DNA from: a virus
Direction: 5' to 3' (one strand)
DNA length: 55,616 nt
Virus record (IMG/VR): IMGVR_UViG_3300045242_000161
Location: 1 to 55,616 of that record
The notes beneath the pieces were generated by a model. The model saw nothing but the letters and a program-made list of their open reading frames with translations. It ran no database searches and was not told the DNA's origin. Of the stretch, positions 1 to 55,616 are shown piece after piece (positions within the stretch are counted from its first letter, which is position 1; each line of letters starts with the position of its first letter). The position numbers were made by a program, and so were the translations under genes.

Positions 1-342
1 GTGGAGGGTACTACAGATCGTTATACGATTTGGATGATCAACGGGGCCGATAAGGTCGCCCAACAGGTGAAGATAACACTACTCGCTTTCTTTGGAGAGT
101 GGTTCCTGGATACTACGTTTGGAGTTCCCTACCTCGAAGACATTCTGGTTAAGAATCCTCACATGCCTAGCGTGGAGAGCATTCTGCGATCTCATATTCT
201 TGATGTGCCTCACGTTACTGGTCTTGTGTCATTTACTCTTACGTGGGATCGTCAAGACCGTATACTTCGTGTGGTCTTTGAAGCGACGACTGATTACGGT
301 ACTATCCAGGATTCGATCAGATTGGAGATGATGCGTGTCTGA
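1..342 (+). CDS. Baseplate wedge protein, GpW/gp25-like (C-terminal 113 residues)
   Basis: Baseplate wedge subunit that helps connect the tail tube and hub to the J-type baseplate arms. The sequence GEWFLDTTFGVPYLEDILVK fits the conserved core of Mu gp46/P2 W/T4 gp25-like proteins. It lies directly upstream of a baseplate J gene and overlaps it by 8 bp, the usual order in Mu-like and Pam3-like baseplate operons. The GTG at position 1 is not the real start: 23 more codons are at the right end of the window (55541-55609). The family assignment is from motif and synteny. Confidence 0.85.
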   Translation: MEGTTDRYTIWMINGADKVAQQVKITLLAFFGEWFLDTTFGVPYLEDILVKNPHMPSVESILRSHILDVPHVTGLVSFTLTWDRQDRILRVVFEATTDYGTIQDSIRLEMMRV

Positions 343-1804
343 TCTCGTCAATCCTCTCGACTATGGAGTCCTGCCAATAGGATTCTCGCGGATGCGGTTG
401 CCGGAGATACGGCAGGCCATCATTGATGATCTACAGCACCGCACGAAATTGACGTTTGAAACACGCCCAGATTCAATCACAGGTCAATTCATTGATGTAT
501 TCGCAGAGCGTGAGGCGACCGTATGGGAACTGGCGGAGGCTGTTTACCATGCGATGTATCCTGTTTCTGCTTTCGGTGTTAATCTGGATCACGCTGTTAG
601 TTTTGCCGGTGTCCGTCGTCTATTCGCTGAGCAGTCTCTGGCATGGGTAGTTCTCTATGGTGTAGAAGGAACGGTGGTTCCAGCCTCCTCTGTAATCCGA
701 TCGACAGATAATCAAGAGGAATTCGCCACTGTTGCTGGTGTGACTATCACCCAAACCGCAGGAGGAGATGTAACAGTATCGGTTGACACTCAGGTTGTAG
801 GGCAAGAATATTACGTGCGTCTGGATGCTACCTTCTATCGATATACTGCGGTAACAGGGGACACCAATGTCTCCATCGCAGCGAACCTTGGAGCTCTTCT
901 AATCGCATCGCGTAATGTGATTGAACTTGACGCCAACCATATTCGCATCTACACAGTTACTAACGTCCCATTTGCACTCCTGTTATCCACAGGGATCTCC
1001 ATCTTCCTTTTGGGAACACCCGCAGTTGCCCAGGCTATCAACTACGGGCCGATAGAGTCTCTTCCGCATACGCTGACGCAGATCGTCTCTACTGCTACAG
1101 GTTGGAACAGTGTTGATAACGTGGTCGCTGGACAGATTGGGCGTGACCAGGAGACGGATGATGAGCTCAGGTTGCGGTATCAGAATGGCGTTTATCGCCT
1201 CGGTGCTGCTACCCTACCAGCTATTAAGTCCAATTTAGAGCAGAACATCATTGGGCTACAGACTGTTGAAGTGTACGAGAATGTTAGTGATACAGTTGAT
1301 GCCGATGGACGATCTGCCCATAGCATTGAGGTTGTAGCCTTCGGGGGAGATCCACAAGACATCGGTGACGAGATCTTCCGCCTCAAGGCAGCAGGTATCG
1401 ACACGTATGGTGATACCCAGGTCATGGTATCCGATGTTTCCGGATACCAGCATCCCATCAACTTCAGTCGCCCTGAGCCTGTCTATGTCTGGATCAACTG
1501 CACCGTTCATCTTTACAATGAAGAAGTATTCCCACCCAATGGAAACACCGTCGTACAGCAGACGATCGTAGACACAGGTAATTCATTTGGCGTTGGTGTA
1601 GACATCATCATTCAGAGGTTCTATGGACCTATCTATACCGCCGTGTCGGGGATTGGTCAGATAGAGATCACTGTTGCAGTTGAGTCTGATGCGACGACGA
1701 CTCCTGCTGCAGGAGACTATAGTGCAGTGAACGTGCCAATCGCCGTTCGAGAGTTGGCGCGGTTTGATATCGTCCGCACATCGGTGACGGTGGTCTCTAC
1801 ATGA
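335..1804 (+). CDS. Baseplate J-like protein (Mu gp47 family)
   Basis: A protein of 489 residues. It has the family's usual N-terminal region, a middle stretch with GQIGRDQETDDELRLRYQNG (the conserved D-E-R-R pattern before the J domain), and a beta-rich C-terminus. Together with the gp25-like and gp48-like neighbours it would form the baseplate wedges of a contractile tail. The GTG start at 335 lies inside the end of the gp25 gene, and the stop overlaps the next start (ATGA-type overlap at 1801-1804), so translation is probably coupled. No truncation is visible. Confidence 0.88.
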   Translation: MSDLVNPLDYGVLPIGFSRMRLPEIRQAIIDDLQHRTKLTFETRPDSITGQFIDVFAEREATVWELAEAVYHAMYPVSAFGVNLDHAVSFAGVRRLFAEQSLAWVVLYGVEGTVVPASSVIRSTDNQEEFATVAGVTITQTAGGDVTVSVDTQVVGQEYYVRLDATFYRYTAVTGDTNVSIAANLGALLIASRNVIELDANHIRIYTVTNVPFALLLSTGISIFLLGTPAVAQAINYGPIESLPHTLTQIVSTATGWNSVDNVVAGQIGRDQETDDELRLRYQNGVYRLGAATLPAIKSNLEQNIIGLQTVEVYENVSDTVDADGRSAHSIEVVAFGGDPQDIGDEIFRLKAAGIDTYGDTQVMVSDVSGYQHPINFSRPEPVYVWINCTVHLYNEEVFPPNGNTVVQQTIVDTGNSFGVGVDIIIQRFYGPIYTAVSGIGQIEITVAVESDATTTPAAGDYSAVNVPIAVRELARFDIVRTSVTVVST

Positions 1805-3702
1805 GCGGAGACGATTTCAACTTCCCCCACGTCCATAGTGATGTTGCCTGGAGTCATTTCCTGTCACAACACGTGGGGAAGGTGTACACGGAAGGTTACG
1901 TCAGAGCTTTCTATCCACCGTTGGATGTTATCGACAAGGCACAATACGATCTCCTCACTCTAAGATGGCTAGAAAGTGCACAAGGAGTCCAGTTAGACGG
2001 TATCGGTAGTATCGTTGGTATCGACCGTGAACTACAGAATTCGGTCTTCCTACCTTTCTTCGGGTTCGTATCACAACCTGCTGGTAAGGGGTTCAATCAG
2101 GCGCGTATCCGACGCGATAGAGAGCCCTATGCGACAAGCCGCGTCATGGGAGACATCGAGTATCAGAAAGCGATCATCGCAAAGATCGCGCTCAACAACG
2201 CGCATGGAACAGCCAATGACATCATTGCCAATGTGAACTTCGCGCTAGGCGTGACGGGCACAACAGTGATGGACATGATGGATGCCGAAGCCTCGGTCCT
2301 GATAAATGATATGTCGATCACGACTGCGAATCCTCGGTTCTCGATAATAGATCAAGTGATACCACGAGCAGCAGGAGTAAGAATATGGCCTGAGTTAGTT
2401 AATACAGGACACATGTTCGGCTTCCAGAACCAGGGGATGTACTTTGGTTTCAATGTAGGTATACTGGCACGTCGGCCGGTGTCTAATCTTCCAATCGTAG
2501 TTGATCCTGGACTACCATCTCTTGATATCAGCTTCTTGACAGGAACTCTTGACTCTCGCATTATATTTGCGCGAGCTAGCACAGCAACTTATTATGATGT
2601 GAATGGATTAATACAAACTGTTACTGCAAATACTCCAAGATTTAGTTATGATCCTATAACTCATGCTGCTCGTGGATTGCATATAGAGGAAAACAGAACT
2701 AATCTTTTCTTGCAAAGTGGTGACTTTACTAATGCTAGTTGGACTAAAACTAACTGCACACTTGCCGCTGGAACTGCTGGTCCGAATGGCGCTACTACTG
2801 GAGTTGGTGTAATTGGCAATGCTGGTGCGACCGCTTCAATTATACAAAGCATTACATCAATAGCATCAACTACATATACGATGAGTTGTTTTGTTAAAGC
2901 TGGCACTCAAACAACAGTACAAATGTTGATGCCTGGGACTTGGTTTACTGGAGGAGTTAATCGCTTAGGCACATATGATTTAAATGCTGGGACTTCTATT
3001 CCAGGTGGAGTTGGCGCTACTTCTACAATTGTGCCTATTGGTAATGGATGGTATCGAATTAGCTTAACAGTAACCCCTGACTTAGCCGCTGCTGCTTCTC
3101 ATCAGATTGTGCGTGCCAATGCATCTGGTGATGGTGTATCTGTATTGTTTTATGCTTTTGGCGCTCAAATAGAAGCTGGGGCTTTTATTACAAGCTACAT
3201 TCCTACAACTACTGCTACTGTAGCTCGTGCAATTGAAACTACAACTATGTCTCTTGATCCCTGGTTCAATGCTGCTATCGGAACAATATCAATTGATACT
3301 TTACAGATAACAGCGAATATCAACAATAGTTGGATAGGAGACCTTGGAGACTCAACGGCGAATAATGAAATGGGATTATTCATATCAAATACTACTGGTG
3401 GTCAAGTATTGTTTCGAAATGCAGGAACCTCCATATATAATCCAACTGTAACCTCTGGCATGTATACAGCAGGCACAGCAGCTAAGTCTGCATTCTCCTG
3501 GCAGTCCATTAATGCTACTTGGGCTGTTAATGGAGTTATCCGAAACAATGCAGGAGCAGTTACAGGAACACTTCCAGTGGTTATTGCATTAACAGTTGGC
3601 AATCGTTCTGGTGGCTCTGGTCAATTAAATGGTTATGTTAGGAGGTTACAATACTGGAGGCGTGCTCTGTCTAATGCTGAACTACAATCCGTAACAACGT
3701 AA
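1801..3702 (+). CDS. Baseplate/tail protein: gp48-like (DUF2612-type) N-terminus fused to a LamG/CBM-like adhesin
   Basis: Residues about 1-220 resemble the DUF2612/Mu gp48-type wedge protein that follows baseplate J (LRWLESAQGVQLDGIGSIVG motif). From about residue 245 the protein changes to a secreted-type beta-sandwich: IIFARASTATYYDVNG, then IEENRTNLFLQSGDF and a carbohydrate-binding-like region, and finally a LamG-like end (RRLQYWRRALSNAELQS). Base composition changes at about nt 2540 from the GC-richer baseplate style to AT-rich codons, as at a mosaic joint. The fusion would put a sugar-binding domain directly on the baseplate. Its family name is from motif memory, not a search. Confidence 0.75.
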   Translation: MSGDDFNFPHVHSDVAWSHFLSQHVGKVYTEGYVRAFYPPLDVIDKAQYDLLTLRWLESAQGVQLDGIGSIVGIDRELQNSVFLPFFGFVSQPAGKGFNQARIRRDREPYATSRVMGDIEYQKAIIAKIALNNAHGTANDIIANVNFALGVTGTTVMDMMDAEASVLINDMSITTANPRFSIIDQVIPRAAGVRIWPELVNTGHMFGFQNQGMYFGFNVGILARRPVSNLPIVVDPGLPSLDISFLTGTLDSRIIFARASTATYYDVNGLIQTVTANTPRFSYDPITHAARGLHIEENRTNLFLQSGDFTNASWTKTNCTLAAGTAGPNGATTGVGVIGNAGATASIIQSITSIASTTYTMSCFVKAGTQTTVQMLMPGTWFTGGVNRLGTYDLNAGTSIPGGVGATSTIVPIGNGWYRISLTVTPDLAAAASHQIVRANASGDGVSVLFYAFGAQIEAGAFITSYIPTTTATVARAIETTTMSLDPWFNAAIGTISIDTLQITANINNSWIGDLGDSTANNEMGLFISNTTGGQVLFRNAGTSIYNPTVTSGMYTAGTAAKSAFSWQSINATWAVNGVIRNNAGAVTGTLPVVIALTVGNRSGGSGQLNGYVRRLQYWRRALSNAELQSVTT

Positions 3703-3712
3703 TGGCATGTTG

Positions 3713-3728
3713 GTCAGAATGTTCTGAC
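3713..3728. repeat. Perfect inverted repeat GTCAGAA-TG-TTCTGAC
   Basis: Two 7-bp arms separated by 2 bp, lying in the 48-bp gap between the baseplate/adhesin gene and the next small tail gene. There is no T-tract, so it is not a classical terminator. It could be an operator, an RNA processing hairpin, or a weak attenuator in the late operon. Confidence 0.5.
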
Positions 3729-3750
3729 GATACCGTAAGGAGAACAGCCA

Positions 3751-3951
3751 GTGGCTTCTAATATTGATCCGACCAAACCGACGTATGGCAAAGCCTATAC
3801 CTCTGAAGTGAGGAAGAATTTCCAGTATGCTAAAGACGAAATTGAAGAGCTTCAGAAAGGGACCTTTGCAGTGATGAATTTGCCTAAGTCAAACGCTGGT
3901 CTCCCGCCAGGTGCATTGTGGAATAATGGAGGGTTTGTATGTATCGTTTGA
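3751..3951 (+). CDS. Small tail-fibre attachment protein (IDPTKP module only)
   Basis: A 66-residue protein from a GTG start with a good ribosome site (AAGGAGAA). Residues 1-35 (starting ASNIDPTKPTYGKAYTSEV) are clearly paralogous to the N-termini of the proteins at 5842 and 6840. The conserved pattern is IDPTKP, then an N-F-x-x-A-K-x-E-I-E-x-L-Q helix. The C-terminus (LPPGALWNNGGFVCIV) is short and resembles the end of tail-fibre proteins. It overlaps the next gene by 13 bp. It is probably a minor virion component or adaptor. Function is inferred from the shared module and position. Confidence 0.65.
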   Translation: MASNIDPTKPTYGKAYTSEVRKNFQYAKDEIEELQKGTFAVMNLPKSNAGLPPGALWNNGGFVCIV

Positions 3952-5624
3952 TCTTCCTAGTATTCCTCCTGTGCTTCGCCAATATAGCACAGGCAGCATG
4001 TCCTGCTGTATTAACAGATTGTCCGACCATCAATGCGAATAACGGCAACTTTGGTGGGATTGTAAATTTTAGTGGGGCGTTAAAGTTAACTGGCACTGGG
4101 CAGCCTGCCAATAACGATACTAAGACACAATGGAGTTTTGCTTATACTACCACTAATCCTTTGAATGAAGGTAGGCCATTTGTTATAACTACAACTGCTG
4201 ACGTAACAGCAGCGCCTACAAGCAATGTGACTCTTGGATTTGATAGTGAATTATACACTGTTGTTGGTGTAGTGCCATTTGGTAGCACAACATTTAATCC
4301 ACAGGGCGCTGGTGGTGGTGAACACCAAAGTGCAATCTATGGCCATGGTCAATTGAGGGTCTCTCCGCCTATGTTCGGTTGCACACCTAATCTTGATTGT
4401 CCAGGAACAGTATTCGCGCAGAATGGTTTAAACGCATTTGCTGATAACATCAGCACAGCAGAATTATTCAGTGCGCGGTCTATCATCGTTCACTCTCCTG
4501 CTCCTTCTAAGTCTTTCACCAAAAATGGTTATGCTGCTGGATTTGGAGGAACCACAGATGTTTGGTCAGCTTTATCTAGTGACGATTGTATAAGTGGTCA
4601 GCAGGCTAGTCAGTGTCTTGGTATTATTATGAGTGCCAATTCTCCTTATCAGTTTAATGGATTTGGTATCGCCAATCCCGTAGCAGAAGTTCACAGCCAA
4701 TGTGGCAATCGAACTGATGCTGCGACTGGTTGGATTAGTGGCAATACACTATACCTTGCTTCGCCTCCAACCACATCACTGAACTTTGGTCCTGGAAGTA
4801 TAGTTTCTGCGCCTGGTATGGTTAATGCCCATCTTATGTCAGCCGTAAGCAGCGCGCCCGTAGCTGGAGTGACTCCTGGCGGATATAACGCATACAATAT
4901 AGATGGTGATCCTCAAACTCTTGGAAGCCAAGGAGTGCCAGTTAACTTTACATTCACTGAAACTTGTATACAATTTATAGCAAGTAATTTTTCATCTGGT
5001 GGATTAGCGACATACGGATTTATTGGTGGTGTTGGTGGGCTCCGCAATACTTTGTTGGCCAGTATCAATCAAGGAACTGTAGCTAATGTAGGAACATATA
5101 TTGATGCTCGAATTAATGAAATACCATCACTGTATATTTACGGTGCGGCTGGCGGGAGACCAGCAGGTATGGCTGTTGGATTTACTACTCCTCCATTGAC
5201 TCCTCCGCTTGATGCTTTATGGGTTAATGGTAGTGTTCAGGCAGATACTCTATGGGTTAATGCTAGTGGATTTACTTCCATTAGCACTGTTGAAAATGTT
5301 GGTATTGGCTGGGGACATAATGGAGTTCCATTCAGATTAAGCATCAAAGGAAAGGATACATCAACTACTAATGCAGTATTCATTACTGATAGTGCTGATA
5401 AGGTTATCTTCCGTATTCAAAATGATGGTCTTGTGGTGACTACAGGCAATGTCAATATTCAAGGTTCGCTTACTTTACAGAGTCCAGTTTTGGATTTAAC
5501 ACCCCATACACCAGCAACATCAGCTGAACCTTGTCTAGCAGGACAGTTCGCCACTGACATCAATTACCTGTATTCTTGCATACAATCTAATACTTGGCGT
5601 CGTGCTCCACTTACTGCTTTCTAG
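3939..5624 (+). CDS. Tail-fibre-region protein with N-terminal signal peptide
   Basis: 561 residues. It begins with a textbook export signal (RLIFLVFLLCFANIAQA, predicted cleavage at AQA/AC) and is then a low-complexity beta-type protein rich in T, N, G and S. Two similar segments with LWVNGSV and LWVNASG occur near residue 430, and the C-terminus (FATDINYLYSCIQSNTWRR) resembles the end domain of phage fibre proteins. A Sec signal on a putative virion protein is odd. It may be exported during infection or the signal may be inherited from an envelope protein. Codon use is AT-rich, like the neighbouring adhesin genes. I do not recognise a specific family. Confidence 0.65.
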   Translation: MYRLIFLVFLLCFANIAQAACPAVLTDCPTINANNGNFGGIVNFSGALKLTGTGQPANNDTKTQWSFAYTTTNPLNEGRPFVITTTADVTAAPTSNVTLGFDSELYTVVGVVPFGSTTFNPQGAGGGEHQSAIYGHGQLRVSPPMFGCTPNLDCPGTVFAQNGLNAFADNISTAELFSARSIIVHSPAPSKSFTKNGYAAGFGGTTDVWSALSSDDCISGQQASQCLGIIMSANSPYQFNGFGIANPVAEVHSQCGNRTDAATGWISGNTLYLASPPTTSLNFGPGSIVSAPGMVNAHLMSAVSSAPVAGVTPGGYNAYNIDGDPQTLGSQGVPVNFTFTETCIQFIASNFSSGGLATYGFIGGVGGLRNTLLASINQGTVANVGTYIDARINEIPSLYIYGAAGGRPAGMAVGFTTPPLTPPLDALWVNGSVQADTLWVNASGFTSISTVENVGIGWGHNGVPFRLSIKGKDTSTTNAVFITDSADKVIFRIQNDGLVVTTGNVNIQGSLTLQSPVLDLTPHTPATSAEPCLAGQFATDINYLYSCIQSNTWRRAPLTAF

Positions 5625-5633
5625 GAGAGGGAA

Positions 5634-5852
5634 TTGAAACGGCTACTCATCGTGTTGGTTTCAGTTGTTAGTCATGGTGCACTGGCCCAAGATCAACAGC
5701 CAACATCAAATGAAGCTAAGGCTCTTGGTTCTATGGTTGTAGAAGCAGCACAGAGAGAAGCTCAATTGAGAGCCCAAGTATTTGCATTACAAGATGAAAT
5801 TACTCGCCTCAAGACCCAGAACAAAGTTGTGGAGAATAAGAATGGCCAGTAA
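5634..5852 (+). CDS. Small exported coiled-coil protein
   Basis: 72 residues from a TTG start preceded by GGAGAGGG. Residues 1-18 form a signal peptide (ending GALA/QDQ). The rest is a charged helix (QREAQLRAQVFALQDEITRL) with heptad spacing, so it is probably a periplasmic coiled coil. Two roles fit: a minor component of the tail-fibre cluster, or an inner-membrane spanin-like lysis protein if the signal is not cleaved. There is no lipobox cysteine. It overlaps the next gene by 11 bp. Neither role is proven. Confidence 0.6.
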   Translation: MKRLLIVLVSVVSHGALAQDQQPTSNEAKALGSMVVEAAQREAQLRAQVFALQDEITRLKTQNKVVENKNGQ

Positions 5853-6825
5853 TATTGATCCAACCAAGCCGAATGGACCTGTTGCGTATACCTCTGATAT
5901 GCGTACCAATTTTACGGCGGCTAAATCAGAAATAGAAGCGTTACAAGGGTCTGTTCAGAACATTCCGCCCGGAGCAATAACACTGCCATTGATGGATGGA
6001 ACTGCGACTATTGGTGTATCTACTTCTTGGGCACATGCTGATCATGTTCATCCTACAGATACCTCTAGAGCAGCAGCAACTGCTTTGGCAAGTTATCTGC
6101 CTTTGGCTGGAGGAACGGTTACTGGTAATACTACATTCAATGGAATAAACACTTTCGGCTCAGCAAACGTCTTTTCCGGAACTGGTAATGCTATTGATGT
6201 TACCAATAGTGCCAGAGTTCAAACGCTACTTAATATTGGCACTACTACAATAGGTGGTGCTATTTGGATGAATGGACCTGCTGGAAACGCTAGGTCACTT
6301 AGATGGAATACTGCAGGAGTTGTTCATTGGCAATTTGGATTGAATGCGGCTGCTGAATCTGGTGGTAATGTTGGCGCTGATATGTCATTCAGTAGATATG
6401 ATGATACTGGAGTGGCTATGGGCGCTGCTATCCAGTTCATCAGATCAACTGGATTAGTGAACATATTTAATGGCCTCTCATTAACCAGCAATACCGTTAC
6501 AACAAATACAGATAACAGTAAACATCTTGGTTTGTTCGGAACAACTGCTGGTATCAATGTCAATAATGCCTCCGCTAGACAGAATTACGTTTCTACTGGC
6601 GCGAATGCCCATTACTTCGTTGTTGGAGTTACAGACGCAATCAGTATAGATGGCACTGGTCTAAATGTAATTGTGGGTGGGGTGTCAGGACGATCCGGCG
6701 CTGCGGCTCCAACCACCGCACAATTACCTGCCGGTAAGAGTATCGTTTGGAAGAACACTACTGATGCTACTGTGAAATTGTATTACAATGATGGCGGAAC
6801 TATGCGCTCTGTAACCCTGGCCTAG
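5842..6825 (+). CDS. Tail fibre protein with IDPTKP attachment module
   Basis: 327 residues, starting at the ATG at 5842 (GGAG 7 bases upstream) rather than at the longer open frame from 5782. Residues 1-37 are the shared IDPTKP attachment module. Next comes TSWAHADHVHPTDTSRA, the common collar sequence of phage tail fibres, and then a repetitive beta-fibre (LPLAGGTVTGNTTFNG). The C-terminus (WKNTTDATVKLYYNDGGTMR) resembles fibre tips. It probably trimerises. It lies in the adhesin cluster downstream of the baseplate genes. Confidence 0.78.
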   Translation: MASNIDPTKPNGPVAYTSDMRTNFTAAKSEIEALQGSVQNIPPGAITLPLMDGTATIGVSTSWAHADHVHPTDTSRAAATALASYLPLAGGTVTGNTTFNGINTFGSANVFSGTGNAIDVTNSARVQTLLNIGTTTIGGAIWMNGPAGNARSLRWNTAGVVHWQFGLNAAAESGGNVGADMSFSRYDDTGVAMGAAIQFIRSTGLVNIFNGLSLTSNTVTTNTDNSKHLGLFGTTAGINVNNASARQNYVSTGANAHYFVVGVTDAISIDGTGLNVIVGGVSGRSGAAAPTTAQLPAGKSIVWKNTTDATVKLYYNDGGTMRSVTLA

Positions 6826-6839
6826 TAGGAGATTATCTT

Positions 6840-7247
6840 ATGACAAGCATGATAGATCCAACCAAACCAACACAGGGATCTGCTCTTACCGCAGATGTTC
6901 GTGCCAACTTTTCTGCTGCTAAACAGGAGATTGAGTCCTTGCAGACGAGCGGTCTCGGTGGAGGTGGAGTGCAGAAAACAGACCATTCAGGATACATTAT
7001 CATGGGAGGACAGGCACAGAGTCTAATGCCTGCCAATCCTAATCGTCGTGGCTGGTCATTCCAAAACAAGTCGCTCTCCGACATGTATTTCAATGATCTT
7101 GGAACTGCTGCTGATCCGGCGCTCGCCAATTCCGTTTATCTCCCACCAGGAGCATATTATGAGAGTGAAATAGGAGGTGCCTCTGTAGCCGCCATTTCAC
7201 TTTACGGTTCACAGACATTCGCTAACTTTGTAGCGAAGGAGTGGTAA
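6840..7247 (+). CDS. Short tail protein with IDPTKP attachment module and small C-terminal domain
   Basis: 135 residues, preceded by AGGAGA. Residues 1-35 (SMIDPTKPTQGSALTADVRA) are the third copy of the attachment module. Residues 50-135 form a compact beta domain (PNRRGWSFQNKSLSDMYFND ... VYLPPGAYYES), which resembles small virion decoration domains common near fibre tips. It could attach another protein, such as the following glycine-rich protein, to the tail. The role is inferred from the module and context. Confidence 0.65.
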   Translation: MTSMIDPTKPTQGSALTADVRANFSAAKQEIESLQTSGLGGGGVQKTDHSGYIIMGGQAQSLMPANPNRRGWSFQNKSLSDMYFNDLGTAADPALANSVYLPPGAYYESEIGGASVAAISLYGSQTFANFVAKEW

Positions 7248-7248
7248 G

Positions 7249-8277
7249 ATGCCGATTTCTTATCCCTCCTATCGGTTAAATGCTCTTGAGTTTTCTGGTG
7301 GGTCTATATTGACTTTGGGTACTATTACTCCTGGCTCTGGATATGCTGATGGAGTTCATCCTAATGTGTCGTTGATGGGCGGTGCTGGCAAAGGAGCCAT
7401 AGCTACTGTCACTGTTTCGGGAGGAGCAGTAACCGCAGTTGTATTAACAAATCCAGGAGGAAATGTTACTTCAACAGGATGTGTTGGTTATTTCCCTGGT
7501 GACGTTCTTACAATAACTAGCACGGGTGGTGGAACCGGCTTCTCTATTCCTGTGCTAACAGTCAACAATAGTTATCAGTGGCAGGTTCCTCAAGGACTGA
7601 GCCTAATTCTTATGGATGCTTGCGGTGCTGGCGGTGGCGGTGGTGCTGGCGGACCTTCTACTGCTGGTGGTGGTGGAGGAGGATCAGGCGCTTCTTTGAT
7701 AGGTTTCCCAGTAACTGTTGCTCCAGGTGCCATACTTATTCTTACTCCAGGACTACCTGGGTCTGCAGGTGTGTTCAACGGCAACATTGCTACTGCTGGC
7801 GGTGATAGTATATTCTCAGGAACAATAACACCTCAACCCGTATTAACTGGAGGGCTCCCTGGCCAGCCAGGAGTGGCGGGTGTTGGTGGAACGTCTGGTG
7901 ATGGCGGTGGAATTTATCATGGTTTTGGAGCAGCAGCAGGGGCAACTCCTGCTAGTCCAGGAACAATCATGCCAGGCTTTTATATGGGTGGTTCTGGTGG
8001 TGGGGGCGGCGGCTCTACTGCTACTCCTGGTGCTGTGGGCGCTGGTCCTGGACCGTATCAAGGCAATTCGCCTGGGGGTGGAACCGGCAGTGGTGGCGGT
8101 GGAGCTAAAACTCCTTGGGGTAAAGGCGGACTTGGTGGTAATGGTATAGGTGGAACTAATCCTACATCAGCAGGAAGTAATGTAGTTTCTGATGGTTGGG
8201 GCGGCGGTGGTGCTGGAGGAGGTCCAGGATTCAATGGTAGTGCGGGCCATTCTGGTTGGTTCCGGTTGAGGTTCTAA
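7249..8277 (+). CDS. Glycine-rich adhesin-like protein
   Basis: 342 residues. Residues 1-105 are a repetitive beta domain (GGSILTLGTITPGSGYADG; VSGGAVTAVVLTNPGG) of the kind found in phage tail proteins. From about residue 120 the protein is dominated by polyglycine stretches (GAGGGGGAGGP, GGGGGGSGAS), ending GHSGWFRLRF. Glycine-rich sandwiches of this type form receptor-binding tips, for example gp38-type adhesins of T-even relatives. That comparison is by architecture only. It starts 2 bp after the previous gene and probably assembles with its neighbours. Confidence 0.65.
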   Translation: MPISYPSYRLNALEFSGGSILTLGTITPGSGYADGVHPNVSLMGGAGKGAIATVTVSGGAVTAVVLTNPGGNVTSTGCVGYFPGDVLTITSTGGGTGFSIPVLTVNNSYQWQVPQGLSLILMDACGAGGGGGAGGPSTAGGGGGGSGASLIGFPVTVAPGAILILTPGLPGSAGVFNGNIATAGGDSIFSGTITPQPVLTGGLPGQPGVAGVGGTSGDGGGIYHGFGAAAGATPASPGTIMPGFYMGGSGGGGGGSTATPGAVGAGPGPYQGNSPGGGTGSGGGGAKTPWGKGGLGGNGIGGTNPTSAGSNVVSDGWGGGGAGGGPGFNGSAGHSGWFRLRF

Positions 8278-8278
8278 T

Positions 8279-9634
8279 ATGTATACATCACTCGGTAATG
8301 GTCCGCCTCCACCAATACATACTCCATTTTTGAATCCTGAGGTGCATATCTCTGCCGGTCAATCTTGGCGCGGAGTATTTAAATCTGGTGTCTCTATTAC
8401 TTCAATGGGATGGAATTCACAGACCCAAACTACACTTACTCTGGGATTCACTCATCCATTCTATTTGAGTGGTGTGCTCTATACTTCTTCTGGTATCGGC
8501 ATCCCTAACAACGGAAAGTTCACTGGTATTCGCGGATACACTCCTGATATGCTGTGGCCTATGCCTCCTCCATCATCCTCAATTGATACGTCTAACGCAA
8601 CAACATTCGGACGGTCGGCAGTACTGGCTTTGCAGTTACTTCGTATGGCGAATAACAGGTTCATGAATCCTATCATTGAATACTGTATGCTGTGTCCTGG
8701 AAGTTCTTGGGTAGAAAGTCCCGCCAATGGGTGCGGTGGATTAGGGCCCGGAAGTGCGCCTTGGATTAATATGCATACGATCAATGACCAGATTATCAAC
8801 AAATTACTTCCCAGCAGTTTCGCTAGGTTGAATAAGGCAACATTTCGATCAGTAGGATGGACACAAGGCGGTTCTCTTGATCTATCATCGCCTCAAAAGA
8901 CTATTGATGAATGGTCAGATATGACATATCAATACGATATGTTGTTCCTACCCGGAACCGACACCAAACCGCTAAACTTCTACTTAGGGATACGCGCCCC
9001 AAATTCAAATGATACTGTTGCGACTAATGCAGTAATTGGAGCTTGGCAATTCGTTCGCACCAATCAAAACGGAAGAACAATAGGAACCTCTCCATGGTAT
9101 CAATGGAAGTTCAACGGAGGCGATGGCATTCACACAGATATCTATGGCGTAATGCGAGAAGGGGAATTTGAAGGTCTAGCCAAATACATTACAGAAGATG
9201 AAGGTGTATTCTTTAAACCGCTATGGAGGTCATTGACTCTGCCAATTACAATTACAGGACAAACAATTACTATACCATTCGACAGGCCCACTGGGAGTTT
9301 CTTCACCAATTCTCAGATGCTCTGGATGGCAGAAGATGAAGATGGTCCCAAGGAGTGGCCCCAGAAAGGCTTCCATGTTTTACGTGGAACAACTGAACTG
9401 ACCGTTACACCTGTAATCTCTGGTATGAATGTCGTGCTAACTATTACGGAACCTATTCGTACTGGAGATTCATTGGAAGTTTCATACGCGTATCGCGGAC
9501 CAGGAGGACCATCCATTAGTTTCTATACGGGTGTTGGCGGTAACTTAACCATACCTGGACCGCCATCGCAGTTGTTTCCTGGCAAGATCATTAACTCTTG
9601 GGCATGGCCTTTCATGGAAATGGTGACGGTATGA
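8279..9634 (+). CDS. SGNH/sialate-O-acetylesterase-like carbohydrate esterase in the tail cluster
   Basis: 451 residues. Three blocks fit the SGNH/SASA esterase fold: block I HISAGQS (Ser29 as nucleophile), block III WTQGGSLD (about residues 194-201, like the WxQGESD of acetyl esterases), and block V DGIHTD (Asp282 and His285). After residue 310 there is a beta-sandwich region (LTLPITITGQTITIPFDRP). As part of the tail adhesin cluster it would remove O-acetyl groups from host surface polysaccharide. The first block lies unusually close to the N-terminus, with no separate attachment domain, so another tail protein may carry it. The catalytic assignment is by motif. Confidence 0.65.
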   Translation: MYTSLGNGPPPPIHTPFLNPEVHISAGQSWRGVFKSGVSITSMGWNSQTQTTLTLGFTHPFYLSGVLYTSSGIGIPNNGKFTGIRGYTPDMLWPMPPPSSSIDTSNATTFGRSAVLALQLLRMANNRFMNPIIEYCMLCPGSSWVESPANGCGGLGPGSAPWINMHTINDQIINKLLPSSFARLNKATFRSVGWTQGGSLDLSSPQKTIDEWSDMTYQYDMLFLPGTDTKPLNFYLGIRAPNSNDTVATNAVIGAWQFVRTNQNGRTIGTSPWYQWKFNGGDGIHTDIYGVMREGEFEGLAKYITEDEGVFFKPLWRSLTLPITITGQTITIPFDRPTGSFFTNSQMLWMAEDEDGPKEWPQKGFHVLRGTTELTVTPVISGMNVVLTITEPIRTGDSLEVSYAYRGPGGPSISFYTGVGGNLTIPGPPSQLFPGKIINSWAWPFMEMVTV

Positions 9635-9849
9635 GTGATCTTCCAGAAGCCTCAGAACCTATTCCGGGCAACACACAGATGGCGCTCGATGAAGGTTACA
9701 TGCCTGACATAGATGGATTCCGTCTATTTTGTAAGAGTAAGATTGAGGAGCAAAACATTTCACTACACTACCGCTCAACTGCTCTGGCTAAGATGGATGA
9801 GATGATCTTGGCGATCAAGCTGGGATTGGAGGAGAAGGCTAATGTCTGA
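9631..9849 (+). CDS. Small hypothetical tail-cluster protein
   Basis: 72 residues. The ATG at 9631 overlaps the preceding stop (ATGA), so it is preferred over the upstream frame start at 9598. It is acidic and helical in its second half (ALAKMDEMILAIKLGLEEK), without signal peptide or membrane segment. It overlaps the next gene by 8 bp, so it is translationally linked to the esterase and the following putative depolymerase. It may be a chaperone or adaptor for one of them. No family recognised. Confidence 0.6.
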   Translation: MSDLPEASEPIPGNTQMALDEGYMPDIDGFRLFCKSKIEEQNISLHYRSTALAKMDEMILAIKLGLEEKANV

Positions 9850-11584
9850 TTCTATCAAGAACGATATCACGATCACAGTTACTGGGTCTATTGACTTTAG
9901 TGGCACGGTCGATGCAGAGTTCATTGTGACGTTGCCTGATACTCCTCCGCCGACACCTGAACCGACACCACCACCTACACCAGAGCCTACTCCTCCACCA
10001 ATACCTTCGGCGGATACACTAATTGTCGAACTCACCTACCAGGGCAAGGTGTACCTATTTGATGAAAGTTTTGGGATTGATTTAGGTGATTATGTAGAAC
10101 CGGGCGGGCACTTCGTTCAATTGTGTATGCTGACTACACATCCTGAGCTCCCTGGTTTCCGCGTAATGTTCCGCCCGGACAGCAGTGGACAACGCGAAGA
10201 AATTGTATTTGAACTCGGCATGCTACACTCTGGCACACCTGTTAATATGGTGGACTATACAGTAGTAATCAAGCGTGCCGATCAGACGGTGACTACAATA
10301 CAGGCACCGTGCCATTACTGGAACTCGCGTTGGCGGTGGCAGTCAGCACCAAGACCCATCATCTACCCTGTAGATGATTTGTTGGGTAACCTACTGCCTA
10401 TGTACAGTGAAGATTTGTTCGGTAGTAAACTTCCCCTGTCGTTACCGCGTCAATATCTCGGTCCGATGGATCTGGCGGGCATCCAACCCTACATCCCATC
10501 AACTGGCGAGAGAGACGAGATCGGCATCTGCACAGAAGGGCAGGCAGAATACCTGTGCCAAAGAACGACAACCGCCTGGAGTTCTGTACAGGCGTGGCTC
10601 GAAGCGTCGGGTACGATACCTTGGCACTTCCGCGATGAGAAAACCAACGCCCCTATCGACGTGAATGAGTATCCTCAAGCAACGATGTATGGATCGTCTG
10701 GCGATCCCTTGATCAAGAATCCAACATCACCTATCACCTTGGATGTTTCACACATGGGATCGTTTGCCTATGTTCCCTTCGTCCTAACTGGTGATCCGTA
10801 TGCATTGGAAGAAATGCAGTTCTATACGACATACAGTATAATAATGCAATCGCCTAGTGCACGCCAGAACTGGAACCTCGGCAATGCGGTCAGAGCAGTT
10901 GCATGGTCGTTGCGCGCTCTGATGCATAACGCAACGGTTACTCCTGATGAAATCCCTTCTTGGTTGAAGTCGAAACAGTATTTCAAAACACTGCTCGACC
11001 AGGAACGTGACTGGTTCATGAGTAGATTCGTCAATGCTACTACTGCACCGTTTAACAATCTCAATTTGGTGAGTGATGGTAAGGGTGGACCTGCATCACC
11101 TCCGCTTCCACCGGATACCTATGTCAGCGTATGGATGGAGGACTTCCTGACGGCCGTGTTGGGTTGGATCGTTCAACTAGGCCATAATGACTGGTTGCCT
11201 ATACTGCAGTGGAAAGCCGCCGACGCTGTAGCCAGAACTAGCGGTAAGTCGGGATGGGTGCGAGCCGTTCCTACCATGTATCAAATGGCTATCAAATTGG
11301 ATACCAATGCACAGGTAGCCTACGATTGGGGTGCGTGTTGGGAAGCCAACGAACGACTACAGCCAACCAAGTGTGAATACGCGGACAAAGATATCATGCC
11401 AACCACCGTCAGTTTGACGTATCCTTCATATATGTTGGGGTCACTTGGACTGGCTGCGCCCGTGGGAATTGCGGATGCCCCAGAATGTTATGAGTGGCTC
11501 CTTGAGCAGATACAACATAACACCACCAACAATAGTTATATTCGGAGAAGATGGGCAGTTGCTACTGGTCCGGTTTCTGTTTAG
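9842..11584 (+). CDS. Putative tail-associated polysaccharide-degrading protein with proline-rich linker
   Basis: 580 residues. Residues 1-33 are a small beta segment. Residues 33-57 form a PTPEPTPPP linker. A beta domain of about 100 residues follows. From about residue 190 there is a tryptophan-rich helical region with repeated helical hairpins (SHMGSFAYVPFVLTGDPYAL; NAVRAVAWSLRALMHNA; DTYVSVWMEDFLTAVLGWIV) that looks like an alpha/alpha-toroid, as in six-hairpin glycosidases and polysaccharide lyases. No catalytic residue can be assigned by eye. The linker and location suggest a virion depolymerase. Confidence 0.5.
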   Translation: MSDSIKNDITITVTGSIDFSGTVDAEFIVTLPDTPPPTPEPTPPPTPEPTPPPIPSADTLIVELTYQGKVYLFDESFGIDLGDYVEPGGHFVQLCMLTTHPELPGFRVMFRPDSSGQREEIVFELGMLHSGTPVNMVDYTVVIKRADQTVTTIQAPCHYWNSRWRWQSAPRPIIYPVDDLLGNLLPMYSEDLFGSKLPLSLPRQYLGPMDLAGIQPYIPSTGERDEIGICTEGQAEYLCQRTTTAWSSVQAWLEASGTIPWHFRDEKTNAPIDVNEYPQATMYGSSGDPLIKNPTSPITLDVSHMGSFAYVPFVLTGDPYALEEMQFYTTYSIIMQSPSARQNWNLGNAVRAVAWSLRALMHNATVTPDEIPSWLKSKQYFKTLLDQERDWFMSRFVNATTAPFNNLNLVSDGKGGPASPPLPPDTYVSVWMEDFLTAVLGWIVQLGHNDWLPILQWKAADAVARTSGKSGWVRAVPTMYQMAIKLDTNAQVAYDWGACWEANERLQPTKCEYADKDIMPTTVSLTYPSYMLGSLGLAAPVGIADAPECYEWLLEQIQHNTTNNSYIRRRWAVATGPVSV

Positions 11585-11595
11585 GAGTCATGTGA

Positions 11596-12657
11596 ATGCC
11601 AGCTAATTGGTTCAACCGCTTCACGAAATGGTGGGCTTCGAGCGGCACACTGCAAGATCCTTCGGATACGCAGGCTGCCGCTGGCTGGTCCTTCATCGGC
11701 CAGGCCCCACCGACTGTAGAGCAGTTTAATTCCGTCCAGCAGTGGAACGACCAGAAGGATAACTACCTCTTCAATCAGATTGGGAGCGTATTAACTTGGG
11801 GTGGTCAAACAGCAACTGATACTAACCCCAATACACTACGCGATGCTATTAGCGGTAAGATGAAGATTGTGCTTACTGCATCTACCAATTACTATGTTGA
11901 TCTAGCTGGTAATGATTCTACTGGAAATGGAACGGTTGGTAATCCTTGGAGAACAATACAATTTGCTGTTAATTGGATAACAAATCACATTGATGCTGCT
12001 GGTTGGCAAGTCAACATTCAGTTGAAGACTGCGGGAACTTATGCTCAAGCCTATTTTGGTATTCCAATTAACGGCAATTTTATAATTACTGGAGACAAAC
12101 TTAATCCAAGAAACTATATTGTCAAAAATCTTGATGGGCCTGCTGTAGTAGCTACCCAAAGTGCTGTTGTTATCTTAATAGGCATTTCATTAGAAGCAAC
12201 TGGACAAGCCACAGGAGCACCAGATTATAAGACTGTAGGACACGGAATATATGCTGCTCGTGGGGCTGTTATTTATTATGATGCTGTTGCATTGGGCCCT
12301 TGCACTCATGTTCAAATGGTGGCTGAGACTGGAGCGGTTATATTTCCACTTAATGGTTTATCAACTACACTGAGTGCTTATGGCGGAGGTCAATCTTTTG
12401 CCACTGCTAATGCCGGTGGTGCTGTAGTATTGCAATCAATTCCAACTACATTTACTGGCACTGTCAATTATACTGCTGCTACCGTTCAAGCATCCCAAGC
12501 AGGAACTATAAATGCAATAGCCTGGGCTCCTACAGGAACTGTTACTGGTCCTAAATGGAGTGTATTTCTTAATGGCGTTTTGATAACAAATGTTGCTGGT
12601 GCTAATATTCCAGGCAGCACAGCAGGACAAGTAGTCTCTGGCGGTCAACTACAATAG
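11596..12657 (+). CDS. Tail spike-like protein with right-handed beta-helix
   Basis: 353 residues. Residues 1-75 (MPANWFNRFTKWWASSGTLQ, with a conserved W-S-F-I-G-Q-A-P segment) form a virion attachment region. From residue 97, YYVDLAGNDSTGNGTVGNPW followed by TIQFAVNWI matches the start of DUF1565/pectate-lyase-like beta-helix domains. The C-terminus ends in a small beta domain (VFLNGVLITNVAGANIPGS). It is likely a trimeric spike binding or cleaving host polysaccharide. Codon use changes to AT-rich at about nt 11810, matching the domain border, so the helix was probably acquired separately. Confidence 0.7.
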   Translation: MPANWFNRFTKWWASSGTLQDPSDTQAAAGWSFIGQAPPTVEQFNSVQQWNDQKDNYLFNQIGSVLTWGGQTATDTNPNTLRDAISGKMKIVLTASTNYYVDLAGNDSTGNGTVGNPWRTIQFAVNWITNHIDAAGWQVNIQLKTAGTYAQAYFGIPINGNFIITGDKLNPRNYIVKNLDGPAVVATQSAVVILIGISLEATGQATGAPDYKTVGHGIYAARGAVIYYDAVALGPCTHVQMVAETGAVIFPLNGLSTTLSAYGGGQSFATANAGGAVVLQSIPTTFTGTVNYTAATVQASQAGTINAIAWAPTGTVTGPKWSVFLNGVLITNVAGANIPGSTAGQVVSGGQLQ

Positions 12658-12670
12658 TAGGAGAACAAAC

Positions 12671-12847
12671 ATGTCTGATAAGCAGAACGATGAAGTTGTT
12701 ACGCCTCCGAATGTAGGTGTAATGTCAGCTGATATGTCAGTTCCTGATCAAGTCAGAGCGGACATAGAAGCATTACTTGAACAAGCAAATATAGAGATGG
12801 GGAGGACTCCCGCTGCCGGCCAGGAGCAATCTGGCAAACGTGACTGA
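12671..12847 (+). CDS. Small hypothetical acidic protein
   Basis: 58 residues from the ATG at 12671, preceded by TAGGAGAAC. It begins SDKQNDEVVTPPNVGVMSAD and has a short amphipathic helix (VRADIEALLEQANIEMG). It overlaps the next, membrane-protein gene by 8 bp, so the two are probably co-translated. No signal or membrane segment. Its position between spike and membrane protein would suit a lysis regulator or a minor tail protein, but nothing in the sequence decides this. Confidence 0.5.
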   Translation: MSDKQNDEVVTPPNVGVMSADMSVPDQVRADIEALLEQANIEMGRTPAAGQEQSGKRD

Positions 12848-13043
12848 AGAACAACGAGGCATCTCTGGTCTTGCTAATAAAGTAATAGGCTCTTTACCAG
12901 CCCAATTTTTAATGCTGATACTGATCAACATGATATTCATAGGCGGTCTAATTTGGTTTCTTGATCGTAGAGACAGTGCCAGAGAACGTATGCTCATCCC
13001 CATACTTGCCGCCTGCCTGAAAGGAGGTAGTCCAATTCAATGA
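12840..13043 (+). CDS. Single-span membrane protein, possible holin
   Basis: 67 residues from a GTG start overlapping the previous stop. A polar N-terminus (MTEEQRGISGLANKVIGSLP) is followed by one strong membrane helix (FLMLILINMIFIGGLIWFL) and a basic segment DRRDSARER. This topology fits a small holin or another inner-membrane protein expressed at the end of the late operon. No endolysin gene sits next to it, which weakens the holin call. It is the last gene before a 194-bp gap. Confidence 0.5.
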   Translation: MTEEQRGISGLANKVIGSLPAQFLMLILINMIFIGGLIWFLDRRDSARERMLIPILAACLKGGSPIQ

Positions 13044-13154
13044 AACCCTTCCCATGCACATGTATATTTCGTATGGGCGTGTGTATATGTGACTCGCGTG
13101 ACTATCCAATTCCACAGAAGTCGAAACAAGGATTCGCTACCTGCTAGGTTTCCC

Positions 13155-13193
13155 TTGCAAATAGGTATCCTTTCCTTAATATAAGGATGCCTA
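13155..13193 (+). promoter_or_regulatory. Candidate promoter with overlapping inverted repeat upstream of the PEP-CTERM gene
   Basis: TTGCAA at 13155-13160, 17-bp spacer, AATATA at 13178-13183. An 11-bp inverted repeat with one G-U type mismatch (TAGGTATCCTT at 13162-13172 and AAGGATGCCTA at 13183-13193, 10-nt loop) covers the core promoter. It could be an operator, or a hairpin at the end of the tail operon. The remaining 13044-13154 gap shows no convincing gene. Confidence 0.4.
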
Positions 13194-13237
13194 TGAGGAG
13201 CGTGCATGCCGCCTACTAACGCGTATGGAGATGACAA

Positions 13238-13885
13238 ATGACTAAGTACCTGCTCGCCTCAGTCGCCCTGTTCGGCCTGGCCACCACACAGGCCAACGCT
13301 GCACTCATCGCGTCGTTCAGTCAGAACCCGTCAGCTACCCCAACCGTCAATGCTACTGATAACGGCACGACAACCAACATCACCATTGGCAGTGTTTCCA
13401 CCAGCGTCACGGCCGGTGCCAATGTTGTGCCGAATGCGTTCTTCTCCCTAGCCGCCACCAGCATCGACGCCGCCGTCCAGATTGGTGCAGCCGTGATCCA
13501 GCACTACAACGGTAACTTCTGCATCACCTCGGCGGCCGGTTGCGGAGGCACCAACTTCCTCTCAGGCGTGTTCTCCGACGCAGCATTCGGTGCACTGGGC
13601 GGTCCCGGCCTGGCCGTGAACGTCAACAATCCGCCCGACACTTTGACGTTGACATCGTCGGTGGTCCCGGCATCGAGCCTCCAACCGCCATCGGCGTTCA
13701 ACCTGGGCTTCGTCGATCTGGCGCCCTTGCTGCATATCGACGGTAGCACCATCGCGGCGTTCACTGCCGACTTCGCAGGTAACGTGTCGTCCTCCGTCGA
13801 GGCACCCGAGCCAATGTCGATCGCCCTACTCGGCATGGGCCTGGTCGGCATCGGGATGGTCCGTTACCGCCACAAGAACGGATAG
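13238..13885 (+). CDS. Secreted PEP-CTERM domain protein (exosortase substrate)
   Basis: 215 residues. An N-terminal Sec signal (TKYLLASVALFGLATTQANA) is followed by a T/N/A/V-rich beta domain with one CITSAAGC cysteine pair. The C-terminus is a PEP-CTERM sorting signal: PEPMSIALLGMGLVGIG, then a basic tail MVRYRHKNG. In bacteria this tripartite signal is recognised by an exosortase, and the cleaved proteins are surface or exopolysaccharide-associated. The gene is visibly GC-richer than the adjacent tail genes, as expected for recent transfer from a host. It has its own candidate promoter upstream and structured sequence downstream. A host surface-modifying moron is the best guess. Confidence 0.85.
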   Translation: MTKYLLASVALFGLATTQANAALIASFSQNPSATPTVNATDNGTTTNITIGSVSTSVTAGANVVPNAFFSLAATSIDAAVQIGAAVIQHYNGNFCITSAAGCGGTNFLSGVFSDAAFGALGGPGLAVNVNNPPDTLTLTSSVVPASSLQPPSAFNLGFVDLAPLLHIDGSTIAAFTADFAGNVSSSVEAPEPMSIALLGMGLVGIGMVRYRHKNG

Positions 13886-13947
13886 CATCATCCAGGTTGG
13901 GTTGCTCCGTAGGTCCTTGAACACATGACGGGCGCACATGGCGACAT

Positions 13948-14126
13948 GGCTGACCTCCCTATACCCCTGGTCCCCCAAGCAACTGCATTCACCAGGGACG
14001 TAGTGGGTAAACTCGGCGGGGCGTAATGAATTTCAGAGCAAGGTCAGCCGCGCCTATTTCGACAGTTTGTCGGTCCATCTTGCCGGACCCTTTGGGTCCG
14101 GTTTGGGTGTCGAAACCACCTTTTTT
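13948..14126 (+). other. Highly structured intergenic segment (nested inverted repeats then T-tract)
   Basis: Two nested pairs: GGCTGACC (13948-13955) with GGTCAGCC (14042-14049), enclosing CCCTGGT (13965-13971) with ACCAGGG (13991-13997). A second nest follows: TTTCGACA (14057-14064) with TGTCGAAA (14108-14115), enclosing CCGGACCC-TTT-GGGTCCGG (14083-14101). Six T residues follow at 14121-14126. It lies downstream of the PEP-CTERM gene and could be its 3' UTR with a terminator, or a noncoding RNA. I found no supported open frame on the + strand here. Confidence 0.5.
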
Positions 14127-14147
14127 ATGGGTTGTGGACGAATACCC

Positions 14148-14176
14148 TTGCGATAATTCTGCGGCCATGCTATAAT
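14148..14176 (+). promoter_or_regulatory. Sigma70-type promoter TTGCGA-N17-TATAAT
   Basis: -35 TTGCGA at 14148-14153, exactly 17 bp, perfect -10 TATAAT at 14171-14176. It belongs to the same TTGCG class as the promoters in front of the - strand transcription units. No protein gene follows on the + strand before the strong terminator ending at 14306, so it should drive a short transcript. Confidence 0.75.
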
Positions 14177-14182
14177 ACTGCG

Positions 14183-14306
14183 GACGCGGTTACAAAACGC
14201 GCAAGGCATAGGCCCTCTCCTAGGCAACATGCGAACGATGAGCTTCTGAGCTATGATAGACAAGCCTCAGGGGTGGACCCGCTACCCATATAGCGGGTCC
14301 CTTTTT
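14183..14306 (+). ncRNA. Candidate small RNA (about 124 nt) between a TATAAT promoter and an intrinsic terminator
   Basis: The segment begins about 7 bp after TATAAT and ends at a perfect 10-bp terminator stem with T-tract. Internal pairings are visible: GCAT/ATGC with TAGG-CCCTCT-CCTA presents the pyrimidine loop CCCUCU, and CTGAG/CTCAG closes a second arm. The CCUCUCCU stretch is complementary to Shine-Dalgarno sequences, so a translation-repressing sRNA is possible. No + strand open frame with a ribosome site occurs inside. The function is inferred; only the promoter, the stems and the terminator are seen. Confidence 0.6.
14275..14306 (+). terminator. Intrinsic terminator
   Basis: Stem GGACCCGCTA (14275-14284), loop CCCATA, stem TAGCGGGTCC (14291-14300), then C and five T. 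It is a perfect 10-bp GC-rich stem with U-tract only in the + orientation, ending the candidate sRNA and protecting the convergent - strand operon. Confidence 0.85.
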
Positions 14307-14331
14307 GGTCCTTCTAACAAGCTCTCTCGCA

Positions 14332-14592
14332 CTAGTGGCAATCTGTACGCGTATATCCCAACGAGTCTTTCTTAGATGTGCAGTTGACAGATCGACCGCC
14401 ATCATTGAATTGTGAGTGTGTGTAACCGAGCGAGTCAGTCTTGCTCGTCCCACTGAATGATTGGCCATCGCGGTTACTGCCATTGTAGTGCGTGTAACCG
14501 AGCGAGTCCGTTTTACTGGTGATACGTTGTGCGGTGGCGAATCCGAGCATAGTGGCCGAGGCGACAAGAGCGGTGGCGATGAGGAGGCGCAT
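14332..14592 (-). CDS. Secreted repeat protein with three SKTDSLGYTH-type repeats
   Basis: 86 residues from the ATG at 14592 (AGGACC upstream); the longer frame to 14658 overlaps the preceding gene and is not needed. Residues 1-21 form a signal peptide (RLLIATALVASATMLGFATA). The mature part is three tandem repeats of about 22 residues: TSKTDSLGYTH twice and TSKKDSLGYTR once, with Y-N/F-N and G-R/S motifs between them. Two cysteines lie near the C-terminus. Short exported repeat proteins of this style occur in bacterial genomes. The role during infection is unknown. It is the last gene of the - strand operon. Confidence 0.7.
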   Translation of the reverse strand: MRLLIATALVASATMLGFATAQRITSKTDSLGYTHYNGSNRDGQSFSGTSKTDSLGYTHSQFNDGGRSVNCTSKKDSLGYTRTDCH

Positions 14593-14600
14593 TTCAGGTC

Positions 14601-14993
14601 CTAGCCGCGTGGATGTTGATTGATGAACGACTGGTAGGCAGGCTGAACGTCGGGACAAGGTTTCGTGCCCAGACGGTGCATCTCACTGAAAACATACAGC
14701 GTGCCCGCCCCATTCTTGACGAAGGCAGACTTGGAGGCGGATCCCTGGATCTGGGACCAGTCGATCTCTTTGACGCGACCTTTGATGGTCTCCATGCTCA
14801 TACAACCGCCACCCCAGGGCTCGCGGCCGACGGATCCGTTATCAATAGATTCGCGTTCCCATCGAACCCTGTCTTCAGGTGTAATTGAATTCTCAATCGC
14901 AGAGACCCCGGAGAAGAGGCCCCAGCCAACCAATCCAATTACTGTTAAGCTAACAGTTGCATTCAGCGGAGTAACCTTAGCTTCTTTGGCCAT
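14601..14993 (-). CDS. Small membrane-anchored or exported hypothetical protein
   Basis: 130 residues. After a short basic N-terminus (MAKEAKVTPLN) there is one hydrophobic segment, ATVSLTVIGLVGWGLFSGVS, suggesting an N-in membrane anchor. The soluble part is mixed and contains one cysteine in WGGGCMSMET and one in GTKPCPDVQ. A TTGCGT-N18-TATAAG promoter lies 33 bp upstream (15026-15055), so the gene starts its own transcript together with the repeat protein downstream. No family recognised. Confidence 0.6.
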   Translation of the reverse strand: MAKEAKVTPLNATVSLTVIGLVGWGLFSGVSAIENSITPEDRVRWERESIDNGSVGREPWGGGCMSMETIKGRVKEIDWSQIQGSASKSAFVKNGAGTLYVFSEMHRLGTKPCPDVQPAYQSFINQHPRG

Positions 14994-15025
14994 TGGAGGA
15001 TATCTTACTTGCAGTTGGTATCGCT

Positions 15026-15055
15026 CTTATAGAGGTAACTGCCATCATTACGCAA
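15026..15055 (-). promoter_or_regulatory. TTGCGT-type promoter (spacer 18)
   Basis: On the - strand: TTGCGT (15055-15050), 18-bp spacer, TATAAG (15031-15026). It is upstream of the membrane-anchored gene starting at 14993. The only member of this promoter class here with an 18-bp rather than 17-bp spacer. Confidence 0.65.
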
Positions 15056-15066
15056 GTAAAATATGC

Positions 15067-15420
15067 TCAGGACTCTGAATTAAATATGGATGGATCGTTA
15101 TCCTCTTTGGTCGGTATGAAATGCGCGTAGATGTTGCCCACTTTCAGTAATTCTGCTTCCATCATTTCGATTTCTTTGAGCAGTTTCGTAGCCCAGATGG
15201 CAGCGTTTCCTACAATCAACACCTCTTCGTCAACGAAGGTGGTTTCACTGTCAGCCGCGATCAATCCTTTGCAGCCATTCTTCAACTGGTCCATCGACCA
15301 ACCGAGTCGCCGGTTGCGACGCCGCGTCTCATACACCTTCTGGCGCGGATCAGTCTCGGGATCGGCTGGGACGTTGGTAGGCGATGAGGCAGTGTTTGCC
15401 GCAGTAGGATCTTCCTGCAT
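15067..15420 (-). CDS. Hypothetical protein
   Basis: 117 residues from the ATG at 15420 (GGAG 9 bases upstream); a GTG at 15435 would add five residues. The N-terminus is low-complexity (QEDPTAANTASSPTNVPADP). The centre is basic (YETRRRNRRLGWSMDQLKNG), and the second half is helical with hydrophobic spacing (AIWATKLLKEIEMMEAELLK). Its start lies inside the end of the GcrA-like gene (about 70-bp overlap). No recognised family; the basic patch could bind nucleic acid. Confidence 0.55.
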   Translation of the reverse strand: MQEDPTAANTASSPTNVPADPETDPRQKVYETRRRNRRLGWSMDQLKNGCKGLIAADSETTFVDEEVLIVGNAAIWATKLLKEIEMMEAELLKVGNIYAHFIPTKEDNDPSIFNSES

Positions 15421-15856
15421 AACTGCGTTCTCCACAGAAGATGTATTTCTTGATGGTCCGCTCCATCCCCCACATTGGCCATTGGCAGGTTACGGCGGGG
15501 CCAAATGACGGCGGTGTATACGGCGTCGGTTGAATTGTTGGTCCAACCAGTGTAGGGATTTCTACAACCTCAGGAGTTGGAATCTCAAGGGCCTTGCGAC
15601 TACTGTAGCGGGCTCGGGAGGCGCGCTTCTGAGCGTTCTTCCGGAGTCTCCCACACTCTTTACACCGTTGAGTCGTGCGCGGTCCAAAGAACTCAGTTCC
15701 GCAGTCGGCACAGGTCTTTAGCCCAGATCCCTTTTGAGTGACGGCAGTAGACGTAGCCGTAGAACTCGAGCCAGTCGATGACTTCGTCGAGAGTTCCTCC
15801 TGCGACGATAAGTCGTGTGTCCGGGTTATGAATTTCTCCAAGGAATTGCTTTCCAT
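15350..15856 (-). CDS. GcrA-like zinc protein with extra N-terminal zinc ribbon (start uncertain)
   Basis: The open frame has 168 codons. Residues 49-70 (CADCGTEFFGP...RCKECG) look like a zinc ribbon followed by a basic stretch KNAQKRASRARYSSRK. The last 45 residues contain C-Q-W-P, then FCGERSYAGRSYCGKHC and AY, matching the C-terminal C-x-W-P...F-C-G...Y-C-x-x-H pattern of GcrA cell-cycle regulators of Alphaproteobacteria. The usual N-terminal GcrA helix-turn-helix is not evident. The only ATG gives a 160-bp out-of-frame overlap with a well-supported 74-residue gene, and residues 1-45 look like alternate-frame sequence. The true start, or a frameshift, is unresolved. Likely host transcription interference. 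Confidence 0.6.
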   Translation of the reverse strand: MESNSLEKFITRTHDLSSQEELSTKSSTGSSSTATSTAVTQKGSGLKTCADCGTEFFGPRTTQRCKECGRLRKNAQKRASRARYSSRKALEIPTPEVVEIPTLVGPTIQPTPYTPPSFGPAVTCQWPMWGMERTIKKYIFCGERSYAGRSYCGKHCLIAYQRPSRSRD

Positions 15857-15917
15857 AGGGACTTGCCACCACTTTCAGTTGGATAACGTCAGGCACTTCC
15901 CCCAATTGCGTAGTCAT
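15693..15917 (-). CDS. Small hypothetical protein downstream of the SNF2 helicase
   Basis: 74 residues with a strong ribosome site (AAGGAG, 5 bases before ATG) and a 4-bp overlap with the helicase stop. Sequence QLKVVASPYGKQFLGEIHNP and GTLDEVIDWLEFYGYVYCRH reads as a compact alpha/beta protein. It ends inside the region that encodes the zinc ribbon of the next gene in another frame. No family recognised. Confidence 0.6.
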   Translation of the reverse strand: MTTQLGEVPDVIQLKVVASPYGKQFLGEIHNPDTRLIVAGGTLDEVIDWLEFYGYVYCRHSKGIWAKDLCRLRN

Positions 15918-17593
15918 TCTAACTCCTTAAGGAGCGTAGGCCCCTTTGATAATAGCATTCTAGCAAGGTCTGCACGATCCGCAAGCACTGATAATATGAC
16001 AGTATCAATGGATTTTGGCACCACGAGATCAATATAGGTGACCGGAGCCACAGTGCCGATGCGATGGCACCGATCTTCGGACTGCTCCCTGTGCTCAAAG
16101 TTGAATGAATTGTTGTAATAGATTGCGGTTGATGCGATCTGGAGATTAAGGCCGATACCCCCTGCGGCCGGATTAGATACGAAGATGCGTGTCTCCCCCG
16201 TCGTGAAGCTAGACACTACATCGCCACGATCTTTCTGGATGGTCGTTCCATCGTATCGGACGAAAGACTCTCCAATGCCCGACAACATTGTACAGATCTG
16301 GTTGAGGTCCTCCTGAAACCGTGCCCAAATGATCATCTTACCTGTGATCTGTTTGACTTGTTCCTCGAGAACGGTTATGCGGTTTGAGTCAAGATAGTGT
16401 AATACAGTGTCTGTATCATCTACACTGGGCAAGAAGCCAGATAGAATCTGCTGCAACCTCACCAACCGCGCAAGGGCGTTTGGCAGTAGGAGTGTCTCAT
16501 CATTGATTTCGGCGAGGAACTCCCTGCGGACCTGGTTGTAGAGTCGTCGCTGTTCCGCGGTGTATTCTACATAGACACGCTCGTAGAGTTTCGGCGGTAG
16601 ATCCACGCACTCCTCTTTCCGCGCCGTAATCGAGAAGGGACGGATTCGAGCGGCGAGCTCGGCCATGTTACGGTAACCGACAACTGCCATCGCCCCGCGT
16701 GGCCCACCGTAGATAGGTTTCAAGACACAATAATGTTGTTGGAAAGATGTGTATGAGCCATGACCCAGGATCCGTCGATCCAGGAACCGAAACTGCGTGT
16801 AGAGGTTCTCGGCCCCGTGTGGTGAAGGATCGCCGGATGAGATGATTCTGACAGGAGCCTTGTCCGATAACGCAAGGACGTTCTTAGTGCAGGCGGCAGT
16901 AGGTGATCGGATGCGTGTAGACTCATCTACAATTACTGCCATCCTGCCGGATGCCACAAACTGCTGGGCGATTTCAATGCCCTGTCCGCGACTCAACGCT
17001 TCGACGTTAATTGCAAGTATTCGACAGTAGGTGGATTTCTGTTGAATAGGATCTTTCTCTGTTATCGGTTTGAAAGATGAATGGACACGCGATAATAGCG
17101 GGACCCGGTCCACCCAATGGAGAGGCACTTGCTCTTCAATCCATTGGCGGTGGACACCTGAGGGTGCGATCACCAAGGCACCGTCAATCTCGTGTCGCTC
17201 ATATCGGTCTGCGATGATGTCGAGAATCAGTTTGGTCTTACCGAGTCCTTTATCTAGGAAGATGGCGAATTGATCCAAGGTTCGGGCCCAGTCGAAAGCC
17301 TTCTCCTGGTGATTCATCATTGCAGTTTTGGGGATGAACGTATAGTCGGGAGCCCTGTGGACAGGTTGAGAAACCTCTGATACGACTTCTTTCTTATCGG
17401 TCCAGGTGGCATCTGCTAGATTGGTCTTGATGTATTCGATATTCGCAGGGGTCGGATCGAATAAGAACGAACCACGTTGTCCCCAACGAAAACGATCAGG
17501 GACCGAATTGACTGTGGTTCGTTCCTCAGCCGACCACCGCCCGTCTATACGGGCCAGTCGTTCGTTCTGGATGATGACAGTTAGATTGGGCAT
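15914..17593 (-). CDS. SNF2-family DNA helicase/translocase
   Basis: 559 residues. Walker A is DKGLGKTKLIL (about 114-124), the Q-like NHQEKAFDWA motif lies just before it, Walker B is VIVDESTRI, and the C-terminal RecA lobe ends in the motif VI signature EDRCHRIG. Helicases of this DEAD-like/SNF2 type are common in phage replication modules, where they remodel protein-DNA complexes or help fork progress. The 90 N-terminal residues (MPNLTVIIQNERLARIDGRW) are a phage-type extension. A TTGCGG-N17-TATTCT promoter lies immediately upstream. It is not clearly co-transcribed with polymerase A because the promoter lies between them. Confidence 0.88.
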   Translation of the reverse strand: MPNLTVIIQNERLARIDGRWSAEERTTVNSVPDRFRWGQRGSFLFDPTPANIEYIKTNLADATWTDKKEVVSEVSQPVHRAPDYTFIPKTAMMNHQEKAFDWARTLDQFAIFLDKGLGKTKLILDIIADRYERHEIDGALVIAPSGVHRQWIEEQVPLHWVDRVPLLSRVHSSFKPITEKDPIQQKSTYCRILAINVEALSRGQGIEIAQQFVASGRMAVIVDESTRIRSPTAACTKNVLALSDKAPVRIISSGDPSPHGAENLYTQFRFLDRRILGHGSYTSFQQHYCVLKPIYGGPRGAMAVVGYRNMAELAARIRPFSITARKEECVDLPPKLYERVYVEYTAEQRRLYNQVRREFLAEINDETLLLPNALARLVRLQQILSGFLPSVDDTDTVLHYLDSNRITVLEEQVKQITGKMIIWARFQEDLNQICTMLSGIGESFVRYDGTTIQKDRGDVVSSFTTGETRIFVSNPAAGGIGLNLQIASTAIYYNNSFNFEHREQSEDRCHRIGTVAPVTYIDLVVPKSIDTVILSVLADRADLARMLLSKGPTLLKELE

Positions 17594-17602
17594 GGTTCCT
17601 GT

Positions 17603-17631
17603 AGAATAGCGTAATTCTGCGGAATCCGCAA
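17603..17631 (-). promoter_or_regulatory. TTGCGG-N17-TATTCT promoter
   Basis: -35 TTGCGG (17631-17626), 17-bp spacer with GCAGAATTACGC, and -10 TATTCT (17608-17603), upstream of the SNF2 helicase. The spacer half GCAGAATTACGC is shared with the promoter at 23161-23189, which suggests an additional bound factor or recent duplication. Confidence 0.75.
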
Positions 17632-17677
17632 TGGCTCTGCGAGCGCCTTAAGCGTATAGAGCTACAGGGCTCCGTCT

Positions 17678-17830
17678 TCAAGGGCGCGATAGAGCCTCCA
17701 ATAACTCCGGCTCAACACGAATTCGACGCTTCAGGTCCTCGACGATCTCATGCGCCATCTTCGCAAAGGTCTCATCCTGGTTTTTCGCTATCTTTTCAGC
17801 GATCAGCAGTTCGAGACGGTATTCGCTCAT
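17678..17830 (-). CDS. Small charged protein coupled to DNA polymerase
   Basis: 50 residues. Its ATG overlaps the polymerase stop (ATGA), so translation is coupled. The sequence begins SEYRLELLIAEKIAKNQDE and continues with a single amphipathic helix (TFAKMAHEIVEDLKRRI). Helical, highly charged. It may be an accessory subunit, but no family is recognised. It was found only by reading the gap. Confidence 0.6.
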   Translation of the reverse strand: MSEYRLELLIAEKIAKNQDETFAKMAHEIVEDLKRRIRVEPELLEALSRP

Positions 17831-19776
17831 TTCGAGTCTCCCCAGGTTGCGGCTACTTTACTATCGACAACAACAGGTATCTCCAACTGCACACAGTCTT
17901 CCATGATCGAGGCCTGTTCCCGTGCTACCCTCTCACTGGTTACCGAGAATCCAAGCGCGTCGTGTTCCGTGATCAGCGGTAGGTGACCGGCACGATAGCA
18001 GTTGACCATAGCCTGCTTCGTTTGATCCGCTGCCGATCCCTGAATCCGTCTATTGAGCGCCTTATTCAGGAACATATACTCACCGCCTCGCATAGGGAAG
18101 CGGCATCTGCGGTTGTATATGGTGGTGATGTAACCGAGCTGCTTAACCATCGTCTGAGCATCTCTAGCCAAAGGCTGGACGAATGGCACACGTTCATAGA
18201 ATCTATCGAGCAGGGCTTGGCCCTCGGTTCCAGCAACTTCGACGGTTCGACCATTGATCACTTTATGGGTGGTAGGTAGACCTAATTCATGGCAGAGTTT
18301 AGCACCGCCCATGCCGTATGTAATGCCCAAGAATATCGTCTTGGCGTGTTGGCGGGAAATGCCGCCCATCCATTTGGCACACATACCGTGATAGTCGGTT
18401 CGTGGATTCTCGTTGAAGATCTTAACTGCTTCCGCGGCCCCGCGTAACCGCAATATAGACGCGTAGTGCAAGGATAGCCGCGGCTCCTGTGATGAATAAT
18501 CGGCATTGTGCCACAATTCACCTTCTTCCGGCAACATGAGACAGCGGACTAGTTTCTTGATCTCTTCATCGCGCGATGGCAGTTGTTGAAAGTTCGGGTT
18601 AGACGATGAGAACCGGCCCGTAACAGTGCCGTAACCGCTTCCATCGTCATCTTCGCGTCGTAGAGGATGAAACTCAGGGTGGATTCGTCCGTTCTTGACA
18701 TGGCGGAATACATGTCCGTCGATGAAGGTGGTCCTCGCCTTGTTGTATCTCCGCAGTTCCAGTATGTCTCCAATGACGGAGGATTGTGTGGCGTTTTCTT
18801 CAAGCCAATTCTTCTGGACGGAGGGTTTGTCCGTCTTGGTCCGAGGTAAGGAGATGCCGGCCTGTACACAGGCTCGCGCGATCGTCTCATTCTCCCACGC
18901 CGATACGAGGACTCCTGTGGCATTTTGAATACGCCTGATGCAGTCGAGTTCTTTGTTTTGGAGTTTGATCCTTGCCTGTTCCGCTGCATCGAGATCAACA
19001 CGAACGCCGCGCATACGCATCGCCACACAGACGGTGATGACATCACGCTCTAGGTCTGCGAGCTCTTTCAGCCCTTGTTGAGCGATCTGCGGTTTGAAGA
19101 AGTCGTATAGTCTCAGGGCTAGAGTCGCGTCCATCTCGGCATACGGCCCAACGTACTTGGCAGGCAATCTCCAGAGATTGTCGTATATATTTTTGACGCC
19201 GTAACCCCCGGCAACCTTCTGTAGGAGAGAGTCGTCTTTGCCAACCCCAAGGATATCCTTGGAGAGATTGTCCAGGGAGTATGACAGACGGTTCTCGTCC
19301 AGGAGAGCGGCGAGACCTTGTACGTCAACCGCACCATTGTAAGGTCTGATCCCCATACGGTTGCACCAGCCCAGGTCGTAAAGCGAATTGGCGGCAACCA
19401 TCTGCACATTAGATCTACCCAACTGCTCACGGAGCCAGGCGATTACGTCTCCGTCGAAGTTGCCTTCGGGATGACGAATCGCGTAATAGGCCGATCGACC
19501 ACAGGAAGCCACCGCAACTCCGATTGGGTAATCGTCAGCGGTTGGGAAGGCCCAAGCACTACCGACTGTTGTAAGGGTGGTATCTCGGGTTTCCCAGTCA
19601 ATTGCGGTTACTCCTTCTATCGGGATGAATTCCGTAGGTGGCACCCAGTTAGACTCATAGTTAGGCGTGATCATTCCCTTGGGCTCGAATAGCGTTGTGC
19701 CGCCCACCGTTGGGCGTGTCGCGGTCCTGACAGGAGTGCGTGTGGGTTTGGCTGGTTCGTCCCAGAAAAGATTCAT
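17827..19776 (-). CDS. DNA polymerase A family with 3'-5' exonuclease domain
   Basis: 649 residues, replicative polymerase. Exonuclease motifs: AIDWET (D60, E62), NSLYD (D134) and YAEMD (D216). Polymerase motifs: A, DYSSQEPRL (D426); B, KTIFLGITYG (about 479-488); then NRRIQGSAAD (576-585); and C, EHDALGF (H605-D606). There is no 5'-3' nuclease domain. Two differences from PolA consensus are notable: motif A has SQEPR instead of SQIELR, and motif C has Ala607 where Glu is usual. The gene overlaps QueE by 4 bp and leads into a 50-residue coupled gene, within the QueF-DpdA-clamp-QueE-polymerase operon. Confidence 0.93.
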   Translation of the reverse strand: MNLFWDEPAKPTRTPVRTATRPTVGGTTLFEPKGMITPNYESNWVPPTEFIPIEGVTAIDWETRDTTLTTVGSAWAFPTADDYPIGVAVASCGRSAYYAIRHPEGNFDGDVIAWLREQLGRSNVQMVAANSLYDLGWCNRMGIRPYNGAVDVQGLAALLDENRLSYSLDNLSKDILGVGKDDSLLQKVAGGYGVKNIYDNLWRLPAKYVGPYAEMDATLALRLYDFFKPQIAQQGLKELADLERDVITVCVAMRMRGVRVDLDAAEQARIKLQNKELDCIRRIQNATGVLVSAWENETIARACVQAGISLPRTKTDKPSVQKNWLEENATQSSVIGDILELRRYNKARTTFIDGHVFRHVKNGRIHPEFHPLRREDDDGSGYGTVTGRFSSSNPNFQQLPSRDEEIKKLVRCLMLPEEGELWHNADYSSQEPRLSLHYASILRLRGAAEAVKIFNENPRTDYHGMCAKWMGGISRQHAKTIFLGITYGMGGAKLCHELGLPTTHKVINGRTVEVAGTEGQALLDRFYERVPFVQPLARDAQTMVKQLGYITTIYNRRCRFPMRGGEYMFLNKALNRRIQGSAADQTKQAMVNCYRAGHLPLITEHDALGFSVTSERVAREQASIMEDCVQLEIPVVVDSKVAATWGDSK

Positions 19777-20462
19777 GGTATCTCCAGATATTTGTGGATC
19801 TGTAACTGGGCCGTGTAACCGTATTGCATAGCGGTTCTGGCGACTAAGGCACGGTTGTTGCCGTTGGTATTTTCTTCCGGTGTGTCAACCGGTGTTATGT
19901 AGACTGTTGAGTTAGGAGGCGGACGGGAGAGAAAAACCTTCGGCCCATCTGTTCTTTGCGTGTTGGTGTAAGGTAATCCATCGGAACTGTCAGTGTGCCC
20001 CTCCAGCAGGGGGTACTTCCAATACTTGGCGTGTTCCCGAATCTTTGGATGGACTAATGGAGTTTTTGGCGATACTACTATGGTGGTTGCCAGTAACCAA
20101 TCCTGCCAAATAACTCCTGCCGTTTCTACCTGTATTGGATAGCCGGCAGACCAGAGCAGTTCAACAAGTTTCAGGAGGTTCTGTCGGCAGGGTTCTCCTC
20201 CTGTCAGGACTACCAAGGTTTCCTTACGTCTTGCGAGTTCTTTAATCTGCCGGAACATCTCATCCGGAGACATATATGGATCACGGTCATCATCCCACTG
20301 TGTATCACACCACCAACATCTCAGGTTACAACCGCTCATCCGAACGAAGACGGCACGCTGTCCGGAGAATGGGCCCTCTCCCTGTAGTGTCAGGAAGATC
20401 TCATGGACCTGTAGGCGGTCGGGGTTGGTCTCTTTGGCACGAACAGGATTAGTTCCGCGCAT
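19773..20462 (-). CDS. queE: 7-carboxy-7-deazaguanine synthase (radical SAM)
   Basis: 229 residues. Converts 6-carboxytetrahydropterin to 7-carboxy-7-deazaguanine. The radical-SAM cluster motif CNLRCWWC (C45, C49, C52) is followed by DTQWD, and LTGGEPCRQ is the glycine-rich SAM motif. The N-terminal FLTLQGEGPFSGQRAVFVR fits QueE, where Q-G-E-G-x-x-x-G binds substrate. The gene overlaps both neighbours (sliding clamp upstream by 14 bp, polymerase downstream by 4 bp), so base synthesis and DNA synthesis are co-expressed. It is intact. Confidence 0.93.
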   Translation of the reverse strand: MRGTNPVRAKETNPDRLQVHEIFLTLQGEGPFSGQRAVFVRMSGCNLRCWWCDTQWDDDRDPYMSPDEMFRQIKELARRKETLVVLTGGEPCRQNLLKLVELLWSAGYPIQVETAGVIWQDWLLATTIVVSPKTPLVHPKIREHAKYWKYPLLEGHTDSSDGLPYTNTQRTDGPKVFLSRPPPNSTVYITPVDTPEENTNGNNRALVARTAMQYGYTAQLQIHKYLEIP

Positions 20463-21432
20463 TGGATTCCCCTCCTTCTGTGTATACGGCCATTAGTCCC
20501 TTGACATTTCGACCTGACCAGAAGGCTTTTGCAGATGTAAGTTGAATATGGGTTGCGTCTCGCAATACTTCTTCAAATCTGTCTACACTCCATCGAGTTA
20601 CATCCGATGTAGGAGTCTCGATTTCAATCTCAGCATCTGATAGAGTAGAGTCTACCACCATTTTATTAGGATGGATCGTGATCATTCCACGTACTGCCCG
20701 GGTAACTTCTGCGAAGGCAGATCTCCAGTCCCCTGGAATCTCCCAAAGATTATCTGGGACCTGATCAACGATAGAACTGGCCCGCGGATCGAATTCCTGA
20801 TTGATTGTCAACCCTCTAACAGCTGTTCCGTCAGGCCAACCGAAGACGATAAACGGTTGGGTTCCTTCGGCATTAATTGGGGCTGCGATTGTGGAGGGGA
20901 GTGATGGGGCTGTAGAAAGGAATTCTAGTACCCAATTGGGGAGTAGGGCCTTGATCGGGGCAGGTTCGGGTAGTTCGAACCGGGCTAGGGTCTTAGTGTC
21001 CGTGACGAAGATCCTGTTGCCATCAACCTGGGCTCCCATCGCCCATGGATATTGGGCGTCATTTGCGACATACCGTCGTGCCCGCATTAGAATCTGTAAG
21101 AATGCCGGGGTCAGTGGAGAACTACTATTCGGGAAGTATGCGTCCGGATACTCGTCGGCACTCCTGACGGTAATATTAACTTTAGTGCGGCCCGTCTTGA
21201 CCGTTAGTCGATTACCAAGTTCAAAGGTTGATGAATCGCTGATCGCCTGCTTGAGTTCTTTGGCAGGTGCCAAGAAATGAATAGGGAGGTCACACGGGCT
21301 GCGTGCGAGTAGGCGATCATTAGTTGCGTATACATAACCGCCTCGAACTAGGACGTGCGTCATATACGTGATAGCAGAAGTTGAGGCTAGTGCTCGCTCA
21401 ACCCGGCTTAAAGCCTGTGCAAGGGACGGCAT
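20449..21432 (-). CDS. Sliding-clamp-like (DnaN-like) processivity factor
   Basis: 327 residues. The pattern fits a divergent beta clamp: YMTHVLVRGGYVYATNDRLL (like the first-domain turn where bacterial clamps read ...DG.L.lsaTD.e), FLAPAKELKQAISD, and a C-terminal NVKGLMAVY like the usual ...P.V.GLIMPM end. It lies between DpdA and QueE/PolA. The family call rests on fold-like pattern and position beside PolA. Confidence 0.65.
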   Translation of the reverse strand: MPSLAQALSRVERALASTSAITYMTHVLVRGGYVYATNDRLLARSPCDLPIHFLAPAKELKQAISDSSTFELGNRLTVKTGRTKVNITVRSADEYPDAYFPNSSSPLTPAFLQILMRARRYVANDAQYPWAMGAQVDGNRIFVTDTKTLARFELPEPAPIKALLPNWVLEFLSTAPSLPSTIAAPINAEGTQPFIVFGWPDGTAVRGLTINQEFDPRASSIVDQVPDNLWEIPGDWRSAFAEVTRAVRGMITIHPNKMVVDSTLSDAEIEIETPTSDVTRWSVDRFEEVLRDATHIQLTSAKAFWSGRNVKGLMAVYTEGGESNARN

Positions 21433-21441
21433 GTATTCCTC

Positions 21442-22383
21442 CTAATCGAACAGGGACGTTTGGACGCCTACTTCTTTTCGTTCTTGGCTGAGGATCTCCT
21501 TCATGGAAATCATATTAAAGGCACACCGGAGAGGAAATGAGTCAGCGAGCTGCTTAACATCGAAGCCTCGCTCATCTATGATCCGCATCCAATGAGCACG
21601 TCTCTCAGATGAGAATGTGTCGAAATGTCGATCCTGGTCACTCAATCGCTTTGATTTACTGGAGATAGGCACCATCTTAAAAGACCCGCTCTCCACGGAG
21701 AAGAGGATATAGCCATAAGCAGACATATGGATCCATGATGCACTATCCACGCTGTGCCATGGCACCGATAATAGCATATCAGCGCCCGTCGTCGCAAGCC
21801 CATGAGTCCGAAAGTTTTTGGTAAGTCGGTGGACTCTTTGGGCCCAAGGTCTACGTTCACTCTCATGAACGTCATTTCGCGGACTCGCACAGATGTAATT
21901 ACCGTCAGCCGCCTGGGCCATTACTTCGTCAAGTCGACTCCAAGCCTCATTCTGGTGGAATACCGGCAATACAATCTTCCCAAAACCAGCTTCTAATCGC
22001 GTCTGGTTCCAATCACTGTCTTTGCACGCCTGGATCCGTTCCTCAGGTGTGGCAGTTTTGGTCCAGGAACCTGGGATAACGTCTAGGTTGATGAGCCATA
22101 TCTTATCACATACATCTTTGAAGGCGTTAATGCCGAACTGGAAGTTGACATGGACTTCACCAACAGTCATCCTACGACCTTTCGTCCAGGCCGTGAATGC
22201 ACCACTGTCTAGGATGACTTCTTTGAGTCGAAGGCCATTCCGTGAATACTGCAGTCCGGTCCGCTCTACGCTGCTCAAATACTGATCGTGACAAGAGAAT
22301 AGGCGGTACTCCATCCTGGGGATGTAGGGCACGAATTCCTTGGAAAACTGGAACCCGCTGAAAAAGAACTTCTCAGTCATCAT
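21442..22383 (-). CDS. dpdA: DpdA-type DNA transglycosylase (TGT-like) inserting 7-deazaguanine
   Basis: 313 residues from the ATG at 22383; the upstream frame to 22464 is the end of QueF in another frame. It is a distant relative of tRNA-guanine transglycosylase, which swaps guanine for a 7-deazaguanine in DNA. Signatures: ILDSGAFTAW (N-terminal D-S-G-A-F with catalytic-type Asp), LINLDVIPGS, IVLPVFHQNEAW, and THGLATTGADMLLSVPWHSV near the C-terminal substrate region. The start overlaps the QueF stop. The combination with QueF predicts preQ1 as its substrate. DpdA subtype cannot be assigned by eye. Confidence 0.85.
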   Translation of the reverse strand: MMTEKFFFSGFQFSKEFVPYIPRMEYRLFSCHDQYLSSVERTGLQYSRNGLRLKEVILDSGAFTAWTKGRRMTVGEVHVNFQFGINAFKDVCDKIWLINLDVIPGSWTKTATPEERIQACKDSDWNQTRLEAGFGKIVLPVFHQNEAWSRLDEVMAQAADGNYICASPRNDVHESERRPWAQRVHRLTKNFRTHGLATTGADMLLSVPWHSVDSASWIHMSAYGYILFSVESGSFKMVPISSKSKRLSDQDRHFDTFSSERRAHWMRIIDERGFDVKQLADSFPLRCAFNMISMKEILSQERKEVGVQTSLFD

Positions 22384-22816
22384 TCTGCCAGGTGATAGAC
22401 GGTTGGAAGGAGAGCCCACCGCGCGGTGAGAAGTAGCCTGTGATCTCGAGCTCTGCCGGATCAACCGCTTCGATGAAGTCGCTGGCGATGCGTGCGATAA
22501 CTGCCTCGTGGAAGGCTTTTTGATTGCGATAGGATTGTAGGTAGAGTTTTAGACTCTTGCTCTCGACACACTTCTCATTAGGAGTGTAGACGATGCGGAT
22601 CTTCCCGAAGTCAGGTTGACCCGTCACTGGGCAGAGACAGGTGAACTCATCTCGTTCGGATTCGATCGTGACAGAGGATTCAGGATACTCCATCATGGGA
22701 TTTGGAAATGTGTCCAGCGTGAGGACATTCGGCTCCATAGGTGTCTCTGTCCGCACACCCAACGTGTGGAGTTGGATGGGCGGTTGGCGACGTGGCCTAA
22801 GTGGGGACGTGCTCAT
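22373..22816 (-). CDS. queF: NADPH-dependent preQ0 reductase-like QueF
   Basis: 147 residues. QueF reduces the nitrile of preQ0 to the aminomethyl group of preQ1. Catalytic residues are in place: LCPVTGQPDF (C62, D69) and AFHEAV (H103, E104), with spacing 7 and 41 as in short-form QueF, and CVESKSLKLYLQSYRN for NADPH binding and assembly. It overlaps the small wHTH-like gene upstream by 4 bp and DpdA downstream by 11 bp. Because all catalytic positions are kept, I favour a real reductase over a QueF-like amidinotransferase. The DNA base would then be preQ1 or a derivative. Confidence 0.9.
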   Translation of the reverse strand: MSTSPLRPRRQPPIQLHTLGVRTETPMEPNVLTLDTFPNPMMEYPESSVTIESERDEFTCLCPVTGQPDFGKIRIVYTPNEKCVESKSLKLYLQSYRNQKAFHEAVIARIASDFIEAVDPAELEITGYFSPRGGLSFQPSITWQNDD

Positions 22817-23136
22817 TCGAACAGATTACCTCCTTCTTTTGCCTTGATGTTACGTGGGTTGGTGTCGGATCGCCGTATATACTGGGGTGGATGTAGGACG
22901 AGATTGGGCAGGCACCAGACGACGACGCGGTTGTATGTGTCATCATATGAAGCGACGATATCGCGCTTCATCAACCTTGGAAGTTCGCGTCCAACATCTT
23001 TCGGATCACGCTTCGAAAAGACGTGGGTGTAATCAATCAGATAGTTCTCAATGTCGTTCGCCGCAAGGGGTCTGTTTGGGTCAATATTCAAGACTTCCAA
23101 GACTGCTGCGGTGACTTTAGCATCATCGTCAATCAT
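22813..23136 (-). CDS. Small winged-helix-like protein at head of the QueF-DpdA operon
   Basis: 107 residues, the first gene after a TTGCGT-N17-TAGGAT promoter. Helical N-terminus (DDAKVTAAVLEVLNIDPNRP) and a segment like a winged helix (DVGRELPRLMKRDIVASYDD then a beta hairpin NRVVVWCLPNL). A DNA-binding or autoregulatory role fits its leader position, where a 9-bp hairpin with GCAA loop precedes the start. No named family. Confidence 0.6.
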   Translation of the reverse strand: MIDDDAKVTAAVLEVLNIDPNRPLAANDIENYLIDYTHVFSKRDPKDVGRELPRLMKRDIVASYDDTYNRVVVWCLPNLVLHPPQYIRRSDTNPRNIKAKEGGNLFE

Positions 23137-23141
23137 AGGAA

Positions 23142-23163
23142 GATCCTCAGTTGCCTGAGGATC
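23142..23163 (-). promoter_or_regulatory. 5' UTR hairpin with GCAA tetraloop
   Basis: Perfect 9-bp inverted repeat GATCCTCAG / CTGAGGATC with loop GCAA on the transcribed strand (23151-23154 as TTGC on +). It begins at the -10 element of the promoter and ends 5 bp before the start codon of the wHTH-like gene. It could be an operator for that gene's product or an RNA stabiliser. Confidence 0.55.
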
Positions 23164-23189
23164 CTAGCGTAATTCTGCCAAATACGCAA
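23161..23189 (-). promoter_or_regulatory. TTGCGT-N17-TAGGAT promoter of the QueF-DpdA-clamp-QueE-PolA operon
   Basis: -35 TTGCGT (23189-23184), 17 bp, -10 TAGGAT (23166-23161). Spacer contains GCAGAATTACGC, as in the promoter at 17603-17631. The five overlapping genes downstream appear to form one transcript. Confidence 0.78.
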
Positions 23190-23197
23190 GCCCAGGA

Positions 23198-23223
23198 CTA
23201 CGGGAAGATTGCTCTTCCCGTAG
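23198..23223 (-). terminator. Strong hairpin after the DUF932 gene (no U-tract)
   Basis: Perfect 11-bp stem CTACGGGAAGA / TCTTCCCGTAG with a GCAA tetraloop on the - strand, between the DUF932 stop (23235) and the next promoter. No T-run follows, so it may be a Rho-dependent or 3'-end stabilising hairpin rather than a classical intrinsic terminator. Confidence 0.5.
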
Positions 23224-23234
23224 CCTTGCGGTAA

Positions 23235-24266
23235 CTAGACCGCAAGCTCAAGGGCTAGGTTGAGTGCCTTCTGCTTCGTCTTAGCACGCTCCCCCAGCCA
23301 CGCCTGGTAGATGCGGTTGTCCTGGCTACGGCCCACTTGATGGTCGAGCACATAGGTGACAGCATTCACCGCACCCCACCACGTTCCGCGGGATGACGGC
23401 AGCTCGCTTCCCGGCGCCGTCTCGAACGCCTGGAGCGACTTCGTCACCAACGTAGACTGCCGCGGTGCCCGGGTCGTGGTCACCACTGCCTCTTCAGTCG
23501 TCTCAGACTCCTCTGCCCCAACAGCCTCATCAGCGACCTGTCGGACGGTCAACTGCGTCGGCGTCAGCTTGAACACCTTCGTGAGGTATTCGGTCAACGC
23601 CTCAGTGCTCGGCACGTTGTGTTGGGCCAAGACTAGCGCCTGATCAGCCAGCCTCGCATTAGCATCAACTGCCATGCCTAGGGCCTGTTCTGCCGCCGCC
23701 GTCGCCTCACCGTTGAACTCACGCAAGTGCGCCATCTTGAACGCCCGCTGCGATAGGTTGCTGAGAGCCATCGTCAGGGTGTTCATGCAGACGACCCGCA
23801 CACTGGTGAAGTCCGCTGTCATCGCGTAGCCCGGCACATGAGGATTGCAGAGCAGCAGGTAACCGCGGTTGATATCGTCGCCGATCGCGAATTCGCGGTT
23901 GATACGGGCCAGGCCCCAGATGAACTTGCCCGCCATCAGACTGCCGGCCGTCTCCATGGTCATGTGACCCGCTTCCGTGAACTTCTTGAAGAAGTTCATG
24001 ACGTCGGAGTTCTGGATCGGGACGTACCGGTTAGTGACGACACTCAAGACGGAGTTGTCGCTGACACGCACCAGTCCCTGATGTGACGGGATCTGGGACA
24101 TGCCATTAGCATTGGACGCCATGAACAGCGGACGCTTCTCCACGGCCCAGTTGATGCCGGCGGCTTGCGCCATCTCTTCCGGCGTGAGATTGGGGTCGAC
24201 GATATTGCCCAGGCCGTGCCAAGGCGTCTCGATGGCCGAAGCCATTGTCTCCACTGCGTCAGTCAT
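23235..24266 (-). CDS. DUF932 phage/plasmid-type protein
   Basis: 343 residues. It matches DUF932: ETPWHGLGNIV at the N-terminus, VSDNSVLSVVTNRYVPIQNS, GDDINRGYLLLCNPHVPGY, and TSVRVVCMNTLTMAL. These proteins are frequent on phages and plasmids and are often highly expressed; their biochemical role is not established. An acidic insert EESETTEEAVV lies near residue 255. The gene has its own promoter with an operator-like repeat (24297-24329) and a strong 3' hairpin, so it is a monocistronic unit. It is GC-richer than most neighbours. Confidence 0.85.
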   Translation of the reverse strand: MTDAVETMASAIETPWHGLGNIVDPNLTPEEMAQAAGINWAVEKRPLFMASNANGMSQIPSHQGLVRVSDNSVLSVVTNRYVPIQNSDVMNFFKKFTEAGHMTMETAGSLMAGKFIWGLARINREFAIGDDINRGYLLLCNPHVPGYAMTADFTSVRVVCMNTLTMALSNLSQRAFKMAHLREFNGEATAAAEQALGMAVDANARLADQALVLAQHNVPSTEALTEYLTKVFKLTPTQLTVRQVADEAVGAEESETTEEAVVTTTRAPRQSTLVTKSLQAFETAPGSELPSSRGTWWGAVNAVTYVLDHQVGRSQDNRIYQAWLGERAKTKQKALNLALELAV

Positions 24267-24296
24267 TTGGTACTCCTTGAATATAACGTGCAGATG

Positions 24297-24329
24297 AGCT
24301 GATATAAGCCTTAATCAGCTGGACCGCAA
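24297..24329 (-). promoter_or_regulatory. TTGCGG-N17-TATATC promoter with operator-like repeat
   Basis: -35 TTGCGG (24329-24324), 17 bp, -10 TATATC (24306-24301) upstream of the DUF932 gene. An inverted repeat AGCTGAT (24297-24303) / ATCAGCT (24314-24320), 10-bp centre, covers the -10 and part of the spacer. A repressor could block RNA polymerase there. Confidence 0.65.
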
Positions 24330-24331
24330 GA

Positions 24332-24610
24332 CTAGACCTTATTCGGACTCAAAAGAATATTGTGAATTCCTTCCAGTGCCGGATCGTTCGGGTACAGTTC
24401 ATCCGCCTTGGCGAGCAACTCCTGTATGAGCGGATAGTGAGAATCGTGCCCATACAATACACCCAAGGTCCGGGGTGTCTTGCCGTCGCCGACATAGTAG
24501 GTGTCAGAGGGTAGCATCCGAATTGTAGCAGTTCGGATCTCGTCTTCGATCTTATCGTCACTGTGGCCCATGAGTTGGCCGTATGCGATGATCAGAGGAT
24601 AATCAACCAT
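24332..24610 (-). CDS. Hypothetical protein
   Basis: 92 residues from ATG with GGAGG upstream. Sequence PLIIAYGQLMGHSDDKIEDE then MLPSDTYYVGDGKTPRTLGV and a helical C-terminus PLIQELLAKADELYPNDPAL. Soluble, acidic. It has its own TTGTGA-N17-TATATA promoter at 24635-24663, whose -35 overlaps the QueD stop. No family recognised. Confidence 0.55.
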   Translation of the reverse strand: MVDYPLIIAYGQLMGHSDDKIEDEIRTATIRMLPSDTYYVGDGKTPRTLGVLYGHDSHYPLIQELLAKADELYPNDPALEGIHNILLSPNKV

Positions 24611-24634
24611 TGAAGCCTCCTTTCGATACGTCTA

Positions 24635-24663
24635 TATATAATGCGAGATCGCACAATTCACAA
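24635..24663 (-). promoter_or_regulatory. TTGTGA-N17-TATATA promoter
   Basis: -35 TTGTGA (24663-24658) overlaps the queD stop codon; 17-bp spacer; -10 TATATA (24640-24635). The spacer contains the near-palindrome TGCGA-GA-TCGCA (24642-24653), an operator candidate. It drives the 92-residue gene. Confidence 0.65.
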
Positions 24664-25125
24664 GGAGAAGGATGCCCAACAATTGGGCGTTTCAAAAACA
24701 GTTACTTTGAATATCCCAGGAACCGCCTTTTGCAACCGGTAGTACCAAAGCTCTGAGAGTCGCTCTGCGGTTGGAGCGTGTTCGATCAGAGTGAGCTTGG
24801 TGAAGAAGGGCTCGGACGGCAGTAAAGAAAAACACGGTCTAGGCACCACGCTAATCGGTGCGCCCGCGATTATCTCAGCCACAGGATCATTATACGCTAG
24901 GATCATCGCATGATCGAACGTAGCGTGGATGAGTTCCATCATCGCCTGTTTGATCGTTCCGAAGTCAGTCACCATATCGGATTCCGCACCGACGGTGACG
25001 AGCTCGCCGAAGACCGTTGCCTCGATCACATAGCGGTGGCCGTGGAGACCTTTGCACATGCCGCCATGCGTGGCGATACGATGCCCGGCGTCGATTTCGA
25101 TCCTACGTGTGATCTTGCTGATCAT
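24658..25125 (-). CDS. queD: 6-carboxytetrahydropterin synthase
   Basis: 155 residues. Converts dihydroneopterin triphosphate to 6-carboxytetrahydropterin, the second step to 7-deazaguanines. The zinc ligands H15 (DAGHRI), H28 and H30 (LHGHRY), the catalytic-type C24 (GGMCKG) and the DHAMIL Asp-His are present. The C-terminal ETPNCWASF provides the substrate-binding Glu. The ATG overlaps the QueC stop (ATGA), so the two enzymes are coupled. Slightly longer than the usual 120-140 residues owing to an insert near residue 85. Confidence 0.93.
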   Translation of the reverse strand: MISKITRRIEIDAGHRIATHGGMCKGLHGHRYVIEATVFGELVTVGAESDMVTDFGTIKQAMMELIHATFDHAMILAYNDPVAEIIAGAPISVVPRPCFSLLPSEPFFTKLTLIEHAPTAERLSELWYYRLQKAVPGIFKVTVFETPNCWASFSL

Positions 25126-25937
25126 ACAGCCCCCATTTCATGTGCGAGCAGATCTAGCTTGTAGTCGATCGTGCCCTTCAGGTTGTGTAGCCTCCGCACA
25201 ACCGCATAGTGAACACCGTCTGGACAGTTTATCTTGCCTTCAAAGGCTGCCCGCGCGATCATCGGATCCGGCACCGCCGCCACACGGAACCCTTCGGCCC
25301 GTAACACGGTTGCATGGTCCTGCGTAATAGGCGGATATTCTCCCGAATAGGCCGTGTGGGTGTATGCCAACGCCTTATAGCACCCAGGTAAGGTCATCGC
25401 GTATCGGATTGAATCGGCCTTAGATCGATACGCCAAAGGAGTGTGGATCTGTAACCGTGTATGCCCCTCACCAAGGGCAATATTTAACGCGTCTTCTGCC
25501 GATGCGATGAAAGAGCTACGGCAATCGGGATAATTGGCTGTATCCTCCTGTGATACGCCAATACCGATCTCCGTGGCACCGACGTGCACAGCATAGTTCG
25601 CAGCGAACACTAAGAAAATCAGGTTACGCATCGGCACGAATGTAAGTTCGGTCCGCCCACCAATAGTTTCAACCATCCTGGCGAAGCTCTCGTAAGTCTC
25701 TAGGGACTGTTTCTCATCCACCAGGGGAGAGGCGGACCAGAGTTTGTCGATACGGCAGAGATAGTGATCGCGGACGTTAGCAAGCCGGGCAACGTCAATT
25801 GCCGCCGACACCTCTATAGAGTGCTTTTGGTTGTAGTTGAACGTGATCGCGTGCATGACCTCGCACGTCTGTTTCATGTGGAACAGGACTGTTGTACTAT
25901 CCTGGCCACCGCTTAAAATACATAGACCAACTGTCAT
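25122..25937 (-). CDS. queC: 7-cyano-7-deazaguanine synthase QueC lacking the C-terminal zinc cysteines
   Basis: 271 residues from the ATG at 25937 (GGGAGGT ribosome site); the frame to 25994 is not needed. Makes preQ0 from 7-carboxy-7-deazaguanine with ATP and ammonia. The PP-loop is LSGGQDSTT (8-16). FVPMRNLIFLVFA and the ATEIGIGVSQEDTANYPDCR core are typical. In bacterial QueC, a zinc site of one Cys plus C-G-x-C-x-x-C follows the T-x-S-C-Y strand. Here that region reads THTAYSGEYPPITQDHATVL, without any cysteine, before the conserved RAEGFRVAAVPDP end. The fold may be stabilised differently. Coupled to QueD. Confidence 0.9.
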   Translation of the reverse strand: MTVGLCILSGGQDSTTVLFHMKQTCEVMHAITFNYNQKHSIEVSAAIDVARLANVRDHYLCRIDKLWSASPLVDEKQSLETYESFARMVETIGGRTELTFVPMRNLIFLVFAANYAVHVGATEIGIGVSQEDTANYPDCRSSFIASAEDALNIALGEGHTRLQIHTPLAYRSKADSIRYAMTLPGCYKALAYTHTAYSGEYPPITQDHATVLRAEGFRVAAVPDPMIARAAFEGKINCPDGVHYAVVRRLHNLKGTIDYKLDLLAHEMGAV

Positions 25938-25948
25938 GTGAACCTCCC

Positions 25949-26782
25949 TCAAAAGGGGATGTTGTCGTCTATCTTCTCCTGGTCGCGGTTCCACGTTGGA
26001 CCGTCGTCTACTTGATTGCCGTATTTGGGATCATAGGCATCGTCAGTTGCACCCGGCGGTGCCGTGACGGTTACAGACCCCTCACCAACCGCCTTGCGGA
26101 ATATGCGTGCCTTGTTCAGGAGCATGATGCCGTTGGGGTATGCGGACACGGTCTGCAGTGGTGTCGTCTCCCAGCCGTACCAGTCATTCTTGTCGTTGCT
26201 CTCGTGCACGCTCGTCAGTTTGAAGACGCGCGCGTAGATCGGTGCCGGATACGGGCCCTTATCATCCTGCAGTTCGAAGTTCTGTAGCAGTGCGTTCCAG
26301 CGCCGCGCTTTCTTCCACTGTGTGCTGCCCATAGAGATCAACGCCGGTGTGACTTCGTTTTCGTTTATGTGCAATACATAGTAGGTAGCCAGGGACACGA
26401 TCTCATTCCCCGCACGCGTTAGCCGGGTGAAGTTCGGACCCTCCGACGCATTGTTATAGGCGCTATCGTCACTGCCCCAGTCCCGCACCAAACCGCCACG
26501 ATCGGGCTTCCATTCGACGTATCGCCGTTGGAAACGGCACGGTATCACCAACACCTCTTTGAAGAGTTGGTGGGTGACCGTGTTGAAGATATCGCCGGAC
26601 AGGGCCTCTTTGATATACTCAGGCCTAACCGACTTACGCTGCGGGCTCAGGTCCTGGATGATCGTGAGGAATGGTAGGACGATGTCTTCAACGGCAAACG
26701 CCTCACGGTCCTCGGAGTGTTCGCGCATGGAGAACGCCTTGGTGGCGATCTCCTTGTTATCGGTCGGAATAACATCAGACAT
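25949..26782 (-). CDS. Putative single-stranded DNA-binding protein
   Basis: 277 residues from the ATG at 26782 (GGAGCCC upstream). The core has VLPFLTIIQDLSPQRKSVRP, GDIFNTVTHQLFKEVLVIPC, and an OB-like beta-rich region with aromatics (WKPDRGGLVRDWG; NDWYGWETTPL). The C-terminus is acidic and ends KIDDNIPF, very close to the DDDIPF tip with which bacterial SSB recruits partners. The family is widespread in phages without a firm name. Overlaps the upstream coiled-coil gene and is 12 bp before QueC, so it belongs to the QueC-QueD transcript. Confidence 0.6.
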   Translation of the reverse strand: MSDVIPTDNKEIATKAFSMREHSEDREAFAVEDIVLPFLTIIQDLSPQRKSVRPEYIKEALSGDIFNTVTHQLFKEVLVIPCRFQRRYVEWKPDRGGLVRDWGSDDSAYNNASEGPNFTRLTRAGNEIVSLATYYVLHINENEVTPALISMGSTQWKKARRWNALLQNFELQDDKGPYPAPIYARVFKLTSVHESNDKNDWYGWETTPLQTVSAYPNGIMLLNKARIFRKAVGEGSVTVTAPPGATDDAYDPKYGNQVDDGPTWNRDQEKIDDNIPF

Positions 26783-27326
26783 TTTTGGGCTCCTTGAGAA
26801 CGGCCTTGTTTGCCGTAAAAAGGTTGAGCACTTCATGAACATGCGTGCCGAGTTTCAAGCAGTCACGCATCAGTTTCTTTAGGGTCATACCATGAACCCC
26901 TTCAGAAATTGTCACATTCGTCTGGTTGTCACCACGCAGTTGGTTGTAAAGGGCGATGGCCTTGTCGCGATTTGCCCTGCCAAAATCAACCGATACCTGG
27001 ACTTTTAAGACCCCTTCATTGTGGGTCTCTTCTAACCAGCGGATGGCAGTTTCTGCTTTCTCAGTCTCTTTTGGCCATGTGGCTTCAACTACCTGGCTGA
27101 GAGAGATTGTGGCTCCATCAACAGTGACGAATTTCTGCAGGCCGGCTTCAAACATGAGATCTGGAATACGATACATCTCCAGCTCAGTAATTTCTGTCTG
27201 GAGTAATTTCAAGGAGTTCTCAAGAGCGGTGCGCTCAGCCAATTTGCCACGTAGCCGTTCGATATTGGTTGAGAGGCTATCCAAGGTCTCTCCTCGGGCC
27301 TTCACCAATGGTGCGAATTCGTCCAT
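26775..27326 (-). CDS. Coiled-coil protein upstream of SSB-like gene
   Basis: 183 residues. A long N-terminal coiled coil (STNIERLRGKLAERTALENSL, KLLQTEITELEMYRIP) is followed by a compact alpha/beta domain (DLMFEAGLQKFVTVDGATIS; EGVLKVQVSVDFGRANRDKA) and a helical end. First gene behind a TTGCGT-N17-TAGTAT promoter. Similar coiled-coil plus small domain proteins occur next to recombination or SSB genes in phages, but I cannot name the family. Confidence 0.6.
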   Translation of the reverse strand: MDEFAPLVKARGETLDSLSTNIERLRGKLAERTALENSLKLLQTEITELEMYRIPDLMFEAGLQKFVTVDGATISLSQVVEATWPKETEKAETAIRWLEETHNEGVLKVQVSVDFGRANRDKAIALYNQLRGDNQTNVTISEGVHGMTLKKLMRDCLKLGTHVHEVLNLFTANKAVLKEPKNV

Positions 27327-27348
27327 GCTTGGCTCCTTTCAGATACGC

Positions 27349-27377
27349 ATACTAGCGTAGGCACGCAGAATACGCAA
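27349..27377 (-). promoter_or_regulatory. TTGCGT-N17-TAGTAT promoter of the SSB-QueC-QueD unit
   Basis: -35 TTGCGT (27377-27372), 17 bp, -10 TAGTAT (27354-27349), 23 bp upstream of the coiled-coil gene start (27326). Back-to-back with the + strand nuclease gene at 27425. Confidence 0.78.
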
Positions 27378-27424
27378 GGGCCCCAGGCTCTTTTTTCGCA
27401 AAACAGGATGCGTATATCTTAGCA

Positions 27425-27730
27425 GTGACCGAAGAGCACCTCTGGAAGATCTGGAGACCAAGGCTTAGAGGGTGGTGGGAACGTGTCGAGGTATACCAAC
27501 CTGTTGGATATCCGGATGTATACGGCATCCATGAGGTCCAACCGCAGTACCTGGAACTCAAAGTAGGACCGCCATCTCCGAGTCTGCTACGCGCTTCGCA
27601 AAGAATCTGGTTGCGCCGATGGTGGGAACTAGGAGGCGTGGCACACATCATGGTAGGCGACGCAGACCACATCCTCTTCTTCAAGGACCTGGACCTACGC
27701 CGCCCTGTTGAGGTGCCGTTTTACAGGTAG
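27425..27730 (+). CDS. VRR-NUC-like PD-(D/E)XK nuclease
   Basis: 101 residues from a GTG. The pattern GYPDVYGI then YLELKVGPP (PD and ExK catalytic residues), followed by SQRIWLRRWWELGGVAHIMV, is that of VRR-NUC endonucleases, where the conserved Q and helix follow the active site. It could process branched phage DNA or degrade host DNA. It is the only protein gene on the + strand between 14 and 35.9 kb, and its end overlaps the opposing GGCT gene by 10 bp. A TATATC at 27413-27418 places transcription start at about the GTG, so a leaderless mRNA is possible. Confidence 0.75.
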   Translation: MTEEHLWKIWRPRLRGWWERVEVYQPVGYPDVYGIHEVQPQYLELKVGPPSPSLLRASQRIWLRRWWELGGVAHIMVGDADHILFFKDLDLRRPVEVPFYR

Positions 27731-28269
27731 AAGTATTTGGCGGTGCGTTTGATTTTCCGCGGCATCCGACTCACTGCCTCGTGGAAGCGTATCAAATGCG
27801 TGTTGCGGTCCTTCTCAGGTAGGCTAGACTCCAGGGCCTCGTGCAACTGTCCGGCAGGGCAGTGGAAGTCGGTGTAGCCGGTCCTGATGATGTGATAGTA
27901 CCATGGACTCGGAGGCGCCTCGTCATTCGTCGTCATGACATAGGCGAAACCGGTGACGGTCTTCTTCTTGGTCCTCACGGGGAGGAGCACCCGCTGGTAG
28001 AGACGGGGCCATCCTTCATACGCATCCAGGGCCCGCACGTTGTTTTCCTCCACCCACCAGAGACCTACGGGCAGGCTGCCGCCTCGCTGTGGGACGATAT
28101 CCGCCACTCCGCGGAACACGAGCTCGGCCGAGATACGCCCAGAGCAGATGGCCTGTGCTCCTGGGCACCGGCCCTTCATCCCATCCTTGCTCATGTTGCT
28201 CCCATAGGCGATATAAGGTATCCGGGCCAGTTCGGCCGGAGTGAGGTTGTCGGCGTTCTTCCAAGGCAT
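27721..28269 (-). CDS. Gamma-glutamylcyclotransferase-like (GGCT/AIG2) protein
   Basis: 182 residues. The GGCT signature is clear: IPYIAYGSNMSKDGM near the N-terminus (substrate loop), GRISAELVFRGVADIVPQ, LPVGLWWVEENNVRALDAYEGWPRLY with the catalytic-type Glu, and a late beta strand FAYVMTTND. GGCT enzymes cyclise gamma-glutamyl groups to 5-oxoproline, releasing the free amine. It lies 11 bp downstream of the amidoligase gene, an association known from bacterial amidoligase systems. The C-terminus is basic (RMPRKIKRTAKYF). Substrate is unknown; see the finding on preQ1. Confidence 0.8.
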   Translation of the reverse strand: MPWKNADNLTPAELARIPYIAYGSNMSKDGMKGRCPGAQAICSGRISAELVFRGVADIVPQRGGSLPVGLWWVEENNVRALDAYEGWPRLYQRVLLPVRTKKKTVTGFAYVMTTNDEAPPSPWYYHIIRTGYTDFHCPAGQLHEALESSLPEKDRNTHLIRFHEAVSRMPRKIKRTAKYFYL

Positions 28270-28280
28270 CGTCTTACTCC

Positions 28281-29312
28281 TTATACGAATGAAGTGGTCA
28301 ACCAGGCGACGGCGAACTCAGGCAGCCCGTCGGTTAGATAACCGCGGATCTCAAACTGGGTGGCGGTTGTTGTAGCCACCGACCCCGTCGTCATGCGAAC
28401 CGGAACGTGATAGGTTGCGTTCGCGCCACGGCCCTCGCGCACTACGTTGATGCCCCGACTGCGAATATCACTAATCATGGACGAGATCGTCGCCATCTCC
28501 CAGCCCGTCAGGCTGGCGAGTTCAGCGGCGGTTGTGCGCCGCGCGATCACTGCTGTGCAGCAGAGTGCATTCTTCGTGCCGGAGCGGTAGGGGTTGATGA
28601 CGGGCTCCACCACCATCGCTGGGGCTGCTTCACCATTGCGTGGGGTCCGCATCTTCGCCACCGTCTCGTTGACGAAGAAGACCAAGAAAGCGATCCAACT
28701 GGCCACGCGTGCGGAGTCCAGCGTAGACTCATGCATCCGAAACTCGATGGTGCCCAGGTCCCCCAACCGCATCGTGTTGACACTCGCATACCGCGTGCCG
28801 TGGATGCCCGACGGCCGCATGTAAGAAGCTGCACTCCCCACCACCAGGTTCCAGGCATTCTGCATCGACCGGCTGCTCATCGCAGGGCAGTAATGCGGAT
28901 TGTTCTGCCGATGTTCGGGGAAGTGCTGCATGATTTCAGTTTCGAACTGGCCGTAGCGCCAAACCACCGCCGCCTGCTCGGCTGGGCTAAGGTCGCGGGC
29001 ATCAACATGAACATGGATGCCACACCGCTGATTGGTGACATAACCGTTGGTGCGAAGAAGGTCCACGACCTTCACCACTTCGGCCCGACCACGAGCGTCC
29101 TTGAGCTTGGGGCTCACCAACTCAACGCCACGATCGTAGCCGATCGAGCCGTCGGTCTTGGCGCTCCAGTTGCGGTGCGCGTTACGCTGGAAGTAACCGC
29201 GGGCCGAAGTGCTTACACCATTTTCAGTGAGCAACCTCGCGGCGGAGGCTGTCGGACTCGGCGTATGCGGAGGCGACCAGCACTCGATCTCAACTCCAAA
29301 GTAGCGTCCCAT
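28281..29312 (-). CDS. Amidoligase with C-terminal winged-helix-like domain
   Basis: 343 residues. The amidoligase family (glutamine synthetase/gamma-glutamylcysteine ligase fold) is shown by RYFGVEIECWSPP, WSAKTDGSIGYDRGVELVSP, NQRCGIHVHVDARDLSP, YASVNTMRLGDLGTIEFRMH. These ATP-dependent enzymes form amide bonds between a carboxylate and an amine. Residues about 260-320 (RRTTAAELASLTGWEMATIS ... GINVVREGRGANATYHV) look like a winged helix used for DNA or RNA binding, an unusual fusion. It is first in a two-gene unit with the GGCT gene, under promoter 29351-29379. Substrate cannot be read from sequence. Confidence 0.82.
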   Translation of the reverse strand: MGRYFGVEIECWSPPHTPSPTASAARLLTENGVSTSARGYFQRNAHRNWSAKTDGSIGYDRGVELVSPKLKDARGRAEVVKVVDLLRTNGYVTNQRCGIHVHVDARDLSPAEQAAVVWRYGQFETEIMQHFPEHRQNNPHYCPAMSSRSMQNAWNLVVGSAASYMRPSGIHGTRYASVNTMRLGDLGTIEFRMHESTLDSARVASWIAFLVFFVNETVAKMRTPRNGEAAPAMVVEPVINPYRSGTKNALCCTAVIARRTTAAELASLTGWEMATISSMISDIRSRGINVVREGRGANATYHVPVRMTTGSVATTTATQFEIRGYLTDGLPEFAVAWLTTSFV

Positions 29313-29350
29313 CTTCTTTCTCCAGGTTGTGGTATCGTCTTAATAACGAC

Positions 29351-29379
29351 ATGATACCATATTTCCGACCTAAACGCAA
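29351..29379 (-). promoter_or_regulatory. TTGCGT-N17-TATCAT promoter of the amidoligase-GGCT unit
   Basis: -35 TTGCGT (29379-29374), 17 bp, -10 TATCAT (29356-29351). It lies between folE and the amidoligase gene and makes the amidoligase-GGCT pair a separately controlled transcript. Confidence 0.78.
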
Positions 29380-29406
29380 GGTCGAAATTACCTGGAGTAA
29401 AGAAAT

Positions 29407-29973
29407 TCATTTAGTCTTTTCTGCCGCCAGACACAGCTGTAGAAACTCGGCGCGAGCAGAAGGCTCGTCACGGAAACACCCGAGCATCGCACTGGTGGTG
29501 GTCACCGACTGGTGGAGCTTAACGCCACGACTCGACATGCAGCCGTGCTCAGCGCGTATGAGCACACCGACGCCTAGCGGTTCTAGGTTGCGTGAGAGGC
29601 AGTCCGCCACCTGCATAGTGATACGCTCCTGGACCTGAAGGCGGGCGGCGTAGGCTTCGACCACGCGGGCCAGTTTGGAGAGTCCTACAATCTTACCGGA
29701 TGGCACGTAACCGACATGTGCGGTTCCGATGATCGGGGCCAGGTGGTGTTCACAGTAACTGTGCACGTCAATCCCGTGGACGATTACCATCGCGTCGTAA
29801 TCGTTATCATTCTCGAAGGTCTTCAACAATTCGTCCGGGTTGATAGAGTAGCCACGCATCCAATACCGCCACGCCTCGGCGGCACGTCGCGGTGTCTCAA
29901 ATAGGCTGGGACGGTTGACATCCTCACCCGTAGCATGGATTAATTCGATGAAGATGTCTTCTAACTGCTTCAT
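29407..29973 (-). CDS. folE: GTP cyclohydrolase I
   Basis: 188 residues. Converts GTP to dihydroneopterin triphosphate, the entry step to 7-deazaguanines. FolE signatures: VHSYCEHHLAPIIGTAHVGY (zinc Cys and His, GTP-binding), GLSKLARVVEAYA, QVQERITMQVAD, and RAEHGCMSSRGV (second zinc Cys, His). Length is close to the bacterial enzyme. It follows the row of small membrane-protein genes with a 1-base overlap of its ATG with their last stop. With QueD, QueE, QueC and QueF it completes the preQ1 pathway. Confidence 0.95.
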   Translation of the reverse strand: MKQLEDIFIELIHATGEDVNRPSLFETPRRAAEAWRYWMRGYSINPDELLKTFENDNDYDAMVIVHGIDVHSYCEHHLAPIIGTAHVGYVPSGKIVGLSKLARVVEAYAARLQVQERITMQVADCLSRNLEPLGVGVLIRAEHGCMSSRGVKLHQSVTTTSAMLGCFRDEPSARAEFLQLCLAAEKTK

Positions 29974-30080
29974 TATCGCCTCGTGAAGATCAGTATCAGG
30001 GCGATTACCATAGCAATGCCCATACTGAAGCCTGCGATGACTAGGCTGATGACGACAGTAAGTGTGTCAGCGGGCGGCAT
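29973..30080 (-). CDS. 35-residue single-span membrane peptide
   Basis: Begins PPADTLTVVISLVIAGFSMG and ends with LILIFTRR: one hydrophobic helix with a basic cytoplasmic-type end. The stop shares a base with the folE start. It is the last of three tandem tiny membrane genes. Role unknown; regulation of a partner enzyme or membrane disturbance are possible. Confidence 0.5.
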   Translation of the reverse strand: MPPADTLTVVISLVIAGFSMGIAMVIALILIFTRR

Positions 30081-30201
30081 TGGTCACAACTCCCCAAGGC
30101 GTTAGCTCAGAGGCGTCTGGCATCGTGCCGATCGCCATCCCGACCGCCCAGCCGAGCATGATGCCAACGACGATCCAGAGGGCGTGTCTCACGACATGCA
30201 T
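30067..30201 (-). CDS. 44-residue membrane peptide
   Basis: ATG at 30201. Sequence HVVRHALWIVVGIMLGWAVG then MAIGTMPDASELTPW: one membrane helix with two GxxxG-like spacings (helix packing) and a polar C-terminus. Overlaps both neighbours (13 bp upstream gene, 14 bp downstream gene). Function unknown. Confidence 0.5.
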   Translation of the reverse strand: MHVVRHALWIVVGIMLGWAVGMAIGTMPDASELTPWGVVTNAAR

Positions 30202-30335
30202 ACGAAAATGGTCGCCATGACGCCGAAGAAAGCAACTGCTGGGATCGCCGCGGCACCCTCTCCGGCCATCGCCCATACGGCGACCGCGATGCCGGCCCAT
30301 ATTCCAGCGATGGCGATGCCTGTGCCGAGCGTCAT
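30189..30335 (-). CDS. 48-residue two-span membrane peptide
   Basis: ATG at 30335 overlaps the stop of the preceding gene (ATGA). Two hydrophobic segments, GIAIAGIWAGIAVAVWAMAG and IPAVAFFGVMATIFVC, are separated by a small loop EGAAA. Such a hairpin could be a small holin-like protein or a membrane-enzyme partner. No family recognised. Confidence 0.5.
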   Translation of the reverse strand: MTLGTGIAIAGIWAGIAVAVWAMAGEGAAAIPAVAFFGVMATIFVCMS

Positions 30336-30532
30336 CGGCCACTCCTACCGGGCGCTTTTGTTGCCTCTCGGCATCGCGCCGCCCACTCGACGTTGGTTGC
30401 CGCCTTCTCCGAGTCGGGCGGCACCTTCGCCAGATGGTAGTTGGCATAGCGCGTGAACTGCTCGGCGGCAGCGACCAACGCAACGCGCATCTGAATTGCC
30501 CAGGCTTCCCGGTAATCGTCGAAGTATGTCAT
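30332..30532 (-). CDS. Small hypothetical protein upstream of membrane peptides
   Basis: 66 residues, beginning TYFDDYREAWAIQMRVALVA, followed by a helical region (FTRYANYHLAKVPPDSEKAA, TNVEWAARCREATK) and a basic end APGRSGR. It is coupled by ATGA to the next membrane peptide gene. Soluble; no family recognised. Confidence 0.5.
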   Translation of the reverse strand: MTYFDDYREAWAIQMRVALVAAAEQFTRYANYHLAKVPPDSEKAATNVEWAARCREATKAPGRSGR

Positions 30533-30556
30533 CAGCCACTCCTGCAGATGAGGGGT

Positions 30557-31879
30557 TCACAGATTAACTTCAACTATGACTACGCCGGGTTCTAGGTCGA
30601 ACATGACCTGGATGACGTTGTGCACGGTGTTGATCGGCTTTGAACTGTTGAGTGGGTCATAGATGTTGACGATACTTTTCCGTGTATCGAATGTGAGCGT
30701 TACTGTGACGGAGTCACCCTGATTGAGCTCTTCAGCCGCATACCAAATTGGGACAAGGAACCGTCCTCCATCGGCCGCCTGATACACGTCGTAGTCCATG
30801 GCCTCGGTCAGACCCGTCATTTCTACGTCCAGCTTACCCGGTTCAAAGCCATACCGATCACCCCTATCGGAACAGATATCGCACATGTTGCGGATCGCTT
30901 CAGCCACCGGCCGCGGATCATTGGCGAACCCTTGCGGAAACAAACCGCATTTGTAGACGGTGCCATAGTCGAACAAGGCGTACCACCACAGACCCTGCGT
31001 GCCATTCTGGCAGCAGCGCAACCAGGTGCACAGAGTGTAGTAGGCATCGCGCTCGCCCGACCAACCGTCCTGGTCCGGCTTGAACCCGCGGCTGTTGTAC
31101 AAGGTCGGATGGAACTCGGTCAAGTGGATCGGTTTGTTTGCATATGCGGTCCATAAACCGCCGATGTATTCATTGACTGAATAACCTGTATTCGGCACGT
31201 CGGGACTCGCGGGCGGATAGTAGTGGCCATTGCCGAAGCTGAACAGAGCATTCAACGCGGCCAGGTTCTCCGGCGTCTCGCAGTAGCCCGTGATCCAGCC
31301 TTCAGGGTGCGGTGTGCCGGCTACGATACTGGGACCCATGATACCTTCGTCTTCACCGTCGAGGATGGCATTCTGTATAGCGAGGGTAACGGCAAACGGA
31401 ACCTCGCCACTGCCGAAGTCGGTATTGGGCTCATTGAGCCCTTCAACGTAGTGGTGGGGCAGTTGAAGCATCGTAGGGACGTCGGCGGAACTGGCATTGG
31501 CGGCAGGGCAGACGGTGAACTTCGTATCAGGGAACGCTCCGAGGATCCTGACGAACCATTGTTTCTGCATGTCGTAGCGACTCGCGTAGTGATATTCACG
31601 GATCGGTAAGGTGAACCCGCTATCACCAACCAAGTAACGCAGTGAGGCTATCACGGAGTCCGGTGAGTAGTTGGCAGGCCAACTGCCCCAGGTGTTATTC
31701 TCATCAAGACTGGAGAAGGTGTTGATGCCAAAGCGCTCAATCAGGTCAACTACGCGCTTGGCCTGGACACCTTCAAGGGGTTCAGGCGGTGTTGGCCCTG
31801 GGATACCAACCTCCTCCTCGAGCGCCGATACGCGTGCCTCTAACGCGTCGAACTCCTGACGGGTCACCGTGTCAGACAT
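30557..31879 (-). CDS. Clan GH-A-like glycoside hydrolase with N-terminal coiled coil
   Basis: 440 residues. Residues 1-24 form a short coiled coil (TRQEFDALEARVSALEEEV), followed by a linker GIPGPTPPEP. A TIM-barrel-like region contains YVEGLNEPN (E150 as acid/base in the NEP motif) and PIHLTEFHP (E255 as nucleophile), the two glutamates of clan GH-A enzymes. The C-terminal 90 residues are a beta domain (DSVTVTLTFDTRKSIVNIYD). The coiled coil and linker resemble virion attachment parts, but the gene lies in the early - strand arm, not the tail operon. It might degrade host exopolysaccharide or act in lysis. No signal peptide. Confidence 0.7.
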   Translation of the reverse strand: MSDTVTRQEFDALEARVSALEEEVGIPGPTPPEPLEGVQAKRVVDLIERFGINTFSSLDENNTWGSWPANYSPDSVIASLRYLVGDSGFTLPIREYHYASRYDMQKQWFVRILGAFPDTKFTVCPAANASSADVPTMLQLPHHYVEGLNEPNTDFGSGEVPFAVTLAIQNAILDGEDEGIMGPSIVAGTPHPEGWITGYCETPENLAALNALFSFGNGHYYPPASPDVPNTGYSVNEYIGGLWTAYANKPIHLTEFHPTLYNSRGFKPDQDGWSGERDAYYTLCTWLRCCQNGTQGLWWYALFDYGTVYKCGLFPQGFANDPRPVAEAIRNMCDICSDRGDRYGFEPGKLDVEMTGLTEAMDYDVYQAADGGRFLVPIWYAAEELNQGDSVTVTLTFDTRKSIVNIYDPLNSSKPINTVHNVIQVMFDLEPGVVIVEVNL

Positions 31880-31891
31880 GGTGTGCCTCCT

Positions 31892-32524
31892 TCATGTATT
31901 CCAGTATCTGTCTACAAAGGTTCGCGCGGCGGCGATATGGTAGTAATTTTCGGTGCCTTTATTGGACCATAGGATACGACCTCGCCACTCACCGGCATCT
32001 ACTTTGACCGTAAACTCTTCTCCAATCTCACGCCTCCAGGGTTGGGCCTCCAGGACCAGTGACATATCGGTTTTGATGAAGGCTTCGTCCTGCGTGCGAC
32101 CACGTTGGAACCGCCTCGCGATGGCATGGATGCTGATCTGGCATATCGGCCGCGGGTAGAAACGGAATGAAGCCCGACCGAAGCTGTACTCAAAACCGGT
32201 GAGTGCGATGCTCTCCTCAAACTCCGCCTTATTCTCCCAGTGCTCAATCCGCATCTTCGAAGAGGTCATGCGGTAGTCCAATAGGCACAGGTTCTTCTTC
32301 GATCTGTCGATTATCAAAGGGGCGAGGCGAAACTCATTTGGCAATAACTCCACCATCGCGTGGAACTCATCCAACTGCTGCGGCTTGAAACAGGAGTGCC
32401 GCTGTTTCACCCAGCGCGCGGCGGTTTGTTCGATCTTATCGACGCCTAAGCAATATTTTTCATCCTCACGGTCAACACAGCGGATCAATTCACGTGCCTT
32501 TCCCATGTACTCGGCCGGTATCAT
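31892..32524 (-). CDS. Hypothetical protein with conserved IHAIARRFQRG segment
   Basis: 210 residues. Helical N-terminus (ARELIRCVDREDEKYCLGVD), a mixed middle (APLIIDRSKKNLCLLDYRMT), then ICQISIHAIARRFQRGRTQD and a beta-rich end (EEFTVKVDAGEWRGRILWSN) finishing ARTFVDRYWNT. First gene behind the 32550-32578 promoter and 12 bp upstream of the glycosidase. Not recognised. Confidence 0.55.
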   Translation of the reverse strand: MIPAEYMGKARELIRCVDREDEKYCLGVDKIEQTAARWVKQRHSCFKPQQLDEFHAMVELLPNEFRLAPLIIDRSKKNLCLLDYRMTSSKMRIEHWENKAEFEESIALTGFEYSFGRASFRFYPRPICQISIHAIARRFQRGRTQDEAFIKTDMSLVLEAQPWRREIGEEFTVKVDAGEWRGRILWSNKGTENYYHIAAARTFVDRYWNT

Positions 32525-32549
32525 CTCCTGCTCCTACATATGAGCAGAT

Positions 32550-32578
32550 AGTATAGACCCAGTCTACAGGAAACGCAA
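32550..32578 (-). promoter_or_regulatory. TTGCGT-N17-TATACT promoter
   Basis: -35 TTGCGT (32578-32573), 17 bp, -10 TATACT (32555-32550). It appears to serve the 210-residue gene, glycosidase, small membrane genes and folE as one unit. Confidence 0.78.
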
Positions 32579-32583
32579 GAGGT

Positions 32584-33249
32584 TTAATCGTCAAAGATCA
32601 TTCCGCCCGTCTTATAAGAGGCAGGTGTGAGGCGGGCCACAGGATCCTTCGCCCATCTTAGGATGTCGGGAATGACGTTTGGCAGTTCCAGGTAAGTACA
32701 CCAGGCTTCTAGGCGCTCGAATTTGCGAATCACGTCCGCCACCGCTTCTTGCGTTGGTGCGTGGATCGTGCACATGCCTCCCTTACCGCCAGCGGGTTTA
32801 CGCATCTGGCTGAGACGGCCGAACAGTTGTCCACCAATCTCCCAATGCCCCCGGACGTGCTTGACCGTTATCATCGGAAAGTCACAAGATAGGGTGTGAA
32901 CATCATGGATGTTACAGCGGCCGTCTTCGACCCGAAGATAGCGGCACGCTAATTGACCTTGGCGGTCGGCTTGGAGGTCCGAGAAGAATTCGACTTCTTT
33001 CCCGTTGAAGGTTTCAACGCGTGATGGAATGTCTGGGGGTCGCGGTTCACTGGGGATCCAGTCCATGGTAAATGGACGGCAACACGCACCGCAGTGTGAA
33101 GGGCACTTGTAATCGCGGAACACGGACGGGCTCACGCGTAGCGGTTGTAAGGGGTAGTCGATCCCTTTGAATGTGAAATCCTCCGCCGCCACTGCGTGCA
33201 AGTATTTGGCGACCTTATCAAGCGAATCCATCAGGGTATGGTAGGGCAT
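32584..33249 (-). CDS. YkgJ-family cysteine-cluster protein
   Basis: 221 residues. The eight-cysteine pattern CPSHCGACCRPF, CRYLRVEDGRCNIHDVHTLSC plus FPM fits the YkgJ/CxxCxxCC family, which binds zinc or an iron-sulphur cluster. Another cysteine pair (GMCTIH; AWCTYL) follows. These proteins have been proposed to act in radical or metal chemistry, but their reaction is not established. Close to FolE/Que genes but on its own promoter. Length is in the family's upper range. Confidence 0.75.
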   Translation of the reverse strand: MPYHTLMDSLDKVAKYLHAVAAEDFTFKGIDYPLQPLRVSPSVFRDYKCPSHCGACCRPFTMDWIPSEPRPPDIPSRVETFNGKEVEFFSDLQADRQGQLACRYLRVEDGRCNIHDVHTLSCDFPMITVKHVRGHWEIGGQLFGRLSQMRKPAGGKGGMCTIHAPTQEAVADVIRKFERLEAWCTYLELPNVIPDILRWAKDPVARLTPASYKTGGMIFDD

Positions 33250-33255
33250 CGCTAC

Positions 33256-33284
33256 TACCTAGCATGGCTAGTGCTTCGTCGCAA
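33256..33284 (-). promoter_or_regulatory. TTGCGA-N17-TAGGTA promoter
   Basis: -35 TTGCGA (33284-33279), 17 bp, -10 TAGGTA (33261-33256), only 7 bp before the ATG of the YkgJ-type gene at 33249. The predicted transcription start is at about the ATG, so the mRNA may be leaderless. The promoter overlaps the end of the upstream gene. Confidence 0.65.
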
Positions 33285-33501
33285 GCCTCTCTTTGTCGAA
33301 TTCTCCGGCTACGACAGCACGGACCGTGGCGACAAGTATCCGTGCACCCAACTCCCGGATCCGACGATTGAGTCCGGGAGTAGATAGGATGACTCCTGTA
33401 GATACACCCAAGGCCCGCATCGACATGTCAACAGACTTACCATCGCACAGTTTCACGATGGCAGTTACAAGTTTCTTGAGCTCTTCTTCTTCGTCGATCA
33501 T
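33268..33501 (-). CDS. Small hypothetical protein
   Basis: 77 residues. EEEELKKLVTAIVKLCDGKS then RALGVSTGVILSTPGLNRRI and a helical VRAVVAGEFDKERL. Its ATG overlaps the stop of the upstream gene by 4 bp, so it belongs to the ParB-led unit. Fully helical by inspection. Not recognised. Confidence 0.5.
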   Translation of the reverse strand: MIDEEEELKKLVTAIVKLCDGKSVDMSMRALGVSTGVILSTPGLNRRIRELGARILVATVRAVVAGEFDKERLATKH

Positions 33502-33968
33502 GGAATGTCCTCATCTGTAATGAGAGGTATCCCCAAATTGGTAAGGAGTTCTCCTAATTGATTTGCCCCATTTAGGACGGATTCTCCTTGGCTACGTCGT
33601 TGGGCTTGGTATACACGAGCTAATACACCTCCGCAGTAATCCACCATGCAGTATCCGGCAGTTGAATCTCTTCCATGTCTTCTTGATCCAAGATACTCTT
33701 CAGTGTGGACAAGAATATCGCGAGACACATCTACAGTTGTTCGTCCGCGTCTCCTTGTTCGTTTGAAAATGTTGGTAGTAACAGGAGTGCAGAAAGATTT
33801 GGGAGACAGATGTTCTTCTATGATTTCAATCGCCTTATTCCATGGAGGTGAGAATCTCTCATATCCAAGGTCTCTTTCTACATCAGAGATTCTTACAATT
33901 CTACGGACATTGAGATCTTCTTTGATAACGTCACAGAACTCTCGTAAGCGAGCTGTATCAGGACTCAT
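33498..33968 (-). CDS. Hypothetical protein coupled to ParB-like gene
   Basis: 156 residues, starting at the ATG at 33968 inside the last codons of the ParB-like gene; the longer frame to 34133 overlaps that gene heavily. It starts SPDTARLREFCDVIKEDLNV, then RFSPPWNKAIEIIEEHLSPK and a basic KRTRRRGRTTVD stretch, ending in a helix ESVLNGANQLGELLTNLG. The basic patch suggests nucleic-acid contact. No family recognised. Confidence 0.6.
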   Translation of the reverse strand: MSPDTARLREFCDVIKEDLNVRRIVRISDVERDLGYERFSPPWNKAIEIIEEHLSPKSFCTPVTTNIFKRTRRRGRTTVDVSRDILVHTEEYLGSRRHGRDSTAGYCMVDYCGGVLARVYQAQRRSQGESVLNGANQLGELLTNLGIPLITDEDIP

Positions 33969-35070
33969 TGGTAATCTGTTGAAGTAAATTTCGAGATCCT
34001 GGATTGTCGGATGAGGAACGTTGAATATGGCGGATCTGCCAGTCGTGGTAGGTCCGTGAGAATCTGTCACGGAGATTGGCTGCACGATGTGCAACGTTGT
34101 TAATCTCCTGGTGGATCTTGTGGAGTCGCTCATTTACTGTTTCACCTTCTAGTGTTGGTAGGAGTTCTTCCATCGCTTGGAGTTCTGTAGCAACTAAGTC
34201 ATATCGTAATGTCTCCTGTAACTTACTGATAATACGCCCTGTGTATTCAGTAAAGTTAACAAGACCGTCTCGATTATGGTAGTGTCGTGTTGCTCTTGTT
34301 GGTTCTTCTTCTTCCGGATCATCCTCAACTATCGGGGGATTACGCACAACACCGATAGACGGTTGCGGAGTAGGATGCGGTGGGTAAATAGGCTCAGGAA
34401 TGGCGACAGGCTCAGCTCGCTCTGCTGCTCTTTGTCGAGCGGCGGTTGTAGGACCGACTTCGTCGGGTCTTGGGGCGTTGAGTCGGACAATGGCTTGGTC
34501 TGCGTGATAGATCTTGGTGCATTCTCGGAAGATCTCAATACGATCAGGTTGTGCAGTTATGACTTCGTGGGCTTTGGCACATACTCGGGCCTGGTGGGTC
34601 ATGCCATTCGATGTAATATCAATCCATCCTAAGAATTCAGCTACATTTCTTTGGGCAGTTCGATTGTGTCCACCAGATCCGTTTGCCTGCGAATTCGCAG
34701 GCAAACCTTGTCTTGCCAGATGTTTTTCGGCAGCGATCCATACTTCCAAATACCGGAAGAAATGGGCGTCATAGTCGTTATCGTTTTCGTTCTTCATGAA
34801 TTGTAACATTTTTACATCGTCTATGTCTCTAACGATGATTGGAATTTCCGCTAAACCGGCACGTCTCCCTGCTTCAATACGATGGTGTCCAAATGCGATT
34901 TGGAACTTACCGCCTTGCGGTCGGGCTAATACGCCTTCCCAAAAACCAACTTCATTGATTGATGCCACGAGGCGTGCGACCTTATCTTCTCCAAGAGGAA
35001 AGGTCACCAAATCGCGGTGAGGGTTTGGCAGTAGTAAGTCGATTGGGATGTTTCGAAGCTCAGCCATCAT
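33958..35070 (-). CDS. ParB/Spo0J-like nuclease-domain protein
   Basis: 370 residues. Residues 1-95 are a ParB N-terminal domain: NIPIDLLLPNPHRD, LVASINEVGFWEGVLARP, FQIAFGHHRIEAGRRAGLAE (the G-x-x-R box II binding CTP/nucleotide). A helical region with MTHQARVCAKAH may act as the DNA-binding part. A proline-rich linker (PEPIYPPHPTPQPS) and a helical C-terminus follow. Phage ParB-like proteins act in partition, transcription control or as nucleases; none can be chosen here. No partner ParA is visible. Confidence 0.8.
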   Translation of the reverse strand: MMAELRNIPIDLLLPNPHRDLVTFPLGEDKVARLVASINEVGFWEGVLARPQGGKFQIAFGHHRIEAGRRAGLAEIPIIVRDIDDVKMLQFMKNENDNDYDAHFFRYLEVWIAAEKHLARQGLPANSQANGSGGHNRTAQRNVAEFLGWIDITSNGMTHQARVCAKAHEVITAQPDRIEIFRECTKIYHADQAIVRLNAPRPDEVGPTTAARQRAAERAEPVAIPEPIYPPHPTPQPSIGVVRNPPIVEDDPEEEEPTRATRHYHNRDGLVNFTEYTGRIISKLQETLRYDLVATELQAMEELLPTLEGETVNERLHKIHQEINNVAHRAANLRDRFSRTYHDWQIRHIQRSSSDNPGSRNLLQQITNES

Positions 35071-35345
35071 GTAATCTTCTTCGGGTGTATTGTGTAGGCG
35101 GTCAGCGGTCGGTTTGGCTCACCATCCGGGCGTAAGGGCAGCGCCTTTGACTGGGTCTTCCAGGTCTTCATGACGGCTGTCAGCGATGGGAACTTCATCG
35201 CGTGCTCTACGTTCGCGGTTGTTGTGGCGTATCCACGCCCTGCGAAAGCCTCTGCACTGAAGGTCTCGAGGTAGATGTGGTTCGTGTCGTTGAAGAAGTC
35301 CTCTTGGTCGTACACGATGACCATGACCCAGGTTTCAGTCATCAT
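35067..35345 (-). CDS. Small hypothetical protein
   Basis: 92 residues, TETWVMVIVYDQEDFFNDTN then FSAEAFAGRGYATTTANVEH and FPSLTAVMKTWKTQSKALPL. Small alpha/beta protein; overlaps the upstream 58-residue gene by 11 bp and the ParB-like gene by 4 bp. Not recognised. Confidence 0.55.
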   Translation of the reverse strand: MMTETWVMVIVYDQEDFFNDTNHIYLETFSAEAFAGRGYATTTANVEHAMKFPSLTAVMKTWKTQSKALPLRPDGEPNRPLTAYTIHPKKIT

Positions 35346-35511
35346 CCTTTTCCATCACTAGGTGGGTATACATAGGGAGCATGTCGCATATATGTATTAT
35401 GGCCTGTTCCAATTCGGGTGTATTCTCGTCTTCGTCCATTGCCTGGTCTTCAAGCGAATGGCAGATATCGTGTATCTTCGCGGCAAGCGCGTTTTGGGAT
35501 CTTTTGTTCAT
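35335..35511 (-). CDS. Small acidic helical protein
   Basis: 58 residues from the ATG at 35511: NKRSQNALAAKIHDICHSLE, then DEDENTPELEQAIIHICDML, ending VMEKDDD. Acidic and helical. Within the short-gene row at the head of the ParB unit. Found by reading the gap. Not recognised. Confidence 0.5.
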   Translation of the reverse strand: MNKRSQNALAAKIHDICHSLEDQAMDEDENTPELEQAIIHICDMLPMYTHLVMEKDDD

Positions 35512-35519
35512 GGTTCCGG

Positions 35520-35693
35520 TCAGGTCCTCAGTTGGCTGTTAAGAAGGGCGCATTGGATGTTGGCGTCTGACTCTGTCAGATCTCGCACAACAACATCCGT
35601 ATGCTTTGGCGATTGGCATAGCTTCACGATGTAGTAACTGCCCGTGTCATATTCATATACGCGGTATTCAAGGATTGTGTGTAGGTGCAGCAT
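35520..35693 (-). CDS. Small hypothetical protein, first gene of the ParB unit
   Basis: 57 residues from the ATG at 35693 with GGAGG 5 bases upstream. LHLHTILEYRVYEYDTGSYY, IVKLCQSPKHTDVVVRDLTE: a small beta-alpha protein. Transcribed from the - strand promoter at 35922-35950 through a leader of about 220 nt that contains a perfect hairpin. Confidence 0.55.
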   Translation of the reverse strand: MLHLHTILEYRVYEYDTGSYYIVKLCQSPKHTDVVVRDLTESDANIQCALLNSQLRT

Positions 35694-35733
35694 ACTGCCT
35701 CCAGGTCATGGTAAAGAAAGTGCAATTTCAATC

Positions 35734-35762
35734 TTGCGTGCTGGTGGAGTGCACGCTAGGAT
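35734..35762 (+). promoter_or_regulatory. TTGCGT-N17-TAGGAT promoter toward the primase-helicase
   Basis: -35 TTGCGT (35734-35739), 17 bp, -10 TAGGAT (35757-35762) on the + strand. It faces the - strand promoter at 35922-35950, so the two transcripts overlap for about 150 bp. Its leader of about 200 nt contains the hairpin at 35843-35875. Confidence 0.72.
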
Positions 35763-35842
35763 TGTGATCCACCCACGAGGGTTCCAGTTGGCCGGATTCT
35801 GGGGACAAGATAACTCGCCACCAATAGCCGGCCCCTGAAAGT

Positions 35843-35875
35843 AGGGTCGGCGGCATTGGGGTGACCGCCGACCCT
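35843..35875. repeat. Perfect 11-bp inverted repeat between facing promoters
   Basis: AGGGTCGGCGG (35843-35853) and CCGCCGACCCT (35865-35875), loop of 11 nt. It is transcribed from both sides. No T-tract on either strand; a protein-binding site or a bidirectional pause/attenuator is possible. Confidence 0.6.
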
Positions 35876-35921
35876 AAGGTTTAAGACGGGGTGGCAGGCT
35901 GTATTCAGCTTCTGCAGTGCC

Positions 35922-35950
35922 CTTATAGACCCGTTCTTTGAAAAACGCAA
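35922..35950 (-). promoter_or_regulatory. TTGCGT-N17-TATAAG promoter of the ParB unit
   Basis: -35 TTGCGT (35950-35945), 17 bp, -10 TATAAG (35927-35922). Its start would be at about 35915, within the leader of the opposing primase transcript. Confidence 0.75.
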
Positions 35951-35967
35951 GCCCAGGGGTGGAGATA

Positions 35968-38244
35968 ATGTCAGATACTTTTAGCTCTTTCATCGACTCC
36001 CGGACTCATTCCACAGTATTGGCGGCGGCGTTAGATTATGCGAGCAAAGGATATCCCGTTTTTGCGTGCAAGGCGGATAAAACGCCGAATGTCCCCAACG
36101 GTTTCATGGATGCGTCCACCGATCCTGAGACCATTCAAAAGATGTTCACCAAACGTGGCTCTATTATGTTGGCTGTACCTACAGGAGAGGTCAGCGGTTT
36201 TGATGTTATCGACATAGATCCACGCAATCAAGGTGACCAGTGGCCAGGATTGGCGCAGTTACCACCAACACATCAGCACGGGACACCATCGGGTGGCTCA
36301 CATTATATCCTCAAACATTTCACAGGTATGCGGTTATCCCGCGGGTACACCAAAGATGGCATTCCCTATGGTATCGCAGATGGTGTTGATGTTCGGGCTG
36401 ATGGTGGCTACGTATGCGTCCCACCGTCTCCTGGATACTCGGTAGCAGTTAATATTGATCCTGAGCTCTGGGCAGAATGGCCTGCCTGGCTGATACCTCT
36501 AGGGTTACGAGGGCGTGCTGGTTTAGATGGTATCCACCGCCGGGTTGTCTCCAATGGCACCCAACCGCTGTCGTTGGATCAAGCCAAGAAGAAGATTGAT
36601 AAGTTATTGGAGACCGTCCCCAACTTCCCAGAAGGGGGCAAACACCATGAGCTGTTGAAGCTTGGGCTGTTGATGGGAGGCATCGCCTGCTGGACGAATT
36701 GGACGCCCGAATTCCTATGGGACTGGGTCAAACCGCAGTTACCCACAACCGTTCGGAATTACGACAATGCTCGCAAGACCTTTATCTGGGGGTTTTCAAA
36801 AGGTGAGGCAGCACCTATTCATGCGGATTCGGCGTATGTTCCATCATCCACGAGGGTGGGTTTATTAGGACGACGGCAGTGGACGCCACCTGTTGCTCAG
36901 ACGTCTGGGCAGTTGGCGGACATGCCCTCCTTGAATTCACCTGATGATGTTATCACTTGGATGAATACGCGTTACGCAGTTGTTAATCACCATGGTAGAA
37001 TATTAGTAGTGCAGGAGGTGTATGATCTCGAGTTATCGCGAACACGGACAGAATATCTAGAATTCGAGAGCCTGCGCAAGATGCACATGGACCTGACGGT
37101 TATGGCGAATAATCGTTCTATTGGAGCCGCGGATTATTGGCTGGCGAATCCTAACCGGCGGTTTTATAGCAGTGTTGTATTCAACCCGAAAGATGATCAA
37201 CAGGATCCGCTTGCATACAACCTTTGGCGTGGTTGGGCGGTTACTCCAAAAGGCGGTCCTGAGAAGTGTAAGAAATTTCGAGACCATATTAAGAACGTAT
37301 TGTGTGACCAAAATCCAAAGACGTATACCTATCTGATGAAGTGGCTCGCTAGGATGGTCCAAAAGCCATGGCTCCAGGCGGAGGTGGCAGTTGTTATCAA
37401 GTCTAGCGAAGGGGCAGGGAAAGGGACGTTGACGAATGCACTATTACGTATTTTAGGGCGGCATGGTTTTATGACAGCCCAGAGTCGCCATGTGGTAGGG
37501 GATTTCACCGGGCAGTTGCACGATTGTATTCTGTTGGTGGCAGAAGAGGCATTCTTCGCTGGAGATAGAGTCAACAGATCAACACTGAAGGCGATGATCA
37601 CAGAACCTTACCTGTCGATTGAGCCAAAGGGGCTGCCAGCCTTTCAGTCGCGGAATTATCTGCACATCATGATGAATTCTAATGAGGAATGGGTTGTTCC
37701 CGCCTCACTTGAAGCAAGGCGGTTTTTTGTATTGCGGGCGTCGGATAGTATGAAGGGAAATAGGCAGTATTTCACAGAGCTCTATGAGGAGTTGGAGAAT
37801 GGCGGTTTAGAGGCGTTCCTTGAAGTTTTGTTGAATATTGATATAGGCGATTTCGATATACGCGAATTTCCAAAGACGGAGGAGTTGAGGAATCAACAGG
37901 CGCAGTCCCTGTCTGGTCCAGATGCCTGGTGGTTTGCAGTTTTAGAAAGAGGCAAGATTCTTCCTGATGACTTGGGTTGGCCGTTAGAGACTGAAAGAGG
38001 GAATGGTGAGTATTTTGTGTCGAATGAGACCTTATTGCGGTCGTACTCATTTTGGACGCAGGAGAGGCGGAATAGACAACCACCATTAGGAAAGAGGAAT
38101 TTGGGTGTTTTCATGAACCGGATGGGGTTTGAAGTTTCCAATATAGGCAGTGATGGAACACGGGTGTATGGTCGAAATGTTGAGTCATGGGAGGAGGCGA
38201 AAGAGAAATGGACGGTCAGAACCAGGATTGAGGTGGAAGACTAG
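35968..38244 (+). CDS. Primase-polymerase (PrimPol) fused to SF3-type helicase
   Basis: 758 residues from the ATG at 35968 (GGTGGAG upstream), not the TTG at 35938. Residues about 15-190 form a bifunctional primase/polymerase domain: GFDVIDIDPRNQG (metal Asp pair), HGTPSGGSHYI, DGVDVRADGGYVCVPPS. Residues about 440-620 are a helicase ATPase: IKSSEGAGKGTL (Walker A), CILLVAEEAF (Walker B), and LHIMMNSNEEWVVP (motif C-type Asn), resembling DUF5906-type SF3 helicases. It should start DNA synthesis and unwind at the origin. The iteron array directly downstream supports that. Confidence 0.88.
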   Translation: MSDTFSSFIDSRTHSTVLAAALDYASKGYPVFACKADKTPNVPNGFMDASTDPETIQKMFTKRGSIMLAVPTGEVSGFDVIDIDPRNQGDQWPGLAQLPPTHQHGTPSGGSHYILKHFTGMRLSRGYTKDGIPYGIADGVDVRADGGYVCVPPSPGYSVAVNIDPELWAEWPAWLIPLGLRGRAGLDGIHRRVVSNGTQPLSLDQAKKKIDKLLETVPNFPEGGKHHELLKLGLLMGGIACWTNWTPEFLWDWVKPQLPTTVRNYDNARKTFIWGFSKGEAAPIHADSAYVPSSTRVGLLGRRQWTPPVAQTSGQLADMPSLNSPDDVITWMNTRYAVVNHHGRILVVQEVYDLELSRTRTEYLEFESLRKMHMDLTVMANNRSIGAADYWLANPNRRFYSSVVFNPKDDQQDPLAYNLWRGWAVTPKGGPEKCKKFRDHIKNVLCDQNPKTYTYLMKWLARMVQKPWLQAEVAVVIKSSEGAGKGTLTNALLRILGRHGFMTAQSRHVVGDFTGQLHDCILLVAEEAFFAGDRVNRSTLKAMITEPYLSIEPKGLPAFQSRNYLHIMMNSNEEWVVPASLEARRFFVLRASDSMKGNRQYFTELYEELENGGLEAFLEVLLNIDIGDFDIREFPKTEELRNQQAQSLSGPDAWWFAVLERGKILPDDLGWPLETERGNGEYFVSNETLLRSYSFWTQERRNRQPPLGKRNLGVFMNRMGFEVSNIGSDGTRVYGRNVESWEEAKEKWTVRTRIEVED

Positions 38245-38513
38245 TTCTCAGCCTCTCAGTCAGTTCTCAGCACAGTTCTCCGCAGGTTATCTTATTGATT
38301 ATCTTTATTGTTTTATAAGAAGCTGAGAACTATAAGAATAAAAGCTATGTTGCACAACAGTATGCGAATCTTGTTCGTCGTCGTCGCTCAAAAAATATTT
38401 CGCGAGCTCGGCGCTGCAACCCAAACAGTTCTCAGCGTTCTCAGTTCTGCATGTAACACCATGAAAACATTGATAAAAACTCGCTGAGATAGTTCTCAGC
38501 GGCAAACTTCTCC
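38243..38513. other. AT-rich iteron array, candidate replication origin
   Basis: Consensus AGTTCTCAGC occurs exactly at 38243-38252, 38262-38271, 38427-38436 and 38491-38500. There is an inverted copy at 38322-38331 and variants at 38274-38283, 38437-38444, 38443-38450, 38483-38490 and 38505-38513. The centre (38285-38320) is very AT-rich, like a DNA-unwinding element. No gene of its own is seen in this 370-bp gap. Position right after the primase-helicase fits an origin; a repressor-operator array is the alternative. Confidence 0.65.
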
Positions 38514-38527
38514 GCGCAAGAATATTA

Positions 38528-38576
38528 CCCAAAACAGCTGTTTTTGGGCTTGTGGTGTGCAGAATCAGGCTATATT
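38528..38576 (+). promoter_or_regulatory. Palindrome and candidate promoter upstream of terminase genes
   Basis: Near-perfect palindrome CCCAAAACAGCTGTTTTTGGG at 38528-38548. It abuts CTTGTG (38549-38554), followed at 16 bp by TATATT (38571-38576). It looks like an operator next to a late promoter, about 42 bp upstream of the small terminase start. Alternatively the palindrome could end the primase transcript. Confidence 0.5.
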
Positions 38577-38617
38577 ATGAAATTCGTGACATATTGCGTC
38601 TGTGCAAGGAATATCAC

Positions 38618-39112
38618 ATGGCACTCTTGTTCATTCAGGGAGATCCTACGCCTCTTCCTACTGTTCCGGATACTATGTTTAACTATCCACCTGAAGGTAT
38701 GACTGTAGAAGCCGCAGCGATTTGGGATTGGTATGGCGATAATCTGCCGATGTCAATCAAGACATATTTCAAACTGCATCACATTCGACTATTCGCTGAT
38801 ATGTGCGAACTCGAGGCCTGGTTAGTTAGGAACCATTTCAAGGATGAGCCTGCGACGGTTGTAAACCGCATGGGCGATGCGAAGATGAATCCCGCGTTAA
38901 CTGCTTGGATGTTCGTCTGGAACCAGGTGCAGAAGATCCGGAAGGAGTTGGCGATTCATCCGATGTTCTGTAACACGCTAGATTCATGGCAGAGAGGGGC
39001 GTTGTTTGAGATTCCAGGAGACGGAAACGTTCAGATGCCATCGCGTATTCAGTATTTCTTGCCTGAGAATGGGCGTCGGTATGAAGGGATAGATGAGGAA
39101 GAAGGATCTTAG
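38618..39112 (+). CDS. Terminase small subunit-like protein
   Basis: 164 residues from the ATG at 38618 (AAGGA upstream); the frame from 38552 has no ribosome site. Sequence MTVEAAAIWDWYGDNLPMSI then YFKLHHIRLFADMCELEAWL and a long basic helix (WNQVQKIRKELAIHPMFC) is similar in pattern to the phage P27-type small terminase helical core. It lies directly before the large subunit. It probably recognises packaging DNA. The family is assigned mainly by position. Confidence 0.7.
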   Translation: MALLFIQGDPTPLPTVPDTMFNYPPEGMTVEAAAIWDWYGDNLPMSIKTYFKLHHIRLFADMCELEAWLVRNHFKDEPATVVNRMGDAKMNPALTAWMFVWNQVQKIRKELAIHPMFCNTLDSWQRGALFEIPGDGNVQMPSRIQYFLPENGRRYEGIDEEEGS

Positions 39113-39113
39113 G

Positions 39114-40490
39114 ATGGCAGAAACTATCGAAGTAAAACCGCAACCCGGACCACAGACCGATTTCCTGGCCACGTCCGCGGATATTGCGATATACGGTGGT
39201 GCGGCTGGTGGAGGTAAGACCTGGGCGTTACTGATGGAGGCAATCAGATATCAAGAGAAGGTAGCCAATTTCATGGCTGTCTTCTTCCGTAGAACTACGC
39301 CGCAGATTAAGAATCCAGGGGGCCTATGGGATGAGTCTGTCGCACTGTATACTGGTTTCGCCAAACCACGGCAGCAGGGACTAGAATGGATATTCCCGAT
39401 GGGTGGTCGGGTGAAGATGGCCCATATGGAGTATGAGGCGAATGCTCACGACTGGCAAGGCTCACAGGTGCCACTTATCTGTTTCGATGAACTCACACAC
39501 TTTACTGAGCGACAGTTTTGGTATCTCTTCAGTCGAAATCGTTCAACTACTGGAGTGCCTGCATACATACGCGCCTCCTGCAACCCAGACCCTGATTCGT
39601 GGGTTGCTGGTTTCATTGAATGGTGGATTGACCAAGACACAGGTTACGCTATCCCTGAAAGATCCGGGGTGGTTAGGTGGTTCGTCAGGATAGGTGAGAA
39701 GATTGAGTGGGATGATAGTCGGGAGGCTTTGATACAGAGGTTCCCGATTCTACTCCCGAAGTCGGTTACTTTCATCCCGTCGAAATTATCTGATAACCGC
39801 ATTCTAATGCGTAAGGATCCTGGATATCTTGCCAATTTGATGGCGTTAGGTAGAGTAGAGCGTGAACGCCTATTGAATGGTAACTGGAGAGTCCGTGCTC
39901 AGGCAGGCTCTTACTTCCCCCGACATCTGGTAGGGACGATTGACGCGGTGCCTACGGATGTTATTCGCTGGGTCAGGCGATGGGACCTAGCGGCGACAGA
40001 AGTATCTGAGAAGAATCCGTCTCCCGATGCGACGGCAGGTGTGTTGATGGGCCTAAGGCGTAACGGTAGGGTGGTGATTGCCGACGGGATACACATGCGG
40101 CGTAACGCACACATCGTTAGAGACGCCATCAAATCAACTGCCATGCGTGACAAGTCGATGTATCCGGCGTTAACTACTGTTGTGCCGCAGGATCCTGGAC
40201 AGGCAGGGAAGGATCAGGCAGCATCATACATTGCGTTTCTCGCAGGATACAAGGCGAAAGCGATAAGAGAGACCGGCCCAAAAGAGACTAGGGCCGAGCC
40301 TCTGTCAGCACAATGGCAGGCGGGGAATGTTGACCTTGTCGCAGGGCCTTGGAACCGTGACTATCTCCAGGAGATGGAGGGGTTCCCTGACGCGGATCAT
40401 GACGATTACGTCGATGCCAGTAGTGGTGCCTACTATGAGATGGTGTCGAATGTCAGTGATTATGAGAGGAGGAGGGCGTTGGCGGCTTGA
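39114..40490 (+). CDS. Terminase large subunit
   Basis: 458 residues from the ATG at 39114; a GTG/ATG at 39093 overlaps the small subunit. ATPase: YGGAAGGGKTWALL (Walker A), PLICFDELTHF (Walker B and catalytic Glu), SCNPD (coupling motif). Nuclease: RRWDLAATE with a later DADHDDYVDA supplying the acidic metal residues. It packages the concatemer into the head. The pac/cos type cannot be read; the circular joining of this sequence fits circular permutation or a concatemer. Short C-terminus compared with T4 gp17. Confidence 0.93.
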   Translation: MAETIEVKPQPGPQTDFLATSADIAIYGGAAGGGKTWALLMEAIRYQEKVANFMAVFFRRTTPQIKNPGGLWDESVALYTGFAKPRQQGLEWIFPMGGRVKMAHMEYEANAHDWQGSQVPLICFDELTHFTERQFWYLFSRNRSTTGVPAYIRASCNPDPDSWVAGFIEWWIDQDTGYAIPERSGVVRWFVRIGEKIEWDDSREALIQRFPILLPKSVTFIPSKLSDNRILMRKDPGYLANLMALGRVERERLLNGNWRVRAQAGSYFPRHLVGTIDAVPTDVIRWVRRWDLAATEVSEKNPSPDATAGVLMGLRRNGRVVIADGIHMRRNAHIVRDAIKSTAMRDKSMYPALTTVVPQDPGQAGKDQAASYIAFLAGYKAKAIRETGPKETRAEPLSAQWQAGNVDLVAGPWNRDYLQEMEGFPDADHDDYVDASSGAYYEMVSNVSDYERRRALAA

Positions 40491-40898
40491 TTATCCTCTT
40501 TTCTCCAGTATGTCCATGTTAACCGCTGGACTTCCGTAGGTGCTGGGCGGACCGTTGACGAAGAGTCTATCGTGCAGCGTCAACCGCGTATCTTGGAGCG
40601 ATACCGGCATACGGACCTCACGGACCTCATCCACGCCTTGGTCAACGACGTTGGAGGAGGCTGTGAACAGTCGGTTGACGAATAGGCTTGCGGTAACGGT
40701 GCCACGACATTCGATCCAGACGCCATAGTAGGGTAGCCGGTTGAACCCGCCGCCGTCATTGGTCCACTCGATGTGTGCGACCACGTCATAGGTGCCGGGA
40801 GGGATCAGGTAGTCGGTGTACCACGAGGCGGTCTCATAAGACTGCCGGTAAGTAGTGGGTTCAGTGATAGTGGCGGTTCCGATCTTGTAGTTGCTCAT
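40491..40898 (-). CDS. Beta-rich orphan gene opposing the packaging operon
   Basis: 135 residues, on the - strand between terminase and portal. Its last base follows the terminase stop immediately. SNYKIGTATITEPTTYRQSY, YLIPPGTYDVVAHIEWTNDG, YYGVWIECRGTVTASLFVNR: alternating hydrophobic strands like a jelly-roll or carbohydrate-binding domain. There is no signal peptide. A TTGCGT-N17-TATAAG promoter lies just upstream, so it is expressed with the early set while its neighbours are late: a moron-like insertion. Confidence 0.6.
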   Translation of the reverse strand: MSNYKIGTATITEPTTYRQSYETASWYTDYLIPPGTYDVVAHIEWTNDGGGFNRLPYYGVWIECRGTVTASLFVNRLFTASSNVVDQGVDEVREVRMPVSLQDTRLTLHDRLFVNGPPSTYGSPAVNMDILEKRG

Positions 40899-40924
40899 GA
40901 CTTCATCTCCTTTTCCATACTCAA

Positions 40925-40953
40925 CTTATAGTTTAGATGGGAGAAATACGCAA
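40925..40953 (-). promoter_or_regulatory. TTGCGT-N17-TATAAG promoter of the orphan gene
   Basis: -35 TTGCGT (40953-40948), 17 bp, -10 TATAAG (40930-40925), 27 bp upstream of the ATG at 40898, with AAGGAGATGAAG as ribosome site. The only early-class promoter seen inside the structural region. Confidence 0.78.
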
Positions 40954-41100
40954 GTAAAAACTTACCAGATGAATTAAGAATCCATGCAAGATCCGCAAGG
41001 CAGCCATGCCCAACGAATCCTTGAGATTTTCGAGAAAAGGCTAATTGTGCAATGATGAGCGGGGGATAGGGTTCTGGGCGTCATTCGAAGCGATGGCTTC

Positions 41101-42489
41101 ATGAATGTCCTCTCCGGGCTAGGTGTTCCTGGCCTGGACCGCTCCTCAACGACTTCATTTTACGGTGGTTACTCCAACCGCCGAGGCTTCTCTCAACATT
41201 GGGCCAGCCGTTATTCGCTATGGAGCTACACCGACCTCTACATGAGCCGCGGTGTAGCAGCGAAAGTTGTAGATCGACCGGCTGACGACAGCCTAGCGCG
41301 CGGGCTCAAGATTGAAGGTGACGAAGATAACGTGATGGCGGACGAGTTTGACCGCCTCCAGGTCATCTCGAAACTCCAAGATGCCATGCGGTGGAGCCGT
41401 CTCTACGGAGCCTCAGTCATACTGGTGGTGGCGAAAGACGGAGGAACCTTTGAAGATCCTCTGAATCTTACTACCCTAGACCAGATAATCGAACTACAGG
41501 TATTTGACTGTAACCAGATCCGACCAACGAATGAGCTTTACCTGGATCCGTTAGATCCTAGCTACAACCGCCCAGAATACTACGAAATACACCCACCTGG
41601 TGGACTGTCGTTCCGTGTGCACGAGACGCGGTTGGTGCCGGTAGGTGGAGATCCGATACCGCCGTCTTTCGCAGGACGCGGCACTATCTGGTGGATGGGT
41701 CGTAGTGTTCTGGAAGGATCTATCGGTGATCTGGCCCGATACGAACAAGGACTTGAATGGTCCCTCCGACTTCTGGAAAGGAAGCAGCAGGGCATCTACT
41801 CGATGGAGGGTCTCGGGGACCTTTTCGCCGAGGGGCAAGATGATATCGTCAGCCGTCGGATTAACCTTGTTGATTTGGTGCGTGGTAATCTCAATAGTGT
41901 GGTTGTTGACAAGAACGATGCCTACACTGTTGAGAATCTGGGACTAGACGGCGTTCAGACGGTTCTACAAGAGTTCCAAACCGCAGTTAGTGCGGCTACC
42001 GACATACCTGTGGTGGTGTTGTTTGGCAAGTCTTCTACGGGTCTTAACGCCACTGGTGCAGGTGATCTGGAGAACTACTACTCCTTGTTAACGCGTATCC
42101 AGACGCGTATCTTGAAGCCGGCGTTAGAGCGAATCGTTTCCTATCTCTGGGCGCAGAGAACGCTTGGAGTTACAGCCCCTGAGTCTTGGCGTGTGGTATT
42201 CAACCCGCTTTGGGTCGCCACGGATCAGGAGAAGGCGCAGGCAGAATTGACCGAGGCGCAAGGAGAGGCATCTGAGATCAATGCTCTCATCGCTCTCCTA
42301 AACGCCTCTATCCTACTGCCTGAAGAAGTGCGTGAAGTGGTGGTAACTGAATACTACGACGACTTCAACTTCCAGGCTAACATGCCCGAGAAGTTACAGG
42401 AGTTGGCAGACTTCTCACATGAGATGGCGACAACTCCACCCCCTGATCCTACCCAACCGCCTCCGCCTGGAGGTTCTGGTGGCCCGTAA
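41101..42489 (+). CDS. Portal protein, DUF1073-type
   Basis: 462 residues. DUF1073 portal pattern: ASRYSLWSYTDLYMSRGVAA, KVVDRPADDSLARG, RWSRLYGASVILVV, and VVLFGKSSTGLNATGAGDLE near the C-terminus. It forms the dodecamer through which DNA is packaged. A proline-rich tail (PPPDPTQPPPPGGSGGP) ends the protein and overlaps the head-morphogenesis gene. The gene lies after the orphan - strand gene rather than directly after terminase. No clear Shine-Dalgarno is seen before the ATG at 41101. Confidence 0.9.
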   Translation: MNVLSGLGVPGLDRSSTTSFYGGYSNRRGFSQHWASRYSLWSYTDLYMSRGVAAKVVDRPADDSLARGLKIEGDEDNVMADEFDRLQVISKLQDAMRWSRLYGASVILVVAKDGGTFEDPLNLTTLDQIIELQVFDCNQIRPTNELYLDPLDPSYNRPEYYEIHPPGGLSFRVHETRLVPVGGDPIPPSFAGRGTIWWMGRSVLEGSIGDLARYEQGLEWSLRLLERKQQGIYSMEGLGDLFAEGQDDIVSRRINLVDLVRGNLNSVVVDKNDAYTVENLGLDGVQTVLQEFQTAVSAATDIPVVVLFGKSSTGLNATGAGDLENYYSLLTRIQTRILKPALERIVSYLWAQRTLGVTAPESWRVVFNPLWVATDQEKAQAELTEAQGEASEINALIALLNASILLPEEVREVVVTEYYDDFNFQANMPEKLQELADFSHEMATTPPPDPTQPPPPGGSGGP

Positions 42490-43351
42490 ACGTCTTCCTG
42501 CGATGCGGTATCCGCTCGCTCAGGAGATACAATACAGGGTCATTCTGAATACCTTGATACGCGCGGTAACTGCGGCCCTGAAGAAGTATGTCGCCCCTTA
42601 TGTGCGAGGCTGGGCCGTAGAGGCTACAGCAGTAGACCTACCAACTGGTCCCATCCGCCAGGATGTAGAAGGACATGGTTGGCGAGAGCAGATGACGGCG
42701 GCGTTGCAGAGGGCGTTTCTCTCCACCCAGAGGGAGCAGCAAGAAGCCATCCGCAAGATGATTGATGTAGGTAAGCGAACCGACACCTACAATGAGAAAG
42801 AATGGCGTCGCCTGATCCGTTCTGCGTATGGTGTTGATCCAATCAAAGAGGATCCGAAGAAGTATCAGCCTCTCCTGGATAAGTGGGCAGATACGAATGC
42901 TCGACTGATTACCAACATCCCCCAAAAGACGATGGAACAGATACAGGAGCAGTCGATGGCTGCTCTGACAGAGGGGACCAGTGTTGCAGATACGACCGCC
43001 CGGATCTATGAGATCATGTCGGAGCGGGTGGATGTATCTTATAGTCGGGCACAGTTGATCGCACGCGACCAGGTAGCCAAACTAAACGGTCAATTCACGC
43101 GAGAACGCCAAGAGGACCTTGGTGTTGACTCTTATATCTGGAGAACCGTACAGGACGAGCGTGTGCGTGAGACCCATCAGGAAGTAGATGGACAGACGTT
43201 CCCTTGGGACAAACCGCCTGAGGAGACAGACGGCAATCATCCTGGTGAAGATTATCAGTGTCGGTGTTGGGCAGAGCCCATTCTCCCTGAGCGTATGGCC
43301 TTCGAGGCATCGCTACAGGAAGAAGAGGATGCCTTGGACGAAGCCGCATGA
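42479..43351 (+). CDS. Head morphogenesis protein (SPP1 gp7/Mu F-like)
   Basis: 290 residues from the GTG at 42479 (GGAGG 5 bases upstream), overlapping the portal stop. Minor head protein: MRYPLAQEIQYRVILN at the N-terminus, KWADTNARLITNIPQ, TTARIYEIMSERVDVSYSRA, QLIARDQVAKLNGQFTRERQ, then TVQDERVRETHQEVDGQ and YQCRCWAEPI. The last segments are the C-terminal signature of the Mu F-like head morphogenesis domain (with Cys-Arg-Cys). Coupled to the following gene (4 bp overlap). Confidence 0.9.
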   Translation: MARKRLPAMRYPLAQEIQYRVILNTLIRAVTAALKKYVAPYVRGWAVEATAVDLPTGPIRQDVEGHGWREQMTAALQRAFLSTQREQQEAIRKMIDVGKRTDTYNEKEWRRLIRSAYGVDPIKEDPKKYQPLLDKWADTNARLITNIPQKTMEQIQEQSMAALTEGTSVADTTARIYEIMSERVDVSYSRAQLIARDQVAKLNGQFTRERQEDLGVDSYIWRTVQDERVRETHQEVDGQTFPWDKPPEETDGNHPGEDYQCRCWAEPILPERMAFEASLQEEEDALDEAA

Positions 43352-44433
43352 CTGTCATCCGATACGACTTCGTTGAACTCAAGGCGACGGTGACCCCTGA
43401 TGGGTTCATCAAAGATCGGCCTATCATTACTAGGTCGGGCATCTTCAACTACCGCACCGCAGATGGTAAGATTCGCCGTGAATACCGTCCGGAATCAGAA
43501 GTATTTTCTGAGGATAGCCTTGGAACCCTTGCCGGTGTTCCTATCACTGATGGTCACCGCGGTTTGGTTAGCGCTGCCAGCCTTAGTGGCAATGTCGGCA
43601 CTGTTCTAACGCCGGGCCAAAAGGAAGAAAAGAATGTCGTGGCCGGTATTGTTATTCACCAACCTGCTCTGCTTGGTGATAGGCGTGATCTTTCGCTTGG
43701 CTACACCTGTAATCTGGACGAGACTCCAGGAGTTTCACCCGACGGTGAACCCTATGATGCCATACAGAAAGGAATTGTCTACAACCATCTTGCTGTTGTG
43801 AAGAAAGGCAGGGCAGGTAACGCACGCCTTAGGATGGATTCGGCGGACGCGGCTAGTGGGAGTTTTGAAACGGAGGACGTTATGGACGTAAAGTTAGTTC
43901 CCGTCCGCCTGGATGAGTTGGAGTACCAGGCGTCGCCTGAGGTGGCCCTAGCGTTGAAGAAGGCCCAGATAGATCTCGAGGGCCTGAAGAAGCGGTATGA
44001 TTCTGTTGAAGCAGAACGTGATACCGCCAAGTCTGAACTCGAGACGCAGAAGACTACGTTCGCGGCTCGGGAGAAGGAGATCCAAGCGCAATCTCGGCAG
44101 GAGATCCGGGCGCGTATGGATCTGGATGATGTCGCCAGGAAGCTCGAGGCAGATCCCAAGGACACAGACTCCGATCGCCTAGTGCGGGAGAAGGTCCTTG
44201 CGAAACTGCGGCCCGAGATGAAATTCGATGGTAAGAGTGACGACTACGTCCTGTCTGCCTTCGATACAGCCGTTGCCTATGATGCGGAGAAGGTGAAGAA
44301 GGTTGGTGAGCAGCGTAAAGCATCCAACCAACGCCAGGATTCTACTACGCCTAAGTCTGGAGGTTCATCTGAAGATGCCCGACAGCGGATGATCAACCGC
44401 ATTAAAGGTATCAAAGAACAGGAGGCCGCATAA
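43348..44433 (+). CDS. DUF2213-type prohead protease/scaffold protein
   Basis: 361 residues. Residues 1-165 match DUF2213: DGFIKDRPIITRSGIFNYRT, GVPITDGHRGLVSAAS, RDLSLGYTC, VYNHLAVVKKGRAGNARL, with conserved His and Ser positions of a capsid maturation protease. Residues 190-300 are a coiled coil (KKAQIDLEGLKKRYDSVEAE) acting as scaffold. Combined protease-scaffold is usual in DUF1073/DUF2184 phages. Confidence 0.87.
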   Translation: MTVIRYDFVELKATVTPDGFIKDRPIITRSGIFNYRTADGKIRREYRPESEVFSEDSLGTLAGVPITDGHRGLVSAASLSGNVGTVLTPGQKEEKNVVAGIVIHQPALLGDRRDLSLGYTCNLDETPGVSPDGEPYDAIQKGIVYNHLAVVKKGRAGNARLRMDSADAASGSFETEDVMDVKLVPVRLDELEYQASPEVALALKKAQIDLEGLKKRYDSVEAERDTAKSELETQKTTFAAREKEIQAQSRQEIRARMDLDDVARKLEADPKDTDSDRLVREKVLAKLRPEMKFDGKSDDYVLSAFDTAVAYDAEKVKKVGEQRKASNQRQDSTTPKSGGSSEDARQRMINRIKGIKEQEAA

Positions 44434-44913
44434 ATGTCCGGCACAACGGGGCCTTATGCCAACTATATGGCGCCTGCCTTCATCGGTATGAAGGCGGATT
44501 CTATGGATGATAACGTCGACACCTTCGCCGCGAGCACGACTATTCCGGTAGGTGTCGCTGTTCAACGCACGGCGGCAGGTGCCTTGACGACCAAGGCAGG
44601 TGCAGCGTCGGCGGCTCTGTTCGTGGGTGTATCTTTGCATGATCATATGGCAGGATACAATGGTGGATACCGCACAGGTGATGCGGTTTCTGTTCTCACG
44701 CGCGGTCGTGCTTGGGTGGCTGTTGACGATCCTACTGCAGTTGTAGATGGTGCTGCCTGTAAGGTGACGGCGGCTACAGGGGCCTTCAATACGACAGGAA
44801 CCATTGCGGTGACGAATGCTGTCTTCCGCAGTGGTGCAATCGACCTACTGAATGTCGACTGGACGACCTACACCAAGGGCGCCGTTGTCGAACTCCACTA
44901 TCCGAACGTGTAA
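44434..44913 (+). CDS. Head decoration/structural cement-like protein
   Basis: 159 residues, starting directly after the protease gene. Small beta protein: AASTTIPVGVAVQRTAAGAL, LFVGVSLHDHMAGYNGGYRT, GDAVSVLTRGRAWVAVDDPT. The pattern G-V-x-V...T-G-D-x-V-S-V-x-x-x-G-x-x-W-V is that of capsid cement proteins found before DUF2184-type major capsid genes. Binds the outside of the head. Confidence 0.8.
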   Translation: MSGTTGPYANYMAPAFIGMKADSMDDNVDTFAASTTIPVGVAVQRTAAGALTTKAGAASAALFVGVSLHDHMAGYNGGYRTGDAVSVLTRGRAWVAVDDPTAVVDGAACKVTAATGAFNTTGTIAVTNAVFRSGAIDLLNVDWTTYTKGAVVELHYPNV

Positions 44914-44925
44914 GGGAGAGCGACG

Positions 44926-45906
44926 ATGGATCCCCTCAGCCACGAGTACTATGACGAATACGATGTTCAAGTACTGCGGGCTAATCCTGCGGTTGCTGCG
45001 GCACTTCGTGAAGATGCCGATACAATCTTCCTCGCTCGCCAACTCGACTATGTGCGCGCCAGCACATATAATCGGCAACTGCCCGCGATAAACGCCGATC
45101 GGCTCGTTCCGGACGATACTAGTGTCCCGGAATGGGCCGAGAATGTGTGGCAGTATGCCTATGATATGGTGGGTATGGCGAAAGTTATATCCAACTACGC
45201 AGATGATCTGCCGCGTGCCGATGTGCGGGCCACCAGTCGATCGGTGACCGTTAGGACCCTTGGCGATTCTTACGGCTACAACATCCAAGAACTGGCCGCT
45301 TCAAGGCAGACAGGTCAGGGCCTTGATGCCAGGAAGGCAGCAGCCGCTCGTCGGGCGATGGATCTCAAGATCGCCGACATCAAGTTGCGTGGTGATGCTA
45401 CCTACGGATTGTACGGACTGTTTACGCATCCGAACCTACCGGCGTTGGTTCTCACGAACGCGGGGGATTGGGGAGCTCTCACAGGTGACCAGATCCTTGC
45501 CAATCTGAACCAGTGGGTGGTAGCCTACCAGAGTCAGGTGAAGGGGACGCACACTCCTAACTACCTGGAATTGGCACCCAAAGCCTACAACGCCGCTTCG
45601 ACGAAATTCATCACGGGTGCCTCTGGTCTAACGCCGATTACTCCACTGCAATGGTTCCGAGCCAACTATCCAGGTATCACTGTCGAATACATCTGGGAGT
45701 TGCAGAATGCGGCAGTCAGTGCGACGAAGGATCTGGGACTACTCTATGAACGGAACGCAGATAACATCGCCCATGTGTTCGTGAAGCCGTTCACCCAACT
45801 GCCACCTGAGGCCCGGAACCTCGAGATCGTGACGGATTGTATCGCACGATCAGGTGGAGTGAATATCTTCTATCCGTTGGCGCTCCTGAGTGCTCTGACC
45901 ACCTAA
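44926..45906 (+). CDS. Major capsid protein, DUF2184-type
   Basis: 326 residues. Features of the DUF2184 HK97-fold capsid: FLARQLDYVRASTYNRQLPA, NVWQYAYDMVGMAKVISNYA, SYGYNIQELAASRQTGQGLD, AARRAMDLKIADIKLRGDAT, and the end RSGGVNIFYPLALLSALTT. A ribosome site GGGAGAG precedes ATG. The order protease, cement, capsid supports it. No decoration domain is inserted. Confidence 0.92.
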   Translation: MDPLSHEYYDEYDVQVLRANPAVAAALREDADTIFLARQLDYVRASTYNRQLPAINADRLVPDDTSVPEWAENVWQYAYDMVGMAKVISNYADDLPRADVRATSRSVTVRTLGDSYGYNIQELAASRQTGQGLDARKAAAARRAMDLKIADIKLRGDATYGLYGLFTHPNLPALVLTNAGDWGALTGDQILANLNQWVVAYQSQVKGTHTPNYLELAPKAYNAASTKFITGASGLTPITPLQWFRANYPGITVEYIWELQNAAVSATKDLGLLYERNADNIAHVFVKPFTQLPPEARNLEIVTDCIARSGGVNIFYPLALLSALTT

Positions 45907-45917
45907 GGAGGACGTAG

Positions 45918-46166
45918 ATGTATGCTCTTGTCAATAAGACTGAGCGGCTGATCACAACCCATCTTGGTGATCAACTGCCTCCTGGCCTTCCGGTGGCGGT
46001 ATCTGAGGTCACTATGGAACACCCAAGTATGCAGGCTCTGTCTGCAGAGGGTGCGGTTGAAGTGACGGAGATCCAGGACCCAGTTCCGCCGCCTCCTGAG
46101 CCAACACCTCCTCCAGAGACTCAAGAAGGGGGTTTGTCGATGCGGGTATCAGGCGCAGCCAGATGA
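45918..46166 (+). CDS. Small head-associated protein with proline linker and EGGLS end
   Basis: 82 residues from an ATG with AAGGAGGAC. ALVNKTERLITTHLGDQLPP then VTMEHPSMQALSAEGAVEVT, a PPPPEPTPPP linker, and the end QEGGLSMRVSGAAR. The end resembles that of the next gene's product. Located between capsid and connector genes; overlaps the next by 4 bp. Function unknown. Confidence 0.6.
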   Translation: MYALVNKTERLITTHLGDQLPPGLPVAVSEVTMEHPSMQALSAEGAVEVTEIQDPVPPPPEPTPPPETQEGGLSMRVSGAAR

Positions 46167-46474
46167 TGCTTCCTGATCCGACCACCCAACAACTCCTCAA
46201 TAGGTCTTTCCGGACCTACATGTTGTTGGGGAGACCGTTAATGCCACTCATCCCGGTGGACTATACTTTGGATGATTTGGCAGCTATGCTGGTTTGGCCG
46301 GATCTTCGCCGCGGCGTGTTCTTCTTGATACCGACTGACACGCCAGATGATCCTGGTCAGGATATTCGGATGATCCCTATATCAGTGATACAGGAGATGC
46401 GGTTTGAGGCGCAGACACCTCCCGATACTATGGAAGGGGGCCTTTCAGTCCAGATTCAAGAGACTAAGGCCTAA
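46163..46474 (+). CDS. Small head-tail connector-region protein with EGGLS end
   Basis: 103 residues. Two adjacent ATGs (46163, 46166) are possible. PLIPVDYTLDDLAAMLVWPD then GVFFLIPTDTPDDPGQDIRM and IPISVIQEMRFEAQT; ends PPDTMEGGLSVQIQE. The C-terminal T-P-P-x-T-x-E-G-G-L-S is shared with the preceding protein. Overlaps the next gene by 1 bp. Not recognised. Confidence 0.6.
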   Translation: MMLPDPTTQQLLNRSFRTYMLLGRPLMPLIPVDYTLDDLAAMLVWPDLRRGVFFLIPTDTPDDPGQDIRMIPISVIQEMRFEAQTPPDTMEGGLSVQIQETKA

Positions 46475-47082
46475 TGTCATCGTCTAATACGTCTTTCTCT
46501 AGGACGACATGGGATGTGAATACTACATCCTGGGATCAGAAGTCGACGTTATGGGATTCTTTCTACACTCCGGAGCCTGACGACCCTACATACTGGGCAG
46601 ATGTAATAACTATCTTGAAGGTGTTCTTTCCTCAATACTTCAATCCTGAATCACCTTCCTATGTTGATCCCATAACTCTTGGTGCTCTTCTACTCATATC
46701 AGATGAAGCGAGACCGTGGTGCCTTTCTACAAGTCGTCAGAATCTTGCCCAGGCGATGTTTCTTGCCTACCTGATATCTGTTCAACAGGAGACGTCCTCT
46801 GGACAAAAGATCAATACGGTCTCCGGTCCTGTTACCATGGAGCGGGAAGGTGATATCGCGGTTACCTATGCGGACGCTTCAAAGAGTGGTGGCACTGTCT
46901 CGAAGCGGCCATCCTCGGATCCATGGGATGCCTGGAATCGCCTCTGGACGATCTGTTCCCGAGGAGCAATCACAACTCGATACGGTGATCCATGCCAGCC
47001 GGTAAAGTCATCGACACAGACCATGGGTGGCAAAGAATTAAGCGCGACATTAGTAAACTCAATGGCCACCAAGTTAAGATAG
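46474..47082 (+). CDS. DUF4054-type head-tail connector with N-terminal TxWD repeats
   Basis: 202 residues. Residues 11-29 are a tandem repeat (TTWDVNTTSWDQKSTLWDS). The rest resembles DUF4054 connector proteins: DVITILKVFFPQYFNPESPS (like F-x-x-x-F-P-E-F), ALLLISDEARPWCLSTSRQN (helix near W), LAQAMFLAYLISVQQE, and GDIAVTYADAS. It would sit between portal and tail. The 3' end overlaps the next gene by 91 bp in another frame, longer than any other overlap in this operon, so the C-terminus or the next start could be slightly different. Confidence 0.75.
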   Translation: MSSSNTSFSRTTWDVNTTSWDQKSTLWDSFYTPEPDDPTYWADVITILKVFFPQYFNPESPSYVDPITLGALLLISDEARPWCLSTSRQNLAQAMFLAYLISVQQETSSGQKINTVSGPVTMEREGDIAVTYADASKSGGTVSKRPSSDPWDAWNRLWTICSRGAITTRYGDPCQPVKSSTQTMGGKELSATLVNSMATKLR

Positions 47083-47444
47083 GACTCTGGGGCAGTGAGA
47101 TGGCAGAAGGTGTCTCAGTTGTGGACTACGCTGTGTACAACGAGTTTGGCACTTCTCGCATACCAGCGCGTCCGTTTATGGCGCACACGTATGATACTCA
47201 GAAAGTTCAAGTAAACAAATTCATCGACTTCAATGTTGGTTTGATGGAGGACGGTAAATCGACGCCTGATCGTGTCTTGCGCGTGCTGGGAGAGGACTAC
47301 CAGGAGAGAGTGCGTAAAGTGATTCGTGACGCGAAGAATTGGGCGGAGCCTAATGCGGCTTCTACCGTCGCTGCTAAAGGATCTTCTTCACCGCTAATCG
47401 ACCATGGTCGAATGATTAACGCCGTCCGCTATGAGGTCTCATGA
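46992..47444 (+). CDS. Tail completion protein (HK97 gp10-like)
   Basis: 150 residues. QVKIGLWGSEMAEGVSVVDY then AVYNEFGTSRIPARPFM is the hallmark I-G-x...A-x-x-N-E-F-G-T...I-P-A-R-P-F of gp10-like/Mu G-like tail completion proteins, and LIDHGRMINAVRYEVS closes it (G-x-M-x-x-A-I/V). Starts inside the DUF4054-type gene; overlaps the next gene by 4 bp. Assembles at the head-proximal tail end. Confidence 0.85.
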   Translation: MPAGKVIDTDHGWQRIKRDISKLNGHQVKIGLWGSEMAEGVSVVDYAVYNEFGTSRIPARPFMAHTYDTQKVQVNKFIDFNVGLMEDGKSTPDRVLRVLGEDYQERVRKVIRDAKNWAEPNAASTVAAKGSSSPLIDHGRMINAVRYEVS

Positions 47445-47854
47445 GTACGTCGTTCCGCAGTTCCTATGAAGTAATTCAAAGGAATATCGGCACGATCGTG
47501 AATGGCAAGTATATGTTGGCCGAAGACTCAGGAGTCAAAACAACCATACAGGCCACTATCCAACAGCCTTCGGTTGGTGACCATGCCATAATCCAGGCTA
47601 CGCCCTATGGTAGAAGGGCGGCCAGGTTCATCAAAGTCTTTACTGATACCCGCCTTCATTGTGCGAATCAGGAGATCGCTCCTGGTCGGGAACGCTATCC
47701 TGGTGACATCATCCTATTCGATGGGTCGGAATACCTGTTGTTTGGAGAGTCTAACTTCAATGAGTTGAAGAAGACACGGGCTAACAATGTATCTCATTGG
47801 AGATACTACGCCTGTGAGACCATAGAGGATGCCTTTATGGACGAGGCTCCTTGA
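47441..47854 (+). CDS. Tail terminator-region hypothetical protein
   Basis: 137 residues. NIGTIVNGKYMLAEDSGVKT, TIQATIQQPSVGDHAIIQAT, RYPGDIILFDGSEYLLFGES: beta-rich protein typical of the position between gp10-like and terminator genes in myoviral operons, similar in pattern to head-tail joining proteins. Ends WRYYACETIEDAFMDEAP. Overlap of 4 bp both sides. Family unnamed. Confidence 0.65.
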   Translation: MSTSFRSSYEVIQRNIGTIVNGKYMLAEDSGVKTTIQATIQQPSVGDHAIIQATPYGRRAARFIKVFTDTRLHCANQEIAPGRERYPGDIILFDGSEYLLFGESNFNELKKTRANNVSHWRYYACETIEDAFMDEAP

Positions 47855-48591
47855 TCGATCAGCTCTACCAGCTTGTGTCTGCTGCGGTTACGCAGGCAGG
47901 ATTCCCTTGGCAGGTAGTGTTTGCCAATCAAAATATCCCCCGACTGGTGAAGCCATACGTCCAGTTGAATGTTACAACGGTAGATGTCCCAGACCATCTC
48001 TACTATACGCTTCCAGACGATGAAGGAATTGTAACTACATCTGGATGGCGGAAAGCTACTGTAGAGATGCAGGTCTTCAACGGCATCAACTCGTTGAATA
48101 CAATCAGTCGATTGGCAATGATGTTACAGTCCACAGCAATGTTGGATAAACAGGCTGAACTGGACTGCTCAATCGGTCAACGTCTTTTCATGGGATACGT
48201 TCCTGAGCTCCTTAACAATTCCCAGTATGAAGGTCGTGGTATCTACCATTTCGAATTCTTCTATACAGAGTCCTTGTCTGAGAAGGTAGATACTATTGAT
48301 ATAATAGAGACTCATGGACAGTTTATCGGGACCCATAGTGATGCTGATCCGTATGTGATATTTGATCCGAATCCATTGAATGTTGATATTATATGTGACG
48401 AAGAAATCTTTGGTCCCGACGCGGATGGGACAGGGACCGATTGGGACGACGGTAATACAGGTTGGGATAAGGACGACATTACAGGATGGGATGATCAGTT
48501 GTATCTAGGTCCTGAGATAGATTGGGACGATGATACAACGACATGGGATGATAATACTGTGACATGGCATGATGAGTTTCATAATGGCTAA
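47851..48591 (+). CDS. Neck/tail terminator protein with C-terminal TxWD repeats
   Basis: 246 residues from a TTG (translationally coupled). Residues 1-165 resemble phage neck terminator proteins: DQLYQLVSAAVTQAGFPWQV, FANQNIPRLVKPYVQLNVTT, WRKATVEMQVFNGINSLNTI, YEGRGIYHFEFFYTES. Residues 185-246 are an acidic appendix with repeats TDWDDGNTGWDKDDITGWDD and IDWDDDTTTWDDNTVTWHDE. The repeats are related to those in the connector at 46474 and the small gene at 48584. The repeat appendix is not part of the usual family. Confidence 0.75.
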   Translation: MIDQLYQLVSAAVTQAGFPWQVVFANQNIPRLVKPYVQLNVTTVDVPDHLYYTLPDDEGIVTTSGWRKATVEMQVFNGINSLNTISRLAMMLQSTAMLDKQAELDCSIGQRLFMGYVPELLNNSQYEGRGIYHFEFFYTESLSEKVDTIDIIETHGQFIGTHSDADPYVIFDPNPLNVDIICDEEIFGPDADGTGTDWDDGNTGWDKDDITGWDDQLYLGPEIDWDDDTTTWDDNTVTWHDEFHNG

Positions 48592-48757
48592 CATTATGAA
48601 TCGCATCGTCAAAGTTGACATATTTCTACAGGCGGAAGGAAGTTATCCCAGTGGCCCTATTCCCCCATTCGCTGTTGGAGAGAAAATTACTTGGGATGAG
48701 TCTACTACGAAGTGGGATGACGATACCACAGAATGGTATGAACCTGACGGGAGGTAG
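48584..48757 (+). CDS. 57-residue protein: duplicated sheath N-terminus joined to TxWD repeats
   Basis: ATG at 48584 overlaps the previous stop. Residues 1-17 (MANIMNRIVKVDIFLQAEG) closely match the sheath N-terminus that follows (MANIDRIVNVEISLQTA). Residues 36-53 are TxWD repeats (ITWDESTTKWDDDTTEW). It looks like a tandem partial duplication of the sheath gene start, joined to a repeat cassette. It could bind the sheath or the neck. Too small for a known family. Confidence 0.65.
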   Translation: MANIMNRIVKVDIFLQAEGSYPSGPIPPFAVGEKITWDESTTKWDDDTTEWYEPDGR

Positions 48758-48759
48758 TC

Positions 48760-49863
48760 ATGGCTAACATTGATCGGATTGTTAACGTCGAAATCTCACT
48801 TCAGACGGCGGCGATCGCAGAGAACACGTTTTCGGATCTACTCCTATACGGTCCGTTCACCAAGGTTGGTACGTCCACAGTAGGGATCATCACCAGTCCC
48901 CAGGACTTGGTCGATACGTATGGAGTATTGACAACGGCTCCGCTCTACAAAGCAGCATCAACTGCGTTCGCTCAAATCCCAAGTCTCAATCGTATCTTCA
49001 TCGGTTGGGATGATGCGGCACTTGATGCAACGGTTGCGTTGAACAATATCAAAGCTGAGAATAACAGTTGGTATGCGTTCTGCGATGTGAGTCATCTCAA
49101 TACACGAACGTTGAAGATGGCGCAATGGGCAGAAGCCAATGAGAAACTCTACGTCACCTGCCTTAACGATCCGAATACAGCCGCTGTATCTCCTGGAACA
49201 GATACGATTAGTGTCGCACATCAGTTGATGCAGGGACAGTACTTCCGGACGGCTTGGTGGTACGACCCAATCTTAACTGATTTCCCGGATGTTGCGATAG
49301 CTGTGCATTCGTTCAGTAAGTATCCCGGACAAGAAACTTGGGCCAATCAACAGTTACAGGGAGTGCCATGGGTCCCGATGACAGAGACCCAAGCACAGAA
49401 TGTATTCGGAAAGAACGGTAATACGTTCGAACAATTCCGAAATGTCGCAATCACTCAGAATGGTAAGGTCTCTGGGGGTGAGTGGATCGACATCATCCGG
49501 TTCCGGGATTGGTTGTGTGAAGAGATCAAAGTCAACATCTTTCAACAGATGATTGATAACCGCATCCCATACACCGACCATGGTATCGGTGTCATCAGAA
49601 GTCGTCTTGCAGAGTCACTTGATTTTGGTGTTAGACGGGGTGGGATAGCGCCTCCGGAAGTCGATATCAATGGTAAGTTGATTCCAAGTTACACTATTGA
49701 AGTTCCGTTGGCAGCGACAGTGTCCGCCAATAACAAAGCTAACCGCCTTCTGCAGGATGTATATTTCACGGCAAGAGTGGCTGGTGCTATCCATGTGGTA
49801 GAGATCCAGGGTGCTCTGACGTACCAGAGTCTCCCAGTGGCATCCGTTCCCGTCATCGCATAA
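48760..49863 (+). CDS. Tail sheath protein, DUF3383-type
   Basis: 367 residues. DUF3383 sheath pattern: NIDRIVNVEISLQTAAIAEN, FSDLLLYGPFTKVGTSTVGI, AASTAFAQIPSLNRIFIGWD, FCDVSHLNTRTLKMAQWAEA, VHSFSKYPGQETWANQQLQG, and RLAESLDFGVRRGGIAPP with the C-terminal conserved PEVDINGKLIPSYTIEVP. It makes the contractile sheath. Shorter than T4 gp18 (659 residues), as is normal for this family. A ribosome site GGGAGG precedes the ATG. Confidence 0.93.
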   Translation: MANIDRIVNVEISLQTAAIAENTFSDLLLYGPFTKVGTSTVGIITSPQDLVDTYGVLTTAPLYKAASTAFAQIPSLNRIFIGWDDAALDATVALNNIKAENNSWYAFCDVSHLNTRTLKMAQWAEANEKLYVTCLNDPNTAAVSPGTDTISVAHQLMQGQYFRTAWWYDPILTDFPDVAIAVHSFSKYPGQETWANQQLQGVPWVPMTETQAQNVFGKNGNTFEQFRNVAITQNGKVSGGEWIDIIRFRDWLCEEIKVNIFQQMIDNRIPYTDHGIGVIRSRLAESLDFGVRRGGIAPPEVDINGKLIPSYTIEVPLAATVSANNKANRLLQDVYFTARVAGAIHVVEIQGALTYQSLPVASVPVIA

Positions 49864-49872
49864 GAGGTCTAG

Positions 49873-50313
49873 ATGTCAACTGTCAGAACATACAATCCGT
49901 CGCGTGTCGTGGTTGTGGTCGGTGGTTTTCCTGTAAGCGGATTCGCCGATGGGGCCTTTGTAGATATCGTCATGCCGAGTGACGGTATCACATCTCAGGT
50001 TGGAGCGGACGGTGAGATTGCTCGTGCGATCAACTCCGACCGCAGGTGCACTGTCACGATCACACTCCAGCAGACGAGTCCTGCAAATGACTTTTTGTCA
50101 GTGTTGTTTAATACTGATATCTTGACGTGCGGGGCGACGATGGTGCCTGTTCTCATCCAAGATCTTTGCGGTGAGACGATATTCATGGCATCGCAGGCAT
50201 GGGTAGTAAAGATGCCCGACACGCAGTTCTCAAAGGAGGTGACCACACGTGCATGGCAGTTGATGACAGGAGCTCCAGCCGTTCATGTTGTCGGAGGGAA
50301 CTCTTTCAATTAA
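49873..50313 (+). CDS. Tail tube protein, DUF3277-type
   Basis: 146 residues. VRTYNPSRVVVVVGGFPVSG, FADGAFVDIVMPSDGITSQV, GADGEIARAINSDRRCTVTI: the conserved V-x-G-x-x-V-x-G-F-A-D-G...G-x-D-G-x-x-x-R pattern of DUF3277 tube proteins. Follows the sheath gene as usual. Forms the inner tail tube. Confidence 0.92.
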   Translation: MSTVRTYNPSRVVVVVGGFPVSGFADGAFVDIVMPSDGITSQVGADGEIARAINSDRRCTVTITLQQTSPANDFLSVLFNTDILTCGATMVPVLIQDLCGETIFMASQAWVVKMPDTQFSKEVTTRAWQLMTGAPAVHVVGGNSFN

Positions 50314-50324
50314 TGGGGTAACGT

Positions 50325-50780
50325 ATGCCACCACCAGGACGGACCGAATTCGTATTGGATAACGGAAACAAGTTCTACATCCGACGCTACGACGCTTTCT
50401 TGTCTTTGAAAATCTTGGGAGAGGTACAGAAGAAATTCTTGTCTCCTTTGGCTTCGTTCTTGGAGGCCCAAGATAAGACAGGTGGCGGTGACGCACAGAT
50501 GAAGAGTATGTTCGATGCTGTTGATAAGATCTCACGGAGCCTCGATGGAGACAACCTAGTTGATCTTACGAAACAGGTATTGAATCCAGAATATATCTCT
50601 GTATCTTACCAAGGAGAACCAGCTGTTCAGTTGCAGGAAGGAATGCTGAATCAGGCAACTGATGGAGTATACGACGTGATTGCATTGGTGGTTGAAGTGT
50701 TGAAAGTAAACTACCAAGAGCTTTTTACGCGAGGCAGAACCCTTATTGGGATGGCCCCAGGAGCTACGGCGATCCATTAG
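50325..50780 (+). CDS. Tail assembly chaperone, short (zero-frame) form
   Basis: 151 residues. EFVLDNGNKFYIRRYDAFLS then LKILGEVQKKFLSPLASFLE and a helical C-terminus LNQATDGVYDVIALVVEVLK. Position between tube and tape measure is that of the G-type chaperone. A -1 frameshift at the five T residues (50722-50726, CTTTTTA) would fuse it to the following frame that ends at 50959. The residues beyond the slip site in zero frame are only about 18, as expected for this arrangement. Confidence 0.82.
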   Translation: MPPPGRTEFVLDNGNKFYIRRYDAFLSLKILGEVQKKFLSPLASFLEAQDKTGGGDAQMKSMFDAVDKISRSLDGDNLVDLTKQVLNPEYISVSYQGEPAVQLQEGMLNQATDGVYDVIALVVEVLKVNYQELFTRGRTLIGMAPGATAIH

Positions 50781-50959
50781 GTGTTCTGCGGGAGGATTTC
50801 GAGGCGGAACTATTGATATGGCGACCGGTATTGGAAGGGAAGGTGAGTCTAGCGGATGTGAAGAGCGGAGCGATAGACATCATCGACCTGATGAAGATCA
50901 ACGCTTTGATGGATATGCGGGCTGCGGCTGAAAAGAGGGAATACGACAAGTCTAAGTAA
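50727..50959 (+). CDS. Tail assembly chaperone, -1 frameshift extension (GT-type)
   Basis: Open in the -1 frame relative to the chaperone. After slipping at CTT-TTT-A the product continues YARQNPYWDGPRSYGDPLGV, then LREDFEAELLIWRPVLEGKV and KINALMDMRAAAEKREYDK, about 77 residues, to the TAA at 50957-50959, which overlaps the tape-measure ATG. Natural sequence with aromatic and acidic residues and no independent start. The slip needs only the P-site Phe tRNA to re-pair from TTT to TTT one base back. Frameshifting here is inferred from sequence and known phage practice. Confidence 0.7.
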
Positions 50960-52797
50960 TGGCAATCGTTAGAGAACTTACGACCGTCCTAGACTTTAAG
51001 GAGGACATGGCTGGCCTCAACCGCTATGAGGCCGGGGTGAATCGTATTAAGGAGATTACGAAGGGCATCCTTAGTGCGGTCGGGCTAACACTCGCTCTTG
51101 ATAAGATCATCGAATTCGCTGACGAGCTCGTCAAAACCGGAAAGGAAGTAAACCGCCTATCTGCACAGTTGAAGGTGCTCGCAAGGCCCTTCGATGATAT
51201 GGACGAAGCCCAGCAGCAGGTCTTTGAAGGTGCCCAGAGAATGGGCCTGGAGTATAAGGAAGTACTCGAAACCTTCAAGGGAATGTACACGGAACTTCGT
51301 GGCACAACTACACCTTTGGGGGAGATAGAAGACGCTACTGAAAATATCTACAAAGCCTTGCGTGTTGGTCGTGCGTCTGCAGAAGAGATGCACCAGACGT
51401 TTCAGATGCTTGAGCGAGGGTTTCGTCGCGGTGGAATCCGCTCTATGGGCATTGGTGCCCTTGCACAGTTGGCGCCACGAGCCTTTGATATCCTGGGAGA
51501 ACAGCTGGTAGGAGGTGACCGATCGAGATGGGAACACGGCCTTCGGGAGATGGCCAAGGAGGGGAAACTAACTGCTGAGGTGGTGATTGGTGCTTTCAGC
51601 AGAGGGAGTAAGACCTTACAAGATGACTTTGAGAAGGTGCCTCAGAAATTAGGCTGGGTATTCACCCGCATCTACAATGACCTTGTGAAGGTCACTGCCC
51701 AGATCTACAAGATGACGGATGCATCTGTAGCCCTGGGCCGTGTTGTTTGGTTCGTGTATTCGAGGTTCCGGGATGTCGTTGTCAGAGTAACTGACGCGAT
51801 GGGCGGTCTCAAGAATATAATTGAGATCGTAGGGATTGCGATCGCTACGTATCTGGTACGTAATCTTTTACTCTTGAACCTCCGGACATGGGCGGTTGTA
51901 TTCGCAAACCTTGCGTTAATCGCCACCTATGCTGCGATGGCGTTAGCTGTTGTTGCTGTGGCGGTTGCGATCCAGGATCTGTTCTACTGGTTTATGGGGA
52001 AGCCAAGTCTGTTGGCGACTTGGATCGGTCCGTTCAAAGACCTCAAAAAGAATTTCGAGACCCTCGACATTTTCGCTGGACCTCGAGCCCTGAAAGAGTT
52101 GTTCACAGGAGACTTTACAGGTGCCTGGAGGGACCTTAAGAAGGTGTTTACTGAGGTAGACGCTGGGATGTTGGCTTTGATTGGTACTGCTGCCTTTGTG
52201 AAATTGGCGTTCACTGCGTGGAACATCCTCAAGTTCACAGGGTTGATCGGTGCGATCGGAGAGGTCGGTGGAGCAATAACCGCGTTGACTACTACTATTC
52301 AGACTCTCAATACAACTTCTTTGGTGACATTGGCGGGTCAGTTCGGGGGCATACTCCTGTTGACCCAACAACTACTCGCCTTATGGCAGTCATCCAAGGA
52401 CATGGCAGGAGATCCCTCGAAATGGTCGAAAGAGTCTCCATTCTGGAGAGGGATACCCCAGGAAGAACGGAACAAATGGCCCAATGCTCCAAAAGAAGGA
52501 GACACTGATCCTGGTAGAAGTTGGCTGTGGGATACATTGAAGGGGTTTGTTACAGGCGGTGGAACACCTACTGTTGCCCCTGGGGCGATAGGATCCGGAG
52601 GAGGAGGGTCTCCAATCATTACTCCTCAGGGCAACGTCACACTTAACAACACCAACAACGTAACTGTTCAGGCAGGTGAAGCAGAACTAGCCGCACAGAT
52701 CCAGAATACAATCCAGCGGATGAATAACGACATGGTAGACCGTGTCTCCCGTGAGGTCTCAAGTGCCACTCCTCGAATTGAGTCGCCCATCAGATGA
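50959..52797 (+). CDS. Tape measure protein
   Basis: 612 residues. Long helical protein: LDFKEDMAGLNRYEAGVNRI, the conserved LSAQLKVLARPFDDMDEAQQ helix, and YKEVLETFKGMYTELRG. Middle membrane-like segments, NIIEIVGIAIATYLVRNLLL and VVFANLALIATYAAMALAVV AVAVA, are the usual hydrophobic part ejected through the host membrane. The C-terminus is glycine-rich, then a helix (LAAQIQNTIQRMNNDMVDRV). At about 1.5 angstrom per residue it predicts a short tail of about 90 nm. Downstream of the frameshift chaperone as expected. Confidence 0.9.
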   Translation: MAIVRELTTVLDFKEDMAGLNRYEAGVNRIKEITKGILSAVGLTLALDKIIEFADELVKTGKEVNRLSAQLKVLARPFDDMDEAQQQVFEGAQRMGLEYKEVLETFKGMYTELRGTTTPLGEIEDATENIYKALRVGRASAEEMHQTFQMLERGFRRGGIRSMGIGALAQLAPRAFDILGEQLVGGDRSRWEHGLREMAKEGKLTAEVVIGAFSRGSKTLQDDFEKVPQKLGWVFTRIYNDLVKVTAQIYKMTDASVALGRVVWFVYSRFRDVVVRVTDAMGGLKNIIEIVGIAIATYLVRNLLLLNLRTWAVVFANLALIATYAAMALAVVAVAVAIQDLFYWFMGKPSLLATWIGPFKDLKKNFETLDIFAGPRALKELFTGDFTGAWRDLKKVFTEVDAGMLALIGTAAFVKLAFTAWNILKFTGLIGAIGEVGGAITALTTTIQTLNTTSLVTLAGQFGGILLLTQQLLALWQSSKDMAGDPSKWSKESPFWRGIPQEERNKWPNAPKEGDTDPGRSWLWDTLKGFVTGGGTPTVAPGAIGSGGGGSPIITPQGNVTLNNTNNVTVQAGEAELAAQIQNTIQRMNNDMVDRVSREVSSATPRIESPIR

Positions 52798-53435
52798 GTG
52801 GCCTCATCAGCAAGGCGACGTCGTTTCTATTCCCCATGCCGCAGAGCAAGATTGGCGTGTTAACTATTGATGCCCTGGTAACAGAGAACATTAAACTACC
52901 CTCCGAAGTGACGAAGTATCCTGTAGAAGATGGCAGTGAGGAGATCAGCGACCACATTACTGCGAACAATGAAGAGTTGACGATAACAGCATCGGTTGCG
53001 TCAGGAACTGCGTATGGATTTGAGCTTGGGTCTTGTAAGTCGAAACTCATCAATGCGGTTGATCAGCTTCGCCAGATGCACAAAGACCGGAAGACCATTA
53101 CCATAGTAACTGGTCTCGGTCAATACAAGGACATGGCCTTCACCAACCTTACCATCAACCGATCGAATAGTGATCGTGGCGGTGGATGGTTAGATGTTAA
53201 CGCGGACCTTCGGAAGATTAAGAAGGTTACTCTAAAGACGGCGGATCTTCCAGCGGATAAGGCGGCTACAGGTCCAGGAGGAGCAGACGGAAAGACCGGA
53301 AAGTCAGAAGCTAGGACAAGTAAGTCGGGAACATCATCACAAACACCAGGAGGATCGGCTGCGTTGAATGGTGCAGAAACCCTGCGCGATAAGACCGGAT
53401 TCAGCGGTGCTATTGGACCTCAGCCGTCAAGTTAA
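52794..53435 (+). CDS. Baseplate hub / tail-tube initiator-like protein (Dit-like)
   Basis: 213 residues. IGVLTIDALVTENIKLPSEV, TKYPVEDGSEEISDHITANN, EELTITASVASGTAYG: the beta-sandwich pattern of phage proteins that cap the tube and start the hub (distal tail-like; T-x-Y-P-V-E-D-G-S). After residue 150 a low-complexity linker (GGADGKTGKSEARTSKSGTS) extends to the end. Overlaps the tape measure by 4 bp and the next gene by 1 bp. Confidence 0.75.
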   Translation: MSGLISKATSFLFPMPQSKIGVLTIDALVTENIKLPSEVTKYPVEDGSEEISDHITANNEELTITASVASGTAYGFELGSCKSKLINAVDQLRQMHKDRKTITIVTGLGQYKDMAFTNLTINRSNSDRGGGWLDVNADLRKIKKVTLKTADLPADKAATGPGGADGKTGKSEARTSKSGTSSQTPGGSAALNGAETLRDKTGFSGAIGPQPSS

Positions 53436-53785
53436 TGATAGTCCTTGAAGTAGCCGATTTGAACTCGCAGGCGATAGAAGCAGTGCTCGATGATGAGCTG
53501 TTCTACATCATCTTGGATTGGAATGATTCTGGCGGATATTGGGAGATGGGTATTCGCAATTCTGCGTATCAGACTCTTGTAGATGGTGTTAGCCTTGTTC
53601 CTAACTATCCACTTACTTGGCAGTTCCGATACACAGATATGCCGCAAGGAGAGTTGATGGCACTATCAGCTAACCGCGGACACGATGGACCGATACCACG
53701 TGATGGATTTTCAACGCAGTATTGGCAGTTGGTGTATACGCCTAAGGATGAGCTCGTGGTGATTGGTGTAGGGCAACAATACTGA
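53435..53785 (+). CDS. Baseplate plug-like protein (DUF6983/Pam3 gp18-type)
   Basis: 116 residues. SQAIEAVLDDELFYIILDWN, YWEMGIRNSAYQTLVDGVSL, VPNYPLTWQFRYTDMPQGEL: small beta barrel as in the plug protein of the cyanophage Pam3 baseplate. It sits between the hub genes in the same order. Ends GVGQQY. Family memory, not a search; the synteny is good. Confidence 0.7.
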   Translation: MIVLEVADLNSQAIEAVLDDELFYIILDWNDSGGYWEMGIRNSAYQTLVDGVSLVPNYPLTWQFRYTDMPQGELMALSANRGHDGPIPRDGFSTQYWQLVYTPKDELVVIGVGQQY

Positions 53786-54753
53786 TGCTCTTCGACCGGG
53801 TCTATAAGCTGCTCATCGGCCAAGGGAATTCCGGTCTGGAGATTACTAACCTGAAGATACAGTTCGAGATCGAGAAGACGGCAAAGAAGAATCCGAACAC
53901 CAATAAGATCCGCGTCTGGAATCTGAGGAAAGAGACCCGTGCACAGTTAGAGAAGCCGGATACGCGGTGTCTGTTGTATGCGGGTTACGCAGAAGAGGCA
54001 GGACCATTACTGATATTCCAAGGTGGAGTGACCTATGCCTGGACGAAGTTCGATGGGCCGGACGTCGTTACAGAGTTTGAAGTGGGAGACGGGACCCAAG
54101 AGATCCGCGATTCGATGGTATCAATGGGCTATGGTAAGGGCGTTAAGTCAGGTCAGATACTCAAGGATGTTTCTGAGAAGATGGGGCTCCCGTTGACGTT
54201 ACCGTCCAACGCTCCTGAGCGGTCCTGGATAAATGGACTCTCATACTTTGGGTCGGCTAGAACACTGCTCGACAAGGTGACGAAAGCCACGAACCTTGAA
54301 TGGTCGGTTCAAAATGGTAACCTCCAGGTCCTTGAAAAAGGAATGGTGACTACGCGACAGGGTGTAGAGATCGCACTTGACTCTGGGATGGTAGGGTATC
54401 CCGAGCGTGAGCGTGAGGCGAAGGCAGAGACTACCAGCAAGAAGAAGTCGGGAGCCGCCCAGAAACAGTGGGATGGTTGGAAGGTGAAGACTCTTCTGAT
54501 GCCCCAGTTGAATCCTGGAGATCGTGTCCATCTGAAGTCTCGTGCCGTTGACGGTGTCTTTCGGATTGAAGAACTCAAACATACTGGGGACAACTGGGAG
54601 GCAGATTGGCAGACCGAATTGAAGTTGGTGGATCCTGCGAAGCCGATCGGCGGTAAGTCTTCAACGAAGGGCGGCAAAACCGCAAGAGGGACACCTGTTG
54701 CGAAGCATGAAGAATTCGTGAGTGAGTCTGGAGAGGGAAGGTTTTTACAGTAG
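53785..54753 (+). CDS. Baseplate hub protein (gpD/gp27-like)
   Basis: 322 residues. ITNLKIQFEIEKTAKKNPNT then NKIRVWNLRKETRAQLEKPD, GQILKDVSEKMGLPLTL and SAKTLLDKV-like SARTLLDKVTKATNLEWSVQ, ending in VHLKSRAVDGVFRIEELKHT. The pattern N-x-x-x-I-x-V-x-N-L and the end G-x-x-x-I-E-x-L-x-H-x-G-D match phage late-control D/gp27-type hubs. A charged linker lies near residue 215 (AETTSKKKSGAAQ). The ATG overlaps the preceding stop by 1 bp. Confidence 0.85.
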   Translation: MLFDRVYKLLIGQGNSGLEITNLKIQFEIEKTAKKNPNTNKIRVWNLRKETRAQLEKPDTRCLLYAGYAEEAGPLLIFQGGVTYAWTKFDGPDVVTEFEVGDGTQEIRDSMVSMGYGKGVKSGQILKDVSEKMGLPLTLPSNAPERSWINGLSYFGSARTLLDKVTKATNLEWSVQNGNLQVLEKGMVTTRQGVEIALDSGMVGYPEREREAKAETTSKKKSGAAQKQWDGWKVKTLLMPQLNPGDRVHLKSRAVDGVFRIEELKHTGDNWEADWQTELKLVDPAKPIGGKSSTKGGKTARGTPVAKHEEFVSESGEGRFLQ

Positions 54754-55377
54754 ATGGCGTATGATTCTTTGATTATCGCACTACAACAGATGCTGGAGTC
54801 TCACCTGTCGGAGGTGAATACCCAGATACCCGGGACGATTGTGTCCTATGATCCGAAACGAAATCGCGCTGTTGTTCGCCCTGCTCTGCCTCGCCGCCTT
54901 GCCTCTGATGAGCCCCTGGCTCCACCTGACATTGTTGAGGTGCCAATCGTATGGTCTTCTGGTATGGGTGGGACGACTTCTTTCACTATGCCCGTGAAAG
55001 CGGGTGATGGAGTAATGCTTGCTTTTCAGCAACGGTCATTGGAGGGGTGGCTCTCAGGTAAGACTGATATGCCGGATGATCCTCGGCAATTTGATCTCTC
55101 GGATTGCGTGGCACTTCCTGGTTGTTCTCATAGTGGGATCTCTGCTGATCCTACTGATGTTGTGCTCAAATTCAATGATACCGAACTACGGATCACGCCC
55201 GAAGGTACAGTTTCTCTGGGGAATGCCAATGGTGCCGTTACCATTGACAAGGATGGGAACATGATTCTCAAGGCGAAGTCAATCCATGTAGAGACTCCTG
55301 CTCACCAGTTTACGTTGGAGACCCACCAGCATATAGGTGTTAGGTCAGGTCCAGACGTGTCAGGAACACCAATATGA
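54754..55377 (+). CDS. Baseplate spike (gp138/gpV-like)
   Basis: 207 residues. MLESHLSEVNTQIPGTIVSY, YDPKRNRAVVRPALPRRLAS and GVMLAFQQRSLEGWLSGKTD form the OB-fold of the gp138-type spike. After residue 125 a regular beta-helix (ITPEGTVSLGNANGAVTIDK) ends in THQHIGVRSGPDVSGTPI, whose HxH can hold the metal at the tip of puncturing spikes. It pierces the outer membrane. The stop overlaps the following ATG. Confidence 0.88.
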   Translation: MAYDSLIIALQQMLESHLSEVNTQIPGTIVSYDPKRNRAVVRPALPRRLASDEPLAPPDIVEVPIVWSSGMGGTTSFTMPVKAGDGVMLAFQQRSLEGWLSGKTDMPDDPRQFDLSDCVALPGCSHSGISADPTDVVLKFNDTELRITPEGTVSLGNANGAVTIDKDGNMILKAKSIHVETPAHQFTLETHQHIGVRSGPDVSGTPI

Positions 55378-55544
55378 GCCTCCTTCTACTGGTCATCCTC
55401 ATCTTAATTCTCTTTGGAGGATTCGGTGGTGGATACTATGGCTACCGTGGTGGATATTACGGCCAGTCTGGCTTTGGTGTTATTGGCATTATTCTTGTTA
55501 TATTGGTATTGGTGATTTTATTTGGTCCTGGGAGAATTTGGTGA
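55374..55544 (+). CDS. Small hydrophobic protein (DUF3309-like)
   Basis: 56 residues: SLLLLVILILILFGGFGGGY, then a Y/G-rich loop (YGYRGGYYGQSGFG) and a second membrane helix VIGIILVILVLVILFG. This two-helix, glycine/tyrosine loop layout resembles DUF3309-type peptides of proteobacteria. ATG overlaps the spike stop (ATGA) and its own TGA overlaps the gp25 GTG start. A membrane protein in the middle of a baseplate operon is unexpected; possible roles are a regulator of lysis or a membrane factor for DNA entry. Confidence 0.65.
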   Translation: MSLLLLVILILILFGGFGGGYYGYRGGYYGQSGFGVIGIILVILVLVILFGPGRIW

Positions 55545-55616
55545 GCGGATCACAGGGCAGTTACGACTTGGCTTTGAGTCGGTTGAACCATGATATGTTG
55601 TTCCCTCTGGTGGAGG
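55541..55616 (+). CDS. Baseplate wedge gp25-like protein, N-terminal part (cut by window end)
   Basis: GTG start overlapping the TGA of the preceding small membrane gene (GTGA). The 25 complete codons read SGSQGSYDLALSRLNHDMLF and then PLVE, typical of the N-terminus of GpW/gp25-like baseplate proteins. The final 7 bases (55610-55616) are identical to bases 1-7. If the duplicate is removed, the frame runs without a break into the reading frame at position 1, giving a protein of about 136 residues. This is the same gene as the entry at 1-342, split by the choice of window start. Confidence 0.85.
   Translation, partial: MSGSQGSYDLALSRLNHDMLFPLVE
55610..55616. repeat. 7-bp terminal overlap identical to positions 1-7
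   Basis: GTGGAGG occurs at both ends of the window. Removing one copy restores the gp25 reading frame. It marks circular closure of the assembly, not a real repeat in the phage genome. Confidence 0.85.

Follow-up and report, generated by a model that had tools for sequence, protein, structure and literature searches.

A mobile family of late genes in tailed phages encodes proteins with a PEP-CTERM sorting tag

The window analysed here comprises 55,616 nucleotides (positions 1 to 55,616 of the IMG/VR record IMGVR_UViG_3300045242_000161) and represents a contractile-tailed phage, with genes for sheath, baseplate wedge, family-A DNA polymerase, prim-pol and QueC/QueD/FolE; neither a tyrosine integrase nor an exosortase was found in it. 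The PEP-CTERM gene under study, designated hereafter as P0001, extends from 13238 to 13885 (ATG to TAG) and encodes a polypeptide of 215 amino acids; it and the surrounding features are on the plus strand unless stated otherwise. A ribosome-binding site, GGAG, was recognised in the sequence at 13227..13230, 7 nt 5' of the ATG. By inspection, the N-terminus MTKYLLASVALFGLATTQANA^A is a classical Sec signal peptide, with residues 1–21 (13238..13300) predicted to be removed after ANA. The ectodomain that follows (residues 22–186; 13301..13795) is beta-rich as judged by the AF2 model and by composition, contains two Cys and no Lys or Arg in its mature form, and has a combined T, S and N content of 31%, vs 18.6% in the other open reading frames of the window. 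Bacterial PEP-CTERM proteins have bodies of this composition, rich in T, S and N and poor in K and R (Haft et al. 2006, PMC1569441). The C-terminus, PEPMSIALLGMGLVGIGMVRYRHKNG, comprises the PEP motif (residues 190–192; 13805..13813), a transmembrane helix predicted by the tag models and by AF2 (residues 193–208; 13814..13861) and the basic tail RYRHK (residues 209–213; 13862..13876). The initial annotation had described 13238–13885 as a complete PEP-CTERM signature, and signal peptide, beta-rich body, PEP, membrane helix and basic tail are indeed all present.

The AF2 model of P0001 (mean pLDDT 89.7, and about 90–97 across most of the ectodomain) consists of a helix at residues 2–13, a beta body at 21–186 and a C-terminal helix at 193–214. 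A Foldseek search with it returned nothing at E <= 0.001; comparison with allene-oxide-cyclase-like and dirigent barrels gave a VIA Z of 9.2 at best (rmsd 3.4, 132 residues aligned), too low for a confident assignment of the fold. Without the tag, the ectodomain had no credible family match. The tag itself scored close to the thresholds: TIGR02595 matched with 16.7 bits (cut-off 16), whereas PF07589 was missed in hmmscan (16.4 bits, cut-off 20.7) and reached 20.4 bits in the genome search, or 20.7 bits with frame neighbours, a marginal pass. Taken alone, the tag on P0001 is thus borderline, so that the decision had to come from its relatives.

P0001 lies beyond the end of the late tail operon, which closes with a tail fibre gene (11596..12657; phrog_17640, 5.7e-7). 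The neighbourhood had initially been described as an adhesin and depolymerase cluster; the upstream tail-fibre matches agree with the first part of that description, and no depolymerase family was matched. A 580-amino-acid tail-region protein is encoded at 9842..11584 and had no Pfam, PHROG or PDB match. Proteins of this kind, of about 580–660 amino acids, recur near the PEP-CTERM genes of otherwise different phages (L012 8101–9837, L017 4218–6179, L019 1761–3752), again with no family match. Just 5' of P0001, a protein of 67 amino acids with a single membrane span (12840..13043) is holin-like by eye only and matched neither PHROG nor Pfam. A consensus scan, in which the number of terminators found was not above that in shuffled sequences, placed a terminator-like hairpin with a T run 3' of P0001 (14105..14121) and a strong 10-pair one ahead of the convergent early genes (14275..14300). 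Elsewhere in the window, three neighbouring tail proteins (3751–3951, 5782–6825 and 6840–7247) have near-identical starts (IDPTKP..G.A.T.DVR.NF..AK.EIE.LQ), a pattern that duplication or exchange of an attachment domain might leave. The minus strand carries Radical-SAM (QueE-like), QueD, QueC and FolE genes (19773–20462, 24658–25125, 25122–25994 and 29407–29973), which form a preQ0 pathway, likely to serve guanine modification in phage DNA or tRNA, and, in the early region, a gene for an Amidoligase_2 protein (28281–29312; Pfam 3e-22). No anti-phage-defence family was matched.

Relatives of P0001 were found among uncultured viruses in IMG/VR, at 47–76% identity: 28 with the protein, 104 with its profile and 114 with a profile of the ectodomain only, the viral records being mostly fragments. 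More than 100 other uncultured phage sequences thus carry this family. No convincing PHROG match was obtained for its members, and P0001 itself had no match in plasmids or GenBank phages. Two scans of 84,980 prokaryote genomes, one with the protein and one with the profile, turned up no relative; they used short peptide patterns that distant cellular relatives could escape. Alignment showed the signal peptide, also seen by inspection in the aligned relatives, to be the least conserved part of the family, and the stretch GGPGLAVNVNNPPD (residues 121–134; 13598..13639) to be the most conserved in the alignments A1 and A2; in the ectodomain core, the majority residue accounts for 79%. Lys and Arg are wholly missing from the ectodomains of 24 of 28 members. 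In 18 close pairs dN/dS was 0.07–0.29, indicating purifying selection and hence a functional gene.

The ectodomain-only profile had been built without tag and signal peptide, and its search was therefore blind to the tag and gave an unbiased test of tag retention. EP, a hydrophobic stretch and a basic tail end 61 of the 62 distinct ectodomains. The background in the same loci was 81 tag-like sequences among 7,358 distinct open reading frames, nearly all of them family members or tandem PEP-CTERM genes, which by subtraction leaves only a few that arose by chance. E191 and P192 are invariant in all 49 aligned members, with the full PEP in 42, and each aligned member has 2–5 Arg or Lys among its last 16 residues. 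PF07589 matched each of the 18 proteins in the first alignment (best 3e-7), relatives scoring up to 34 bits, and the borderline tag of P0001 becomes secure because the members of its family carry it. The scores of P0001 against the tag models would also fit a protein that is no exosortase substrate, in which a tail merely resembling PEP-CTERM anchors a periplasmic block to the inner membrane against DNA entry of other phages; since EP is invariant in the family and common to unrelated tandem families, and a plain anchor needs no PEP, we consider this very unlikely. One family (L069 10001–10570, L070 96–665, L084 10001–10570) has kept the ectodomain and lost the PEP-CTERM tail, ending in AVPGR before the stop codon, and may represent a secreted, unsorted form of the protein.

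With baseplate, sheath, terminase, portal, capsid and DNA polymerase A genes surrounding P0001, the record is genuinely that of a phage, and the original reading of the gene as a phage-encoded substrate of exosortase type is borne out. P0001 differs in composition from its record, with a GC content of 61.6% vs 51% and a GC3 of 76% vs a genome average of 49%. Such a jump could mark an assembly chimera or host contamination, a prospect made negligible by the 114 viral relatives, against none found in the two prokaryote pattern scans, and by the position of relatives between terminase, portal and capsid genes; for the family, the more than 100 viral relatives, many of them between head genes, rule it out. 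The GC content had also been taken as host-like and as a sign of host origin. This did not hold up, as GC3 of the gene follows the GC of the phage throughout the family (r = 0.92; 44 contigs, 39 to 65% GC), from which we conclude that it has long resided in phages. The proposed comparison with host homologues found nothing to compare, and derivation from a host was rejected in view of the two pattern scans, which distant relatives could escape, and of the plasmid search. The near relatives of P0001 include the 61%-GC phage L012; together with the GC-rich window copy, this suggests that the latter may have come by transfer between phages.

The capsid of the window phage shares up to 87% identity with the capsids of other carriers, and its head–tail module has the common gene order TerS-TerL-portal-head-capsid-sheath (TerS being assigned from its position only). 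In phages with this module, the PEP-CTERM gene occupies seven different slots: before TerS (L005), between TerS and TerL (L009), between TerL and portal (L015, L016, L025, L031), between portal and the next head gene (L014), between two later head genes (L023), between capsid and the next gene (L036, L046 and L063, with which the fragments L013 and L029 agree) and, in the window, after the tail fibres. It is on the late strand in every phage of this syntenic group. Varied slots on a constant strand indicate that the gene is independently mobile and is retained among the late genes. Co-inheritance with terminase (r 0.35, Mantel p 0.007) or portal (r 0.36, p 0.04) was weak, in line with mixed vertical and horizontal descent. 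Six records are 22 kb or longer and have a capsid at least 79% identical to that of the window, and each of the six carries a PEP-CTERM gene; the one in G034, located in the TerL/portal slot, joins the same tag to an unrelated ectodomain. In 15 families from unrelated phages, a proline-rich protein of 150–240 amino acids with repeats like PDNTLPG and RPDQGLP (CL0) is encoded, often directly beside the PEP-CTERM gene (for example, L014 1662–2213, L015 10660–11169, L025 8765–9232, L036 9454–9939 and L063 1534–2064). A homing endonuclease neighbour was considered as the motor of mobility and dismissed, CL0 having no Pfam match and not being an HNH enzyme.

About a quarter of 57 families carry one or two further PEP-CTERM genes in the stretch fetched, mostly directly adjoining, which makes up to three per phage. 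L018 and L083 have three consecutive ones, and in L035 about 7 kb separate the two. Six tandem pairs show a 4-bp stop/start overlap, the mark of translational coupling. When two of the tandem families were compared with the P0001 family by profile, only the 28 columns of the tag aligned (the AF2 model of tandem family 2 was poor, with a pLDDT of 57, and was left out of the analysis). Unrelated bodies united by one tag point to selection on the sorting tag itself. Beside the PEP-CTERM gene of L022, a member of the bacterial exosortase-dependent family XDD4 is encoded (819–1583; 112 bits, cut-off 40). Near the cassettes of eight families are genes for proteins that look like right-handed beta-helices (CL14; for example, L059 8612–9634, L060 5589–6584, L074 8974–10110 and L081 8815–9978); the one tested had no Pfam match, and they are possible polysaccharide-acting partners. 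The number of PEP-CTERM genes per phage and the unrelated ectodomains with only the tag in common would also be expected of a decoy, an abundant late substrate that saturates the host exosortase, blocks sorting of the host's own PEP-CTERM proteins and leaves the matrix weaker by the time of lysis. The ectodomain, however, is well conserved and maintained by purifying selection, which a pure decoy would not require, and we regard this role as unlikely.

No exosortase scored above the cut-off in 22 phage records, so the enzyme of the host would have to act; a sub-threshold match in the L012 record was discarded, being antisense to a tail-fibre-like gene. The host would accordingly be expected to carry an exosortase, and its envelope would be altered during infection. 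A tyrosine integrase was absent from 19 of 21 records, which makes lysogenic conversion unlikely. In the account that we prefer, the PEP-CTERM gene would be late mobile cargo (a 'moron') of mostly strictly lytic tailed phages. Its product would leave the cytoplasm via the host Sec pathway and be held briefly in the inner membrane by the C-terminal helix, until host exosortase recognises it at PEP and frees it to the cell surface and the exopolysaccharide matrix, where the small beta-barrel-like ectodomain would alter the surface. The outcome would most likely be a lytic conversion, in which the infected cell, its debris and the nearby matrix are coated, so that progeny virions neither re-adsorb nor stay trapped. 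The export, cleavage and place of action that we infer for the P0001 product follow what is established about this pathway (Haft et al. 2006). We put the probability of the whole account, late mobile cargo sorted by host exosortase and acting in lytic conversion by surface coating, at roughly 55%.

Superinfection exclusion had been among the purposes first suggested. Known exclusion proteins, such as Llp of T5, are usually expressed early (PMC9586334), and the late position of the PEP-CTERM gene argues somewhat against exclusion in its usual form; it fits better with shielding of progeny or with matrix change. The latter, a tentative possibility, would have P0001 target the matrix instead of receptors and act like PepA, attaching loose polysaccharide to cells, or loosening it, and thereby promoting the clumping of infected cells or a wider spread of progeny. 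Overexpression of PepA in Aquincola converted soluble exopolysaccharide into bound polymer and restored flocs (PMC9850573), a precedent for this reading, which the beta-helix-like genes near the PEP-CTERM gene in eight families would also suit. Against it, no PepA model matched the ectodomain when taken alone, the weak PepA score of the whole protein is due to the tag, and no polysaccharide-binding family was found. With low confidence, we rank protection of progeny from re-adsorption, as in the surface-coating account, above matrix change.

Although the PEP-CTERM/exosortase pathway was recognised in 2006, what cells gain from it is, to our knowledge, still little understood. A large set of viral substrates, selected and repeatedly re-inserted, offers an independent way to learn what the pathway delivers and what makes this important in infection, and the phage proteins are small, defined substrates for a cleavage assay. 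The gene would also mark phages whose hosts should carry an exosortase, and sorting by exosortase would join the known routes by which phages alter the host surface. It is probable that lytic phages of exosortase-bearing bacteria use interchangeable late cassettes of virus-specific PEP-CTERM proteins, with the host exosortase as delivery route to the surface and matrix, a general strategy that is not known to have been named.

In the open-access literature on PEP-CTERM or exosortase in phages, viruses and prophages, only a passing mention was found: 13 TIGR03118 proteins, with a putative exosortase-interaction domain, were counted as horizontal transfers on Yellowstone viral contigs (PMC11003980). 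That report treats them as transfers of unknown function and describes no family, cassette or mechanism, and TIGR03118 was absent from the matches obtained for P0001. The flocculation-associated PepA (NF033554; PMC9850573) is of similar size and has the tag in common with P0001, which scored 33.1 bits against the 80 required for the whole protein; with the similarity confined to the tag, homology to PepA was rejected. The closest likeness is to bacterial substrates of exosortase (EpsH, XrtA), which have the same signal peptide, PEP, membrane helix and basic tail on otherwise unrelated bodies of the same compositional bias (PMC1569441). Unlike these, the P0001 family resides in late modules of tailed phages, no exosortase was found beside its genes, and its ectodomain was not found in cellular genomes by the pattern scans used. 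Phage T5 Llp and other exclusion lipoproteins (PMC9586334) differ from P0001 in their sorting route and in being early rather than late; the cleavage region of P0001, ANA^ALIA, has no lipobox Cys, none preceding C95, and no sequence relation is claimed. What P0001 and these lipoproteins may share is their role, that of a small exported protein by which a lytic phage alters the surface of its host.

Follow-up and report, generated by a model that had tools for sequence, protein, structure and literature searches.

The window, that is, the whole stretch of DNA that was analysed, is the complete IMG/VR virus record IMGVR_UViG_3300045242_000161, 55.6 kb (55,616 nt) at 51% GC, and end repeats of at least 12 bases are absent. 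The tail is contractile, with genes for a sheath and for the wedge and hub of the baseplate, and parts of the phage's head and baseplate are Pam3-like. Late structural genes occupy the plus strand at 41-55.6 kb and 0-13 kb. The early genes run from 41 to 14 kb, mostly on the minus strand, and encode a helicase, a DNA polymerase, a clamp, a ParB-like protein, a DUF932 protein and an amidoligase/GGACT pair, together with the full 7-deazaguanine set of FolE, QueD, QueE, QueC, QueF and DpdA; the primase and terminase genes are on the plus strand. A search of a phage collection returned no near relative, and the best match of TerL, to Rhizobium phages, reaches 54% identity, with its matches among IMG/VR contigs lying mostly at 50-58%.

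A sequence-only reading of this DNA had proposed a promoter family with a TTGCG -35 box and listed 13 sites. All 13 exist, although its minus-strand entries gave the low end of each site, the -35 box beginning 28 bases higher, and the entry at 24297 lies at 24301-24329; minus-strand promoters are therefore named here after their upper coordinate. Two of the sites are on the plus strand: CTTGCGA-N17-TATAAT with an extended -10 (TGC) at 14148-14176, which would drive a putative noncoding RNA, and CTTGCGT-N17-TAGGAT at 35734-35762, 205 nt before the primase gene. On the minus strand, TTGCGT-N18-TATAAG (15026-15055) lies upstream of the ORF at 14601-14993, ATTGCGG-N17-TATTCT (17603-17631) precedes the helicase gene, and CTTGCGT-N17-TAGGAT (23161-23189) precedes the ORF at 22813-23136 and the genes for QueF, DpdA, the clamp, QueE and the DNA polymerase. 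CTTGCGG-N17-TATATC (24301-24329) stands before the DUF932 gene, the variant CTTGTGA-N17-TATATA (24635-24663) before the ORF at 24332-24610, and CTTGCGT-N17-TAGTAT (27349-27377) before the ORF at 26775-27326, QueC and QueD. The amidoligase/GGACT pair follows CTTGCGT-N17-TATCAT (29351-29379), the ORF at 31892-32524 follows CTTGCGT-N17-TATACT (32550-32578), and the ORF at 32584-33249 follows CTTGCGA-N17-TAGGTA (33256-33284). CTTGCGT-N17-TATAAG occurs twice, at 35922-35950, about 230 nt before the small ORFs at 35520-35693 and 35335-35511 and then the ParB-like operon, and at 40925-40953, before the ORF at 40491-40898. A tentative 14th member, CTTGTGG-N17-TATTAT at 38550-38578 on the plus strand, contains a degenerate GCAGAATCAGGC and precedes the probable small terminase gene; it is a weaker site, and its score of 11.1 with a position weight matrix (PWM) is below that of some coding matches.

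The consensus reads C-TTGCG-T, 17 bp, TA(T/G)nnT, with C before the TA. In E. coli the canonical -35 is TTGAC. The claim that TTGCG takes its place here held in all sites but one, which has TG in place of CG after the TTG, but the box is effectively one of 7 bases, since the base before TTGCG is also C in all sites but one. With 10.5 bits in the -35 and 6.3 bits in the -10, the pattern is led by the -35. The spacer is 17 bp in 12 of the 13 sites, within the 16-18 bp of sigma-70 promoters, and the single exception allowed for in the original proposal is 15055(-), in which it is 18 bp to TATAAG or 17 bp to CTATAA. Both TTG and the TA that opens the -10 are invariant in the 12 sites with a 17-bp spacer, although both were in part selection criteria. 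Six promoters have (A/C)(C/T)GC directly before the TA (TTGCG-N14-[AC][CT]GCTA, six observed versus 0.09 expected), and this YGC extension probably aids weak -10 hexamers such as TAGGAT. Most sites lie outside coding sequence and upstream of genes, with eight of the 13 ending 22-38 nt before a start codon. The assertion that each one opens a transcription unit needs qualifying at five places: 14148(+) has no ORF downstream, 35734(+) and 35950(-) are distant from their genes, and 17631(-) and 33284(-) end only 9 and 6 nt before the start codons, which would make their transcripts nearly leaderless.

We then compared the motif with shuffled sequence, as the sequence-only reading had proposed. 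The pattern TTGCGN-N17-TANNNT occurs eight times, compared with a mean of 1.25 and a maximum of five in 300 shuffles, and CTTGCG-N18-TA (equivalent to a 17-bp spacer) occurs 12 times versus 1.16, a count reached in none of 100 shuffles. When the spacing was scanned, the number of CTTGCG...TA pairs peaked at the 17-bp spacer, with 12 versus about 2 at other spacings. In contrast, CTTGAC-N18-TA is at chance level (one observed, 1.59 expected) and TTGAC-N17-TANNNT is absent from the genome. A PWM built on 12 sites placed only listed sites among its top 10 matches over 111 kb (111,000 positions), and in leave-one-out scans the family sites ranked between 3 and 34. As an earlier hand-curated gene map was partly informed by the motif and could favour it, gene calling was repeated with codon usage and ribosome sites as its only input, and it is this motif-blind version that we rely on. 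Equal frequency in coding sequence, the outcome that would speak against a promoter family, was not seen: CTTGCG ranks first of all 4096 6-mers for intergenic enrichment (16 of 42 occurrences versus 4.4 expected, p=2.4e-6), and those that follow it in this ranking, CTTATA/TATAAG and TCCTAG (CTAGGA), are -10 words from the same promoters. A cruder mask based on the longest ORFs gave a weaker enrichment (nine versus 2.9). That the motif arose by chance or from coding bias, with only some of the sites being promoters, deserves hardly any credence: it is true that the weaker members 24329(-) and 24663(-) do not outscore coding matches in the PWM or leave-one-out scans, but the core set is far outside both the shuffles and the spacing controls. 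The CTTGCG promoters are real and far beyond chance.

The family is not genome-wide, as had been stated, because all 13 sites are located at 14-41 kb, the half of the genome devoted to replication and DNA modification, and none is found in the late 51% (P=9e-5). Family promoters precede early, replication and modification units only. The promoter 14148(+) has the best -10 of the family (TGC-TATAAT) and is followed by a putative noncoding RNA of about 120 nt (14183-14306, plus strand; z -2.2) that would end at an intrinsic terminator. The latter consists of a perfect 10-bp stem at 14275-14300 followed by CTTTTT (to 14306), about 100 nt past the expected start. No Rfam family matched 14183-14306, which we regard as a candidate small RNA with its own terminator.

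The presence of the complete FolE/QueD/QueE/QueC/QueF/DpdA set raises another explanation for the unusual -35, namely that the phage inserts 7-deazaguanine into its DNA, that the GA of a TTGAC -35 box would be subject to modification, and that TTGCG evolved for this reason. TTGAC is indeed scarce between genes (five versus 11.8 expected with the motif-blind gene calls, p=0.018), and in phage CAjan a distantly related DpdA modifies GA and GGC (cited in PMC8306585). However, intergenic DNA shows no depletion of GA itself, the DpdA of this phage is only 26-28% identical to those of enterobacterial phages, and other phages with DpdA do not have the TTGCG family, so that we consider modification avoidance very improbable.

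Several of the promoters share a second element within the spacer. The sequence-only reading had noticed GCAGAATTACGC in two of them, and it is present in both, at 17609-17620 in 17631(-) and at 23167-23178 in 23189(-), on the minus strand; with small changes in length the element is found in four promoters rather than two, the others being GCAGAATTATCGC (14150-14162, minus strand, reversed relative to the 14148 promoter) and GCAGAATACGC (27365-27375, plus strand, reversed relative to 27377(-)). Summarized as GCAGAAT-N(1-4)-CGC, it occurs four times in the genome, in either orientation and always inside a family promoter, compared with a mean of 0.41 and at most two in shuffles. Part of it coincides with the GCG and CGC of the promoter itself. 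GCAGAAT-N-CGC probably serves as the operator of a regulator encoded by the phage or by the host. It is conceivable that the promoters are embedded in operators, with a regulator reading GCG(T)A...(A)CGC half-sites together with GCAGAAT-N-CGC and the TTGCG being shared with the operator, as the excess of TTGCGT-N13-ACGC (three versus 0.11 expected) and of the TTGCG-N14-[AC][CT]GCTA pattern would also suggest. Yet seven of the 13 promoters (15055, 24329, 24663, 29379, 32578, 35950 and 40953) have no second half-site, yet their -35 still reads TTGCG or TTGTG and in six cases stands exactly 17 bp from the -10. An operator alone thus does not explain the -35, and we think it rather unlikely to be the origin of the family.

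Downstream of these promoters, at 15350-15856 on the minus strand, lies a gene whose product combines an N-terminal CxxC zinc ribbon with a C-terminal GcrA sigma-interacting domain. GcrA is a cofactor of the alphaproteobacterial sigma-70, and GANTC is the site linked to it. The matches are weak to moderate (PF07750 1e-7, NF050816 6e-6, PDB 5yix 0.0015), and the zinc ribbon replaces the DNA-binding domain of GcrA, therefore we call the protein GcrA-like rather than GcrA. The sigma-interacting domain suggests an alphaproteobacterial host, with moderate confidence, as Sulfolobus, one of 14 control genomes, was also hit by this Pfam model. The host is probably an alphaproteobacterium, although genome relatives of TerL pointed only to Firmicutes and other MAGs and to no alphaproteobacterium.

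For the phage-modified sigma activity that the sequence-only reading had offered as an alternative, the GcrA-like protein is a candidate specificity factor, which would bind the sigma-70 of the host and guide it to the CTTGCG promoters. Its possession of the sigma-interacting half of GcrA, the zinc ribbon at its N-terminus, its lack of relatives in the phage and plasmid collections searched and the uniformity of CTTGCG, which resembles a dedicated recognition site, are all in line with such a role. Caulobacter GcrA-dependent promoters are similar in that the phage encodes a GcrA-like protein, but the latter has a different N-terminal domain and GANTC is not enriched at the phage promoters (three versus 3.0 expected). 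Furthermore, the gene itself sits behind CTTGCG promoters, meaning that its first expression needs unmodified host polymerase and that the protein is not strictly required; we thus judge a phage-set specificity doubtful. More speculative still, and in our view improbable, is that the zinc-ribbon/GcrA fusion represents a novel kind of sigma-70 cofactor, one that shifts -35 recognition from TTGAC to CTTGCG and turns the early genes into a private regulon of the host holoenzyme.

We also compared the family with other phages and promoter systems. No CTTGCG family was found in the other phages examined, among them one of Azospirillum and three of Rhizobiales, nor was there an excess of TTGCG in 44 TerL or DNA polymerase relatives from IMG/VR, and in 75 contigs with one look-alike site further sites did not exceed chance. 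The pattern TTGCG-N6-GCAGAATTACGCTA has one exact look-alike, in an unrelated contig of 64% GC (L094), within the roughly 0.4 that we estimate to arise by chance. Conservation is therefore unusable as evidence. T4 middle promoters, with their MotA box, and lambda CII promoters are phage families built on a repeated non-canonical upstream box, a feature they have in common with this phage. Nevertheless, a MotA box centred near -30 and the TTGC-N6-TTGC of CII-type promoters around -35 were each found in none of the 13 sites, and CtrA sites are likewise absent.

Parallels are also provided by bacterial housekeeping promoters. Those of Sinorhizobium meliloti read CTTGAC-N17-CTATAT and share with the phage the TTG triad, the 17-bp spacer, the C before TTG and the C before TA, whereas the phage has CG rather than AC at -35 positions 4-5. 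The triad and the spacer are also common to Zymomonas promoters (TTGNNN-17-TANNNN; PMC7566282), and the -35 of Gluconobacter is given as ttGnnn (PMC5756330). Primary promoters of Magnetospirillum gryphiswaldense (cTTGcc / TATaaT; PMC9549626) resemble those of the phage in the C on either side of TTG and in the TATaaT -10; they differ in that the phage has G instead of C at -35 position 5 and a spacer of strictly 17 bp. TTGAC is thus not canonical for all alphaproteobacteria, as published start-site maps of several lineages give TTGnnn or cTTGcc (PMC9549626, PMC5756330, PMC7566282). TTGCG itself is used as a -35 in living cells, in the mapped Methylorubrum dcmR PR1 promoter (TTGCGC-17-TAACTA; PMC9320726) and among the boxes listed for Cupriavidus infC, ihfA and rpsF (PMC9045368), but these are isolated cases and not a uniform family.

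Taken together, we favour, with a probability of roughly 60%, the reading in which the CTTGCG family consists of sigma-70-type promoters for host RNA polymerase serving early and replication genes, with a -35 that suits the preference of the host. The suggested early regulon of host RNA polymerase has good support from sequence, namely from the sigma-70 architecture, the restriction to early genes, the classical leader distances, the published precedents and the absence of sigma factor or RNA polymerase genes among the phage proteins scanned. On this reading the host's own RNA polymerase would transcribe the phage early and replication genes from these promoters, CTTGCG(T) would match what the host housekeeping sigma factor prefers, or a variant that it tolerates well, and the 17-bp spacer and TA-based -10 would complete the promoter. 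The host lineage would be one of the alphaproteobacteria with C-rich bases after TTG rather than AC. Against the host reading, the family is missing from the other phages examined, cTTGcc differs from CTTGCG, and TTGCG is far more uniform here than in the published consensus sequences. When plasmids from four alphaproteobacteria were scanned, no usable signal emerged, and the CTTGAC expected for S. meliloti, the positive control, was not recovered either.

A specificity set by a phage cofactor would be a new way of redirecting sigma-70 at the -35 box. As plain host promoters, the reading that we favour, the sites would provide a ready-made early-gene promoter signature for an undescribed phage group, as well as a clue to the sigma-70 preference of the host, which is poorly known in most alphaproteobacterial lineages.

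The phage encodes a protein in which a zinc ribbon is fused to a domain of the type by which GcrA interacts with sigma factor (15350-15856, minus strand), as assigned from domain matches, and a search of phage and plasmid collections returned no relative. A candidate phage small RNA of approximately 120 nt, with its own promoter and terminator, lies at 14183-14306 (plus strand) and had no match in Rfam; the non-coding stretch 3' of it carries two direct repeats of 34 nt that are 85% identical (14415-14520). The sequence CTTGCGATGATGGCAGAATTACGCTATGG, resembling the -35 and spacer element of the promoter family, was observed in L094 (5674-5698, minus strand), where it is intergenic and sits right at a start codon. 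L094 is a viral contig of 64% GC that is unrelated to the phage, and this occurrence may be due to chance.

Between the primase and terminase genes, a non-coding cluster (38242-38515) contains five direct copies of (T/C)AGTTCTC(A/C)GC as well as inverted copies, which makes it a candidate for either an origin of replication or a ParB-like binding site. An Amidoligase_2 and gamma-glutamyl cyclotransferase-like pair (27721-29312, minus strand) is located amid the early genes.

A complete 7-deazaguanine DNA modification set occupies 19773-29973 (minus strand), and the DpdA closest to that of the phage comes from Dinoroseobacter phages. As the set includes a QueF-II-type preQ1 synthase (TIGR03139, above cut-off), the phage DNA may carry dPreQ1.

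The plus-strand gene at 13238-13885 encodes a secreted protein of 215 aa with a PepA-like match (E=5e-8) and a C-terminal PEP-CTERM sorting signal (TIGR02595, score above cut-off), an unusual feature for a phage, which suggests, from sequence, an exosortase-bearing host.

Follow-up and report, generated by a model that had tools for sequence, protein, structure and literature searches.

Does this virus make a preQ1-type base of its own and place it in its DNA, and what would the final base be? The window, as we call the whole stretch of DNA analysed here, is 55,616 nucleotides long (IMG/VR virus record IMGVR_UViG_3300045242_000161). An earlier note had described in it a complete preQ1 gene set together with dpdA.

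The cassette and its relatives

FolE, QueC, QueD, QueF, DpdA and QueE were all found between 19773 and 29973 on the minus strand, as that note had claimed. The features used in this analysis are the following.

17827..19776, minus strand: DNA polymerase A family (PHROG 17, 2.7e-92), with a 4-base overlap with queE
19773..20462, minus strand: QueE (PHROG 2076, QueE-like, 3.4e-45; motif)
20449..21432, minus strand: sliding clamp, a DNA polymerase processivity factor (PHROG 947, 4.6e-23), within the queE/dpdA/queF cluster
21442..22380, minus strand: DpdA, DNA guanine transglycosylase, 312 aa (PHROG 887, 1.8e-38)
22373..22816, minus strand: QueF, NADPH-dependent preQ0 reductase, unimodular, 147 aa (Pfam QueF, 1.5e-28)
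24658..25125, minus strand: QueD, 6-carboxytetrahydropterin synthase, 155 aa (Pfam PTPS, 7.2e-27)
25122..25937, minus strand: QueC (Pfam QueC, 2.8e-46; TIGR00364, 151.5 bits, cut-off 150.3)
27721-28269: GGCT-like protein (cyclotransferase), beside folE
28281-29312: amidoligase, beside folE
29407..29973, minus strand: FolE, GTP cyclohydrolase IA, 188 aa (Pfam GTP_cyclohydroI, 6.6e-65; NCBIfam folE, above cut-off)
32584..33249, minus strand: CxxCxxCC-family protein, 221 aa, proposed preQ1 or dPreQ1 N-methylase (PF03692, 5.4e-5, above cut-off)

By motif inspection FolE retains its zinc ligands (C-E-H-H and C), and QueD retains its His-Cys-His-His. QueD scores 77.6 bits against TIGR03367, below the cut-off of 89.25, and the NCBIfam QueE models match QueE, all below their cut-offs. 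The sharing of an operon by three of the genes with DNA polymerase and the clamp is borne out, queE, dpdA and queF being tightly packed there (intergenic gaps in bases: queF-dpdA, -8; dpdA-clamp, +9; clamp-queE, -14; queE-polA, -4).

In the proposed mechanism, GTP would be converted to preQ1 by the phage's own FolE, QueD, QueE, zinc-free QueC and QueF, and DpdA would exchange DNA guanine for preQ1 or a derivative. The CxxCxxCC protein may methylate the aminomethyl nitrogen, giving N-methyl-preQ1 as the final base, and the modified base would protect the phage DNA against host nucleases. That the DNA carries a preQ1-type base of some form, the reading already proposed, is very probable; the genes present, a QueF with its catalytic residues intact, and the predicted TGT fold and conserved Asp residues of DpdA all support it. 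That this base is self-made with a working zinc-free QueC, the methyl step left aside, is a rather less firm but still good probability.

The cassette core is a known type of anti-restriction base cassette, extended here, since cultured Nanhaivirus phages have the same cassette and dPreQ1 has been measured in Dp-1 and 6E351A. The Nanhaivirus phages (Dinoroseobacter phages R5C and R26L; Pseudanabaena phage Pan1) share FolE, QueC, QueD, QueE, QueF, DpdA, clamp and PolA with the window, and their QueC is likewise zinc-free; Pan1 also has the CxxCxxCC protein, its gene adjoining queF. Their DpdA, about 40% identical to that of the window, is longer (430-433 aa in R5C and Pan1, versus 312), the QueD of R5C and Pan1 has lost two zinc His, unlike window QueD, and there is no CxxCxxCC protein in R5C or R26L. 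Streptococcus phage Dp-1 has QueF, FolE, QueC, QueD and QueE as in the window, there in one operon, and a DpdA is reported, but its QueC is of the zinc type and its gene order differs. Measured dPreQ1 amounts to about 1.7% of G in Dp-1 and about 30% in the QueF-bearing HVTV-1 (PMC6884629). Vibrio phage 6E351A (6E35.1a; Schizotequatrovirus) has a QueF cassette, but with a QueF of 303 aa rather than 147 and no CxxCxxCC homologue; it carries plain dPreQ1 at 15% of dG, 295 Da (PMC12028318).

The CxxCxxCC protein and the final base

Two features were missing from the earlier note, the loss of the QueC zinc motif and the CxxCxxCC gene at 32584-33249. The predicted base had been given as preQ1 or a derivative; its preQ1 type stands, and in view of the CxxCxxCC gene, which lies outside the interval that the note covered, the likely end product would be a derivative, N-methyl-preQ1.

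The CxxCxxCC protein has eight conserved Cys. Homologues occur in 27 of 50,697 phage records, every one of which also has QueF (27/27), and are absent from 60 of the 87 QueF phage records, R5C and R26L among them. The 27 records come from four lineages only. The gene lies ~10 kb from queF in the window and elsewhere usually adjoins it. At the level of loci, where several are the same contig fetched repeatedly and the flanks are short, homologues were found in 28/129 QueF-positive versus 0/87 QueF-negative cassette loci.

This distribution bears on another reading of the protein, as a chaperone that serves the cassette with iron or zinc rather than modifying the base, in which case the base would be plain dPreQ1. 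The Pfam family name, putative zinc- or iron-chelating domain, fits a chaperone, but the locus counts show the protein tracking QueF rather than QueE, and we consider this reading possible though doubtful. The preferred assignment, a preQ1 N-methylase yielding methyl-preQ1, stands at about an even chance. It draws on the confinement of homologues to phage records with QueF and on 6E351A, where QueF without a homologue goes with plain dPreQ1, as well as on analogy: FliB, the flagellin lysine N-methylase, acts on a primary amine and has a CxxCxxCC-type Cys-rich motif with eight conserved Cys, a likeness to the window protein in motif type. Amine methylation by the family is argued from this one enzyme and from DpdM, which is said to methylate dPreQ1 and to have an unusual fold; literature searches found no relevant paper on DpdM, and a sequence search for a solved relative of the CxxCxxCC protein found none. 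A QueF-linked CxxCxxCC gene may serve as a cheap genome marker predicting preQ1 phages with a further derivative, for which 6E351A is a ready negative control.

A QueC lacking the zinc cysteines

The description of the pathway as complete holds in that homologues of FolE, QueD, QueE and QueC are all in the window; it needs qualifying for QueC, which is without the textbook zinc motif. For completeness the support is indirect, through the signs that the zinc-free form works. The gene starts at 25937, preceded by GGGAGG. Its product shares with canonical QueC (PF06508 cluster 1) the motifs SGGxDS, YxQxHxxE, VPxRN and YPDC (positions 9, 35, 101 and 136 of the window protein), the catalytic Lys and the C-terminal-motif Tyr. 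It differs in that all four zinc cysteines, regarded as diagnostic of QueC, are replaced, no Cys being present in the C(x)8CxxCxxC stretch, and zinc-free QueC has a conserved C-terminal extension, DPxxxRA...P..NY. The PDB entries nearest to the predicted model (pLDDT 96.7) are QueC 3bl5 and 2pg3. Assignment to a diverged defence family was rejected: the canonical motifs are kept, which QatC is without (PMC13329287), and the structural match to Cap9 is weaker than that to QueC.

The zinc-free form is common to 113 IMG/VR stretches. Among 109 distinct sequences, rows outside 200-400 aa having been dropped beforehand, SGGxDS is retained in 109, YxQxHxxE in 108, VPxRN in 107 and YPDC in 102; the Tyr is kept by construction, because the set was fetched with a pattern demanding HT[AS]YxGxYPP. 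In a less biased sample, made up of loci retrieved through their DpdA or QueF together with two named phages and the window, 21 of 79 QueC rows have no Cys in the zinc stretch, many of the cassette loci being overlapping stretches of the same contig. Near-copies were removed before the QueC tree was made.

The zinc-free form is probably active, because it is the sole full-length QueC match in Brackiella oedipodis, beside queuosine genes (Tgt, QueF, QueD, QueA and a QueE-like protein). The zinc site is kept in 26/26 strong bacterial QueC matches from Brackiella's family, Brackiella itself excluded. Salvage of preQ0 or Q is possible in Brackiella. Iggyvirus PBPA162 also has a zinc-free QueC, and phage Iggy is reported to carry dPreQ0; the Pseudomonas host, which has its own QueC, counts against this as an argument for activity.

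If the zinc-free QueC were instead inactive, or halted at the amide (ADG), host QueC would supply preQ0, or ADG would enter the DNA. This would accord with the missing C(x)8CxxCxxC and with the description of zinc as required in QueC (PMC13329287). It is unlikely: the remaining catalytic motifs are strongly conserved, the Brackiella and Iggyvirus cases speak against it, and the neighbouring QueF needs a nitrile. In a literature search mostly outside subscription papers, no mention of a zinc-free QueC was found, including in the accessible parts of PMC13329287 and PMC13279940.

The working QueC that we prefer belongs to a subfamily that is widespread and present in a named bacterial strain, which opens zinc's role in QueC to a complementation test. 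The fullest version of the proposal, a large phage QueC branch without zinc, in which the C-terminal extension would replace the zinc knuckle, joined to N-methyl-preQ1 in the DNA of this phage as the product of an iron-sulfur methylase resembling FliB, is tentative, falling somewhat short of an even chance; if true, a supposedly required metal would be dispensable for nitrile formation by the QueC family.

Zinc His of QueD are lost in 56/92 cassettes with zinc-free QueC versus 3/49 with the zinc type, in a table that excluded one gapped row (L128) and three with 'other' QueC. We make no claim of linked zinc loss, because the phylogenetically independent pairs are few (3-5) and show no trend.

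QueF, DpdA and the insertion into DNA

QueF retains C62, D69, H103 and E104, in agreement with the earlier note, and scores 136.7 bits against TIGR03139 (QueF-II preQ1 synthase, a curated equivalog; cut-off 86.9), which together mark it as a nitrile reductase. The QueF-L type (archaeosine synthase) is marked by loss of the NADPH-site motif. That loss is not seen in the window, where ESKSLKLY is present. An amidinotransferase of this type, with archaeosine (dG+) in the DNA, has in its favour the tendency of HHpred to label the QueF proteins of phages as QueF-L (PMC6884629), reported for MMDA13 as well. We nevertheless find it very unlikely, given the equivalog score, the retained ESKSLKLY and the nearest solved structures (4f8b, 5udg, 4fgc), each an NADPH-dependent 7-cyano-7-deazaguanine reductase; moreover Dp-1, initially labelled QueF-L, has dPreQ1 without dG+ (PMC6884629).

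Addition of a residue to the preQ1 amine by the amidoligase and GGCT-like protein, both adjoining folE, with the free amine a plausible acceptor, was rejected as most improbable, because a single-sequence search found no homologues in ORFs of the other cassette loci; amidoligase relatives occur in 121 phage records, none of the 60 listed being among the listed DpdA (50 of 176) or QueF (60 of 87) records, and modules of this kind are described in one paper as putative modifiers of peptidoglycan.

The preQ1 made by QueF would be inserted by DpdA, whose gene begins with an ATG, at either 22380 or 22383, and overlaps the end of queF (the TTG start at 22464 in the ORF list is incorrect). D58, D100 and D212 are invariant in 56/56 aligned DpdA; for D58 this is a product of row choice, because every row except the window's is a DpdA hit holding DSGAF. 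A sequence search of the PDB found no homologue, and Foldseek with the predicted model (pLDDT 92.5) gave other folds, with no TGT among the 50 matches listed. In a second structural look with the model, 50/50 listed rows were tRNA-guanine transglycosylases (Z 19.0-19.7). The predicted fold of the protein is thus that of tRNA-guanine transglycosylases, which, with PHROG 887, D58 and D212, places it among the DpdA transglycosylases.

There is also a slight chance that the pathway serves to raise queuosine in host tRNA rather than to modify DNA, as bacterial Tgt uses preQ1 for its substrate (PMC6884629). The dpdA gene of this phage, however, sits tightly between queF and the clamp gene, and in CAjan deletion of dpdA abolished the DNA modification (PMC6884629).

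Gene content of the cassette

The earlier note had predicted preQ1-type DNA from a preQ1 gene set with DpdA, and this main reading stands: all six genes were located on the minus strand, QueF passes a preQ1-synthase model and the DpdA model aligns with tRNA-guanine transglycosylases. The cassette itself has precedents in Nanhaivirus and in phages whose dPreQ1 has been measured; what is new, at the level of sequence, is a branch of QueC lacking the four zinc cysteines (zinc-free, as against zinc-type) and a QueF-linked CxxCxxCC-family gene.

Genes of the window discussed here
32584-33249, minus: CxxCxxCC-family protein (PF03692)
29407-29973, minus: FolE
25122-25937, minus: QueC
24658-25125, minus: QueD
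22373-22816, minus: QueF
21442-22380, minus: DpdA
between DpdA and QueE, minus: clamp
19773-20462, minus: QueE
packed with queF, dpdA, clamp and queE, minus: PolA-type polymerase

The proposed clustering with clamp and DNA polymerase is borne out, as neighbours in the series queF, dpdA, clamp, queE, polA either overlap or leave gaps of at most 9 bases. queD and queC share 4 bases, and folE lies apart from the other cassette genes, adjoined (27721-29312) by genes for a GGCT-like and an Amidoligase_2 protein with 11 bases between the two, a module known from other phages and here without link to the deazaguanine genes. Early-region genes are interleaved with the cassette (23235-24266, 25949-27326 and 33958-35070): PHROG 1221 (unknown function), Pam3 gp34- and gp33-like families and a ParB_N protein.

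The QueF catalytic residues reported before (C62, D69, H103, E104) are all present, as is ESKSLKLY; the protein exceeds the threshold of the QueF-II preQ1-synthase model, and its three closest solved structures are all named NADPH-dependent 7-cyano-7-deazaguanine reductase. PHROGs (PHROG 5949) and many NC_ phage records label this family 'GTP cyclohydrolase', a misleading name. QueE has CxxxCxxC, and FolE and QueD (His and Cys) have the residues that we take to bind zinc. The DpdA model (pLDDT 92.5) matches tRNA-guanine transglycosylases with Z 19.7 and rmsd 3.2 over 262 residues, and D58, D100 and D212 are invariant across 56 aligned DpdA. The DpdA relatives listed include 9g- and CAjan-type coliphages; in CAjan the modification is gone after dpdA deletion (PMC6884629).

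The window, 55,616 bases long, is a single IMG/VR virus record; a search for end repeats of 16-200 bases found none. It holds terminase, portal, head and baseplate genes of a tailed phage. Rhizobium phages RHph_TM3_3_3 and RHph_N28_2 are nearest by terminase (~53% identity), and two window proteins match Pam3 phage families.

The zinc-free QueC branch

A recent paper on the family defines QueC by SGGxDS and the zinc motif C(x)8CxxCxxC, and gives as further features a Tyr within the zinc region and the motifs YxQxHxxE, VPxRN and YPDC (PMC13329287). The window QueC has all of these except the zinc cysteines, none of which is present. The former zinc region is modelled with confidence throughout, as is almost the entire tail, and the structures nearest to the model are those of QueC. 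The stretch contains no Cys in 21 of 79 QueC rows, a set made up of the window, two named phages and loci retrieved through DpdA or QueF. A DNA pattern for HT[AS]YxGxYPP matched 116 IMG/VR stretches, lying inside a QueC frame in 112 of 115 new loci and in the remaining stretch, L033 (113/116 in total), mostly adjoined by FolE, QueD, QueE and DpdA; in 84,980 species genomes it matched 16 stretches, six of them QueC. The tail has a median of 45 residues in zinc-free QueC versus 13 in zinc-type, with DP early in the tail in 108 of 109 zinc-free sequences and no variation at D224, P225, R229, A230 and P239 in an alignment of 73 sequences. In a tree from which the zinc region and tail were left out, the zinc label requires at least seven changes, and one zinc-free locus (L044) stands apart from the main zinc-free group beside zinc-type L076 (96% support).

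Two of three QueD zinc His are lost (H to F/Y, HGH to HGY) in 56/92 zinc-free cassettes (among the fetched loci L002, L003, L005, L008-L010, L013, L014, L066, L096 and others) versus 3/49 zinc-type cassettes, with no trend by QueC type after allowing for shared descent; the window QueD is intact. Vibrio phage GR7B (L119, 968-2558) has two consecutive QueC-family genes, the second very diverged, both annotated 7-cyano-7-deazaguanine synthase.

Indirectly, two cases suggest that zinc-free QueC works. The single full-length QueC match in Brackiella oedipodis (genome G003) is zinc-free, and nothing recognisable as a phage gene lies in the 8 kb inspected around it; the genome also has Tgt, QueF, QueD and QueA, and a QueE-like protein adjoins queD. 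The zinc motif is kept in 26/26 strong bacterial QueC matches from the same family, and a phage-type gene (L244, 4513-5346) seems to have replaced the zinc QueC in Brackiella. Zinc-free QueC also occurs in an Iggyvirus, and for phage Iggy dPreQ0 genes are stated and its dPreQ0 DNA cited (PMC11008142). Salvage or a host QueC could contribute. Five other genome contigs with zinc-free QueC belong to metagenome-assembled genomes and are possibly viral.

The CxxCxxCC-family gene

Of 30 relatives in fetched loci, 26 share the strand of queF and either overlap its open frame or lie no more than 260 bases from it. IMG/VR cassette loci have a relative in 0/87 QueF-negative versus 28/129 QueF-positive cases (overlapping fetches included). 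Matches in the named-phage collection, confirmed by a second query, number 27 in 50,697 records (Vibrio, Cellulophaga, one Mycobacterium phage and Pan1), all 27 also in the QueF lists. In the window the gene is ~10 kb from queF, and the link is therefore weaker here than elsewhere.

Eight Cys are conserved in the protein, as in the lysine N-methylase FliB, whose [4Fe-4S] cluster is held by a CxxCxxCC-type motif (PMC8598068). Because preQ1 carries a primary amine, the likeliest function would be N-methylation. Vibrio phage 6E35.1a has QueF, and two queries of the named-phage collection found no CxxCxxCC homologue in it; the DNA of 6E351A, which we take to be the same phage, contains a nucleoside of 295 Da that fits dPreQ1 and amounts to 15% of dG (PMC12028318).
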